Assembly (NCBI GenBank): GCA_963920765.1
Contig: OY987247.1
Span: 17,456,471-17,520,470, forward strand
Direction of reading: 5' to 3'
Length of the DNA: 64,000 bases
Source of the DNA: Ulota crispa
Taxonomy: Eukaryota; Streptophyta; Bryopsida; Orthotrichales; Orthotrichaceae
The notes under the pieces: model-generated
What the model was told of the DNA's origin: nothing
Seen by the model: only the letters and a program-made list of their open reading frames with translations
Databases searched by the model: none
Made by a program: the position numbers and the translations under genes
Shown here: piece by piece, positions 1-64,000 of the stretch
How the letters are laid out: every line of letters starts with the position of its first letter
Numbering within the stretch: position 1 is the first letter of the stretch

Positions 1-735
1 GTTATCGAAAGCAAAGTTGTTGCCAGTGTGCAGAGGCAACTCTAAATGTAAACTACTTGATATTTAGAGTTAGTGGGGTAAAAGTGCAAGTAACACTATT
101 AGTAACATAACACTATTTATCATTACTAGTGTACTTCTCATTCTTCATGGAATCTCACTATCAAAGGTGTAACTATCCATGTATAGTGAGTTTAGTAGTT
201 TTCTTCTAATCCTGCAACCTTCCACCTACTTTTCCACTCCCAAGCAATTGACTTTTGCAACAAACCCTAACCAATGATTTTTGTATTACTTTCTCATTCA
301 GCACAAGGTGGCAACCCAAAGAATCCACTAGACTCTACCAAGGATCAAGAGATCTTAGAGAATTAGTAATGGTGTTTAGCCCCTAAAACGTCTAGCTAGT
401 CACCATGATTGCCCCTCTATGGTGGCACAACAAGTGCCCACCCATTATGATATTGTTTCCGATTATAATATTGTTTCCAAAAGTTGCAAAAAAACAACAA
501 TAGACTATGCCCTCATGAAATTTGTAAGACGTAAGAAGGCAACATGGAACCTAACACCATGTCTATGAATCTTCACACAACTTGGGTTACCTAAAAATAC
601 TAGTGCACTTTGTGAGATTTTTTTGAATATTTTGTTATGACCGTTTTTTGTTGTTACGTCATGTTGGGCATTTAAAGGTTTGTTCCTTGTAGTTTGGAAA
701 AAACCCTCTGAAGAGAAGAAAAACCCGGATGCGTC
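1..735. other. No gene seen
   Basis: AT-rich sequence without a long open frame, splice-consistent exon or RNA gene that I can recognise. It leads into the 24-bp tandem array. Confidence 0.5.
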
Positions 736-737
736 CC

Positions 738-1018
738 AAGGCACCCACCTATTCCCGTTCAATGGCACCCACCTGTTCCCGTTCAATGGCACCCACCTGT
801 TCCCGTTCAATGGCACCCACCTGTTCCCGTTCAATGGCACCCAGTTGTTCCCGTTCAATGTCACCCACCTGTTCCCGTTCAATGGCACACACCTGTTCCC
901 GTTCAATGGCACCCACCTGTTCCCGTTCAATGGCACCCACCTGTTCCCATTCAATGGCACCCATTCAATGACCGTTCAATGGCACCCATTCAATGGCACC
1001 CACCTGTTCCCGTTCAAT
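738..1018. repeat. 24-bp tandem repeat array
   Basis: About nine near-perfect copies of a 24-bp unit (GGCACCCACCTG followed by TTCCCGTTCAAT), then one scrambled unit near 960-990 and one final copy. Because 24 is a multiple of three, several frames stay open on both strands and give repetitive peptides. These are artefacts of the period and not evidence for a gene. Copies differ by single bases, most clearly at 841-870. Confidence 0.95.
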
Positions 1019-1279
1019 TCATGTGGTGTGTAATATATTTCGGTGAAAAAGACCCCCTCAGGGGAAAAAACATATGCGTCAAGGTGGTACGAAATACGGA
1101 GGTGGAGTGTGATTCCAGTGTCCGTTGCTGCCAACTAATGCACAAAACAGTAGCAGGTCCGGAATACATTTTGCTTTGAATGCTAACTCGAGAGCCGCAT
1201 AAGTTCACTGATTAGTGAACCCTGGACATAGAGTTGCTTCCTGTTTGGGATTGAGATTGGGTTTCCCTCCTCGGAAGGA

Positions 1280-1475
1280 AGGAGGGCTGCGCCAGCCGAG
1301 GAAGTAGTGCAAAACCAAGGCGACGCGCGCGAGGCCGGGCAGCAAGCTGCCGGGTGGCCCCGCACCAGAGAAAAATTAGATTAATATCATGGGGGTCGAT
1401 GACCCCCGTATCAGATATTAAACTGATAAGAACAGGTACTACACTTGATCTTAGCCAAAAGGCCGAGAAAGGTAT
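1280..1475 (-). ncRNA. U2: U2 spliceosomal snRNA
   Basis: Read on the minus strand, the RNA starts at 1475 with ATACCTTTCTCGGCC and continues with the nearly invariant 5' third of U2, including the GTGTAGTA branch-point-recognition segment around 1436-1446. A GC-rich stem with loop ATCG (about 1393-1412) corresponds to stem-loop IIa. It is followed by the Sm site AATTTTTCT near 1369-1377, a perfect GGCAGC/GCTGCC hairpin (stem-loop III), and a last stem whose loop carries TTGCACTAC, the U2B''/A' binding loop of stem-loop IV. The 3' end is set by the usual plant length of about 196 nt and may be off by a few bases. U2 pairs with intron branch points in the spliceosome. Stems differ from the Arabidopsis sequence as I recall it but remain paired, which argues for a functional gene. 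Confidence 0.93.
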
Positions 1476-1583
1476 ACTTCTCATGTCCCAACCGGCCCTT
1501 CTTGCACTCACGGGTACTCTCTCCCGCCGCCAAACAGTATGGGGTAAACCGCCAACTCCTCCTCTTAGATTACTCGTACCAAA

Positions 1584-1619
1584 AGAAAATTGCGAAAATT
1601 GCGAAAATTGCGAAAATTG
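1584..1619. repeat. 9-bp tandem repeat upstream of U2
   Basis: Four copies of AAAATTGCG in a row. The array lies about 110-145 bp upstream of the U2 5' end on the U2 coding strand, so it sits within the U2 promoter region. Function unknown. Confidence 0.85.
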
Positions 1620-1679
1620 GTCCATCGATGACGCATCCGTCATGCGTTGCTTCGGCTTCGGAACAGAGCAATGACAAAT

Positions 1680-2473
1680 GAGAGCTTCTGTTGTAAAACT
1701 ATTGATCAGCTTGAACGCGGGTAACCCTATTATCATTTACTTACTGTGATTGGTAGAATTAACCCTCTCCGTGATTGCTGCCGAAAGCTGTAGAGATACC
1801 GGAAGTCCAAATTCTCAACAGTGCCTGTTACCTCAGGCCGCACACAGATCAGTACTAACGGTTATAATACAGAGTATGGACATAAGTTTATCGACATGCA
1901 GATTTCTTGCAGCCTGGATATTCTAAACAACTAAAGTGGAACAGAAGTTAGACAATGCTTTCCGCACAATGCAAGCCGAAGCCATTCCGCTGAAACCTCT
2001 CACATTCACTTAGTTTACAATTTAGAAAGAAAAACTATGATTTCGTTGGCACTTGCCTAGCGACAGCAGGATGGCGTAAGTCTGATGGAAGCGAGCAAGA
2101 GTCAGACGATGGAACACACTCGTCCAATAACATGCACGGTAATACTGTAGCAACAAAACAGCATGCCGTAAAGTTCACTTCCAGCCAGAGGGAGGTGCTT
2201 TGCCACTAAGGAGAAAAAATCACGGTAGTGAAAAAGCATTTCTTTTATACGATTCATTGATGTTACAATTCTTTTGTTGTGATCTACAGAACCCCGCATG
2301 GGTCTACTGACCCCTTGACAAAGTGGCACGTCCAAAAATGATATGGTAAACCTACTAAACCCTCTAAAACCCTAGAAAATTACACTTCACACCTGAGATC
2401 AGCCGGCATGAGCAAATGTACAATGTCGAGGGTAAGCCATGTGAAAGCAGCAGCCTGTAAAAGTGGTCTGGTG
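1680..2473. other. Intergenic between U2 and TIPIN-like gene
   Basis: No open frame of credible length or known RNA was recognised. The part near 2300-2473 lies directly downstream of the TIPIN-like stop codon and should hold its 3' untranslated region. Confidence 0.5.
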
Positions 2474-4144
2474 TTACGGTGGTGCACTAGAGTTGGCCTT
2501 TTCCAATTCGAGCTTGCGAGCAAGGGCTCGCTCGAGAGCTTTCTGCTTGTTGGCCTCCATTCGCGCACGCTGCTCTTCCTTGATTTCCTGCTGGGTCGCT
2601 GCAATTGGCGCTTGCCCGATCACAAGCACAGGCCTCGAAGTGGGTGAATGTCCAGCTTCTGCTTCTGGGACTTGGACTGACGTTTCCTCACGGAGATGCT
2701 CCTCCACCACGTCCACTGGCGGGTCTGCATGATTCTCCTCTTCGTCGCTGTTTGCTTCATGTCTCCTCCCTGGCTCCTCTGCACATCATTGTAAGTAAAC
2801 ACCATCATATCAACGCAGGATAAACATTACCTAAATGTGAATCAACTTCTTTTTCAAGCATCGCACATACTCAACCTCCGTGAGTCGTGCCATGCTCGAT
2901 GAAAAGTCCAAAAACCTTGACTGCAATGATCATTTAGCACATATTATTATGTCAAAATTACTAAAGTTACTATCTTCAAGGTGATATTTGCACATTAGGT
3001 CCCAAATATGAGTTTTGGAAGGGTCAGATTTAGGTTGAAAGTCTAAAAAACCTAGTTATATTGAAAGTATTTCATGTCTTGACAAATGCTGGGCACAATC
3101 ATCAAAAATACTTTGCAAGTTAGTACCTAATTTGTCTGCATGGGTAGTAGTAGCTTGCAAACCATTCTGGATGACAATGTCCTTGATTCAGGCAATTCTC
3201 ATAAGCTGTGAACGGCATCCAAACTGCCAAGAATTGCTGGAACGTTCACTGAACAGAATGGAAAGAGTTGCTTTGCAGTGATGCCATATGAGAAGTAACT
3301 CACCGTCATTTTCAGCAACTGCGTTCATATCTATGGATAGTTTCTCCCCTTTCTCGATTTTCTGACGCAATTCTCTGACGCAAAGCTGCCACACATACGA
3401 CAATTGTTTAGGGTTTAGGAATTTATAGAGACTGATGAAACTTTGATCTTCACTAATTTGGCTCTTCTATTGCAAGTGATCTCTCCAAAGTTCTATACTG
3501 ATCGTCTAAAAAATCCTACATGTGTTGAATTATATTAAGTGAAGCAAACAACACCATCTTTATTAGATTTCAAGACTTTAGAGAGCAATTAAGGGATGAG
3601 CGAAAAGGCAATTGTTGTAGCAAATGGTTGGAAGTACCCGAACACGCTTGCTGGAGCCCACTTTCTCGACCTTCTCCACAAACTGAGAATACGAGAAATA
3701 TGGGAGCAGAGTTTGGTGCCAACGGAGATAAGCTTCCAGCAGGCTCTTGAGGTCCTCGACCTCGTGGCCACGCCCTTTGATGGTGACTTGGCGAGGGATG
3801 TTCTCGAGCACATACCCCAACCCATCGGCGCCCAGCAGCAGATCCGGGGTGAGCTTCGGCATGCGCCGGGGCGGCACCGGCGCCTTCAAGGGCTTCTCCT
3901 TCGCAACGAAGGGCTTCGACGACCCTCCTGCGCCCCAGGGCTCCTTTCTCTTGTACAATCCCTGCGTGCTCCCTTGCCACCTCTGCCCTGCCTGTGCCCC
4001 TGCTGTTGCCACCCCCTTTGGAAACCCCGGTGTTGAAGCTCCGAGAGCTGGAGTCTCGGATGCGGGATGCGACGGACAGTCCCGCGACCAGTGATCTGTC
4101 TTCCCACATTTGTAACACCCTGTCGGATTGGCAGTAGACGCCAT
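2474..4144 (-). CDS. TIPIN/Csm3/Swi3-type replication fork protection protein with CCHC zinc knuckle
   Basis: Three exons on the minus strand: 4144-3638, 3385-3304, 2778-2474, giving 297 aa with in-phase GT-AG junctions. Residues 10-23 form a zinc knuckle (C-X2-C-X4-H-X4-C, CYKCGKTDHWSRDC). A Gly/Pro/Lys-rich linker follows. From about residue 95 to 185 comes the Swi3 domain, starting PKLTPDLLLGADGLGYVL and including the KGRGHEVEDLKSLLEAY helix and FVEKVEKVGSSKRVR. The C-terminal part is acidic and ends in an EEQRARMEANKQKALERA helix. Knuckle plus Swi3 is the arrangement of plant TIPIN homologues. In other eukaryotes TIPIN binds Timeless/Tof1 and stabilises stalled replication forks; the same nuclear role is inferred here. 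ATG 4144 is chosen because it immediately precedes the knuckle; an upstream in-frame TTG is not needed. Confidence 0.85.
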
Positions 4145-4509
4145 TCTTCTCAAAAACGGCTACAAATTCTTCACAGCCTTGTTCAGAATCAAGATCAAAG
4201 GAGAACGCTGCGAGACATGGAAACAGGGTAAATTTCAAACTCAGAGAGTAAGCCACATCTTGTTTCAATGAACCTCACGAAATGCTGCTCAATCGCAGCA
4301 AGGTCTGCACTACTCTATTGAATCTGTGCAGAAAAATTGGGATGAAAACTTCAGAACAGAGAATTAACAACAGCAGCAGTGTAGCAATCTCTTTGAGGAA
4401 TGCGAGCGCCACTGGAACGACAGACTGAGGTTCATACTGTGTTTCCCGCCTTTTGCTAGGGCGGGAGACAGCGTGGCTGAATGGGCGGACCCGCCAACTA
4501 TAAAACGTC

Positions 4510-4775
4510 TCTTTGGGCTCACCATGGTTGAAACCCTCAGTGCTGTCCATGGTTGATACCCTTTTTTCTGACCCTGTTTGATACCCTCTGTGCTGACCAT
4601 GGTTGATACCCTTTGTGCTGACCATGGCTGATACCCTTTGTTGCTCACCATGATTTATACCCTCAGTGCTGGCCATGGTTGATACCCTTTGTGCAGGTCA
4701 TGATTGATACCCTTTTGCAGGCCATGGTTGATACCCTTTATCTTGACCATGGTTGATACCCTTTGTGGTTGATAC
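4510..4775. repeat. 25-bp tandem repeat, about ten diverged copies
   Basis: Copies of CCATGGTTGATACCCTTTGT plus about five variable bases, at a period of 24-26 bp. Most copies contain an NcoI-like CCATGG. It lies about 370 bp upstream of the TIPIN-like start codon and could affect its promoter. Open frames through it are repeat artefacts. Confidence 0.9.
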
Positions 4776-4967
4776 CATGTATCTGGCCCATATGCCCCTT
4801 GTTTGAACCTCATGTATCGGTGCTTGGACGCTGCTAGAAGGATTTCCTTCGGAACATTATGGTATAGAAGTTCTCTTACTACAGAATTCAAAAGCATATG
4901 AATGGATGAAAATTTTAGCATGCGAACGACTTATGTTGGTTCAAGTTTTGGAGTTAGACGCTTTGCC

Positions 4968-6022
4968 TTAATCCCCAAAGGTCTACTACTTGGATATTCC
5001 ATGTTCCCAAATTTTTTAAACTTTGCATTGATTTCTATAAACTAAAATTATAAAATAGGCATTTTTAGAGCACCAAAAGAAGTCCAGTTGAGCTCAAAGT
5101 TAAATTCGACTGGAAACTTGTTTGACGAGGTGGATGCAAAATATGTGGAATAGAGTTATAGTAATTAACCTAAAGGACCAAGCAGCGTATTCACCAAAAA
5201 CTCTCCAAAATTGACATTTTGAGAGCATCAATCAAATTTGAAAACAAAAACATGTCTATGCATGTGTAATCATAGGATCTTGCAGTAGGATATTCTTAGA
5301 AGATTTGGAAAAAAATTTAGAATTTTTTAGTTCATGGATTGGAAGACAGAATGGTTTGTATATTCAAAAACATCTTGTCAAAATTTAGGCAGTTACTCTT
5401 TAGAAGGTGAATTTTCAAATGAAAAAAGGCCGTGTGGGTGGGGCTTCTTTAGTTTTCTTACTCCACTTGAGTAGGGTACATGTCAAAAAAATTCAAATCA
5501 TTTGGAATTATACAACATATGGGAAAATTATAGTAAGTAAAATGAAGTAGAAAATTATTCAAAACACTAAATTGTTAAGAATTTAATTATGGAAATGAAA
5601 AATGCTAGTCCTAATGGTTGTAATGTTGTAGAAAACAATTTACATCTTTTGGCTTTTTTTTCCCTGAAATAATGGAAATTGAGTAAATTAAAGAACTCCA
5701 AAATTTATTCTAGAATAGAGAATCCATAATTGCCGGTAAAAAAAACTCCTCATAACTTTCATGTCATTCATCAAAATGGAATGATTCAAAGCTTTCCACA
5801 TTCACAAAAAGCTCCTTAACCAAATATGCTGAAGATAAAAAACAACATATTAGGCCATATCTTCTTATTCATAACTCCAAATATCATGAAATTTAGTGCA
5901 TATGAAAGATAAACCTTGTTCCCATATTCCCTAAAATATGAAAATTTCCAATTACAAGTACCAGCCCAAAATTGCTATGTTGCGTAAAAAGGGGGGAGGG
6001 GGCTTGGTCCCGTAGGGGTTAA
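4968..6022. mobile_element. TTAA-bounded fold-back element, long diverged copy
   Basis: The left end reads TTAATCCCCAAAGGTC and the right end, reversed, reads TTAACCCCTACGGGACC. The interior near 5750-5830 (cataactttcat..., ...cacattcacaaaaagct) resembles the interior of the copy at 30411-31363 near 31040-31100, which supports common origin. No coding capacity is visible. Ends are more diverged than in other copies. Confidence 0.6.
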
Positions 6023-6247
6023 GGTTTAAACATTTGTCAAAAGGTATCTTCCTTTTTGATGGCAAACCTTTTTCGATTTGCTGATTAAAGCATCTCTTCA
6101 CAATATGCATAGTCGTCCATTCATCTTCATTAATGTTTTTGTCATAGTTGTGCTACTTTGAAGAAAAAAGAGTTATGAACATTCCAATTTTCAATGTTGA
6201 TTTTGTCTCTTGTATAGTTAAAACTATATTTAGCCTTGTGAAAAAGA

Positions 6248-6660
6248 GGGAACAACTAGGGAGACACCCCTAGTTGCTAGGGAGACACCCTCAGTTGTTA
6301 GGGAAACACCTCTTGTAGTCCAACCTATTAAATTTGAGATTATTATTATGTGGAAATATGAAATAAAATCAAAACAATATTTTAGCACACATTTGTATCT
6401 GCAAGCGCTGTAAACATACAATAAATATGTCTTATTTGTGATATGGTCAAGAGTTAAACTTACAAACAAAGGGAATGACTAGTTTTAACTCTTGACCATG
6501 TCACAAATGAGATATATTTGTTATGTTTGCAGTGCTTACAGATGTAGAAGTGCCCTAAAATATTGCTTTGATTTTGTTTTGTAATAATAATCTCAAATTT
6601 AATAGGTTGGGCTATAGGGGTGTCTCCCTAGCAACTGGGGATGTCTCCCTAGTCATTCCC
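6248..6660. mobile_element. Fold-back MITE (GGGACACC family), copy 1
   Basis: Nearly the whole element is an inverted repeat with arms of about 200 bp. The left end GGGAACAACTAGGGAGACAC pairs with the right end (reversed GGGAATGACTAGGGAGACAT). Arms carry TTAAATTTGAGATTATTATT and a stretch with 'tcatttgtgacatggtcaagagtt'. The same internal sequence recurs in the element at 40572-40952, so this is a repeated family and not a chance hairpin. Confidence 0.88.
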
Positions 6661-6836
6661 CAAAACTATGGCAAAGTAGCTACAGAGCTTTGCTAGAAAC
6701 AACATAGATTCACTTGTCAATTGGTGAAAACAAATATAGTAGGGTTTTCCTAAGAAGAGCTTTCAAGTGCAAAGCCATGGAAACTTTGCCTGCTTCCAAG
6801 TTTCATGGAACTTGTGGCTTGTGGTTAGCCTTTAGC

Positions 6837-7355
6837 TTAGGGCATCTACAATGCACCCGGCAACATGCCCGGTACATTATGTCTGGTCCATTAATAGGCA
6901 ATAAATTTTAACATAACTTTTTAATGATTTGAAGGGCATTGAAAATGTTATGGTGAAAATACAATAAAACCTAGGTTTGGACATTCACTGATTTAGACAA
7001 ATCTCAGCAAATGTTAGCTAACATTCAATAAATTTAGAGGTCTCTTCAAATCAAGCTTAGGAAAGGGAAATTTAGCCAAGGGGACAATACAATGACATCC
7101 CAATACCGTCCCTTTGGCTAAATTTCTCTTTTTTAGGCTTGATTTGGAGAGACCTCTAAATCTTTTAGAAGTTAGCTAACATTTGATGGGATGTATCTAA
7201 ATTAGTGAATGTTCAAACCCAAAATTTATTATGTTTTCACTATAATATTTTTAATACCCTTCAAATCATAAAAAAGTTATGTTAAAGTTTATTGTTTATT
7301 AAAAACCACATATAATATATTGGGCTTATTGTTGGGTGCGTTGCAAATGCCCTTA
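6837..7355. mobile_element. Large fold-back element (GAGGTCTCT core family), copy 1
   Basis: Inverted repeat with arms of about 250 bp. The outer ends are TTAGGGCATCTACAATGCACC on the left and the reversed match CTAAGGGCATTTGCAACGCACC on the right. The centre has AGAGGTCTCTTCAAATCAAGC facing GCTTGATTTGGAGAGACCTC. The core recurs in the elements at 45911-46328 and 57020-57420. No protein coding seen. Confidence 0.85.
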
Positions 7356-8051
7356 GAGCGTCTCTTGCCATTTGCCAAATGTTCAAGCCCTAGTGCTTTT
7401 TGGATGAAAAGCACCTAATTTTAGTGGTGTTGGCCTTTGCATTTGTCTTCCCCTTTCAAATAAGCCATATTTGAAGGGGGCCTCTAAACTCTTTACAAGC
7501 TATATTTTATGGTGATCATAACTTCCTTTATTGCTTTTGGAAATTCTTTGACTTTTTATTGCTTTTGAAAATTCTTTGACTTATGATAAGTTGGCACTAT
7601 ACTTAACAAGTTGCAATACTAGAGATACAAGTGGCCATTCCCTCTAAAACAAATAAAGAAAAATTGGAGAGACCTGGACATTTGGTGGGTCGCAAGAGAT
7701 GCTCTTCACACCACAGAAATCGAGAACACATCATCACCGAAATGTTCAGCACGGAGTTGGACTTTACGAGAAAGCTAAGTCGGTGGGCCTTCAGTGTTGA
7801 CATTGCGCTCATGACCATCAGAGTTGGATCCATAAACTGTACTTTTTTTGTGTTTGACTACTCCTTGCACGAGCTCTTGACCTTTGTGGATTTGCAGTGT
7901 TTTAGGATTTTATCTGTATCGCAGAAAGTCCGTAGCTGATAATGTTGGAGGAAGGCAATTCTGGCTGGAAGTAAGCTTAGGCTGGGGTTGTCGTTCGCTT
8001 TCGAATTGTCGCTTGACAGACATGTGCAGGGTTGTAGTATTTGAGAACACA

Positions 8052-8560
8052 GTGCCGTCTCATTCTTCAACAGGCACGCGGTCAGAGATTTGATTCTCCT
8101 CCCACTGCTTGGGAGCTTACTGTTTCATATTCTATTTCACTCTCCCTATGGGAGTTCTTTTCACCTTTCCCTCACGGTACTACTTTGCTATTGGTCATCT
8201 AGGAGCATTTAGGGCCAGTTTCCATGGGATTGGAGGGTCCAATTTAGACATTCAGCCTTTGATTCTGTAAAAGTCAAACTACATCATTGGAGGCTCTGGA
8301 CCCAAAATTAAAGATTGCTTTTTGAACACTACTCATTCTAAACGTTTCAAGATTTTTTCTTTGTTATGCCCATGTGAATTTGGATGGGCCTCCAGTTCCA
8401 ACCCCCCATGGAAACTGGCTCTTAGCCTTACAAGGTGATCCTTGTTGATTCACTTGGGATTCCACGTGCTCCATGCTACTTGGGTTAGAGCATAAACTAG
8501 TGATGCTTTTGGCTACTTGACTCTCACCATCTATGGTGCAGAATTCAACTATTTTGAGCA
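8052..8560 (-). pseudogene. Fragment of plastid 23S rRNA (nuclear plastid DNA), interrupted by a MITE
   Basis: Two blocks, 8052-8213 and 8422-8560, read on the minus strand as contiguous plastid 23S rRNA sequence. Recognisable stretches are GTACCGTGAGGGAAAGGTGA, AAACAGTAAGCTCCCAAGCA and CTGACCGCGTGCCTGTTGAA. The GTAAGCTCCCAAGCAGTGGGAGGAG version, with this wording, is typical of chloroplast 23S and unlike mitochondrial 26S. The blocks are separated by an inverted-repeat element at 8214-8421 flanked by TTA. Many point differences show it is old and not a functional rRNA gene. Another element begins at about 8559, so the original insertion may have been longer. Confidence 0.9.
8211..8424. mobile_element. 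Tourist-like MITE with TTA duplication inside the plastid rRNA fragment
   Basis: Terminal inverted repeats GGGCCAGTTTCCATGGG (from 8214) and the reversed match GAGCCAGTTTCCATGGG (ending 8421). The flanking TTA occurs at 8211-8213 and 8422-8424. Removing the element and one TTA restores continuous 23S rRNA sequence, which fixes both boundaries. A TTA duplication fits the PIF/Harbinger (Tourist) group. Confidence 0.88.
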
Positions 8561-8797
8561 CCATATTAAGTAATTTGAGAAAAAGGGTATTTTTTGGGAC
8601 TTTTGAAAGTTTTAGGTGATCACCTAGAACTGAGCTCCAACATTTTTTTGATACATGTATCCTCACTTGAGAGGAGAAATTTGTGAGGGAAAAAATCTTA
8701 ATGGCTCAAACTAAATCTGATACCCTCAAATCTGATTTAAGGTGACTTTTTGGGTTCTAGGTGGAGTACATTTTTCCCAGATTACTTAATATGGTGT
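8559..8797. mobile_element. Inverted-repeat element (CCATATT...TTTGGGAA family), copy 1
   Basis: Ends GCACCATATTAAGTAATTTG and the reversed right end AACACCATATTAAGTAATCTG match. The interior contains 'gggacttttgaaagttttaggtgatca' and 'gatttaaggt'. Related copies lie at 11107-11355, 13309-14068 and 24781-25044. Confidence 0.8.
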
Positions 8798-8799
8798 TT

Positions 8800-10412
8800 T
8801 TGCCTAAGTGCGTCAGGGAGGGACATCCCCTCATGCCCCCCATTGGCAGTGCAGTAGCCCCATGGACTTACGGATCCGTCAAATGTGATTGCCACTGTTC
8901 AGAATGACTTTTATGAATGTGCATTTGCAATCGCAAGAAGCATCATGTAAGGAAGAAATCTATATAAAAAAACACAATAGGTTTCTTTGTGAGTTTTGCT
9001 GACATGTCATTGAATGATTAGTTCTAAAGGCTCAGGTGTATTTCCAAACAAGGGTAATAGTAATAATTTGCCTCCTATTTTTTGTTGTTCAATTGTATCC
9101 TCCTTCTAAGTTCTAGATTAAAGTAAGATCTTTGAATTTAAAAATGAATTCAAATTTCTCAAATTCAATCTCCTGATGGTATATGTATAAACTCTCACAT
9201 TTTTTGGCGAGTGAAAAAACAATACTTTTCCACCTTGGCCCCCACATCAACCTGTGTGTAGTAAATTGAGGCCCATTCTCACTAGATAGTTGGATGTGTT
9301 TGGGTGAGAATCTTTTTGTTCTTCCTTGACGTGAATCCACCAACATGGCTTTGAAATGAGTCTTTCAAACATATTTAGAATGAGTCAATCAATCATGTTC
9401 TCTCATATGATGATATGATACATTCCCCCATTACAAGCAACTAATGAGAAGGTTCTATATATATGACCTCAAAAGGTGGTGAATAATGAGATGGGACTTT
9501 CTTGGTGGTGAGGTTTTGAAACTTTCTAATACTTTTAGTTTTTGTATATTTTTATTCATATACATTCTTCTCACGCATCTTACCAATGAAAATAAGGTTC
9601 CTTGTGACTCATGTAGAACAGTGTTCACAGCTGACTGAACTGCTGGTGATGGTGCCAGTGAGAATGGGGGAGCCGCCTTCGGAGGGCTAAGGGCTCTGAA
9701 ACTTACGACTGACGACCATGCTCACCATCGCCCACGCAAGACTTTTGCGGGCTCGGAATCTCGGAACTCGGATGCTGTGTGCGGGGAAATTTTGAGCTTC
9801 GTTGGCCAAAAAAAATCCTACATTTCCCATTTTCAGCCGATTTTTTTACTGCTTGCATTAAAATTCCTAAAAATTTAGTCGTTTTTTAGACTGTTGAAAC
9901 TTCAACCTCTTTTTTTTGCATTTCATTCGGCTGACTCTAATTGTTCTTTGGCTCTCCCCGTACATTGCTCGAACTCCCTCGGCCAGAAGAGTCGTACAGA
10001 AGAGTCGTACTTTGTAGTAAAGAGTAGCTAGTAGATAGATATGCTGGTTTGTTAGACTCTCGTGAAGCTCAGTAGTGTTTCCAAGTCGACGTCCACTTGT
10101 CAATTGATAGCCATTCGGAATCCTATGACGACGTTGTGACCTCGGATTAAGAAGAGCTTTGCACTGTTAGTGTTTTATCGTTACTCTGTACTAGCCTTCG
10201 TGTGGCCTTCTCACCAGCTTAATCTCCGATGATCCTTAAGTGACACGGTGACACCGTATTCCACTATTCCAGAGTCCCCTTTTTCCAGAGCTCAAACTGT
10301 CAGTGCGAGAATATTAGAAGAGCAAAGTTGTTTGTAGCTAGATAAGTTTCACTATGATGTACTAGCTAGTGCCCAATTGCTGTCAACCCTGTGTTGATAG
10401 CAGGCTGCAGTG
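8800..10412. other. Intergenic, receptor-kinase promoter region
   Basis: No gene recognised. The part next to the receptor kinase (about 9600-10412) has a more balanced base composition than the surrounding sequence and should contain the promoter and 5' leader of that gene. I could not fix a TATA box or transcription start. Confidence 0.45.
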
Positions 10413-13400
10413 ATGGTGATCAGATTTGTACTCCAGGGATTGTTTCTGTTCCTGATAATTCTATTTTGTAGCCACTCGGCTGCTGAGGCTCAGAATTTTA
10501 CGCCTGTTGCCGCGTATCAAGGGACGTTTCGATCCGCTCCCTCGGACTGTAAGACCCTACCCTTTTTCTACTCCTTCCGAAGTTTTTAGTAAGAGCATTC
10601 TTAGGAACTGCAGCTGCACACACCATGGTTGTCACATTGGATCAACACTGAACTGCCTGTTTGTTCAAAGCAACCGCAAACATTCAAGGCTCAAAAGTAA
10701 TTGCTTTTTTCTCTTCTTTTTTAAAGTACGGATACGGAAACAACCCGGCAATTGCGTCTTGCCTTGAGGTTTACATCTCGATTTTAACATGAACAACCAC
10801 CCTGCTTGGTCCGATCTGTCCGTCCGCCTATCTTATCTCATAGCCAAAATCTTGCCCTATGTGCCAACCATGACATGGCATACACTGTATCCTTCCAACC
10901 TTGCCAAGTCTCAGTCAACAACAACTGAGCTGGAACACATATTACTCTTGACAATTTCGCTCTTGTGTGCTTCCTCCCTATTTGGCTTTTTTTTGAAAAG
11001 TGTGAGTTTGTGTCCCCGACGAAGCTAGCTGAGTAGCTGTGGCCAAAACAAAGAAGGGAATGAGATGTAGGGTTCTACGGTTTTGCAGGATTTTTACAAG
11101 GCTTTTAACGCGATATTCGTTAATTTGGGAAAAACAAGGGCCCCACTTTGTTTTTCCCTCAAACCCAAAAAATTACTTTAAAATCAGATTCGAAGGTATC
11201 AAATTTAGTTTGAACCACTAAGATTTTTTCCCTTGCAAATCCCTCCTCTTAGGTGAGGGCAGGTGTCGGTTTGAGGTGATCGCCTCAAACTTCCTGACTC
11301 ACTTCTTGAAAGTCCCAAATTATACCATTTTTCTCAAATTAACAAATATCGCGTTTTTTTTGTCAGGAGTTGGTTTTGATCAAGTTGCATGTGGTGTTGT
11401 TTTATTTTGGTTCTCTCAGTGTATGCATTGAAGCAACTATGGAATGCTTGGAACAATACTCCGGAGGTGCAGACCAACCTCGCAGGTTGGAACGCTCTTG
11501 TGAATGAGACGCAGATGACGCCGTGCGTCCCAGACAGTCCATGGCGAGGCGTCTTTTGCAACGCCAAATCAAATGCCACTCTCAGCGCTCAGTCAAACAC
11601 GACTGTGTGGGATCTCGAAATCACCGGCTTGTAAGACTCTCTGCCACCTCACCTCTCTCTTGAAGCTAACATGAAATTGTGTAAGGTAACTTAGGGACAC
11701 CACACCACTTAAGGTAGTTTGCTCTAAAACCGCCACTTTAAGTTTGTTTTATTAGAATGCGATTGTTGACTTTCAAATTAAGCACATACTTACAAGGGGT
11801 ATATAGTATTATGCAGATTCTCATTAATTTAATTTAATCTTTTCTTTTAACTTTTGTTTTGAATTTGTGGGAGGAACTGATTGTTTTTGAATGGGCTTGG
11901 TGGATGACAGAGCGTTATCGAACGCATCCCTCTCCGGCACTATTCCAGAAGGCATTGCGAATCTCAGCAATCTAGTAACATTGTGAGTTTAAAATAATGG
12001 CCATTTTCTAAAACTAGGTTTATTTATTTTGGTGGATTTCTTCAGTAGGGACTTGAGTGCAAAATAAAAAAATAGTTGTCAGAGGAATGAGTTTACTTCA
12101 GGTGAATTTTTAAAACAGGGAAAATTGTACATAACTTGGGTACTGATTACGCTTGCAAATTTTTTTGCAGATCTCTAACAAACAATCCTGGCTTGACTGG
12201 TCCCCTCCCAAAAACGTTGGACAACTTAAACAGCTTATTTGATCTGTGAGTACAGTGTAACAATTTCTATACCTGAACTTGATCCCAGTTTCCATGCACT
12301 GGTCCATGCCAAAATACTCCCAAAAAACTAAATTGAAAAAAAGAATTCACTGTAATGTAATGAAAGTAAAAACAATGTAATGTAATTATGTCTATGTTAG
12401 ACAAATTCAACCATTTGTAGCACAACTATTAAGGTATACCCAATGCCAACCATGTACCCAATGTTGTCACTTTCTACAAAAGGTGAATATTCTAAAACCC
12501 CTAAATGTCTAAGCGTGCAGTTGCGATTAGTAGTATACGAGGTACTTTTCTTGTGTTTGAAATAGATTCACACCTTTACTATATTTGAGATCAACAAAAA
12601 AGCTGAAGAATAGATCAAATTGATTCTAGTGAGCTACTTGTGATACCAAATTAAAACTTCTTATTGGTAACAAATGTCCATTATACGGCAACTTATATAC
12701 TATGCCCTATGGATATTTAAGGGTTAAATATAGGCATACCATAGATAACTTAACATTTGTGACATAAATGATAAACTCTCTAAGGCATACTTAGATTTAA
12801 ATTCTAGAATGTCCATCTTTTGTAGAAAGTGATGTAATTGAGTTCATGGTTGGTATTGGGTATACCTACGTTAGACTACAATAATTCATACAATTACTTT
12901 CACACCCAATAATTGTATGATTTACATCCATTGTTTGATCTATTGCATAGCAGTTTTAGTTGGCGGCCGAATATAAGTTATTAGTTTAAAATGATATATT
13001 TTAAGGAATTTCTCGACGCTTGACTTTTACACCTTTATACTCTTAATTGATTGTTCATCTTGAGCGCCACAGAGTTGCTGTTTTTTTGGGTTATAATGTG
13101 TTAGCTGATTTGCTATTTTTGATAATGATAGATTTCAGTGAAATTTGCAAAACATCAGATCTATGGTAGTCCTAGAGTTCTTACTATTCTTGGTACTTGT
13201 TTTTTCCCCAGGGATTTACATGGGAATAACATTATTGGGGAAATTCCTTTTTGGAAAGAGGAAGCGTTTGTCTTTCTTCAGAACATGTAAGTCTTGATCA
13301 ATACCCATAAACGCCATATTCATTAATTTGGGAACTATGTTCAAATTTGGGACTTTTGAAGGTTTAAGGTGATCATTTTAACCCCTAAATCCCTGGGTGT

Positions 13401-16400
13401 CCCCGCGGGGGACGAATGAGATTTTGGGCAGGTACCTATGATTAAACTACTTTGTGTGATTTTTTGAAACTTTTATGGAATATGGGGAATTTGAAGATCC
13501 GTGTGCATATCTAATTTTTTTTTTTCATTCTGACATTTTTTGAAGAAGTAAAAAATGAATTTCTGATTTTTTTTGGAGATGGGGCAGTTTGGGCAGCCCA
13601 AAATTTTTTTTAAGATTTATATTTTTTTGAAATAAAAATCTGAAAAAGTTCTTGGGCTGCCTAGACTGCCCCATCTCCAAAAAAATTAGAAATTCATTTT
13701 GTACTTCTTCAAAAAATGTCAGAATGAAAAAAAAAAATTAGATGTGCACACAAATCTTCAAATTCCCCATCTTCCATAAAAGTTTCAAAAAATCACACAA
13801 AGTAGTGTAGTCATAGGTACTTGCCCAAAATCTCATTTCCCCCGAGGGGACATGCAGGGATTTAGGGGTTAAACCTAGTTCTAGGTTTAAATAACGTTTT
13901 TTTTGGTACACGTGCCCTCACTTGAAATGAGGAATTTGCAAGGGAAAAAAATCTTAGTGGCTCAGACTGAATCTGATACCTTCAAATTTGATTTAAGGTA
14001 ACTTTTTGAGTTGAAGGTGAAGTTCAATTTGGGAACCGCTTTTTCCCAATCTAACGAATATGGCGTTCATATCAAATGCTTTCTAGAGTTGGAGTTTTGG
14101 TTCATTTTTTATAGTCTATTTCTGGGCTCTTTTCAGTAATGTTAGACTGGTTCACTTCTATATTGTGAATACTCGATTTAGCTTGTTTTGAGTTCTTATT
14201 TTAGCTCTTTGAGTTTTGAGTTCTTGTTTTAATTCTTTGAGAGGAGGCGTGTTTTGTCTTGCATTCAACATGTATATCAAGCATCGTTTTCTTATAAGGT
14301 AAATCTTTTAAATTTATGAAAATTACTCTAAACACCATATTAGATAAATTGGGAAAAATAGTATACGTTGAGGCTTTCATTATTTTGTCATCATGTATAA
14401 TTTAGAATATTACAAAAAAACATGTATAATTTAGAATATTACAAAAAAACAAGCCTGCACTTTCTTGACCAATAGTGAAGTCTTAGTGATTGTTTTCAAG
14501 AATTTCAAAGAAGTACAACTTTGAGTTATAGCTATGCCTACATTTACTACATGCAAGATTAAGGTGGAGTACAAAATGGTCCCTTTCTATATACAAACAA
14601 ATGTCTTCATGTTGCTTATTCAAACTTTGTGAAATAGATTACTTTGATTATTTAGATTTTCAACTTTGAGTGTCAAAGTATGAAAATTAACCCTTTCAAT
14701 CATGATACTAAGAATATGGTTATGTCACAATTGCTTGTATTATGGGAAAACCCTTGTTTGTGGAAAAGTTTCTTATTGATTTTTTTTTTTTTTTTATGAA
14801 AATGATTTTTATATGAAGATTGTGCATAATGATTAGGTTTACTACCAGTAGCTACTATGATGCTAATTTGGCTAGTCAACATTAATGTGTCAAGTTTCTA
14901 TAAATGAGATAAGGAGGGTTATTATGTGTTATTCATGGTGACTTGGTGAGCAGTTGGGTGTAACAATTATTTCCCTCTTGGACTTTCTTGATTCTAGAAT
15001 ACAGCCGCTTAACATTACATCCTACTACTTTCTCAAGCTTTCCAATTCTTGAAATTTATGTACTTTTCTTTGACCTAACGATTAGATAAAATTTAATCAC
15101 TTAGGGTAGGGGTATGTCCTATAAATTGAAGACCTAACTGTGTTATGTACTTGATAAAACAAGAAGAACAAAAAAAATACCCAAGTTGGTTATCTAGTTC
15201 ATAATCCTTTGCACCAAAATTACTAAACCAATTTAGACCCTCAAATTTTTGAGATATACAACTCTTTGAGAGAGTGTTAGGTGGATGGGGTTTTGGCTCC
15301 AAAACTTCTTCTCCCTTCCAACTTGAAACACTATGTGACAATGATAATAACAAATCAGGGTATAGAACTAATTAGTATCCCTCCTCATGCGGCATGGTAT
15401 TTCTTGTAACCTCAACATAAGGTAGGAGCACCCATAAGCGTTAGTGTCCCCATAATCGTCACCTTTAAAATATTGGAAAATCTATGGAAGTGAATAGATG
15501 TAATTACAAGGATGTACAACATGTGAACATGAAACCTTAGTGTTAGTTATGGGTGCAATGGTAGTTTGCTCTTTAAAAATTCACAACTTATTCTCACAGT
15601 ATTCAAATAATACATTCAAAAGTGCAAACTTATTATTTTTTGTTCCTAATAGGATCCTATAATTTTCTAGATGTTTATTAAAAGCCATCATGTTCAAAAC
15701 CCTTAAACTGACGCTTATGGGTGCTCCTACCTTAGTCCATATTGATACAAACAGCAATCACTTGTTTGATAAAAAAGAAGCATGTTGTTTTCCATGACAT
15801 ATGAGTGGGTCAAAGTTTAAGAGTCCTACTAGCTAGTTGGACCCTGGATTGAGCATGATTGAACATGATTCAAACATTGAGATTTTTTATAACAACACAA
15901 AAATACACAACCTTGTTATAGAAATAACCTTCCTAGTTCCTCCCCACTCCAATGCTCAACCAAATTTTGAGCTTCAATGACAAAATCTGACCTTTAATTT
16001 TGTATTTTTCAACCAATTTTTCCAGTACATACATTAGGTACTGCCTGTATATTTATACTATATCTAAACCTTTTTTGAAAATTTGGCCACTTTTTATGCC
16101 GTTTAAATATCACTTGGTTATTTTGCCATCTCATTTGGTTGACTTCCTATGGTTTTTTTTAATCTCATTTGCTCATTGCCACTTCTATAACTTGGTATCT
16201 TACATCTTATAACAATGTTATACGTTTGCCTCACCTAATCCATCACAATGGTTTACTTTCTCATTTCGGTGTCCATGCTTTCTCATTTCCATGTTTTTAA
16301 ATACTGCTTGAATAAGATTCATTGTGTTTTTTGGGTTGCCCTTATATTTGCAAACGTAACAACAAATATTGCAAAGTGATGACATGCTATGTAATGTCAC

Positions 16401-19400
16401 TCCTACCATCAAAAAGAACATGTGACAATCTTTTTTTCAAGCAACATTTATGCAAGTTAGGGACCTCACACACAAGCCATCTCACGTTTGTGCCACTAGT
16501 CACTTGATTTGCACCCTTATTTCAGTGGCTATAAACAATGAGAATTCCCTTGCAAGAGGTCCTTATATCACATTTCAATTTTCATGTAACCAATAGTTGT
16601 TAACCCCTCATTGCTAGCAGATCTCAAAATACATAGGAAACAAGGACTATTTTGTTTGTAAAGGTAATGAGGGGTTAAAGTTTAAAATCTTAAACATTTT
16701 GTGGACTAATACAATGAAATGGCGCTTGCCTCTTGGTTTACCTTGTGGTTGCAGAAACTTGGCGGACAACAAGTTGACTGGATCGCTTCCACTCAACCTT
16801 TCCAACTCATTCCGTGCTATGCAAACATGCAACCTCTCCTATAATTTATTTTCTGGGAATTTTTTGGCAGTGGATATCTTTGGTTACCTCCATAAAGCAG
16901 TGACGGTGTAAGGAACCCAACTTAACCCTACTCTCACTTGTGAAATGTTGGTAGGTAGGTCTTTTTGTTTTTTCAGGACCAAACAAGAATACGTAAAGCT
17001 TTGTAATTATTAGGACAACATGGAGATATCATATTTAACTAATTCGTGACAATTCTAAGTCCAAAATAATGCATCACGTCACAAGGCAAATAGAAATTGG
17101 AAGTTTTTCTATTGTCAACCAATGACCCCTATGACCCCAATTAGTTGCATGGGGAGATCCTTGGATTGGAGGGTCAGTTTGTGCTTGGAAAGTTTAATTC
17201 TAGAAAATGTGAGTGACGTTGAAATATTTTCCAATCACCATGACTGTATGCAATCTAGATTTGCCATGCCCAAAATTGTAGGATTTTTTTAGTATGACCT
17301 TACTTGAGAAAAGGGAGTTGACTAGCAAAGCTTGTCTTTTGCTGCTTTCTCAAAGAAATTGTGTGGAGGTTGGTTTCTAAGTGGGTTGTTGACTATTCTA
17401 ATTTCTCTAAACATGCAGGGATTTTTCTCACAATGAGTTCAGTGGAAGTATGCCCTTCTTACTCAATTTTACCATATACGGGATTGCCGTGGCAGTAATA
17501 GGACCTCTAACTTACTTGTAAGTAAACCATATCTTATTGAATAATCAAAGCATTGTGATTTGGTATTTTGCATATGATTGTATAAAAGCAAACTAGCTTC
17601 TATGCTGGTCCAAAATATTCAAACCATGAATCAAGAGATAAGTTTGCACTCTTGATCAATACAAATTTTTGCCTAATTATTCTTAACCAACATGGAAGTC
17701 TGTTCTAAGATTAAGAATTGATGTGTCCAACATATTGCTAGAGAATGTCCTAAACACTTTCTAATTGGCATGAAAGGGAATCTTTGACTTCTTATTTTGC
17801 AAAGTCAATTTTAATTTGAAGGAATTGAGAGCTTCTCAAATGAATGAGTCATTGTTTTCACATATGAGAGAGTATTGTTGAGCCCTTTTGTTTTGCTTGA
17901 TAAAATATGATTTGGCATGACTTTACTTTGAAGGAAACTCTTGATTAGAAAGGTCTCAAAAAGTGCCATGCTACTACCATCATGGTTGTCACATTGGACA
18001 AATTGATTGTTTGCTCAAAATCTCAATTGAGTGTCCATCTAACGTAATCAGCTCATAGTTGATTTTAGCAAATAATAAAAAAAACTTATCTTGTACATGT
18101 TGGCCACACACTTTGTTGCCAAAATGAAATTAGAACGCAAATTAAAAACCATATCAAGTAGCAAAGATAAAAAAAGTAAATTTATTCTTCCATTTTTAGG
18201 TTAAAAACCCTAATATATGATATTGGACAAATTAGTTTCCTTGTATTGTTTAGCTTGCTTGTTTGCTTGTCTTTCATATTGGCCAAATCTTGCCCAAAGT
18301 AACTACCATGACTACCACTCAAGGATGGTGGATATTGTGATGTGTAGGGATCTTTCAAGTAACAAATTCAATGAAACTCTTCCAAACATCACAGCACACA
18401 AAACCCTCCAACACTTGTGAGTGCATTCTACTAATTTGGAGCAATTTTACATCCTATAGATTATGTAAAAGATTTTTCTTAGTTCCTCACATTGATAGGT
18501 TAACTTTAGAAAACCATGGTGTGCTGCACCTCTTTTTGTCTCTTTTTCCATGCAAGCCAAAAAAATTGCTTTGTTTTTGAAATCTTGCTCAAAATGATGC
18601 TTTAGTTTTTCATTAGGCATTACCCAATTGAATGCTAAAATTGTTTCATTGTGCGTTGTAGCAATGTGAGTAATAACTTGCTCACAGGTAACCTTGATTC
18701 AGCGCTGCTTTCCAATGTTCCAACGTTAACAACCATGGATTTGTCACACAATCTTTTCTCTGGATCCATTTCTAGCTTGGCTTCCTTGTCAAATTTGCGA
18801 TACTTGTAAGTTGACATGCACATCTCTTGTCTAGTAGATTTAGTCATCTCTCTAGGAGGCATTGAAACTATCAATTGTTGAGAATTCACATGTATATAAG
18901 GTCTTAGGATTTTAGGGTTTAGAGTTGAAGATTTAGGGTTTGAGGTACGTGCTTGCGTAAAAGCTGATTAGAGCTTATTGTGTGCAGAGATTTGAGCTAT
19001 AACAACTTCAATTCAGGGCCAGTTCCTAATTGGACTACGGATCTCAACAATCTAGAGACTTTGTGAGTTTAACATACACGCCCAAATAATAGGATTTAAA
19101 AAAAGTTTGATAGCTTTTGAGAAAAGACTTTTCAATTGTGACTTAGAAGGAGATCTAAAGATGGTTTAATTGATCATACCAAGGTCTTTATGCATTATGA
19201 GTTCACTTTTGTGAATGTTTATGGTTATAAGACCTTCTCATGAGCTATGGAAAATTTTTATTTTTTTTCTATGAGGTTCTAAATTTGTGATATTTACCAA
19301 AATAAAATAAAATAAAATAAAAACCTTTTAGGTGCAAATTGTGAGCTTGCACCCACCACGCACTTCATCATTGATTCTTTTTCTTCTTGGATTGTTTCTT

Positions 19401-22400
19401 CTTAGAGTTGGCACCTTGAATTGCTTCTTCATCATTTGTGCAGAATATTGCAAGGAGTCTCACTGACTGGGGAAGTTCCTTCATTTGTCTTGGCTGGCTT
19501 CAATGGCTTGAAAACATTGTAAGTGTTTTTTTATCATTCTTTCCTTGAGAGAGTCTCCAATATTTAAATGAAAAGAGTAAGTGGTTCAACAATCTTGGTG
19601 GCCTCTAAGATTTGTAGGAACTCTAAGAAGGTTTTATCCAACATCAAAGCACTTGCCATGCATCAATAGTCATTTTTGTCAAAATAGTGTGTTCCAAAGC
19701 ATAAAATTCATGACATTGCCTACACAAGAGAACTAGGATTTGTACAAACACTAAGGTTTTGAATAATTGCATGGAAAAAAATCAGTTTGTTGAAAGTTTT
19801 CTATTTTAATAAGTACAACAATATTATAGATCTATGAGTTGTAGGTATAACACACTTAATAATCAAGTGTTTAGTTAGGTAACCAATCAAACTTGTTCAA
19901 ACCCATGATTCCTTGGTTAGTCAATTCTCATTTATTAGTTACTCACATAGAGAAGTTCTTTGCATAGGTTAAGTCAAAAATGACGTTTGAATAGTCTATG
20001 CAAAAGTTGCAAGAGGTCCAAACCTTTTATTCTTTTATCTTCTAAATGTTTTCTAAATTTAGGAAAAGCTTAGAAACAACATTTCAGTGTTCTATGCCAA
20101 AATCCATTGGAATGGTAGATACTCTAAATCCAAGCCCTAGTTCCAGAAAATGCCCTAATATTGAATGTTTAGCTAAGAGTGTTGAACATTTCTCTAGTGA
20201 ATATCTATGTATCATTGGGATTCTTTAAGGCACGCTTGCTTTTGGGTTATCCTAATTTACAATGCAAATCTTTTGATAGAGCTTTAGACAACAACCACCT
20301 CACAGGAACTCTAGATCTAAACAACATGCTTGCTATTCCCAATCAAAGTCGGAGCTTGCAATTAGTCACCCTCACAAACAACCAAATTAGACACGTGGCC
20401 TATTCAGGCCGCACTGTCAATCTCACCATCAAGTTTAAGTGAGTTGAACACCCTCAAGCTCTTCACTGCAAAGTATTTTTTATTTGCTCTTTCTTGCTTT
20501 TTATGCAATAATAATTTTCTCTTGTGTAGTAACTTTTATAGGACTAATCCAAAGTGGGTGCTTGACATGACAGTTTGCAAGGAAATCCTTATTGCAACAA
20601 TTCCACATCTGCAAATAATGACTTGACACGTTGTATTTGCTTACAACAGTGTGCAGATACTTGTAAGCAAATCCATGGCTGAAACTCTAAAAAACATTTA
20701 AACTAAACACTTGGGATATGCATGCAATGTTGTGCACTAATTTTTCTATTATGTCATATTGTGTTTTGACGTTTGAAACATGTATGTGAAGATCCTGATG
20801 TCTTTCTGTCATTCTTTGTACGTGTGTATTTTCTACATGCCCCTAGGTTTGTTGGTTTTGTTATTGATGATGGGAAAAGGAAAGGGCTTATGTCACCATC
20901 CTCTATCATGTTCTTGCCAATGTCAGAGGGACCAATTTTATCTAAGTTAATTGGACACCTTGACCTAAGAAAGATATGGTTTCTAATTAGTATTGAATTA
21001 GTTTTTGAAGGACTACTACAAAGTATCATTTCTAGTGCTGATGTTTTTTCCTTGTTTTTTCTTCTTTGTTGTTTGGTAAATGGCAGCGGGTGCTTCAAGT
21101 AACAAGAAGGTTGTCATCATTACAACTGTGGTTAGTGCATTTGTGGTGGCATTGGTCATCTCAGTCTTCAGTTTTCTTTTTTGGCGGAGTAGACAAGAGA
21201 GATACAAACTTATTCTTGGAGCTGAGCAAAGTAAAGAAACTCAAAGCTTATCAAATTTCTTAGGAATCTCAATTTTTTTTATAAAGTATCTTATTGACAA
21301 GGGCTACGTGAGAGTAAAACCTTTTATGAAAAAGAAAAAATCCAAATATGAAAGTGATGAGGGATGTCGTTTTCATAACAAATTCATATTTGGACTTTAC
21401 CAAACATGACTAGCAAATCTTGTTCAACCATGCTTAACCAAGGGATTGATACTCTATTATCATTAAAGACAATGAGATTGTGAGATACAACCATGCTTTC
21501 TAGACCCAATGATTGGTTGTCCCTAGTAGGTTAAGATTTCTATGGTGTGCTTAATCACCATTTTTTTTTTAATTTTTGAATTTATTTATGAGTGCAAAAT
21601 TTGCAGAGTATGACGTGAAGCCAACTATTTTCACTTACACTGAATTGCAAGCCATGACAAGGGTTTTTAGCATGAAACTTGGACACGGAGCGGTTGGTGT
21701 TGTCTACAAGGTTTGCTCAACAGCTTCCATAAACATTGTTGTTATTTACACTCATAGTATTGAGCAACTTTTTAAACCCCAATGAAATTTTTGAACTAAC
21801 TATGGAATTATTTTAAGTTGATAGAGCACTCTTCTTTGTCAATATTGAATTGCCACATTTGTTTTGTTGCTTGTTTTAGCAGATGAAATGATGGCACTTT
21901 TCATAGAAAATAATAATTAATATTATGTTCAATCAATTCTATGCAGTTTAAAGTCTAGATATAAAAGGTAGGATATAAAGCAATAAGAAATTGGAAGTTT
22001 TTGTCAATTTGTAACTTAAGCACATTGCATGGAAAGATTCAATCCTTAATAGGAGCTTCTCCATGCTTGGAGAGTTTGTTTGGGGAGTTTAATTCTAAAA
22101 GATGTGTATGCCATCAAAATATCACAACTACTATAACCATGTATAGTTCAAAGATACCTTCATAGTTCAAAATTAGTTAAGTACTGCATAATTATTGAAT
22201 ATTTTATCAAGTTATGGTATATGGTTATTGAAGTACTAAATGCGTTCAATGACACCTATTTTGTGTTTATTCAGGGAACTTTACCAAATGGGATTGAAGT
22301 GGCTGTGAAGCAACTACACATAAAATCTCAACAAAACTTGGACAATTTTTTGAACAAGATTGTCCTTGTTGCTGCTGTGAAGCACAAAAACCTAGTGAAA

Positions 22401-25400
22401 CTAAAAGGATGTTGCATTCAAAAAAATCAACGTTTGCTGGTATATGAGTACGTGGGAAATGGCAACTTGGAGCAATTTTTGTTTGGTATGCCCTTGCATT
22501 TCTCGCTAATGCAATCACATTCTTTAGGTTTGCTATCATAACCTTCAAATTAGCAAGAAACCAACACTTTTTCATACACACATTTGGAGTCTTAGATCTA
22601 AACTAGGCTATTTTTGAGGTATATGCATTTTGAACGCCAAAATGTCAATGTTAACAAGATTTATCACTATTGCAAGTTGGTTGTGATTAGCAAGTAAGAG
22701 CCTAGTGAAGGTTGGTTATGCTAGATTGAGTTACAACAATGAGTCTTAAGTAGGTGCACAAAGTAGCATAGAAAAGCATTTAGTTGTATTAGTGAAGTTG
22801 CAATTGTGTTGTTTTTTGTGTGAATCTTTTGATGGGATTATGTCAAATAATGTAAAATTGGCTAGGTTGTGAAAAACAACCTTAGGTGAATACCTCCCTT
22901 ACCAGTTACCATTGATAAGGTTGGTAGGTCCTTTTGTGCAATTGTTCTACATGCAATAACCTAGCTTGCTTTGTTATTACAAAGTCTGTAATTTTGGCAT
23001 TTTGACATTTTGACATTTGTGGTCATATTCAATTCATAATGCATGTATCAACCTCTTTGAGGTGGTTTGTGTAGGGCAAGACAATGGAAAGAAGGATTGG
23101 GCTTTACGTAAAAACATATGCTACGGAGTGGCTGAGGGCATCCACTATTTGCATTTTGCATCCCAACCAAAGATCATCCATCGAGACATCAAAGCATGTA
23201 ACATCTTGTTGGACAAAGACCTTGAGCCCAAAATTGCAGATTTTGGTTTGGCATTGTTGTATCCAAAGGAAGAGAGCCACATTACAACTATCCATGTTGC
23301 AGGCACAAGGTGGACATCACCTCCCTTCTTCCTTCTTTTCTCTTTCGCATCATGAAACACATGTTTTCTATTTCAATGTTGTCTTGTTAAAATGGCAAAA
23401 AATCCAAGAAATTGACATGTTTCTAGAATCACGCATGGAAGTTCAAGTTTGAATTAGCCCTGGTTTATAGAGCACTGTGTTGCACACTAAGAGTTTTATA
23501 AGTTTTGGTAGTTTGTAGAGCAATGTGCATTAGGATTTGTCAAAGTTTGATGTTTTGAAAAAATATCATTTTACAATTGTGATACTATTGAGAAGGTAAA
23601 AGTTGAGACACTAAAATGGGTAGTTCAAAAGTAGAGCCTTGTTGTGAGAAATAACCAATCCATGTTCACATACAAGGGGTGTGTTTTCTATAATAGGACT
23701 CAACTATGGTATAATTAGACCTAACTTCACCAACATGGCTTCTTCTTCATGTAGGGGTTACTTAGCGCCGGAGTATGCTCATTTAGGACAACTTAGTGAA
23801 AAAGTGGATGTCTTCAGCTTTGGCGTTCTACTACTTGAGATTGTGAGCAGAAGAAGAAACATGCTTGTCAAATCTGTAGATGACTATTTCTATCTTCCAG
23901 ATTGGGTGAGTTCCTTCTCTCCTCAACAAAACTCCATTCCTTTTACAAAATGGCTAATTACCTACCATGGGTGCCTTTGTGACTTTTTTGTGGTTTCAAA
24001 GCATTGGCACATTCTGGAAAAAGAATATCAACTAGGAACCTGGAACAATATGAGGCATCCACTGGAACAGGAGCAAGCAATTGGAGACACTCATATAAAA
24101 TACTTCCTTGATTCTAGCAAAAAACTTCAAATTATGATTTTGCGCAGTCCATACAAGTTGTCAAAGCATTGTTTTAATAAAAGAAAAGGAATTGTTAAGG
24201 GACACCCTAAATTGCTAACAGGACACCTCTTGTGAGCATGAAATTTGATAATTGAGTGCTATTTTTGATAAATTTAAGTGGTATATCATTCATTCAATCA
24301 TAGCATTACCCCCTCCTTGAAAGAAAACACGACAAAATACAAATTTTTGTTGAAATATTGTTTCAACAATACTATTTTTTTATGTGTTTTTGTGTTAAGT
24401 AACTCAAAAGTCTTATATTTTTAGTTTCAAATTTAAGTACACCTTTTTTTTATAGTATGGCCTTAGAATGATAAAGGTGAAACAAATCTTTAGATCCAAA
24501 TTCAAAAATCAGCATTAAAAATCACATTTCATGCTCACAAGGGGTGTCCCGTTAGCAATTTAGGGTGTCATGTTAACAATTCCCTAAAAGACATGGCAGT
24601 TTTTGTGAGGTTTATGCATCACTTGATAACATCAAGCCCTAGACCATTTAAAATATCATTTTAACTCTCTAAGGATAATGTTACAAGTGAATAGTACTAT
24701 TATTCTTGCATTGCCTTTTGTTGTGTACAAGTCAAAAGCAGATAAAGGGCTTATGTGAAACATGTATGTTGTTTAAAAGACTCAATATACACCCTATTGG
24801 GTTTTGGGAAAAACAGTACATTCCAGGACTTCCACTATTCCTGTCAATATGTATATATTAGCATATCACAAACAAATGACGTTGCATTTTCTTGTACAAT
24901 TGTGAAATCTTAGTAATTGCCTCCAAGAACTTTGATAATTACAACTTTTGAGCAATAATTATGCTTACATTTACTGATGTGGGATTAAGGTGGAGTACAA
25001 AATGATCCCTCTGTTTTTCCCAATTTACCTAATATGATATTGAGTATTAAAAGAACAATTCTTTTGCTAAAAGTCTGCAAGTAAATTATAAAGAAAAGAG
25101 TATAGACTTTAGGGTATGTTCACACTTGGTGTTAGGAGAAGTATTAGCAATATGAACGTAATCTAAAAAAGTGTCTAAACACATCTAATTTTCCTCCGCT
25201 AATACCCCTCTTAATACCAAGTGTGAATGTACCCTTAAGTTAGTAGAGAGTTACCCTCTTAATACCAAGTGTGAATGTACCCTTAAGTTAGTAGAGAGTT
25301 AAGAGGTGAGGGATGTGTGGCCAGGCATGGAGTCTACAAAGCAAAGGGAGGATCAAGGAGCTCATCGATCCAAAGCTGGAGCTACAGCCCAAAGAAGAGG

Positions 25401-25813
25401 TCGAAGCACTACGAGTCATCAGCATAGCTTTGTTGTGCGTGCACTGGTTGGGCGAGAGTCGCCCCGACATGAAGGCCGTCGTGGCCATGTTGCACGGCGG
25501 CACGGACGCCGAGGTGGCACGCCTCGTGCAGGAGCACAAAGCGGGCAGAGTCTCCTCCTCCAGAGCATGGCCACTCAGCCTCGATAGTCACAAGGACTCT
25601 GGCTCCAAAACCTCGTCCTTGATGAGCAAAGGTGGCAATCAAAGCTCAGCTGTTCAAGAAACCTCGTCCTTGATGAGCAAAGATGGCAATCAAAGCTCAG
25701 CTGTTGAGGAAACCACGTCCTTGACAAGGAACATGGCACTCAGTAGTGGCTCTGCTTCCGCCACAATGCTTAGCTCGGAGATTTGGATCGAGCTCAGAGA
25801 TCTAGATCGATGA
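10413..25813 (+). CDS. Leucine-rich-repeat receptor-like kinase (LRR-RLK)
   Basis: Nineteen exons joined in phase: 10413-10548, 11420-11630, 11911-11982, 12171-12245, 13212-13286, 16755-16907, 17419-17517, 18348-18416, 18662-18805, 18988-19062, 19444-19518, 20280-20438, 20574-20662, 21087-21230, 21607-21710, 22275-22485, 23075-23309, 23755-23905, 25325-25813; 921 aa. Signal peptide at about 1-27, LRR N-cap, then LRRs mostly one per 69-75-nt exon split within the Leu codon. A Cys-rich cap (QGNPYC) precedes a membrane helix at about 482-508. The kinase follows: glycine loop [11 protein letters not shown], Lys572, HRD Asp668, Asn673, DFG Asp686, then [24 protein letters not shown]. It should sit in the plasma membrane and signal inward; ligand unknown. 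The helix-C glutamate is replaced by lysine (residue 588, FLNKIVL). The tail holds a tandem 17-residue repeat. An alternative acceptor at 20530 would give an early stop, so 20574 is preferred. Further small LRR exons in long introns cannot be excluded. Confidence 0.88.
11107..11355. mobile_element. Inverted-repeat element (CCATATT family), copy 2, in receptor-kinase intron 1
   Basis: Ends AACGCGATATTCGTTAATTTG and the reversed right end AACGCGATATTTGTTAATTTG match almost perfectly. The interior has 'gaggtgatcgcctcaaac' and 'cttgaaagtcccaaatt', in the opposite orientation to the copy at 8559. Confidence 0.8.
13309..14068. mobile_element. Inverted-repeat element (CCATATT family), copy 3, split by a nested element
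   Basis: Outer ends AACGCCATATTCATTAATTTG and the reversed right end AACGCCATATTCGTTAGATTG. Its two halves align with the copy at 8559-8797, but a 495-bp TTAA-bounded element sits between 'ggtgatca' and 'cctagttct'. It lies in intron 5 of the receptor kinase. Confidence 0.85.
13378..13872. mobile_element. TTAA-bounded fold-back element, nested copy
   Basis: Starts TTAACCCCTAAATCCCTG and ends with the reverse complement. Both ends carry a small GTCCCC/GGGGAC hairpin just inside (13396-13413 and 13839-13856). The arms are about 240 bp and nearly identical, so a transcript of this intron would form a long hairpin. Comparison with the uninterrupted relative at 8559-8797 shows that one TTAA marks the insertion point. 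Confidence 0.9.
15418..15735. mobile_element. Inverted-repeat element (AAGGTAGGAGCACCCA family), copy 1, in receptor-kinase intron 5
   Basis: Left end TAAGGTAGGAGCACCCATAA and right end TTATGGGTGCTCCTACCTTA are exact inverted matches; the inverted repeat runs for about 30 bp. Single ends of the same type are seen at about 61600 and 63030. Confidence 0.85.
16600..16678. mobile_element. Very short TTAA-bounded inverted repeat
   Basis: TTAACCCCTCATT at the left and AATGAGGGGTTAA at the right, 79 bp overall, just upstream of receptor-kinase exon 6. It shares the TTAACCCCT tip with the larger family but not the next bases, so membership is uncertain. Confidence 0.5.
24189..24583. mobile_element. 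Fold-back MITE (GGGACACC family), copy 2, in the last receptor-kinase intron
   Basis: Left end GGAATTGTTAAGGGACACCC pairs with right end GGGTGTCATGTTAACAATTCC. The inverted repeat is about 60 bp at each side. The tips resemble the elements at 6248 and 40572, but the interior differs. Confidence 0.82.
24781..25044. mobile_element. Inverted-repeat element (CCATATT family), diverged copy
   Basis: Ends CTCAATATACACCCTATTGGG and the reversed right end CTCAATATCATATTAGGTAA. The right half contains 'aaggtggagtacaaaatgatcc', also found near 14560-14585. A related unit appears to start at about 14326, with a less clear right end. Confidence 0.6.
25112..25240. mobile_element. Tourist-like MITE with TTA flanks, plus a 48-bp tandem duplication of its right end
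   Basis: TTA, then GGGTATGTTCACACTTGGTG, pairs with the right end CCAAGTGTGAATGTACCC followed by TTA. About 40 bp are inverted-repeated. Directly after it, positions 25211-25258 are repeated at 25259-25306. The duplication ends about 20 bp before the acceptor of the last receptor-kinase exon, so it lies in the branch-point region of that intron. Confidence 0.85.
25612..25712 (+). repeat. 51-bp coding tandem repeat in the kinase tail
   Basis: Two copies encoding [17 protein letters not shown] and [17 protein letters not shown], followed by a partial third. It lies in the Ser/Thr-rich tail after the kinase fold, where length is usually tolerated. Confidence 0.9.
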
Positions 25814-25897
25814 ATTGCAGTTTGATGCGGATCCTGAGAGTTGATGATGATTTCGTCCAATCCCTCATTTTTCATTAGAGTTTCATGATTGTGCATA

Positions 25898-26333
25898 TAA
25901 GGTAGGAGAATCTAAAGCTGACACTTACTTCAGATGTGGTGATCTTGAGGATCTTTTCAGAATATAATATAATGGCATGTGCTTGTTAGGAAACAGGCAC
26001 AAGTGGCATGAATGCAAGCAAAATTGTTTTTGGAATTTTCTAAAATTGTATGAATAAATTAGGAATTGTTGAAGGCAACTCTCTAGACCTACCTATTGTA
26101 AATACTAGACTCTCATTGAAATATTCATACGGAAATGAAAAAATGATGACAAAAAGATTATGTCTTCTGCGTAGTTTCTCCATCATCTACACAATTTGTG
26201 TTCCTTATATCCCATTATTGTGACAAATTTTGTTAAACTATGTGTATTGTTTGCAAGCAATAGCAAATGACTTTAGGTTTGTTTGTAGATGTGGATAAAT
26301 GACTAGTGTTACATTTAGGTTCTCCTACCTTAG
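25898..26333. mobile_element. Inverted-repeat element (AAGGTAGGAG family), copy 2
   Basis: TAAGGTAGGAGAATCTAAAG at the left, and AGGTTCTCCTACCTTA at the right. It starts 85 bp after the receptor-kinase stop codon, so it may lie in the 3' untranslated region. Confidence 0.75.
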
Positions 26334-26339
26334 TTGTTT

Positions 26340-29300
26340 ATAGAAAACTTCTTGTTTTTTCTTTTTTGTTGTGGACCTCAAGGGAAGAGGTTGTGTGTCA
26401 AGAGAAGTTATTTTGAGGAAGTTTGACCATACTCTACTCAACTAGCAAGCCATTGACATAGTCTTTTGTAGCATAGCTATTTGTTTTCTTGGTAGTAGAA
26501 AAGTGGAATTGGTTGCTTTTCTTTTGGCTTGCTTGTGACTACCAAGGTTGCACTAATCATGCAATAATTTTGATGTGTTGGCACAACCATGAGTTTAGAA
26601 CACAAAGCTCCTTAACTTTGGACTGCTTATGACGCTTATCTTGAAAAGTGTCAAAGTTGTGAACTTTCACCAATTCACAACATGATTTGCCATCTCTTTT
26701 GTTTATTTAACTTGTTTTCAATGAGCTTTATTTTCCATTATCCAATTTCTAATTCTATATGTTATTTTGTCAATTTAAAGCGTTTTTATATATGCTTCCA
26801 ATGATAATTTTCACAAGTTCTAATTTTACACCAAACAACAAAAGACAGCAAGAGTGCTGGATTGATGATGCCCTTATAGTGAAAGCTGCAAGGAAAGAAA
26901 ATTAGGTGATAATGAGTTGCACTTTAGTACTTTCCAGCTGCAGCATGCTCCTTGTTAGCAAACCTAGAGAAGCAATTTAGGATATTATCATTAAAGAGAA
27001 AAAAAAACATCCAAATTTACTTAAGTATGGAATCTATTCAACTCATGATAATAGCCATTTTTTGTAATTATTTCAAATTTTTGAACTCTTTTGGGAAAAC
27101 ACCTAAGATTACTAGCACAATTTGATATTATAGATTTCTATTTTCAATGTCATTGTGGCCGTCAACTCCAACATTGGCCTCTTTGGACAAGGGATTCCTT
27201 TTGATGGATGAAATCATGAGTCAACAATTCCGGACCGCTATTAAATTTGTGTTCTTTGCAAATAATAGATGGGTCTTAGCTTAGTGAAACCATACGGGCG
27301 CAATTAATCATCAAACCTTGTTTGTCACATACCTCAACACATTCATTTACAAGTTCTCATTTTGAAACTTGCAGACAATTAACAAAATTTTGAATTGCAA
27401 CAATCCTGCACCTATATCAAAACCTTTGCTAAACGTTTTGTACAAATTACATAACTACTCATAGGTACTTAGTAGTTCAATAGTTTATATTGTACTAAAG
27501 CAATTAGAATGATTTCTAGCTTGCCTATAATGTCCAACAGAGGCCATTAATGTTGAAAGGCATGTTGGACCAGTGTTAGAACACAAACAAATCAGAAGCC
27601 CAAAGCATTTTTTTTCAGAAACTACAACTTAGGCTAACCAATACTAATTGCTAAGTTGTTTGACAAATGCAAAGCAAGAGTTATGAAGCCTGCAACTTAC
27701 GCAAGCTTGTCAAGGTGCACTTGGAGAATGTTGAGATGTCATTCAAACTCTTTCAGCCAATCATTCCTACAATCCTTTGGATCTAACCATTCTCAACTGC
27801 CTACTTCCTAGTTGTCCAATTCATTCCAATCCATTCCAGGTTTACCAGGCTAGATAAAATGATCCATTGACTTTCCAATATGTTCAAGATTGACCATCTG
27901 TACTTCCATATCCATTAGCAAAGTTTTGAGCCCTCCAAGAGCCCCCTAAGGTTTGACAAACCAAGCAACTAACCTTTTAAGGACCACGCGACCAAATTTT
28001 GGTCGCTGGGAGTGGTTTTTGGTCTGTAGGTTGAAATTGCTCAATAATTTAGAATTTTGTCTTGAAGTACACATGTGATCACAAGAATTTTGCATCCATC
28101 TAAAAAAATAACAATGCAATCAAATATGTGAGTCGATAAATTATGGTGTTTATACGGCATGGCTTCAAAATACGTATCCAATTTTTGTCAAAGATGGATC
28201 AAAGCAACAACACAATACATCAAGTATGCAAGAATGTCAAATTTCAATTGCACAATTCTAAAAAAATTCAAATTGCTTAAGAAATACACTTGTATTGTTT
28301 TCATATACAATAGTAGTATAGTTGTAGTATTTGAAGATCTACTGAAATATTGTTGTCATTTTGGCTTTAAAATTTTCATCTTACATTTAAGGCCAATTCT
28401 TGATTGTTTTCACCATTTGGATTTTCCAGAATAATTATCAAATTTCTTGTAGAACCGTTTTTGGGTAGCAAAGAAAGTGGGTTTTTTGACCCTTTTTGTC
28501 CACTTAGCTACACCTTGTGATTGCTATTTTTGTCTATTTTGTGTGAAACTAATCTTGTTGGAAAGGTGGGAGACCCCGCTTTCTAGAAATGTAAGGCTCT
28601 TCTCAATCAAAGCTTGCATGAAAGGTTAACATTCAAAACTATACAGGAATGAAACACAAGAGATTTTCCACATACGGCTCACTCAATCATTATAATGTTT
28701 CACCTCCAAGGGTAGATCTAGCTGAAATTTTGGTGCTCTACAATAAACAAGGTATACTTCCCATTTGTACAGTTGGATTATTGAAAATGGGTCCATATTT
28801 GAGTCAATTCCAAATCTAAGCTTACAACCCTTGTTTTTAGTGGATTTTTGTGAAAATGGGTGTGGTCGTTAAAGTATTAATTGGCTAGCCTGAGTACAAG
28901 AAAAGTGCATTCATACCCATTGCTACCTTGTATGAAGGACTTAAGCCACATGCACAACCCAAAACAATAAAAAAGGGCATTGTACTCATAAAATATGTAA
29001 ATGTACTCACTATTCACTATCCCAAGTACTTCACTCATTTATTCAAGTAGAGTAAAGTAGTATTTATGGTCCTATTGTACATTTGCACCCATAGTTTTTC
29101 TCCAATAAGGATAACATAATAGTATAGCTTTCATGATTGCATTGCTCTCAAGGGTGAGTGGAAATAAGGGATTAGTGATTTATTTGTTGTAAGAAGTACA
29201 TGCCTTGGGACCATTTTTGGTATTTTGGAGGGGGTTCTTGGAAGGCTCAAAACTTTGCTAATGATGGATCTTGATTAGTCTATAGTACAGAACAAGTAGG

Positions 29301-29622
29301 AGTTTAAATTAAATCAGCCAATCTTGGCCAGTTAACACAATTAAATAATCCAAATGCACAATTGAACAGCAGATGGGATGAAACAAATTGATTACAAAGA
29401 ATGATCTCACTGAGTTAACTATAGATGTAGTGAGGTTTTACATTACGCCTTATATTTTGAGTATTGTAAGCTTTATAGCCACACATGCTTTGATAGATAG
29501 ACATGAAAAATCACCCTGGTGTGACTATAGTATTTAGTTTTATAAGCGACTCAAGAGCAGAGAATCAATGGTAGACATGTGAATTTAGAGTCAGAAACTA
29601 TAGCTAGTCGCCTTACATTTAC

Positions 29623-29696
<74 letters not shown>

Positions 29697-30405
29697 GATC
29701 ATGTAGAACTCTTTAGTCCAAAGAGTTGATTAGCATTGAACTCAACAATACACTTTATTTATTTTCCAATTCAATTTACTATTTTTTCTCTTGATGAACA
29801 CTTTCATACATACTGTTCTTGCATAAGCGTACAATTGAACCAGACACGATGATGAGCAGCATGCTCTTAACCCTTTGGTTCATCTAAGGAGTTAATACTG
29901 CACGTTGAACGTTATGACCAATTGCAAGCGTCAATTGGAATTGAGTTTCATTCTCTTCATCAAAGGCCTCATTCATCTCAAAAATCTAAATATAAGAGGC
30001 ACAAACACCAAAATAAACAATTATAACCCTAAAAACTACATGTATATTTTATATCTTATGAGGGAGTTTCACATAAATTAGTGAGTTTCAATTAAAATAA
30101 TAAAGTGTAGTAAAATTTTATTGAGCTCAAATTTGTGCGTGTCTTAGTTATCATGATTTTTTTTGCTTGTGCATCCCATTTTTGGCAATCCAAAACTTGA
30201 CTAGATTACCATGTCTATTCAAATCACTTATCTCAAGTAGCAAATGGTCATATTCGTTGACCTAGCGTGTTTCAAAGTGCCAATACTACGATATTCAAAT
30301 GCTAGAAGTACTTTAAACTAGGTGAGCTATTGATCTTAGTTTTCAAAAACGCATCAGGAAAAGTGCACGTCTCTTGATAATTTGACACTCTAATGGTTAC
30401 GGCAA
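26340..30405. other. Gene-free stretch
   Basis: No exon-like sequence recognised on either strand; the longest frames are short and AT-biased. It contains the AT microsatellite and a possible decayed TTAA element at about 27969-28882 (CTTTTAAGGACCACGCGACC at the left, GTGGTCGTTAAAG at the right, and the hairpin GCGACCAAATTTTGGTCGC at its left). Confidence 0.5.
29626..29692. repeat. (AT)n microsatellite
   Basis: Uninterrupted alternating TA of about 65 bp. Likely polymorphic in length and a place where assemblies slip. Confidence 0.97.
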
Positions 30406-30410
30406 TTTGA

Positions 30411-31363
30411 TTAACCCCTAAAGGCCCAAGTCCTTTTTCTATGAAAGTCATTGAAGCCTAAAGACTGTCATTTTTGAGGGAATAAGTAGAAGGTTAGGAA
30501 AAAAAGTTTTTTTTGGAAATCCAACCAAAAGATCTTGCCCTAAACTATGGGAGGTACTCTTGGGAAAGAAATCAGCTCATTCTAGATGAACACAAGTGAG
30601 GTATTGACATCTAAAGTGAAAAAAAAAGTTCTTTTCCGTGCTGCCCAAAAATTTCAAAAGCCTTTGACCACTCCTATATCAAAAAAATTGCTCTACTCAA
30701 AGTTGAGGTTTTGTTTTTCCCATGTAGAAAACCAAATTAGGTATGTGTGGGAGAAATTTTCAAAAGAATTGAAGGTGTGAATCACACTTTGTAAAATCTT
30801 GCAATGCCATAAGGCCATGAAATTTGCAAATACACTAAGCAAGATTTATGCAAAATTTAGAAATCTGAATTACTTTGATCCAAATGGTGAAAAGCAAGGA
30901 ACCTAAGTCTATTTTAACTTGGGAAAAAAAAAAGTAAAAAACAAATACACAAAGAGCTCAAAAAAATAAAGCACCAAAATTTACAAGGGGCAAAAGAAAT
31001 GGGTTTGGGAGTCCCATACCTACCAACAAACTAAAACTTCTCATAACTTTCATCTTATCAATTATAATTGAATTATTCAAAGGTTCCCACATATATAAAA
31101 AGCTAAAGAATCAATTTCAATTTTTTGTTTAAAAAAACACAATTTTTTTTTGGGCTGCTCAATTCTCCCCCATTTTTTAGTTATTCATGCATAACTTCTT
31201 CAACAAATGTTAGAATGAAGAAAAAATTAAATGCCCACGTAGATCTTTGAATTCCCCATCTTCCACAAAAGTTTCAGAAAATCCCATAAAGTAGTTTAGC
31301 TGTAAGTACATGCCCAAAACCCCACTTGGCCCCTGAGGGACCACTTGGACCTTTAGGGGTTAA
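30411..31363. mobile_element. TTAA-bounded fold-back element, long copy
   Basis: Left end TTAACCCCTAAAGGCCCAAG; reversed right end TTAACCCCTAAAGGTCCAAG. A subterminal palindromic patch (GGCCCCTGAGGGACC) precedes the right tip. The right half (about 31150-31363) matches the arms of the copies at 13378 and 60199. The long interior has no credible gene. Confidence 0.88.
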
Positions 31364-31715
31364 CTACCGGCATGTTCAATCAAATTGACAAATGCCATCA
31401 CAAGTTAAACAAATTTTGAAAGACAAAGGCAAATTACCAGGACATACTAAGAGACTATACCAGCAAAAGCAATGTCAGTCACTCTTTGTTACTTCGTTAC
31501 AAGACTTCGTGGTGTACAAGGGAAGCGTAAATATAAAATCTCAGATAGTAAAAAAATGGTGACCAAGAGTCATCTTATAAATCAATAGAGGTAAACAAGA
31601 AAAGTTTACACCAGGCACACGGCTCCAGTCTCCGAACTCAGAACTACTTCACAACGGGTTATACGTAGTACATGTGGAGCACGTTGTGACGAATGAAGAC
31701 TAATATACAAAACGG

Positions 31716-34700
31716 TCAGATCATTTCATGGAATCGTGCCAGGGCTTTCTTTTGGATTACAATCCGATAACTATCTCCTGGAAGTGTCTCAAACCGTGAA
31801 TCTGTTCTCTTCTGTTGGTTCTGACTTCCAAGCCCGGCCCTCTCTCCTGCTCCTTGAGCCAGTACTGGTTCAACAATGCCTGTTCCTTCTTTACCGAGTC
31901 CCTGAAATCCACACAGAAATTCTCAGAAACATAAGACCAAACACATGCACAAGGTAACGGGTACAAAAACCTTAGGGGATCTGATCTCATGTTCTGTACT
32001 GAACCCTATGCCAACAACAAATCATCTACTTGGTTGGCCTTCAATGAGCAAGTTGGGTGTAAACATGACTTGTCGATCTTCAAACAGAAAGGACTACTAT
32101 GACTTCAATAGTGACCTAAAACCTCACACTTGAAATTGCATAAGAAATTCATAAAAATTTGGTCTCAACAGACTTGACTCCTGTACTTCATGTGATTTTT
32201 CCATAGGTCTTCTAAGAAAACAATCCTATATATGTTCAAGTGTTTAGATTACGTAAATAGTGTCTTTTTACTGAATCGGAATGCTAGTTATAGGTCCCAA
32301 ATTTACAGGAAAATTGAGGGAGATAATCGTGGGGTACAAACAGAACATGTGCAGAAAAAAACAAGTAGAGGAACTTTACATACCGAACCCTCTTGCCAGC
32401 CCATGTTCCGAAGCATGCGGTTGCCAACGTTGCTGGCGTCAAGAGCTTTCTCAGTAGTGATAACCTCAAAAGACTCACTCTCCGCACCACCCATGACAGC
32501 ACCAGAAGGGTCGGTGCCCTGCTGCTTTGATCCACCTCCTCCAACTCCAGGAGGAAAAGGCATGTCGGACCCTCGACCTACCCCTCTTGCTCCAACTCCA
32601 GGAGGAAAGGGCATATCTTTCCCTGCTCATAAATATACCGCTGTGAGCAGACGCACACATTCTCATCTCATCTTATCTCATCCGTAATGGACCTGGATTT
32701 TACTTGTTCATGATTAGAGACAACAACGCATCCCTAAAACTTACATATACCTTTGTCTTTCCCATCTACTTCAGAGACATCTCCAGGCAAGGAGGATGCG
32801 TACAAACTGCGGCGCTCAGCCGCTCTGTCCCTGTATCCACTTTGAGGGGTTTCAGTGAATCTTCTTCTGGTTGGGGTGGTCATTGTGGTGGCATTGGGAA
32901 ACGCCCCGAGTGCTGATGCATCCGTCTTGAATGGGGTGACAACAACGGGACTCTCCGAAGCTCGGAGAGACGCAATACCGCTGTCAATCCCTCTCCCTCG
33001 GCCAGCCCCTCTTCCTACCGAGCCTCCATTTTGTACGGCGGTGCCAAACACTGAAACGCCTCTGCCAGAACTCTGAGTGAGAGGCCTGGCTCTTCCAGCC
33101 CCCTCAGATGGTTGGTAATTCCCACTGAAGGGATTTCCACCTCCACGGCCAAGGGTAGACATTCCTCGACCAGTACCTGTTTTACTTGGTGTCAATGCAG
33201 TCTGAAAAACCCTGGCTGGTGCTGATCCCCGGCCTACAGCGCTGTTGACGTTTGCATCCGCTGTCGTGTCAGAACTCGAGGGATTCGTTTCTTCAGGAGC
33301 CAAACCCTCGTGTTGCCGCTGTTTCCACACAGACATCACGTTGTTCATCTTCTTCTTTCCAGCTCCGATGATCATACTCTTGCGAATCTCCCGTTCTTTC
33401 TCTTTCAGCTTCTCTTTGTCTCTCTTGGCGGTAGATTTTGCAGCTTCGGCAGCTGCTGCAACTGCTTCTGCTAACGTCGGCTTTCTTGGCTCAGGCTGAG
33501 ATTCAATTGTCACGATTGCAGGAGCTGATATGATAACAGCTTTAGTTGACGTAGGGACGGTGGTAGTGCTGGTGGATGTTGGTACTTCTCTAGGTTCTGC
33601 GTCAGTCGATGTGCTCTCTGGTGCTACATATGCAGTATACTGCTGGGTGTCCTGGTCGTAAGTGTACCAAACTCCAGAATTTCCATCATAGTATAATCCT
33701 GTACAAACAGGTGGGAAAAACAATCATGATGATATGGAATTTTCACGAGGATGCTATTCATATCCACCAACAGCCAAAAACATTAACTTAATCACGAACA
33801 TACAGTGATCAACTGCCAAACCTCTGCGAAAGTATAACACCATGTAATCTGACTAGTAACAACTAAAGCTTTGTACGGACTCACACGTACGTGCAAGAAA
33901 AGCATGAGGATCAAAAAAGGAATTAACTTGAATAATAAAAAATATGATACCTCGATTCCCATCGTAGTAAAAGCCGGACGCTGCATCGTAATAGTATCCA
34001 GAGGCTTCGTCCCAAACAAAGCCCGACTGAGGAGCACCATTCTCAGCTTCCGTTTCACCTTCCATCTGAACTCCGGTCTCCAAATTCTCTCCAGGATTGT
34101 ATTCCTTGGGAGCCCACCCTATCATATCATACTGAAAAAGAGAGCATAAATTCATCATCCATACACGGTACGATAGCAATTGAAAGTCCCTATGACCGCC
34201 AGCTTCCACTGCACTGTTAGCGGAGAGATAATTGGAGTTGACTGAAAAGGCTACCATTAGAAAGATGACAGAGTTTGAAGCGCAGACAAACACCCCCCAA
34301 AATACATAAAACAGTAACATCCCGCAAGAGGCTTCTACCACCAAGTCTAAGTGAGTATCCCAACAGCAGCAGCACGCAAACCCATTATCCTCTACATCAA
34401 GTACCCGAGGTTTGTGCTGAATCGACTGTAGCATAAGAACACAACACCAACGAATCATGTTTTAGCAGGAAAATCGCAATAACCACAAGTGGGGTAAGAA
34501 AGACCAAATACCTGCTGAGCAAAAGTTGCAGCTTCAATGGCAGCTGCAGCTGCAGCACTGCCTTGAGAATTGGCGGCAGAAGAGGGGCCGATGCTTTTGG
34601 CAAATGCAACACGCAAGAGCTGACCATTCTTATCCAATGCTATTCCATTCGTTGATTCTAGTGCTTTAGCAGCATCTTCCACCTGTAAGGAAAACCTTGA

Positions 34701-37700
34701 TTATCAGTGAAGTCAAATCCACTTTATAGGTTGGACGTTAAGATTTTGAGGGTTAAGGCTGGCTGGCAATAGTTAAACTTCATCAAATTTTGCCACAAGC
34801 GTTACCAACTCTCCACTGCACAACTGCCATGTGCACAAGTAACTGCGCTCAAATGCTACGTCTTTTTCCTAAAGGCGTTGACTCCACAAGAAAAAAAGGG
34901 CAAGTTTGCTTTGCATACTGACTTAAAGAGATAGGTAAATTTAAACTAAGGGCAGCAAACTGTATATGATTGTATCATACCGAGTGGAAATGAATAAACG
35001 CAAAACCTCTTGACACACTTGTGAATTTGTCACGTACAAGCCGCAAATCCTGTAGATGTACGGAGTTATGAATCAATGAACATGATGTATAGAGAATTTA
35101 TGATCGACACTATATAAGCTGCACATCAACAGTAGCTAATGCAGAGTACTTTCCCAAAAGGCTGAGAAATAGCAGCTCGAAGTAAATAGAAGAAATATGA
35201 TTGAGTAATATTAACTACAGGCAACAATCAGCAATCCATTGATGCAGAAATTTTAACAATACCTTAAGAGGTGCGTATTTAGAGAATTCGCAGTGCAAAC
35301 TTTCTTCATCGACAGTCTCTTCCAAACCACGGACGACAAGGACATGCGTTGGCCCTGCAACATAGACAAGGGAACTTGAGAATGAACCCAAAAGATAAAC
35401 ATGAAATGTGAGTGAGTTTTTTTCATGCCTTCAATATCACGTTACCTCCTTCTGACGTCTTTCTGGCGCCAGGACCTGAGGCTGCAGTTAAATCCGCAGC
35501 AGGTGATTCATCCGTTCTCGCCTCGTTGCACTACAGAATTGCCAACACAAGTAGTTGAAGACAGTACTTACAATTCACGTGAACTGGATATATTCAGTGA
35601 CGGAGGAGATTTCAACATACCATAGCCGAAGGATTTTCACACGGTAACAAAATATTCAATGAAAAAGGGCTTCTGATACCATCACCTAAAGTTCCTAACA
35701 CAACGAAACCCACCTGGAAGCATACGACCCGTCGGGCAAAATTATTGCACCCACAAACTGTACACATCCAATCAGCAGCTGCTAGACCAGACTTCATTAA
35801 AGAGCTTCGACCTGGTCCAGGCGTTGTGCCAGGTCCACCTGTGGGTTTGCTGCTGTTTGACAATCCATCGTAAACAATACAAGTCCATAAACAAAGATCT
35901 TAATGAAGAAAATCAACAGCTTTGAGCATAATACATTCATCATATCCCAGTTGCATCAAATCTGATGCACCGTACAATACACACTATGACAAAAACTATC
36001 ACCAAGGGAGATCAGACCTGTATTCAAAACATATGCGACGTCCGTCTATCACAATTCCTTCATAACCCATACCATCCATCATTTTTTGAGCTGCATCCTG
36101 CAATTCTCACAGAAGATAAATTGGGTCAAGTCTCGATCATGCACGCCAACCGGATAACGACTTCTGGTACTTCTGATCAAAGTAACTAATACAAGGACGA
36201 GGAGATAGCAGGGTGAAAGCATCTATAAATGAGACAAGTGCAGCCATGCATGGTATCGAAAACTATCCCTACCACGGGTTCTTCATTTTTAGTTTACATA
36301 ATAACGTAAACACAAAAAACGACCTGTGGTATCGGACTTGTCAGATTTATGTAGTTTCCGGAATATCCAGAATCAGAAACACTATTTTCTACTACAGTAC
36401 AAGTGAAGGGTACACGTAGGCAAAACAAGATCTCACCACAGCCGGGAAATCCACAAATGCAAAGCCCCGTGATACACCTGTACTTCGCTCCTTAATAACA
36501 CGGACGTGTCTAAGTGGGCCCCAATCCGCCTGCACAGCGTAAAGGAAAGCCAAACCATCTGTTACATAGAGTCGACTTCTAGGTGGAATCCCCAACTACC
36601 CGCTTATAAAGAAGCAGCTGTAGGAACTTGACATCAAAGCTCAAACTGCAAATACTTCATTAAACAGTGAGAAGAAAATCACAGCAGGCACTTGTCCAGA
36701 ACATATAAGAGCTTGAAAATTAAGAGTAACTCTTACCAGCGCCAGGTAAAGATCATCCTCACTAATCTTTTGTGAGAGCCCCTTGACCACTAGTGTTGCT
36801 GATGGGGCCTGCAGCCATATTCCAGTACCACAAATGCCAACTCATCAATATACAAAAGAATCTGCGAAGCTTCAAACTGGATGTCCAAACGCACGAAAAG
36901 CTAGAACTAACTTGTACCACACGGCATCACAAAGTCAGCCATCTGTCGGGCAGATTGTAACACACCACAGAACAACAACACAATTCTAATCACGAAAGAA
37001 GAACTAAAGGAGAAATTTACGTCACAACCAAGAATGAAGAGGAGAATGCTTTACCCAGAATCCATGAAAACAACAGAAGGGTACAAGATCAATGCAAGAC
37101 ACATTTCGATGAACAAGCTTCAGAAGTCCGCTTACCAGAACAGAAGCAGCATGATAACGAGAGGTTTCTCGATCTCTTCTTCTGTCGCCTCTCAAATCTT
37201 CGTAACTCGATTCACGTCCACCAGCCCCTCTGCTTCGGCTCCGAGGAGATCGACTCGAGCGTCTAGAGAAATCTCGGTCATCGTGCCCATAAGAGCGGTC
37301 CCTGTCGCGACCTCGACTTCTGTCTGGACTCCAGTTACCACGTTCACGACTGCGGCTCCTGCTACGGACGTAGTCCCACTCCCTCCGTCGCCGCGTACTG
37401 TCTCGATCCTCTCCTCGGGAACGTCGACCAGATCTGTCCCGAGGAGACACGTCCTCTCCTCTTAAGCCAAGTGCTTCGTCCCTCCGAAGTTTAGAAGGTG
37501 TGCCACTCCGAGGTTGAGGTAGCTCAGCCACAGCCATATCCACATCTTGGTTGCCTTCTGTACCCTCCTGATAAAGCATTCGATCACGACGATAATCCCA
37601 ATCTAAATCTCCGTCGACATTCTCACGATCTCGGCTTCCAGTGGAAGAGGGGATTCTTTCTAAAACACCCTCCCTCTGCAAAAGTGCATCTCGTCCAGGC

Positions 37701-38964
37701 CCTTCCAATGAATAATCCCGCTTTGGTCTCTGATAAGTCTCTCTTCCCTGATTAAGTTTCTCAAGTCTCTGTGGACCGCGTTGCAGAGGTATTTCTTTGT
37801 CAAGGGACCGCCGTCTGCTCGGTGGCCAACCATGACGAGGGTATCTCTCCGTATCAAGGCCAGCCTCTCCTGGATAAGCAGGCCGAGGATAAGGAGGGCC
37901 CGCTTCCCTAGGTACGAAGGAGCTTTCAACATACCGTCTGTCTCCATAAGCCCCTCCACCCCTGTTGACAACAACAATTTCAGGGAGGAATCGTGACAGA
38001 GACCAGAAAAATTGAGGAAATATTTGAACACAAATATTCAACTAAAAGAAACAAATACAACATTTGACAGGTAATAACAGATGCACAAGACAATTTCATG
38101 AACGAGCTTTCACTCACGGGTTTTCTAATTATGTATTCCAAATGTTAGTATGCACAAATACTATATGCTCGTTCGTGAAGCAAATACTTTCTCCAATCAT
38201 TCATTCATTCATTCGTTTATTTTCTTTCAACATTTATTTTTTGTTGATATTTCCGCAATGTGCCTGCTGCTCAAGTAAATTTTAATAGCCAAAACGGTTG
38301 TGGCAGCCACAGGCTTATAATGGTAAACTTGTTAAGAAAATGAACGTGTCAAGAGCAACTGACCCGTTAGCATAATCCACACACAACAGCACGTTCTTAT
38401 AAAGATTACATTCGTTCAGATATCTGAGATTCACGGAAACCAAGCCTAGTTTCAAAACTATATTCACGTGAAGAAACATTAAACCACTGTTTAATATTCA
38501 CAAGCATTAAGAAGCACAGATTTCTCGGTGAAACGGAACCAGCCCACAGCGAATGCACGTTGGATAAAAGGAGAAGAAGAATGAGGAACCTGAGGTCGGA
38601 GCCGAGATTTGGATCATAGCTCTCCAATGCCTGTGCATCCAAAAGAATAAGGGAGAGTCAGCAGCCAACACAGAAACAGAGGAGAGACCAACCGCCATTG
38701 CTTTTTTATTTCTGCGAAAGCCATAGCCAAGAGCATTTTCCATATGTAGACGGTTTTGTCGCGAGCGTGCTTGATATGACAAGAGAAGTCATTATAGCTT
38801 GTCAGAAACCATGTCATGGACGTGGGATATCCCCCCCACATGGCAGATCTAGGAGTAGAAAAACCACATCAACCGTGTTCTTTGGGTGGGTAGTATAATA
38901 ATGTAAGGCGTACGCTGCTGTTTTCCCAGCCTGCTTGTTGTAGCCCATACCGTACGCCGTCCAT
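31716..38964 (-). CDS. SUA: RNA-binding splicing regulator of the SUA/RBM5/RBM10 type
   Basis: Fifteen coding exons on the minus strand: 38964-38914, 38630-38590, 37961-37136, 36808-36737, 36529-36437, 36097-36018, 35852-35714, 35530-35446, 35354-35263, 35049-34981, 34682-34512, 34131-33951, 33698-32751, 32622-32384, 31901-31716. All phases agree; 1090 aa. Order: an Arg/Ser/Asp-rich N-terminus (about 31-306); RRM1 (about 307-388, RNP1 SRGFAFVDF); a RanBP2-type zinc finger (WMCTVCGCNNFARRVVCFQC, about 415-436); RRM2 (about 465-545, RNP1 SRGFAFIHF); an OCRE domain of aromatic octamers (ASGYYYDAASGFYYDG..., about 610-660); a Lys/Glu-rich coiled segment with KKKMNNVMSVWKQR; and a G-patch (MGWQEGSGLGK) ending QKKALARFHEMI. 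This is the plan of Arabidopsis SUPPRESSOR OF ABI3-5, a nuclear factor controlling alternative splicing, and of human RBM5/RBM10. The small first exon starts MDGVRYGLQQ, closely like SUA. No C2H2 finger was seen. The exon ending at 36018 uses an unusual GTCTGA donor. Confidence 0.93.
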
Positions 38965-40260
38965 TGCGATGCCCTTCACTTTGCATACCCCCAAATGCTT
39001 CCGCTTCACAGCAACACTCCCCTTCCTCTGCCTGATCCTATTCACGTGTTACCTTTCAGTTCCTGTCCTGTAGGTAGATGAACACAAACACAGTGCCTTG
39101 TTATACCACGGATAAATTACACGCGGGATTAGCCTCCATCCTCTGATCGCCTCCCTGAACCGTCCAAGCCTTTGCTGGGAGCCTGCCTACACATCCTTGA
39201 ATGCACAGAGGGAACTCCATACTTGTGCGGACTTAGTCTTCGACCCAGGAGTGCTCACCCCAAACAGAACCCTCTGACCTATCATAGGTACAAGCACAGG
39301 ACACACTCGTCCCATATCCATGTCCCGCATCATCATTATCATCATCATCAATCACAGAAAAACCCAGTCTCTGTCTGTCTAGCCGTGTGTTTGAATTCAC
39401 ACAATTCGGAATTCATCCTGTCACGTAGCATCTTTTACACAACCCACAGTCTAAAAAGTATGCTCTCTGTGCACCTGACATGTGCAACATAAAACAGTGA
39501 TGTCTCCATTGGAAAATTGCTGGCCTGGCTAAACTCCCGTACTACTACATCGAGAAAATTTGACATAAAATGACACGCTCCTGTGTAGATTCCAAACAAA
39601 AAGTGATCTAAAGACAACTAATTGTTGTTCACCACAAACATCTATGCCCACATGCAATGGAATTGATACATACGCCTAAAATACACTCACTTATCAAATA
39701 CATCCAAAACTAAAAATTGCACACCACGTGCAAGGGGGTTCAGGCATGCACTACTAACCCTCCTTTCCCCTAATTCAACTTCTTCAAAAGCAGGACCTTT
39801 AACATAATCACCCTGGATAATCTATAAAAAAAACCACTGTAACAGGCAACGAATTTACGAGACCGATGAAAAAAAGCGCTTAGGGTGGCTCTTACAGGAG
39901 GATCACCGATACCGCAACCAAAAAACACGCGGCCTTCGTCGCACGCAACTCCCTCACTTCCAAATCAAACCCTAAAATTCACACACTGCTCTGCTCTCTC
40001 CTCTCTCCGTTTGCGCTCTGACTCCCCTCACACTCGAAGATAACTAAACTGCACTGCAAAATCTCCGCAAAATAAATCTCGCAATTCAACCCTAGCTCTC
40101 CCGAGCGAGCTTCAATTTGATAACGCCAAACGCCTGGCTCTCTGACCGCTCCAGCAAGTGCCGAAAACCTCTTCGATGCGGTGGAGATGGAATGCGCCAC
40201 GTGCCAGGGGAAATCTAGGAATCCAAAATATAAATTTGTTCTCGTCACGAGATAGTGCGC
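38965..40260 (-). promoter_or_regulatory. Probable 5' leader and promoter of the SUA-like gene
   Basis: No protein-coding exon fits here. A pyrimidine/purine-biased, gene-like block at about 39890-40260 ends on the minus strand in a good donor (CCT|GTAAGA, 39896/39895). A possible acceptor (CCTACAG) lies near 39070. A spliced 5' leader from about 40.2 kb is therefore likely, but this is inference. Confidence 0.4.
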
Positions 40261-40571
40261 TATTGAAATTGTGGTGTTCGGGGAGGTTTTAGGGTTTCGG
40301 GGTCTCTTGCGTGCGTGAGTGATGAGAGAGAAAGGTCAAGGGCGGAGTAACTGCTGTGGCTTTTGGAGTTCATTCACAGACTTTTTCCTTTCGCTCGTCT
40401 GCCCCTGACCGGGTGAGGCCGGGCAGTGCTATTTTGCGTTAAGTCTCCGCTAATTTGGGTTTTCCTTGCTACTTTTACTTTATAAGTTAGTTGGTATTTT
40501 TGCAACCTTTCAAAACCAGAAATTCCAAACTTACTATGAAAGGGTCGCATAATGTCTGGGCAATTGTTTAA

Positions 40572-40952
40572 GGGACTGACTAGGTGGACACCCTCCAATT
40601 GCTACGTGGACATCCCATAGTCAAATTTATTAAATTTGAGATTATTATTACACTGAAGTATGAAATAAACTTAGCATACATTTGTGTTTACAAGCGCTCT
40701 AAACATACAACAAATCTGCCTCATTTGTGACATAGTCAAGAGTTAAACCAATAAATGAACTGTATAACTCCTAACGGTGTCACAAATGAGGTAAATTTGT
40801 TCTATGTTTGCAACGCTTGTAAACGCAAATGTACGCTAAAAGTACTGCTTTGATTTATTTCATATTTCAACATAACAATAATCTCAAATTTAATGAATTT
40901 GACTATGGAGGTGTCCGCGTAGCAATTGGGGGGTGTCCACCTAGTCGGTCCC
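40572..40952. mobile_element. Fold-back MITE (GGGACACC family), copy 3
   Basis: Left end GGGACTGACTAGGTGGACAC; reversed right end GGGACCGACTAGGTGGACAC. Arms of about 180 bp share TTTGAGATTATTATT and the 'tcatttgtgacatagtcaagagttaaac' segment with the element at 6248-6660. It abuts the TTAA element that starts at 40957. Confidence 0.9.
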
Positions 40953-40956
40953 TTGT

Positions 40957-41352
40957 TTAACCCTTAAAGGACCACTTGGTGGCCGTGGCCTGCCCACTGC
41001 CCCACACTGTAGGTTCAACAATAATTATACTATAGTTTCAATAGTGTTTTGGTTGATGGGCACCGATGGTATTGCTTTTAAAAGTTTCAAAAGTCAATAG
41101 TGCATGCCAACCTCATGAAAATTGCAATAAGGGCAGCTTGGGGCCTAATACCATGATTTTGAATTTTCTCACAATTTGAGTTACCTAAAAATATGAGCAT
41201 ATTTGATAAGATGGTTTTTTGCCTTCTATGATGGATCATGTGTTTATGGTCACTTTGGAAAAAAAGCAGATGAAAAACAATTTTTTTGTTGTACAGAATT
41301 TTTTTTCAGGGCCAACGGACAATAATTGTCCTCATGGGCGTTTAGGGGTTAA
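40957..41352. mobile_element. TTAA-bounded fold-back element
   Basis: Left end TTAACCCTTAAAGGACCACTT, right end GGGCGTTTAGGGGTTAA. A subterminal hairpin CCACTTGGTGG is seen at the left, and GTCCTCATGGGC at the right. Interior AT-rich and non-coding. Confidence 0.82.
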
Positions 41353-42424
41353 AGGGAAAAGTTTACTGTAAAATAATTTTGTAACAAGGCCCCTTTGCCT
41401 TGGCCTTTGGTCCATTGCCTTCATCCCCTACATGGAGACTTTACGTCAAAAATTATGTCAAGGCATGTTATTTATCCTTTACATTTTGCGCTTCTACTCT
41501 TGCAAGTTGCCTTGCATCTTTCATTTTGCTCCTCAATTAACTAGATCTTGATTGTGCAATCCAATTCCCAATTGTTTTGCAATTTGTTGAATAAGTTATA
41601 TCAAGCTTTATACAAATACAATATTTTTTGAAAGAGGTACTGATTTGGGGTTCTAGATTAGGTTTAGGGTTTGGTGATGGTTGTCGATTGGATTGCGTGT
41701 TCTTGCAAACCGCAAAGTTACTATTGAGGCAACTTAAGGTTTTCCTTTGGGTTCTTTTAACAACTTATGTACTTGTATAGCTTGAGGTTGATGAATTTCA
41801 TGTTTGCAAAAAAAATAGTGATGTGAAGATTAGATTAGTATTGGTACGTCATCCTGCATCACTTGAAAAAATGATAGTTGTAGTGTGTGGTACCAAGACC
41901 CAAGTGAATTGGCTACATGGATTGTGCAGTCAAACTAGAGAATTACACAATGGTTCAATCACCCTCTGGCATACACATTGAGTGTGAAGAGCTCCATAAA
42001 GCTTCTAGGAATCTAAAGATAACCCTTCAACAAAGCATATATATAGTGTTGTGAAACAGAGACAGCTAGTTTGAAAGCATACATGAGACATAAGAGAAGA
42101 TCAATCATTGAAGAAACGTGTAAATATATATCTATGAGACTGCCAAATCTTACAAATTTCATATTTGATTGAATAAGATATTCAAGTATCATCATTATAC
42201 TGCTAGCATAGAATCAACCAGTGACCATTTCATTTCACCATGGCGTGGTATTCACAAGAAGAGAGCTTCTCTATATAAGAGGAGCAATTAACTGCTCGGT
42301 TAGTATAATTCTAAAGTCCTATGGTACAACAGTTTGAAGAAATGTTGCCTTAATGGAGAAAAGCTAGATGAGTTTTTAAGATGAGGTTGGAGAATGAAAT
42401 TCAAGCTAGCTTACCGCGGTACTG
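41353..42424. other. Intergenic, nothing recognised
   Basis: No exon-like frame or RNA gene. The part next to 42424 lies downstream of the SMP-30-like stop and may hold its 3' untranslated region. Confidence 0.45.
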
Positions 42425-43876
42425 CTAATAGAGGTAGAATACTTGGAATCTCCATAGGGACACCACCACCACAATTGCAACAATGAGAACAATTAGCCAC
42501 ACAGGATGATTGTCAAGGACTTCTGCTAGAAATCCAATCTCCCGGACTTCAAAGTTGTCGTTAGTTTGATTGGCATAAAAATTTGGGAGATAGGTGTGCA
42601 CAATGAAGGTTGAGCGTTTCTTCATGGCTACTGCGGTGGTGTATGCTAAGGCATTCAAGGGCACAACATCCACCACATTAGCGGCCATCCAATCACTAGC
42701 GCTGCCTACTAGCCATACTTTGTGCTTGGAGACAACAATAAGGGTGCCATTTTCCCAAAGTGCCATGCCATCTGCCCACGGCAACTTGTCCTTCATGATC
42801 ACAACATGAACGCTCTTATCCTCCACGCCCACTCGGAACAATGCTTCGGTATTTGATTGCACCACTAGAAGATATTTCTTTGGCTTGTAGACTATGTCGT
42901 TGAATCTAGCCCATGACCACTTAGACTTTGTCATTAGAGGCAACATTGATTGCACAAGAAAACTCTCGCACTTCACAAACACGGATGGCATCCCGTCTCT
43001 TGTCACCTTCCAAAGAAAATTGTTTGCGCAATTTGTCACAAACACATCTCCTGACGTTGAGTCCACGGCCACATCATTGGCGCATGATTTCTCCCCTGAA
43101 TTTCACCAAATTTATGCCCTCCATCTTTAAGAGTCAATTCCCCAATGGACAAGACAATTGATTCCATCCCAAATATTGATGGTTTCAAGGAAAAAACACG
43201 GCCCCCTATTATTTGAGGACACAACTAGTTCCTTTAATCTCGGTTCTCAAAATCAAAGTGCTAGAAATAATTAGGTTGCAAGCTGATAGATCTAGAAAAT
43301 AGATCATAAACATTGATGGTTTCAAAGGCATAACTAAGGTTTGCTCAAAATTGAAAAACATCCAATTTTTGTTTGCTCAATTCACAAAAATAGACCGCTA
43401 GAAACAATTGCAGTTCATGTGGAAGCTTGCAATAGAAAAAGACAATAAGAAGAAAGGGAGAAGATGAAACCTTTGGCAACACCAAGGTTGTCCAATTGTG
43501 CAAAGTAGAGCCTCTTCTTAATGTCCAAATCATAAGCGGCAACTCCACTATAGTTCCAAGTAACAATATCATTCACAACTACAATTACGCAATTGTGCTT
43601 GCGATCTACCTTCACCCCACTCATGGACAACCTACCAGCATACTTGTCATCTTGCATAAACTCCTTGACGGAATTGTCATTTGCCAACTCCAAAATCATG
43701 CCTTTAGAAGCCAATTCCAACAAAAATCAATTATGCACAAGGTCCCAATCAAAACTCTTTGGGAAAAGATTTGGAGATTGAAACTTGAAACTTTGCATCA
43801 ATCTCTTTGTTGCTCCTTTGGCTCTCCACAGCAATGTCACTAGCGCCAACAACCCCCATAGCTTCTGTGTCAACAT
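42425..43876 (-). pseudogene. SMP-30/strictosidine-synthase-like membrane protein with an in-frame stop
   Basis: Two exons on the minus strand, 43876-43471 and 43095-42425, 359 codons in all, joined in phase. The N-terminus has a signal-peptide-like hydrophobic start, then FQSPNLFPKSFDWD, the opening of the SMP-30/calcium-dependent phosphotriesterase propeller of plants (typically FRSPNLYPEGLTWD). Further conserved pieces are SCANDVAVDS, KKYLLVVQSNT and PWADGMALWENGTLIVVS, then a C-terminal membrane helix followed by LWRFQ, as in the plant family. Two defects are visible. Codon 50 is TGA (43729-43727), inside the first blade where the family has a sense codon. The usual metal-ligand Glu of the PEG motif is Lys. 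The rest of the frame is free of stops over about 310 codons, so the loss looks recent, or the TGA could be a sequence error. If translated, the protein would be a secreted or endomembrane hydrolase-like propeller of unknown substrate. Confidence 0.75.
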
Positions 43877-44197
43877 CAAACCTCTCCACACATGCTACAA
43901 CTCTTCAAATTGTATTGGAATTGGGAACACGGGATATTAGATGACAAAGGTTGCAAAACAAAATCACCATGACACAACTTAGGTAAGTGCCAGCTAAAAT
44001 CCTCCAATCCTCTAGAGCAAGGCTATGAATCTCCTTCTCAAGCCAAACAAATAGTCATGGCACAAACACATCACAAGTTTGAAAGCTCAATCAATGGTTC
44101 AAGTCCTTTAGTCACTTGAGCTTTGCAATGAGAACTATGAGTGGAACTCATGTTGGAGTGAATACTTGTGAGCTTGGAGTTGTGGTATCACATTATT

Positions 44198-44276
44198 GGA
44201 GTTGTGATCTCACAAAAGTAGAGTTGTGATCTCACAAAAGTAGAGTTGTGATGTCACAAAAGTAGAGTTGTGATAT
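44198..44276. repeat. 22-bp tandem repeat
   Basis: About 3.5 copies of GAGTTGTGATCTCACAAAAGTA, about 330 bp upstream of the SMP-30-like start codon. Each unit contains TGTGATCTCACA, which is self-complementary (TGTGA...TCACA). Confidence 0.9.
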
Positions 44277-44667
44277 TATAGAGGTGCAAATAATAAAAAT
44301 GTAGTTACTATTCTTCATACAAGAATTCATTTGATTCTATTATTTTACTACTTTTAATTAAACAAAAAATTAGATGTGAAAAGATTTTGTTCAATAATCA
44401 AATTCAAAGGTTAATTTGAAAAATGAAAGAGAGATTAAGAACAAAAATTTAGAAGTTGGCAAAGCACACTACATGGAAATTCATCCCATTAATCATTGTT
44501 TTAGAGTTGGGGGTTCCACATGAAATCCAAAATAGACCTACATTGAATATTGCATTTAGATTGCTTCACACTACTTTCACAAAATTTTAAAGGATTTAAA
44601 TATATTTATTACTAATATAATAAATTTCATTAACAGTTATTGTAATCGAGATTGTAATAAACAATTT

Positions 44668-44901
44668 TTAACCCTTAAATGACCATAGGGCATAGTATAT
44701 ACGGTGACATATAATTGTCATTTGCTACCAATAAAAAATTTTAATTTGAGACCTCAAGTAGCTCATTGAAACCGCATTGATATATTCTCCAACTTCTTTG
44801 TTGATCTCAAATGTAGTAGAGGTGTGGATCCATTCCAAATACAAGAAAAATATCTCGTATTGTACTGGTCGCAAAGGGCCTTTTGGTCGTTTAAGGGTTA
44901 A
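44668..44901. mobile_element. TTAA-bounded fold-back element, short copy
   Basis: TTAACCCTTAAATGACCATAGG at the left and GGTCGTTTAAGGGTTAA at the right, 234 bp. It lies between the divergent SMP-30-like and RRP7 genes. Confidence 0.8.
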
Positions 44902-45367
44902 AAGTCTTGGCAACAACAAGAATGGTGCAAAAAAACAAACCAATGACGTTCATGTCATAAATCACTTAAAACCTTAAAATCTGAAGAGTTGCATGTACCT
45001 GCAAGTGACCAAACAATGAGTCATGAGGTAAATTTCGAAGGCAAGGCAACCTAAATGCAAGCTGCTTTGATTTGGCACGACGATCACCAAACGAGTGGAT
45101 GAAGTTCATTGATCCGTCATCATGCCCAGCTTGGATGGTTTCATCCTATGGACGATTTTCGTCACTGTCGGCCTTTCCGTGATAAATTTCATCGGTCCAA
45201 ATTAAGTGTAGTTCGTTTGACCCTAAAACCCTCGAACCCTAATTCTCGACATAACTTACTCCGGGGGTTTTGAGAGGAGCAGGGGCTGTCTCCGACGTTG
45301 CGCTCCTGTTTCGATTGCAATGCATAATTTCTCGTATCAGTGATTTCAGGCTCGGGTATCCACAATT

Positions 45368-47034
45368 ATGGTAGCAATGAAGTCTCGACCGGCAAAGGAA
45401 GCGGAGGAACGGGACACTGGAAACGATGCGACTGAGCTGAACGATCGAATGCCGGATTCCACAGCATCTGACTCTTTGCGGGGCATGAAGAGTAGGTCAA
45501 GCTTCTTCGTTTTCAGCGTGGACAGACATTGATTCGTTTCCGCTGCGTTGTGCTGATCATATTTCGGTTTTATTGTAATTTTCTCAGAGTGGATCGCAAA
45601 TTATAAGGCGAAGAGACCTGGTGTTGAAGTTTTGCAACGGCAAATTGACCAGTGGATGGCGGATTACGATGTCCGGGAACAGCAGGTAGGGTTTCAGACC
45701 TTGTTCTGCTTAATTGTAATCAGGTGTTTAGTAAATGATTTGCGACAGAGATACATAATCGAAGTTTTCTTCAATCGTGGATATATCACTTATTGAAAGT
45801 TTGAAGTTTGCTAGACTTTTTACTTCGGGAGTTTTCGTACGGTTATGGCATTTCTTTATCCGTGGATATTGTCATGCATTTTGCCGGTGTCCAAGGTAAG
45901 ATTTTTTAAGAAATGGGGAAATTACAAATAGTGGCATGAAATTGAAATATATTTTAGATAGGGGCACAGTTTCAAAATAATTACAAATAGGAGCACAGTT
46001 TTAAATTAATTTGTAAATTTTAGTAAATTTTTTTGGTTTGGACGTTGGTTGATTTAGATACATCACAATACTGTAGTGTTAACCAACTTCCAAACAACTT
46101 AGAGGTCTCTCCAAAAATTGCCATCCCCTTTACTAAAATTTCTTTATTTAGGCTTGATTTGGAGAGTCCTTTAAGTTTTTTGAAAGTTAATTAACATGTA
46201 ATGTGATGTATCTAAATCAACCAATGTCCAAACCAAAAAAATTTACTAAAATTTACAAATTATTTTGAAACTGTGCCACTATTTGTAATATTTTTCAATT
46301 TCATGCCCCTATTTGTAATTTCCCCTTTAAGAAATACTTGAATATTGAATGTTGGCAAATCCCGACCGATGTACAGTTAGATTTTTCTTCAGTTTTATGT
46401 GCTTCGATGGACGAAGGAAACGAAGTATTCTCAGGATCTTCTTGGATTTCAGAGTTTAGTTCAATTTATAACCGAGCAACTCACATTTGGTTGCTTTCCT
46501 CCGTTTATTGGAAGTAATTTCAAACCCTAGAGTTTCAAGAAATACGTGGCTGTAAACCTCTAATTTGCAGGAATAGACACTTTTTTGTCTCGAAGAATCG
46601 GACTGACGTTTTGGTTAAACTTGCAGGCAAAGAGAGACAGAGAAACTGCAGAAGCAGAGGATGGCTGGACATTGGTTGTCGCCAAAACAGGTCGGAAAAA
46701 GACCACTGATGACTCAGGTATAGCTGTGGGAGCCGTAGCCTTAGAAGCAGCTGAAGCTCGTGAAAGCAAGAAACGAAAGAAGGCGGATACCGCTCTTGAC
46801 TTTTATCGATTCCAAAGGCACGAAGCTCGAAGAAATGGTAAGCACAACGCTGCTGCTTTCTCTTCTTCTACTGCTCACCGCTCTGTGAATCCTGTCACAA
46901 ATAGAAACCTCTCTTCTGATCGTTCTGTACTGGTTCGGTTTTGTGCAGAGGTTCTGGAGCTGCAACAAAGATTTGAAGAGGACAAGAAGAGGATTGCGCA
47001 GTTGAAGACTGCACGGAAGTTCCGCCCATTTTAA
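45368..47034 (+). CDS. RRP7: Ribosomal RNA-processing protein 7 (RRP7) family, short form
   Basis: Four exons, 45368-45491, 45588-45685, 46627-46837 and 46949-47034, in phase, 172 aa. The hallmark is the C-terminal RRP7 domain: KKWIANYKAKRPGVEVLQRQ, then DGWTLVVAKTGRKKTTD with a Lys-rich insert, DFYRFQRHEARRN, and the helix LQQRFEEDKKRIAQLKTARK ending in RKFRPF. Yeast and human RRP7 act in the nucleolus in 40S subunit assembly, where the C-terminal tail contacts pre-rRNA; the same is inferred here. Human RRP7A is about 280 aa with an RRM-like N-terminal domain. This model has only a short acidic, unstructured N-terminus, so it is either a plant short form or it lacks an unseen upstream exon. 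ATG 45368 is the first in-frame ATG of the exon. The 941-bp second intron holds a fold-back element. Confidence 0.88.
45911..46328. mobile_element. Large fold-back element (GAGGTCTCT core family), copy 2, in RRP7 intron 2
   Basis: The left end GGGGAAATTACAAATAGTGG pairs with the right-end reverse GGGGAAATTACAAATAGGGG. Arms of about 200 bp meet at AGAGGTCTCTCC facing GGCTTGATTTGGAGAG. Same core as 6837-7355 and same outer tips as 57020-57420. Confidence 0.88.
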
Positions 47035-48592
47035 AGTGTTTGTTTTAGTCATAGATTGCCACTGGTAACACGTAACCTTTTTGTGTCTGCGTGACGGTGA
47101 ACCTGTACAGAAGCGTATCGCTAGGGCAAGCAAGCCTTTGCAGATCATTCGTTCTGGTGTGTCCCTACCCCAAAATTCAATGTCTAGAGTTTGCAACCTT
47201 AGTATTAGCTGAATTATAGTTGTAAGTCACCGATTTTATGACCAGAATGCCTGCTTCAAACAATAGCAAACAATAGCTACAGCATGAGACCGAGAACCAT
47301 GCGTTTTCTTTCAGTCTAGGGCTGATCCATCGTTCTGAGCACTACTGAGGGACGGAGCTTCAAATGTACAAGTTATTACACAAGTTATTCAAATTACTGC
47401 AAAATTTGAATAGTGCAAGATGCAGGTGCACTAATTTGGATAGAATTCAGACTAATCAGGTCTAATTAGTGTGAAGGCATAGAATGTCTCTTGCCCTTGT
47501 TCTCCAATTAGGATTTTGGGCAGAATTTCTGCCAACCCTTGGGGACAGATTGATTTGGCGGCGCATCCTTTCTAAACAGTGACAAGACAGTAATTAAATA
47601 TTGTGCCCACAATATGTTGAAGTTACCTAAGTTACTATGAATTACTTCGTTGCTACGCCTTGACTTGTTTCTTGCATTAGTGCAATTTATTGTTATTAGT
47701 GCGGTGTATAGTAACTATAGCAAGATTTTTACTTTGGAGACCTTACTGTTTGAGGAATACTAACAAGTGAACAGCCATGTGCAGCACAGTACATGGTCAG
47801 AGTGATTTAATGACTGCATTGTAGAACCAAGCAAGAGCTTGAGGATGTTTTCATTGCACATTCCATACTATCGCCATTGTAGTGGGAAAGAGGTGATGCA
47901 ATCTGCTAATTACCGATACTGACACGGTCTTGCTGGAGCTGGTTAGGGTTCCAGTTTTTACGGCTAAACTCAAATCTATTCTCGGGAGAAGGCAGGATTG
48001 TACTCCCTCTGTCCCTCTAAAAACTAAGGTAATCTGCTCATAAACCGTCCAGGTATTAAAACCAGGTATTAAAACCGCCACCTTCTCAAATTCTCAAATG
48101 TACCCTTGCTGTACATGTTTTTTTTCATAGGTTTTCAAAATGTACAAGTAATGTATATTTGAGGAGGTGGGTGGTTTTAGAGATCTATGGCTTTTCCACT
48201 TCAAAATTTCATGACTAATTCCACAAAATTCCAAAAAGTACGAAATGATTTGGGTTAGATGTCAATTCTTCTTGTCTTTCAAGGAAAATTTATTGAAAAA
48301 TAGTTCAAGAAATTTCACCTCTCCAAAATTTAATTTCAGCCCTTAGATGGATGGTTTATGAGCACACTACCTTCGTAACACATGCATTCTAGAATCAATA
48401 TACCATTTACCAAATGTATGCAAAATTTTTAGCTTTGATATTTTTGTTTGGACACCCAAATTCCATGCAAAAAGTACCATATTTGTGCATATTATCAACT
48501 TCTCATTATTGATGATTTAAAGATTAGTAGCAACAATGGTACCTCGTATGGGCAAGGTCAAGCTTGCTAGGAGAGGAATGCTCCCTACTTGC
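47035..48592. other. RRP7 3' flank and gene-free sequence
   Basis: The first few hundred bases should contain the RRP7 3' untranslated region. No other gene recognised. Confidence 0.45.
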
Positions 48593-48823
48593 TTAACCCT
48601 TGAACGGCCCTAGGGCTCTAGAGATATGGGGTTGTATTAGTCAAATATTGTCTTCACCAAATTTCAAGAAGTGCAAAACAATATCAAAGATTGAAGCATT
48701 GTGTGATTGTGGTTGATAACTAAGGGTTTTATAGTAGAGATTGAAGCATTATGTGATCATGATTGATATGTATTAAACTCGTACATATGCCCAAAAAGGG
48801 CCTTCGGGCCATTTAGGGGTTAA
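48593..48823. mobile_element. TTAA-bounded fold-back element, short copy
   Basis: TTAACCCTTGAACGGCCCTAGG at the left; GGGCCATTTAGGGGTTAA at the right, 231 bp. Subterminal palindromes GCCCTAGGGC (left) and GGGCCTTCGGGCC (right). Similar in length to the copy at 44668. Confidence 0.82.
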
Positions 48824-51110
48824 CTTGTCCCCATGAGATCATTGAACATGACAAATGCTTTCTCAATGTTTGAAATTATCAAAAGGGAGCTTTTTAGTGG
48901 TACTAGAAATGTGTTTGATTTGGACGTTTTTAGAGGGATAGAGGGAGTTCATAATTAATTTAAATTATGTATGCCTAAGTTTTAGAGTGGTATGTGACAT
49001 GTTGCCAATGGCTGAGATTATCATTATACTCTATGTGGCTATTAGAAAAGAAATGATTTTACCTTGTGGGTATACTTGTTATCAAGCTCTCAGAGGTTAT
49101 TCTATCACATTTCTTTGGAAGCCCAGTGACATTTTTTGGTACCACTGTTGAGTTGTGCATGTGTCTACCTTTTCTAGAGTTGGAAGAGACATTAATGCCT
49201 ACTAATTCCTAAGTGCTTCAAAGTCCATGTTCTTGACTGGTAAATGTAGTGCTTTTGGGTGATGTTTACTTTGTGTTTAATTCATCGAAAGGAATGTTTG
49301 GATATTTAGGAATCAACTTTTATAATTCATTTGATGAAATTGAAATAAGATGATTTGTTTGTATAAGAAGAGAAGCAAGCATATACAAAATCTCTGAAAA
49401 GGATTTGTATTTTATCACAACAAAGCCTAGTTCTTTAAAGTTTATTTTTTCATGTTGAGTAATTTAAAGAGGCGTTTTTTGTGAATGCTTCGAAATTGCA
49501 TTATCAAAATGCAAATTGGAATTCTAAAACCACTTGGTCAACCGAAACCATTTTATTTTTCTGTTTGGCAAATCTGAAACTACATTTTTTTTCAAAGCTC
49601 ATCCAATGCAACTTTTGGCAAACAAAAGAGAATCATGGATTTGTTAGGACATATGGTTCCAAGTATGTATGAATTTGAAAATTCTACTGTGATTTCAAAA
49701 CACGTTATTTTTATAATCTGATTACATAAATGACATTGAATATTGTAATGATTGAGAGAAGCTTTGTACCAAGTTGAACAAAGACTTGAATCATCGAATT
49801 TGGTATTACAACTTTAGGGCGATGAAGGAGTAATTTCAATTCTCTTTCACTACATAGATTCAAATGACGTCCTAGCTTCATTGTTAAATAATGTTATCTT
49901 TAACATGCATTTAAACATGTTCGTATTTTTACTAAACTACCTAGGTTTTTTTATAAATGTAATTGTAATTAAAAAGTCAAATCTTCGGAAAATTCTTTGA
50001 ATGTTAATTTCAAATTGTGAGTGAACAAAACAGTGAATTTCAGAGAGCCATAACATTATGTAGAAGTTACCTAATTCAAACTTGTCCAATTATCCAAGGA
50101 AGGAAACTCTTAGTTTTTTAATATGAGGTTTCAAACCTTTTGATGTTTTCTTACCGAAATACGTTCCTCTTATACAAGATTTTCTCTAACCATCTTTGAG
50201 GAGTAAAATAGTTATGTTTCACACATGTCTCAAAACCATCATTTCCATTCCGCCCACTTGTATAGATTTTTGAATCTGGGTTTTTATCTATTTATGAGGA
50301 GCCTTTTCTACCTCTTGATGAGTACAAATTTTTTTGGTACAGTGCATGACACTGGCAAACCAGTAAATCTTGAATTTGAGTGGTCAATTTATTGCTTTTT
50401 CAAGAAAATTGCTATCAATTATCCAAGATCACTTATCTAGATTTTGTTGTTCTTACTGGTGAAATTGCTTTTGAGCTAATGAGTTATATGTCATGCATTA
50501 TAATTTTATGGCAAAACACAAGTTTCACAAGGAAATAGCGGTGATTTTCTCGAGAAGAATGTCAGATTTGGCAGGGATAACTTTTTAAGGAAATTTGGTC
50601 TATTTCAACTTTGAGATCCTTTAAGAAAAAGAGGGTTTTATTCCAATATTATTTGAAGGAGTCTTCGATTAATTTTAGAACTATTTCTATTAGCACTGCA
50701 GCATCTATATTTACACCAAACGAAGATAAAAAGCTACTAAATCACCAAGTCTTTAGGGCAAGAATCATCCAGATTAAGTTACTTCATACATCAAAGTTAC
50801 AGTTACGATTGTTTATCATACAGACACAAAACAGTTTACAAATTTCAAGTTGCAACTAAGGTAATTACACTATTTTGTTATCCTCATATCAACACATCTA
50901 AAAATAACATTCATTCAGAATCTACAATCTTAACTTCTTTCCACAAACTGTGGCAATTTGATATTCTTTACAACCAAGTACATGCACAAGTCAGTAAAGT
51001 CTAGAGCAAACTTTGTTATATTCAATTAATGCCACTCATACACCCAAACTACTACCACTAAAAGAAAGCCAAAACAAAACCCCAATTTTTGATTTGAGTC
51101 TGAGATAGTA
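48824..51110. other. Gene-free stretch
   Basis: AT-rich, many poly-T and poly-A runs, no exon-like sequence recognised on either strand. Confidence 0.45.
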
Positions 51111-51113
51111 CAA

Positions 51114-51730
51114 GAGACTAGACCAGGCCTCTCTAATTTACGTTTTCTAAAAATAAATGCACAAATTAACAAATTAACTTCCAACCTAGTGCACAAATTA
51201 AGCCAACTTTTCCTTACAAACATATGGACACACAAATGTGCTGTAAAATTTCTGGTACAATTGGACAAACAGACCGTTGCCAATATTGAGCAAGAATTTT
51301 GTGCCCTCAAGGTTGCCTATCTTAGTGAACCAGCTTTGATTGTATCATTGGATGGTTGCAACAACATTGCAACTTTGTTCTATGAAGCTTGAAAGATTGT
51401 TGAGGGCTGCTTCAAGTCACTATGCAACTTTTATGAAGGCATAGCCACCATGTTCCCTAATATGACCACAACTGAATCCATCTTCTTTGTTCTTAAACTT
51501 TTGAAGGATGAGCATTGTAAATTGTTAACTGACCTCTTGCTTCACGGGGTGTTACAATGCAAGCAATTCCATACCTTGTCACAATTAATTGGATATCAAA
51601 TATGTGCATAATAAAGATAAGCTTGTTAATTTATGACAAAAACACAAATTAACTTTCACAATGTGCTTAAATTAGCTTAATTTGTTAATTTATGACAAGA
51701 CGTGAATTAGAGAGGCCTGGACTAGACTTA
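51114..51730. mobile_element. Decayed DNA transposon with long terminal inverted repeats
   Basis: Left GACTAGACCAGGCCTCTCTAA and right TTAGAGAGGCCTGGACTAGAC are inverted copies; similarity extends inward through 'acaaattaacaaattaa' and its complement. Between them lies a broken reading frame. No clear target duplication was found, so superfamily assignment is open. Confidence 0.75.
51189..51611 (+). pseudogene. Remnant of a transposon-encoded protein, one internal stop
   Basis: One frame of 141 codons is open except for TGA at 51390-51392. It reads as protein-like sequence (ANIEQEFCALKVAYLSEPAL before the stop, KLLKDEHCKLLTDLLLHGVL after it). It sits within the inverted repeats at 51114-51730, so it is probably a scrap of the element's own gene. 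I do not recognise the family with certainty and see no catalytic motif. Confidence 0.4.
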
Positions 51731-51857
51731 TATCCAATTGTGAACAGAAAGAGAAGGTCTCATAAGCCAGTGAAAAACAACTGTGGACACGAAAGAACAA
51801 AAAAGCTCAACCTCAATTTTATAATACACAGCCGAAGCATTACCAGATTCGATAACG

Positions 51858-51893
51858 AACCTGAAACCCTAAACCCTAAAACCCTAAACCATG
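51858..51893. repeat. Short telomere-like repeat
   Basis: Three to four units of CCCTAAA, one with an extra A. This is the Arabidopsis-type telomere motif as a short interstitial tract. Confidence 0.8.
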
Positions 51894-52267
51894 GATTGCC
51901 AAAAGGTGTACGTTGCTGCACCCCACCCTCTCCGTTTTGAAAAGCACACTTCCGTACCTTCAGCAAAACGTCAGCGCAATGCTAACATCTTCTGTCTTTT
52001 ATGGATCACACCTACGTCTCTCTACTCAAGTAGGCAGCTCGAATATAATTTTTCCTTCACCAAAAAAACCAAAAAAGGCCTCTGAAAATACCAAACCAAA
52101 CCAGACCAAACCTAAGTGTGCCGAAGGGTGCAGAGCTCTGAGACTTTGTGCATGTCCATGAGTTCTTGGGCTTTCATAGTTAATGTGCACATTCTCAGAA
52201 CTGGCCCAATAACACCTTCTTTTCTTCACAAGTGCCATCACTTGTGAATTATAATGCAGAATCTCAG

Positions 52268-52335
52268 TTTCTTCGATGTTTCGATTTTAGCCGATTTTAG
52301 CCGATTTTGGACGATTTTGGACGATTTCAGCCGAA
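52268..52335. repeat. Short tandem repeat at the MEX1-like stop codon
   Basis: About five units of CGATTTTAGC/CGATTTTGGA, running into the last codons of the maltose transporter gene. The stop codon (52329-52327) lies at its edge, so the last residues (RQYFG) may derive from the repeat. Confidence 0.75.
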
Positions 52336-55300
52336 GTATTGTCTCGACCCAGACACAAGCTCCCGGAGGGGGATGAACATAGAAGTAAGCTTGTATGCTA
52401 CTGAATCCTTGTACAACATACCCCCTGCAGATGAGAAGAAAAAAAAATCAAAAATCAAAATCATAATCACCTTTTCAGGTTAAAGATTCGACAAACTGAT
52501 TAACCTAATACTTCAAGTATAGAGGAAAATGAAAGAAGTAAATAGAATGGAGAGAGATATTTACCGAGCCAGGAAATGTAGCACACCGTGACTACCCAGA
52601 ACAACACGCTACTCACGCAATCGTTACTGCAAATGGAAACAAAGTGCAGAGGGTTAGGACAGGCCCAAGAGGTCAAAATATACAAAAATACCAAGTAAGA
52701 AACCGAAATTTTCATGCTCCAAACCCAGTGTAATAACTTGGACAATTGGTCGAAGAAGCTTACAGGTACATGCTGATCAAAATACCCTCCCCGGCCAAGG
52801 AGCATCCCCAAGATGATCCAGTGAACCTGCATTTCGGGAAACAGCTGATTAGTGAGCTTGGTTGCCACATTTATCTTCTACTTCACGTTATTAGAGACTT
52901 CGGACTGTTAAGGAATTTTGGACTTCTTAGAAGCTTTGAAGTTTTATAAAGAGCCTTTCTGTATGATTTGTTTTGTCTACAGAAGAATGAGACTTACCAC
53001 ATGAAGTCTCTGATGAAAAGAGCTCGTGGCAGCAACAAACCGTTGCCGATCATGGCGAGCAACACAGTTTGAGACGAAAGTCCCTTGATGTTAGCCGGGT
53101 TGAGAAAGTTGGTCCACTGCTCACAGGAAAAACAGGATTTCAGCATCAGCAAACCCTAAACCTTAGATATTCAACAGTATACACACATACATATACACAC
53201 ACAAAAAAAAAAAAGCCAAAACATTAAAATAAGAGAGAATTGAACATGGCTCACCATTTGCGCAATGGGTCCCCACATAAAAAGGAGGGTGGCCGTCCAA
53301 GCTGCCACACCGCCCATGTACAATAGCACCTTCTCTGGAAGCTTGTCCAAGCGAGCCTGCCACCATGTCCAATACAAAGCTCAAAACTCAAAACAACTGC
53401 TACCAGAACAACAACGACAGCACCGGTAGCTCTTCTCCCAACACTTTGCAAAATTAAGATTATTGTTCATCTCCTTTAAAGTAATTGCTAGAAATGTGGG
53501 TCAGAAACAAGCAACTTACCAGAATAACAAGTGACAGAATTGCAGTTCCACAGACGTAGGATGGCAGCATTGAATGAGGCAAAAAAGGCTCGAATGTTGA
53601 CCACATCACCTGCATGAATCAATAACCCTCATTAATACATACTATAAACCAAATAGGAGTCCTTCAAATCATGTAGAAATTCGGAGGATTCTAGGAGTAT
53701 TTCAAAAAGAAGTGTAAACTTGCTGGAAATTAGGTATTTTGAAACAAGGCTGGGTACCTGAGGAAGCACGGTGACGCCGCCGATGGTTACAGCTTCTTCC
53801 CACAAGCGCCAGATGGACGGACGCAGAAGCTCCTGGTAGTTAAGCAAGTTAAGTATGAATCCCAAGACCACGGCTGTGGACGTCGCAGCAAACGCCGGCA
53901 GCGGCATTGCACCGGCGATAGCCAGTTGCATGAGCACCACGAGAGTAGATACAACCCCCACCGCTTGCACGATCATGGCTCCCCTCTCCCTCTTGCTTGC
54001 AAAGTACGACAGCAGCGACAGGTTCCCCAGTAACCCCGTGAGTTGCCCCTGCGACACAAAATCCAATTACCCCGGTGAGAAAACCACTTCAGCTGCGATA
54101 AAAACAAACAAGGGAAAATTTCATGGATACCCCTGAAGTTTGCAATCTGTTCATAGATACCCTGCTTTTTCAGAAATTTCACAAATACCCTTGGACCAAA
54201 AATTTAGGCATTTATTTGTTTGTTGTGCTCGTACTTCCTTGATGACTGATGTTGAAGAAAGGGCTATGTAATGAAACTTAAAAAGAAGCAATGTGCGCAC
54301 AAAGGAAGAAGGGAAGTGGCATGCAAAACAGAACAAAACAAACAAACGCTTTGAAAATCTAGGTCCAAGGGTTATTTGTGATACTTCTGAAAAAGCAGGG
54401 GTATCTATGAAAATATTGCACACTTCATGGGGTATCCATGAAATTTTCCCTAAAAACAACCACTTCAGATGCAAAGAAAAAATAGCAAAGACCGATCTCA
54501 AACGATGGAAGGAGGTGTGCACGTACCATCCATGGCACAGCAAAAAGTGCGCTGAAGTCTCCGGCTACGAGATTCTTGGTGTTGAGGATGATCTGCGGCA
54601 GCTGCAGGAACAAAAAGGCCAGGGTCGCCGTCTCCGCCAGACGCGCCGTGACGGCGTTCCAGCTCTGGTACACCGCGTCTTTCTCATGCGGGGCGGACTC
54701 TCGCCACGAGTCCAGCACCACTTTCGCATCCTTGCTGGCAAATGTGCCGTATTCGCCTCTCTGCAACGTACCAGATGTTTTTGGTAAGTACTTGATCATC
54801 CAACCGCATGTTACTCAAATCCAATACAAAGAATATGTAGTCAAAGAAACGTACAACCCCAGTTTCTTCAACGACTGTTTTCATAAAAAACCTGCAAAAG
54901 CATCGAGTTTATGACCGGCCACGTGAAAGCAAAGTGCAGACGCTTGCGCCGAGGGTGTCCTCAACGAGAAAACTACGTTTTGAAAAGTACATTAACGCTC
55001 GCTCTTTTTCTCAAGAGATAGCCGTGATTACACGATTGCACTTCTTGCACAGAACACGAAGGATCGGAGAGAGTTTTGAAAATATGTGGCAGAGACACGA
55101 AAGCGAAAAAGGTGGTGGTCAACGTAAAATCGGTCTGGTTTTCAAAGCTACATGCAACGCCCTGACTTTGAGTAGTGTTAGCAACATCCTTAGATTAGAG
55201 CTTGCGAAGCTTGTTAGACCTGTGAAAACGCACACCTACGAAAAAGAACAGAGCAAAAAAAGAAGGGAAACACAAAAGATGAGGAGATCGGATGTATAGA

Positions 55301-55420
55301 GGATAATAAGGATTGGGAAGTGGATTAAGGTACCTCGAGATCGTGATTATTCACGAGAGACTGTGACTCTGGTGCGGAGTCGCCGAGCAGATCATGCGGC
55401 ACGGTGACTATGGAAGCCAT
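52327..55420 (-). CDS. MEX1: Maltose exporter, MEX1 family
   Basis: Nine exons on the minus strand: 55420-55334, 54760-54527, 54048-53758, 53609-53520, 53356-53255, 53116-52998, 52826-52764, 52626-52565, 52424-52327, all in phase, 381 aa. The family is unmistakable: FLQLPQIILNTKNLVAGD, LTGLLGNLSLLSYFASKRER, EEAVTIGGVTVLPQ, WTATLLFMW, WTNFLNPANIKGLSS, GNGLLLPRALFIRDFMW and a final KDSVAY...LRELVSG. Several membrane helices are visible. In Arabidopsis MEX1 exports maltose from the chloroplast after starch breakdown at night. The family's helices are intact, but the N-terminus before the first helix is only about 70 residues. It is acidic (MASIVTVPHDLLGDSAPESQ) and does not look like a chloroplast transit peptide. 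Either an upstream exon is missing or this paralogue acts in another membrane. A TATATATA on the minus strand at 55619-55628 is a plausible TATA box. Confidence 0.93.
54113..54451. mobile_element. Inverted-repeat element (GGGAAAATTTCATGGATACC family), in MEX1-like intron 2
   Basis: AGGGAAAATTTCATGGATAC at the left and its reverse at the right, with long arms that include 'gaagtttgcaa' and 'ctgctttttcagaaatttcacaaatacccttggacc'. A second copy lies at 56410-56982. Confidence 0.9.
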
Positions 55421-55618
55421 GGTCGCTCCCCACCCACCGAAAAAAATGAACGCAGATTAAGAAACACGCCACACACAACACTAAAGTTATGGGTATTCAC
55501 CGAAAAATGCAGCCTTTGCAACTCGCCCACTGTTCCGCGAGGGTCTTATACAAACTGGGGTCGCAACTACCGAGGCGAGGTTAAAATCCGAGCTCCTCCT
55601 CAAGGCCAGCCCCCTGGA

Positions 55619-55628
55619 ACATATATAT
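55619..55628 (-). promoter_or_regulatory. Candidate TATA box of the MEX1-like gene
   Basis: GTATATATAT on the minus strand, about 200 bp upstream of the ATG at 55420. This would allow a leader of about 170 nt. No transcription data support it. Confidence 0.4.
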
Positions 55629-55699
55629 ACACGTATGTATATGATTATAAACCACCGAGGTTGAAAAAAGTAAAAGAATAATAATGTCGGTTTCAAGTG

Positions 55700-56400
55700 A
55701 CTTCGCCAGAATCAGTCGATCGATAGAAGCGGCAGAGATTGGCCGGAAGAATTGGAGCGGACGCAGCTGCTGAGAGCTGAGAGTTGAGAGTTGAGAGATG
55801 GGTGCGGTGTGTGCTGGGAATAAGGAGAGTGAGAGAGGCGGTGAAGGTTTTATGAATGATCGCAGTGGAGTGGAGTGCAGCGCAGGAGCTGGCTGGCTGG
55901 CTGGGTGGTGGGTGGTGAGATGATTCCTTCGTTGTGGCGTTTTCTATGGTTTGTGAGTGGGGCTGTGCCGTTGTGGGGAGCCAGGCGAGGGCAGCGGACG
56001 GAGGACAGAGCCTGCATGGACGGGGGACGCAAGAGCGCAGCTTGCCAGCCCTTGTGGACCGTCCATGCACGCCACGCTGGCAAGCAGGCTTGGAGAGCGG
56101 AGCACTGAGAGCAGCCCTCCGTCGCGGGCGCTGACCGCTCCGCCCCTGCCAGCCTCGGTACTTCCTCCGCTTCTGTCGCCGCGCCGGGGCGGCTGCTCGC
56201 GGCCAACACATTCCCCGGCTTGCCGCCGAGACTGGCTAGATTTGCTCTCTGACCGCCTTGAACAGCCGTGAACAGCCGCGAAAGTGCTCGCCTGCCACTG
56301 GACAGTTGGACCTTGCTGCACCGTCTGTTCGTCTGCCCGCCTGCCTGCCTGGTGCACCTCTGGACTTGTGGAGCCTGCGACCGTGTGTATTCCACATTCA
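55700..56400. other. GC-rich block upstream of the MEX1-like gene
   Basis: About 700 bp with a strikingly higher GC content and many CpGs, in otherwise AT-rich intergenic DNA. It includes a GGCTGGCTGGCTGGGTGGTGG-like tract at about 55887-55915. Overlapping open frames on both strands are expected from the composition, and none shows a recognisable domain or plausible splicing. Possible CpG-rich promoter or foreign segment. Confidence 0.6.
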
Positions 56401-56409
56401 AAAAAAATT

Positions 56410-56982
56410 AGGGAAAATTTCATGGATACAGTAGAACTCCTCTAAACTAGCATGGCTGGGACTCCAAGAATTAGATTAGTTTAAGTAAGTTATTAGTAAA
56501 TTATGTAGAAGTGTAAGTGAAGTGACCTTGAGGTTAGTGCTTGGACAGCACCAAGAAGCATTATTACTATTGAATTAATTATTTTGGTTTATGACTAACG
56601 TATGGTCTGACATTGAGATTTGTGTTATATATTAGATTATAGAGGTTATTAGTTTAGAGGATATCAGTTTAGAGTTCTACTTGTACCCTTGAAGTTTGCA
56701 ATATTATGATAGATATCCCTGCTTTTTTAGAAATATCACAAATATCCTTCGACCCAAAAATTTAGGTGTTTGTTTTGTTGTGCATGTCACTTCCTTCTCC
56801 CTTTGTGCGCACACTACTTCTTTCTTGTTATGTGTGCTCACAAAGGAAGAAGGGGAGTGGCATGCACAACAAACCAAATGCCTAAATTTTTTTTATCCAA
56901 GGGGATTTGTGATATTTCTGAGAAAGCAAGGGTATCTATGAAAACATTGCAAACTTCAGGGGTATCCATGAAATTTTCCTAG
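56410..56982. mobile_element. Inverted-repeat element (GGGAAAATTTCATGGATACC family), second copy, carrying a nested insertion
   Basis: Ends GGGAAAATTTCATGGATA and its reverse at 56964-56981. It aligns with 54113-54451 but is interrupted after 'catggata' by a separate inverted-repeat element (56429-56683). Confidence 0.88.
56429..56683. mobile_element. Nested mariner/Stowaway-like MITE with TA duplication
   Basis: Inverted ends CAGTAGAACTCCTCTAAACT (left) and, reversed, CAAGTAGAACTCTAAACT (right), flanked by TA at 56427-56428 and 56684-56685. Removing it restores 'ggatacccttgaagtttgc', as in the intact relative at 54113. A TA duplication suggests the Tc1/mariner group. Confidence 0.82.
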
Positions 56983-57019
56983 ACTTATATAGGGGTTCCA
57001 AGCTCTAGGAAAAAGAGAG

Positions 57020-57420
57020 GGGAATTAACAAATAGGGACACAAAAACAAACAAATATTACAAACATAGGGTTTGTTTCATAATAATTACAAGTAGGGGCA
57101 TAATTTTAAAATAATTTGCAAATTTCTTTGTTTATCATAGTAAATGTTAGCTAACTTCCAATCAAACTTAGAGACCTCTTCATATCAAGTCTAAATAAGG
57201 AGATTTTAGTAAAGAGGATGGCAATTATACATATCCCTTTATTAAAATTTCCTTATTTAGGCTTGGATATGGAGAGGCCTTTATGTTTGTTTGAAAGTTA
57301 GCTAACATTTAATGTGATGTCCAAACCAAAATTTTACAAGAATTTGCGAATCACTTTGAAATTGTGCCTCTATTTATTATTATTTTTTGTTTTTTTGTGC
57401 CTCTAATTGTAAATTTGCCA
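57020..57420. mobile_element. Large fold-back element (GAGGTCTCT core family), copy 3
   Basis: Inverted arms of about 190 bp. The core has TTAGAGACCTCTTCATATCA facing GGCTTGGATATGGAGAGGCC. Same structure as the copy in RRP7 intron 2, more diverged. Confidence 0.82.
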
Positions 57421-60198
57421 AAAGAAAAAAAAATCAGAGTCATTTTTTGCAAGAGAAAACCAAACTTTTATCACTTGCTTGTTTTCATGGAAAAATTGGG
57501 AACTTTTGCACAATTTGGGAGTTGCAGAAAAGCGTAAGCATGGGCTCTCTTGCATAAAAGCAACAAGCAACCAATCTTGAAATCATCGTGAGGAATTAAG
57601 ATTTTCACCTTCGAAATGGATTGGATTGAAAAGCATGTTTGGCTTAGAAATCGATCCGAGCTTAGAAACCTTCTAAATACGTACCTTTCATGCTCCATAT
57701 ATACCAAAATGTTTGTTACTTTTTCCCCAAAATCCAACCACATATAATTTTTTTGGTGAAATTCGATTTGAAGATTAGAGCCAAGAATAATTTACACATT
57801 TGCTAGTGATTTTTATTGCTTCTTCCAATCTAGGCAGATTGTTGGTTAATTGATTAGCTTATTTATTACGGAGTACATCCAGATGTTTTTACATTGATTC
57901 TTAAAACTATCAAAATTATCGTTCTATTAAGTCATATGAAGATTTACATATTCATTAAAAAAATTGTGGTATTCAATAAAATCTGCTAACTATGTTATTT
58001 AGAAGGTTTGCATGCCTCAAGCTTCAAGACTATCTGTGACCATTGGGTAATGTAAAATTTTAATAAGTCACTACAACATAAACACCTAAGTGACATTTTT
58101 ATACAATTTTGGACAATGTCAATTACAAAAAAAGTTTTGAAAGTGGTCATATAATTTTGTACAGCAAAACTTGTTCACCACCAGCGGAAGTAGGGTTTGT
58201 GAAACCAATTTTTGAGACTATACTTTTGTTTCCAAAAAACATTTTTCTACTTGTGAAATCCGATTATTATTATTATTTGAAATAGATGTTAAGTATGATG
58301 ATAGAAAGAATAATTTTAATTGAAATTTACGGATTTATCATTTCAACATTTGCAAGAGAGTTTATGCTTTTGAACTAAAAAAAATTCAATAACAGATTTT
58401 GTTTCATAGATCATAATTAATCAAATAAGTGATAAATAATAATTTCCAAGAAATGCATGGCCTGCTCAAACCTCTTCACTCTTGTTATAAACTATGGACT
58501 TTGTTGATTGTTCCCTTCATAATGTAACTTGGGATTTCAAATAAAAGCAATGGAAGCTATTTACATCCAAACATGTAGGTCATAAATAAAACGTTAAATT
58601 ACATCTAATCATACGTACATTTAACCAATTAAATGCGCGTTCATTTGAATGTGCACATGTCATCTCACTTTGAAAATTTGTTGGGAAATTTAATTCCATT
58701 CCAAAATGGACAGTCTTCAGCAAGATGTTACTTCTTTTTCTGCTTTTCCCCAAAATTAAAACCATATGAAAAACTACCACAATAAAGATCTTGTAGTAGA
58801 TGAAATTTTTTTTGGATTAAATTGTGTCAAATTACATCAATTAACACAATAAGTATGCCTTGTCTCTCTTTCAGATTTTTGTTTTATTCAACTTGTTTCT
58901 CTCTTTACCTTCCTTCTTTACCCTCCCTTTCCTTGCCTTTTCCTCTCCCTCCTCCCTCTAATAGAAACTTGGAACTGTGGGTATTAATAAATAATTTGAA
59001 TTTCCAACGACAATCATACAGCCCACTCTTTATAATATAAACATATATATGGCTACAAATGAGACAATATGTGAGAGTTGTATAGCCAAATGAGCTTCCA
59101 TTTTGGATGAAATGTTGGATGAGATCACCATACATATTGTATACATAGCATAATACACAGATGAACTAACTATTTTTATCCAAAATTTTCATGGATGTAA
59201 AAATGTGTGGCTTTCTATTTACAATTTTTATTTTTGTCATTATAGAACTCTCTAAAAATTGAAAGACAAAGGTTGGAGTGGGCTACGGTAAGAGTGTCAG
59301 AGTCCAATAAGTGCTCCACCAATTCCACAATGTACCTGTAATGATGCAACGTAAGAATTATTGTATTACTGCAAGAAGATCGACCGGACGTCTTGAATTC
59401 ATATTTGTTTGTAGGGGGCAAATAGGCAGACGAATAGGGGCAGGTTTTTGTTATTTGCCCTGGTCTAAACAAAAATTGGAGGTTGCAAATCCTTCCTAAA
59501 GAGGAAACTTCTTGATATACCTAGATTTGGTTAAATCAGGCTCTATTTTAAAGGCAAATTGGGTAAGATGCCCTAAGGACGCTGTTAAAATACCTTGGAA
59601 AAAAATATTGCACTTGATTCATTGTAGTTTTCTAACTCAAAACCCTGACGGAGTTAAACAAAATTAATGGGTGAAGAGATCATGTAAATAAATAAAAGTA
59701 TTATATGAAATGTCAAAAAAACCGGTTGAATTACGAATTCATCAAATAAAACTGGTCACATTTCAAGAGAATTATAATCGTAGCATAAATATAGAAAATA
59801 TCTAATACATGTATGTGTAAAAGTGGTAATAAACTAGAAATGCCAAATTTTAGGTACACTAAATATCGCATTTAGGTTGCTTTAACAATTAGGTTGCCAC
59901 ACCCTAAAAAGTTATCTTGTAACTTAATGCTTGGCTACATGGAAGCACATGCAACTCTCTAGATATTATAATTTCACATGGTTTCCAACTTGAATGTTGT
60001 TAGTTTTGTTTTTGCAACTTTGATGTTGTTGCTAGGCCTTTAAAATTTAATTGTTACAATAATTCTCAACAAAAATTATTGTAGAATTGTTGAGTATTTA
60101 TATAGTGTAAAACTAGTGTGGAGCAACCTCTAAACTCAATATTCAATGCAAGGAAGCTCAGAATTTTCTTTGAAATAGGACAAAATAAACATTTGTTA
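57421..60198. other. Gene-free stretch
   Basis: AT-rich, no exon-like sequence recognised on either strand. Confidence 0.45.
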
Positions 60199-60519
60199 TT
60201 AACCCCTAAAGGACCAACTGTCCTCTTGGGGAACAAATGAGATTTTGGGTATGCACGTACAACTAAACTACTTTGTGTGATTTTTTGAAACTTTTATGGA
60301 AGATGGGGAATTCAAAAATTTACGCGGGCATTTAATTTTTCCTTCATTCCAACATTTATTGAAAAAGTTATGCATGAATTTCTAAAAAACGAGGGAGAAT
60401 GGACAATCCAGGTAGCTCAGAAAACTTCTTTTAAAAAATCACACAAAATAATTTAGTTGTAAGTACATGCCCTAAATCCCATTTGTCCCCAAGGGGACAA
60501 GTGGTCCTTTACAGGTTAA
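60199..60519. mobile_element. TTAA-bounded fold-back element
   Basis: Left end TTAACCCCTAAAGGACCAAC; right end GTGGTCCTTTACAGGTTAA. The right subterminal hairpin TTGTCCCCAAGGGGACAA is perfect, and the left one imperfect. Arms match those of 13378-13872 closely ('actttgtgtgattttttgaaacttttatgga'). Confidence 0.9.
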
Positions 60520-60978
60520 AAAGCCTACTCGAGAGGGGGGTTGCATAATCTAGGTTGTTGCAATACTATACAATGTTCAAAAACATGGGTAAATTTACCA
60601 AAAGGTACACTTTTTATGTTGTCAGTGCTATAAAAGAAATCGTGAATATCAATATCAGAAAGACAGGTATTATTTCTGATGTTTTTTTTAGCAAATTTAG
60701 CAGTTTTTTTTATCAATTGAGCTAGTATCATGAAAATCACGATTGAGTTCACGACTTCACGTACTGGTACGTTATACTGACAATAGTCGATTTAGTAATA
60801 AAAGTTTTGTAAGAAAAAAATATGTCACAACGTTTTGTTACTATATCTGCAAATGAAGGAAAACAAAAAAAATATCTCTTACAACTTTACCGAGTTCATT
60901 CGTTTTTGAAAACGCTTGAAGATTTTATTTAGATATTTTCAAAAGATCCATTGTACCACATAATTTCTACAGAGACTG

Positions 60979-61605
60979 GTGAGCATTTTCCGGATTGTAA
61001 ACCTGGAAGCAGTGTTTTTGTTTGGGGCTATAAATCGCCAGAAAGCTACAAAAAATTTGAGGAGCCTGAAATTAGCACCAAAGCCAATGAAAACATTTAG
61101 TGTAATTCGTCAAAATTTGTCAAAATTTACCAATGCAAGAACTGCTATCGCCACCTTTTCTCACATGTCACGCCACAATCATTTACTTTATATGTCTTTT
61201 GTACTAAAAAAATTGGGGATTACGTGTGAACTTCACCAAAAAATAAATGAAAAGAGCCAGATTTGCACTCAAAATAAAAAAAAGGCAACTGCCAGATTAG
61301 CACCAAACAAAAAATTCCAATTTAAACACTGCCTGGAAGTAAGTAGAGCAGCTATAAATAGAAGAATCAGAAGAAAGCCTACAGTAGGCTGGTGGGTTTA
61401 TTCCAGTTTCGTGGCGCATCTGCTGTTGAATCACTTGGAGTTTTGCTGTCGCTCAATACAGGGGGCGTGGAAAACAATGCAGTCACTGTTCCAGTGGGAG
61501 AACAGTAAAACTCACGCAGGACTTCATGACTCTGACACCTTATTTGTGGAGCCAGGGTGCAAAAAGCGCCTAGTCCTTGTTCACATGCCAGAAAATGTAA
61601 GGTAA
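60979..61605 (+). other. Open frame of 208 codons, probably not a gene
   Basis: The longest uninterrupted frame in the last 8 kb. It has no recognisable domain and a lysine-rich, low-information composition. Its last 110 bases (61491-61605) belong to a dispersed repeat that recurs in decayed form at 62936-63050, so it more likely runs through a repeat than encodes a conserved protein. Confidence 0.25.
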
Positions 61606-61615
61606 TAGCACCCAT
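61491..61615. repeat. Dispersed repeat, copy with counterpart at 62936-63050
   Basis: Both copies contain 'actcacg..ggactt.atgact', then 'tttgtggagc.aggg', and end in GTAAGGT..(A)AGCACCCATA, the tip of the AAGGTAGGAGCACCCA element family. They may be the two outer parts of a larger element, or solo copies. Confidence 0.6.
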
Positions 61616-61619
61616 AAAC

Positions 61620-63471
61620 GTGAGGACTCCATGGGCGTGACCTACATTTACATCAGTATCTGTGTTTATTGATCCATGTCTGACTAATACAAAAAAAATT
61701 GGTTATGGGTGACAAAGTAATGGTTTTGGGTGATAAAGTGATGGTTTGGGTAACAAGATAATGATTATGGGTGACCAGTGTTTCCCATTTGAGTACCAAT
61801 GGGTATAGAAATAAGTTTGGTGAATGACATTAAATATTTTTGCAATACCACAAGTAAATAAACAAAGGAGGTGAAGACATCATTCTAGTACCCTAAGCAT
61901 GGTATTTTTTCCCCTTTCATGACGGTTTTGGGTGCCCCTTCCAACTATTTAAGTGAATATTCAAGTTAGTATTATGAGCGTATGAGCACATTGAAGACTT
62001 CAATAAGCGTTCTTTTAGCATCTCCTACATGCGATTGTATATTTTTTGTGATTTTGGACTTGGTGATTTTTTTTTTGAACAAATGCTTGCAATTGGAACT
62101 TTCAAATTAATGCCAATATTTAGATTTCCTCTTGCTAAACAATTTTTTTTAATAAAATTCATCTATTAATTTTCCTACTCCAAAGTCCTTAGTTTCACAT
62201 TTATTGAGTGTTCCTACCTTACAAGTTTAGAAAGTTGTCATGAGCACATTGAATTTGGCAATTTTGAATTCATGTTATTTAGTCACCCTGATTTTGATGT
62301 GGAACCTCAAGAGGGAATAAAAATTACCAATGCCAAAATAAGTGCAGATTCTTACTTTTAGTCCTGTGTGTAAAATAGCTAAGATTTTCACCTTGACCCT
62401 ACAAAAAGGCTATTAAAGCAATTAAGACCAACAAGAGTTCAATTGTTCTCCCTCATAATTTCAGGGCCGCTTTGCACTATGGTCAACCAAGTTCAGAGGT
62501 TGTGGGATTGAGTGGTCAAATTTTGTTGAGAAATTAAAGAAATGGGTTGAAAATAGGCAATAAAATGTTGTTTTTGAAACCTTTGGCCGGTCTTAGTGTG
62601 AAGTCTCCAAAGGTCAAGCCTAAAGTCCAACATAACATTTATTCAACCTTTCAGTCTAACAGCTAAGATCTTGTTAATTTTTTTCTTATTTTATGAAAAA
62701 AAATTGACGGCCTCTATATCATAGTTTGGGTCTTTATTTTTGCTTAACCCAAACTTCTTTCGAGAGGTTGTTGCTTTGGAGAGAGTAGTGATGCTATGTA
62801 GGCAATTTGGAGGATGATGGATTTTGGACTTTGGCCTCTAGTGTAAAGGGTCTAGAGGCCAAACTCTCGATTTCTTGCAATCTAATTGGTGGAAATCAAT
62901 GGCCTCAACAGTGGCCATAGTGTGAAGTGGCCCTTAGTGGGAAGACATCAATACTCACGTTGGACTTAATGACTCACCTTGTTTATGGAGCTAGGGCAAA
63001 AAAAAATTTGTCCTACATCTCAAAAAACGTAAGGTGGAAGCACCCATAGCCAACAACAACCCATAGCCAACAACAACCCATACCCAACCAATAGGGTGCG
63101 CTATTTCCAATCTCAACAAGGATAGGTGCTTTGGAATGTGTTCTTATGTCCTTCTCAAGGTTGGAACCACTTTAATCATGCCACGTGTCCCAAAGTGAAA
63201 TATGAAGCAATGAGCAGAAAGTGATTTGCCTATAATCAAAATTGCATGAGTCTAGAGGTTGACAATAGGTTCATAGCACTTTTTGACTCCCAAAATGCAC
63301 AATAATTTTAGTTTTACAAATAAAACTATGAAAATTTTGCAATTCCAATATTTCTTATCTTCCCACATGGGAAAAATACTTGTTGCCTCAAACTCTTTGT
63401 AGTTTGTTGCATAATTGCTTAATTTATTGGGTATAGGTGCTTTCACCTTACATCTTAGAGAATGTTTGAGT
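61620..63471. other. Gene-free stretch
   Basis: No exon-like sequence. Short tandem variants of 'ggtgacaaagtaatggttttg' at about 61705-61765, and the decayed repeat at 62936-63050. Confidence 0.45.
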
Positions 63472-63608
63472 TTAACCCCTAAATGCCCAAGGCCTTTATC
63501 TCAGCTTCTAGGAATTTGCTCTAAATTGAACAAAAAGCCAACATTTGATAAGTTGTATCAAATTTTTTTAAATTGTAATTGTACAAATTTAAGCTAGATA
63601 TGTTAGAC
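63472..63608. mobile_element. Left end of a further TTAA-type element
   Basis: TTAACCCCTAAATGCCCAAGGCC matches the left tip of the TTAA family, with a subterminal GCCCAAGGCC palindrome. No matching right end occurs before the window ends, so it is truncated or continues beyond 64000. Confidence 0.5.
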
Positions 63609-63611
63609 ATC

Positions 63612-63764
63612 CACTAGAAGAAAACCATGTCCTAAATGACTGGTTCACAATGACTGCAAATGTCCCGAACAGCTAAACAACAACTAAACTACAATCAAAT
63701 TGAGTCATTTAGGACATTTTTAGTCGTTGTGAACCAGTCGTTTAATGCAAGATTTCTTCTAGTG
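63612..63764. mobile_element. CACTA-type MITE with 3-bp target duplication
   Basis: CACTAGAAGAAAACCATGTC at the left and TTTCTTCTAGTG at the right, with inner inverted matches (CCTAAATGACTGGTTCACAA and its complement). ATC at 63609-63611 is repeated at 63765-63767. CACTA tips and a 3-bp duplication define the CACTA (En/Spm) superfamily; at 153 bp it is non-autonomous. Confidence 0.9.
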
Positions 63765-64000
63765 ATCGCATAGGAAAAGAAAACACAACAACACCACTTA
63801 TGGATTGAAAGATTATAATGTTTAATCAAGAGGGTGTTAAAATTGCAAAAACGACTTCAAGTCTTTTAATCCTCTTTCCACATATCAGATCTAAAATTTT
63901 GGTCACCAAAAAAATACGAGGTTGAAGGACATAACATACATAACTCCAATCCCTTTACAGCTTTTCAAAATCTCTTTTACAATTTTTTGAAATGAATTTC

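Follow-up and report, generated by a model that had tools for sequence, protein, structure and literature searches.

Transposon ends and elements in the window

The window, the whole 64-kb stretch of moss DNA analysed here, contains short transposons bounded by TTAA and a common tip, together with decayed and truncated relatives (Table 1). That the source is a moss is indicated by LEAFY. TTAACC opens both ends of six elements (13378-13872, 30411-31363, 40957-41352, 44668-44901, 48593-48823 and 60199-60519), and the CCC tips after TTAA that are a feature of the piggyBac superfamily are present. With at most one mismatch, the tip TTAACCCYTAAA occurs 15 times in the 64-kb window against an expected 1.3, a count reached in 0 of 100 shuffles, while a looser 16-base end pattern matches 20 times (mean 4.5 and largest count 11 in 20 local shuffles). 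A whole-genome search (275 Mb), as proposed in the preliminary description, returned 39,919 exact matches to TTAACCCYTAAA (19,961 and 19,958 on the two strands) compared with 792 (397 and 395) for the same letters read backwards. The tip letters also resemble telomeric CCCTAAA repeats, but this origin was set aside, as the matches are located at the ends of elements. A plasmid search gave no match.

The preliminary description listed at least seven elements of one family with a top length of 1055 bp. Its list holds for the six elements named above, for the left end at 63472 and for the decayed copy at 27969-28882, but not for a start at 4968, where the letters are TTAATCCCCAAAGG; the partner of the right end at 6022 lies at 5165, with left end TTAACCTAAAGGACCAAGC and inverted arms at 5169-5183 and 6002-6016, and the element is therefore 858 bp long. 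Sequence comparison of the elements also separates several families rather than one. Relatives of 27969-28882 occur in loci L014, L020, L024 and L027 (81-88% identity over 905-921 bp), and 40 of 40 scored copies of 30411-31363, the window copy included, span at least 878 of the 953 query bases, the others being 81-85% identical to the window copy. The arms of 13378-13872 are 94% complementary over 159 nt. A further pair absent from the preliminary description (79 bp) lies at 16600-16678.

Table 1 Transposon features of the window (LE and RE, transposase-upstream and -downstream ends; CRD, cysteine-rich domain)
Feature	Position	Strand	Remarks
Decayed element, 858 bp	5165..6022	.	Given earlier as 4968-6022
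Truncated relative of 44668 family	12521..12727	-	One end (12727, -); absent from preliminary description
LE/LE MITE, 495 bp, two inverted transposase-upstream ends	13378..13872	.	Shortened member, family mostly ~735 bp
LE palindrome, bp 17-33, left end of 13378-13872	13398..13414	+	Proposed CRD-dimer operator
LE palindrome, right end of 13378-13872	13836..13852	-	
Decayed copy, ~914-bp family	27969..28882	.	Tips TTAACCCTTTA.GACCA; near full-length relatives elsewhere
LE/RE non-autonomous element, 953 bp	30411..31363	-	RE left, LE with palindrome right
LE palindrome of 30411-31363	31327..31343	-	
MITE of another family	40957..41352	-	Right end with bp 17-33 palindrome; 86% to L014 398-809, 412 bp
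LE palindrome GGACAATTATTGTCC, right end of 40957-41352	41316..41332	-	
Short MITE, 234 bp, third family	44668..44901	.	Relative 12521-12727, 82% over 207 bp
Short MITE, 231 bp	48593..48823	.	Exact TTAA duplication; joined-flank matches and empty sites
LE/LE MITE, 321 bp	60199..60519	.	Both ends match L037+L029 LE
LE palindrome, left end of 60199-60519	60219..60235	+	
LE palindrome TTGTCCCC..GGGGACAA, right end of 60199-60519	60483..60499	-	Centre bp 24.5; quoted in preliminary description
Left end of element running past window edge	63472..64000	+	86% to L009 8902-9052

Target sites

The elements at 48593 and 13378 are each inserted in a repeat, and copies of that repeat that are without the element have only one TTAA at the site. 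Queries in which both flanks were fused with one TTAA matched all 40 scored repeat copies for 48593 and likewise all 40 for 13378. Twelve empty sites read letter by letter carry TTAA in nine cases and a sequence one base off in three; for 48593, letters were read at five empty sites, plus three more in an earlier comparison. TTAA is thus duplicated exactly at these two window elements, standing on both sides of the insertion and once in the empty site, and no other duplication was seen in the sites read, including the 3-bp TWA duplication of PIF/Harbinger elements.

In an early joined-flank comparison for the L024 MITE 8562-9478, two matching repeat copies were without TTAA at the junction. 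Seven bases are missing at the junction when the joined flanks of 13378 are compared with a diverged window copy at 8565-8676 (69% identity), and a copy in L009 (78%) has CTAA there; a later search with the 13378 flanks yielded much closer repeat copies than these.

Transposase-bearing relatives

The piggyBac transposase family PF13843 has 120 matches in the moss genome (best 1.3e-73; a few loci count twice) and none in 14 control genomes. All 13 aligned moss transposases match PF13843, and in the PDB their profile finds piggyBat at 3.5e-54 and T. ni piggyBac at 1.4e-51. The catalytic aspartate positions are conserved in the 13-transposase alignment and against structures 6x67 and 9c0f. Among the 25 fetched transposase loci (of 120 matches), all either have stops within the match or appear broken on visual inspection; a motif search recovered all three of VDE.M, DNFF and GVDV.DQ, which we take as labels of the catalytic aspartate motifs, in only part of them, and the C-terminal Cys/His (CRD) motif was recognised in only 10, with the preceding His in 8. 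The moss profile aligns through the C-terminal Cys/His domain of piggyBat to its last residue; a single CRD fragment searched against the PDB found no relative, and the structure predicted from the 13 sequences was poor (mean pLDDT 52.6).

Six fetched loci carry a PF13843 transposase between matching tips, the arrangement that the preliminary description had proposed to look for. At C5:24506226-24515054 (L037+L029), a single element comprises transposase, LE and RE. Its LE is 84-86% identical to the right end of 30411-31363 and to 60199-60519 (86% over 180 bp for one end of the latter and 85% over 92 bp for the other) and 77-82% identical to both arms of 13378-13872, and its RE matches 30411-31363 at 73% over 551 bp, which gives three window elements a parentage among transposase-bearing relatives. 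Loci L028 and L011 are collinear with L037+L029 through the transposase and the RE tip; L011 was dropped as the parent of 30411-31363 because its LE was not found, and is retained as a relative. For the short families 44668 and 48593, a transposase was not found. The window copies are short, are without transposase, share ends with a transposase-bearing relative in the three cases above and belong to many-copy families, as MITEs do. The empty sites read showed no duplication other than TTAA or a sequence one base off it, the transposase between matching tips was of piggyBac type, and the piggyBac identity of the window elements is confirmed; the preliminary description was largely right, and its piggyBac interpretation is supported.

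The few mentions found in the literature are consistent with its remark that reports of piggyBac from plants are rare: one table gives PiggyBac among the superfamilies present in every taxonomic group studied (PMC4438587), and the PiggyBac entry in a table of fern repeats is 1,230 (PMC6890710). The moss genome is crowded with piggyBac transposons and their short passenger copies (MITEs). A land-plant genome can therefore carry piggyBac as one of its abundant repeat classes, a matter on which the searchable papers say little.

A palindrome at one end type

A palindrome at bp 17-33 occurs in the window at ends 13378, 13872, 31363, 41352 and 60199, and also at 60519, an end outside the 67 used in the palindrome-centre scan, in which bp 25 was the best of 100 centres. 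The constant layout described earlier thus holds for one end type, the LE, but not for all ends. The short families 44668 and 48593 are without a bp 17-33 palindrome, 44668-44901 not being among the scanned ends that have one, and GCCCTAGGGC at 48593, previously taken for the same hairpin, is a separate feature located closer to the tip. For six elements with both ends identified, at least 5/8 pairs with a centre at bp 24-25 are found at the upstream end in five and at the downstream end in none. The 7-bp centre is more than half A/T in seven of eight upstream ends, which were picked by eye and include two (L018, L033) without a sure partner end, so that the palindrome may have swayed the choice of those two. 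Exceptions occur: one of 12 downstream ends (L019) scores 6/8 pairs, the LE palindrome is weak in L014 and partial in L033, and that of the L029 family is centred on bp 24 with a G+C-rich centre. The idea that the palindrome recurs farther inside the elements was unsupported: a scan of the first 300 bp at either end of six elements revealed no second copy, and the best matches were about as good as those in shuffles.

Half-site sequences change between families and their complementarity is kept. The test took one representative per end cluster, 50 clusters in all, selected without regard to the palindrome. Of their 250 half-site positions, 90 pair, compared with 66.8 +/- 6.9 when the right halves are re-dealt, and 14 of 20,000 permutations reach the observed count. 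Clusters with at least 4/5 pairs number nine against 1.25 expected (0/20,000 permutations). The compensatory change suspected in the preliminary description is therefore real.

What the palindrome may do

The window elements are best read as non-autonomous piggyBac transposons, comprising MITEs and ~1-kb deletion derivatives, for which relatives of 5-9 kb in the same genome would supply the transposase and thereby cut-and-paste movement into TTAA. Each end of these relatives has a short terminal sequence (roughly TTAA-CCCYTNANNGNCC). Their LE additionally holds one palindrome at about bp 17-33, in which two half-sites of ~5 bp flank a 7-bp centre that is usually A/T-rich. By analogy and from sequence, the palindrome may be the operator for a dimer of the transposase C-terminal cysteine-rich domains (CRDs): two identical CRDs would each read one half-site and so keep the palindrome symmetric, and drift of the CRD between families would let the palindrome sequence drift too. 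That these are piggyBac MITEs moved by the transposases of relatives into TTAA, with the LE palindrome as putative CRD-dimer operator, is very probable.

Selection on the fold itself was also suggested in the preliminary description and would concern a DNA cruciform or an RNA hairpin. Complementarity does survive changes on both sides; as single-stranded DNA, moreover, all eight 19-mers tried fold better than most shuffles (0-5 of 200 as good; -2.0 to -7.2 kcal/mol). However, a two-fold protein site predicts identical pairing, so the pairing and folding results do not separate fold from operator. The stems are only 4-8 bp, some of them weak (-2.0 and -2.9 kcal/mol), and in position, in extent and in being limited to one side they agree with the T. 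ni CRD site, none of which a free fold predicts. The palindrome's location at bp 17-33, its confinement to one end and its mostly A/T-rich centre all fit a CRD-dimer site on double-stranded DNA, which would keep the symmetry without a fold, and selection on the fold appears improbable. Mutation could instead have perfected the palindromes through template switching between arms. Arm-to-arm conversion is apparent at a larger scale in seven LE/LE copies, in which changes from the majority number 29 in both arms, 39 in the left only, 32 in the right only and 3 conflicting; yet such switching leaves unexplained both the same bp position across families of different sequence and why most downstream ends are without a palindrome, and we consider it still less probable than a selected fold.

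TTAA duplication is not unique to piggyBac, being shared by Kolobok, which has its own Kolobok transposase, and the elements might in principle be members of a different superfamily that duplicates TTAA or TWA (such as Kolobok or PIF/Harbinger), with piggyBac transposases nearby by chance. Kolobok membership is unlikely because a piggyBac transposase was found. More generally, matching tips surround that transposase in six fetched loci, the RE is collinear up to the tip in three related transposase loci and the duplicated target measures 4 bp rather than 3, leaving this reading a negligible probability.

Elements with two LE ends

The LE/LE family to which 13378 belongs is dispersed (37 of 39 listed places); 35 inverted arm pairs like that of 13378 were found elsewhere in the genome, and TTAA flanks all six copies read. 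We infer that transposition of the LE/LE elements took place with an LE at both ends. The need for two unlike piggyBac ends is called enigmatic in one study (PMC7351741). We lean slightly towards the view that moss piggyBac transposases naturally move LE/LE elements, in which case LE/RE asymmetry would be no rule of the superfamily and the diverged transposase CRDs with their matching symmetric operators could yield a recognition code. Within this one moss genome there are piggyBac families that have diverged and differ in their LE palindromes, plus an LE/LE family with dispersed copies, and their comparison could test how a CRD reads its half-site and what lets symmetric ends move. As piggyBac is a widely used genome-engineering tool, its end requirements are of broader interest.

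Comparison with known systems

The Stowaway and Tourist MITEs of plants are, like the moss MITEs, short, high-copy and non-autonomous with inverted tips, but have TA or TWA targets and transposases of different superfamilies. T. ni piggyBac (PDB 6x67, 6x68) has CCC tips and shares with the moss elements the TTAA target and a homologous transposase, to which the moss profile match ends at T. ni residue 563, within the CRD. The T. ni CRD dimer binds bp 17-33 of the LE, and narrowing of the minor groove is seen at bp 25, the same palindrome position and centre as in the moss (PMC7351741). The T. ni 19-bp palindrome is present in both ends, asymmetrically, whereas the moss elements have one LE copy in the six elements scanned. 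In contrast to the moss, where LE/LE elements are common, native T. ni transposase is reported to be inactive on LE35/LE35 in cells, although a hyperactive mutant tolerates these ends in part (PMC7351741).

PiggyBat of Myotis lucifugus (PDB 9c0f) is the best profile match of the moss transposases. Its CRDs bind a palindrome in the LE whose centre is A/T-rich; this palindrome lies just inside the tip and has no RE counterpart, as in the moss (PMC11707139). The piggyBat LE has three motif-palindrome units, whereas the scanned moss LEs show one, and symmetrised LE/LE or RE/RE donors reportedly failed to transpose in human cells (PMC11707139), in contrast to the dispersed LE/LE elements of the moss.

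PiggyBac elements and transposases in Ulota crispa

The tip TTAACCCYTAAA, proposed in the preliminary description as a repeated end signal, was matched 15 times in the window with at most one mismatch (1.3 expected), and 39,919 exact matches were found in the 274.8 Mb genome versus 792 for the reversed pattern. Both ends stood as described for six of the seven elements delineated there, with the seventh beginning at 5165 rather than 4968, while the single MITE family to which they had been assigned was divided by sequence comparison into several families. A piggyBac transposase with the same tips, which had been proposed as a search target, is present: the transposase family PF13843 gave 120 matches in the genome, a few loci contributing two each, with a best E of 1.3e-73 (116 scored out of 528 first-look candidates), and zero in 14 control genomes. 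Among 25 PF13843 loci fetched for closer reading, six (L009, L012, L013, L014, L026 and L029) carried matching inverted tips on both transposase flanks, a few more (L010, L025 and L033 among them) did so tentatively, and the remainder had one or both ends unrecognised; these 25 had stops within the PF13843 match or looked broken by eye. All 13 aligned moss proteins matched PF13843, and a profile of 13 moss transposases found piggyBat (3.5e-54) and T. ni piggyBac (1.4e-51).

The occurrence of piggyBac in plants is already established in principle, because passages of PMC4438587 list it among superfamilies present in all taxonomic groups studied and passages of PMC8086355 include plants among the hosts of piggyBac-like elements; a repeat table in a fern paper (PMC6890710) also has a PiggyBac row, with an entry of 1,230. 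No report of piggyBac expansion on this scale in a moss was found in the open-licence literature searched. As piggyBac elements and derived MITEs they are of an ordinary type; what is unusual is the host and the scale.

Precise TTAA duplication was borne out by empty and filled sites for elements 48593-48823 and 13378-13872, with counts taken from joined-flank matches. When flanks were joined over one TTAA, the junction was matched in 40 of 40 scored repeat copies for each element, both host repeats being highly abundant (2,244 and 3,039 first-look candidates, respectively). Letters of 12 empty sites from these searches read TTAA in nine and were one base off in three (CTAA, TCAA, TGAA), and no duplication other than TTAA occurred in these 12 sites; an earlier joined-flank comparison for 48593-48823 gave three empty sites, two with TTAA and one with TTAG. 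Weak cases came from that earlier round: 8562-9478 of fetched locus L024 matched two copies that lacked TTAA, and the junction had a 7-base gap or CTAA in two diverged copies of the 13378-13872 host repeat.

The genome also holds two matches to the LEAFY DNA-binding domain, 1.4 kb apart and continuing each other like two exons of one gene. This domain is identical at 99 of 101 compared residues to PDB 4bhk ('FLORICAULA/LEAFY HOMOLOG 1'), the Physcomitrium protein, and the other four hits, including 2vy1 from Arabidopsis, were clearly less alike. On this comparison the host is placed among the mosses.

Coordinates of features in the window and in fetched loci
Feature	Location	Observation
Tandem repeat	window 505-1179	By eye; reads as repeated VPLNGNRW or HPPVPVQW by frame
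Host repeat of 13378-13872	window 13318-13932	
Possible small element	window 16600-16678	79 bp; TTAACCCCTCATT tips at both ends, resembling those of the transposase-bearing element in L009; perhaps a minute relative in that family
Receptor-like kinase gene pieces	window 22137-25813	Judged from ORFs by eye
Host repeat of 48593-48823	window 48533-48883	
Parent element (L037+L029)	C5:24506226-24515054	8,829 bp, transposase-bearing; other repeats nested inside
Palindromic repeat, ~400 bp	L037+L029 joined, 3763-4193 and 5276-5661	Nested twice in parent element; further occurrences in L012 and L022
PiggyBac match (L023)	C1:1180709-1181995	Matched stretch free of stops; match split by interruption
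PiggyBac match (L022)	C8:19570986-19572215	Matched stretch free of stops
Long simple repeat	L011 ~5760-6380	Directly behind transposase; reads as THTYI/MYVC
Inverted pair comparable to 60199-60519	C9:11016916-11017641	One such pair elsewhere among 40 scored hits
Nested cluster, 60199-60519 query	C3:8832418-8833087	Among same 40 scored hits

Parent element of the window copies

The transposase-upstream end (LE) of the parent element L037+L029 shares 84% identity over 199 bp with the right end of 30411-31363, 86% over 180 bp with 60199-60519 and 77-82% with each of the two arms of 13378-13872, while its other end (RE) shares 73% identity over 551 bp with 30411-31363. Two further loci with a transposase, L028 and L011, align collinearly with the parent across the transposase as far as the RE tip. 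On these identities and this collinearity, 30411-31363 looks like an LE/RE internal-deletion derivative, and 13378-13872 and 60199-60519 look like LE/LE derivatives, with two inverted LE ends.

The subterminal palindrome

The hairpin of the preliminary description consists of two ~5-bp half-sites around a 7-bp centre. Its position and covariation were assessed in 67 ends (50 clusters), taken regardless of palindrome from the window and the fetched loci, 298.7 kb in all. Across 100 possible centres, half-site pairing peaked at bp 25 (0.38 versus mean 0.26, sd 0.03), where at least four of five pairs formed in 17/67 ends and 12/50 clusters, compared with 1 to 6 at ten other centres. Among cluster representatives, observed pairs numbered 90 versus 66.8 +/- 6.9 with right halves re-dealt (14 of 20,000), and nine clusters had at least four of five pairs versus 1.25 (0 of 20,000).

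From elements that carry a transposase, eight upstream and 12 downstream ends were picked by eye and scored at four centres (bp 24 to 25.5). At least five of eight pairs were present in 6/8 upstream ends on this by-eye list, L014 and L033 reaching four, and one of the 12 downstream ends (L019) reached six. As a partner end could not be assigned with certainty to L018 or L033, the palindrome may have biased their listing as upstream; where both ends were identified (n = 6), it lay upstream in five elements and downstream in none. G+C predominated in the half-sites of upstream ends (mean A/T 0.31) and A/T in the 7-bp centre (mean 0.66), with L029 as the exception.

The moss palindrome shares its extent and centre with that of T. 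ni piggyBac, where cryo-EM structures place a dimer of C-terminal cysteine-rich domains (CRDs) on bp 17-33, the minor groove being narrowed at bp 25 (PMC7351741). Passages of PMC11707139 describe how the CRDs of piggyBat bind next to the LE tip, on an imperfect palindrome whose centre is rich in A/T. By analogy, we infer that the moss palindrome is probably an operator bound by a transposase CRD dimer. The same surface of a homodimer would read each half-site, and a drifting CRD preference would change both together with symmetry retained, so that compensatory changes could arise without a selected fold. The compensatory change first proposed is upheld by the re-dealing tests. The selected fold is not needed, since a dimer-read operator would suffice, and the hairpin would thereby find a precise mechanistic explanation.

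Elements with two LE ends

Searching with 13378-13872 (40 candidates scored; counts cover 39 places) returned 35 inverted arm pairs (of which 25 span 730-746 bp), two full-length matches (one the window copy) and two single arms, so that 37 of 39 places were two-armed. Arms of this type are LE arms by their match to L037+L029, and all six fetched LE/LE copies had TTAACCC at both match ends and differing surroundings. Comparable amplification was not evident for the 60199-60519 type, whose 40 scored hits included one similar inverted pair elsewhere and a nested cluster.

Across seven LE/LE copies (L040-L045 and the window copy 13378-13872), private changes occurred 29 times in both arms, 39 in the left only and 32 in the right only, with three conflicting. 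A copy's own arms were 93-98% alike in six of seven versus a 92% average between arms of different copies, the window copy being the exception; it is as if the arms of one copy convert each other.

The dispersal of LE/LE copies with TTAA ends suggests that some transposase of this moss can work with a pair of LE ends. Alternatively, the long moss LE arm could carry additional binding sites acting in place of an RE; no second palindrome copy lies within the first 300 bp of the L029 LE, although that scan addressed palindrome copies and other motifs could play this part. Tolerance of two LE ends would depart from what is described for T. ni piggyBac and piggyBat. Passages of PMC7351741 report that native T. 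ni transposase was inactive on LE35/LE35 in cells, for excision and integration, and that a hyperactive mutant was partly active on it, while passages of PMC11707139 report no transposition of piggyBat from LE/LE or RE/RE donors in human cells. Whereas LE/LE donors of T. ni piggyBac and piggyBat were immobile with their native enzymes in these cell tests, the moss LE/LE copies are dispersed with TTAA ends, and the family challenges existing knowledge of piggyBac end asymmetry.
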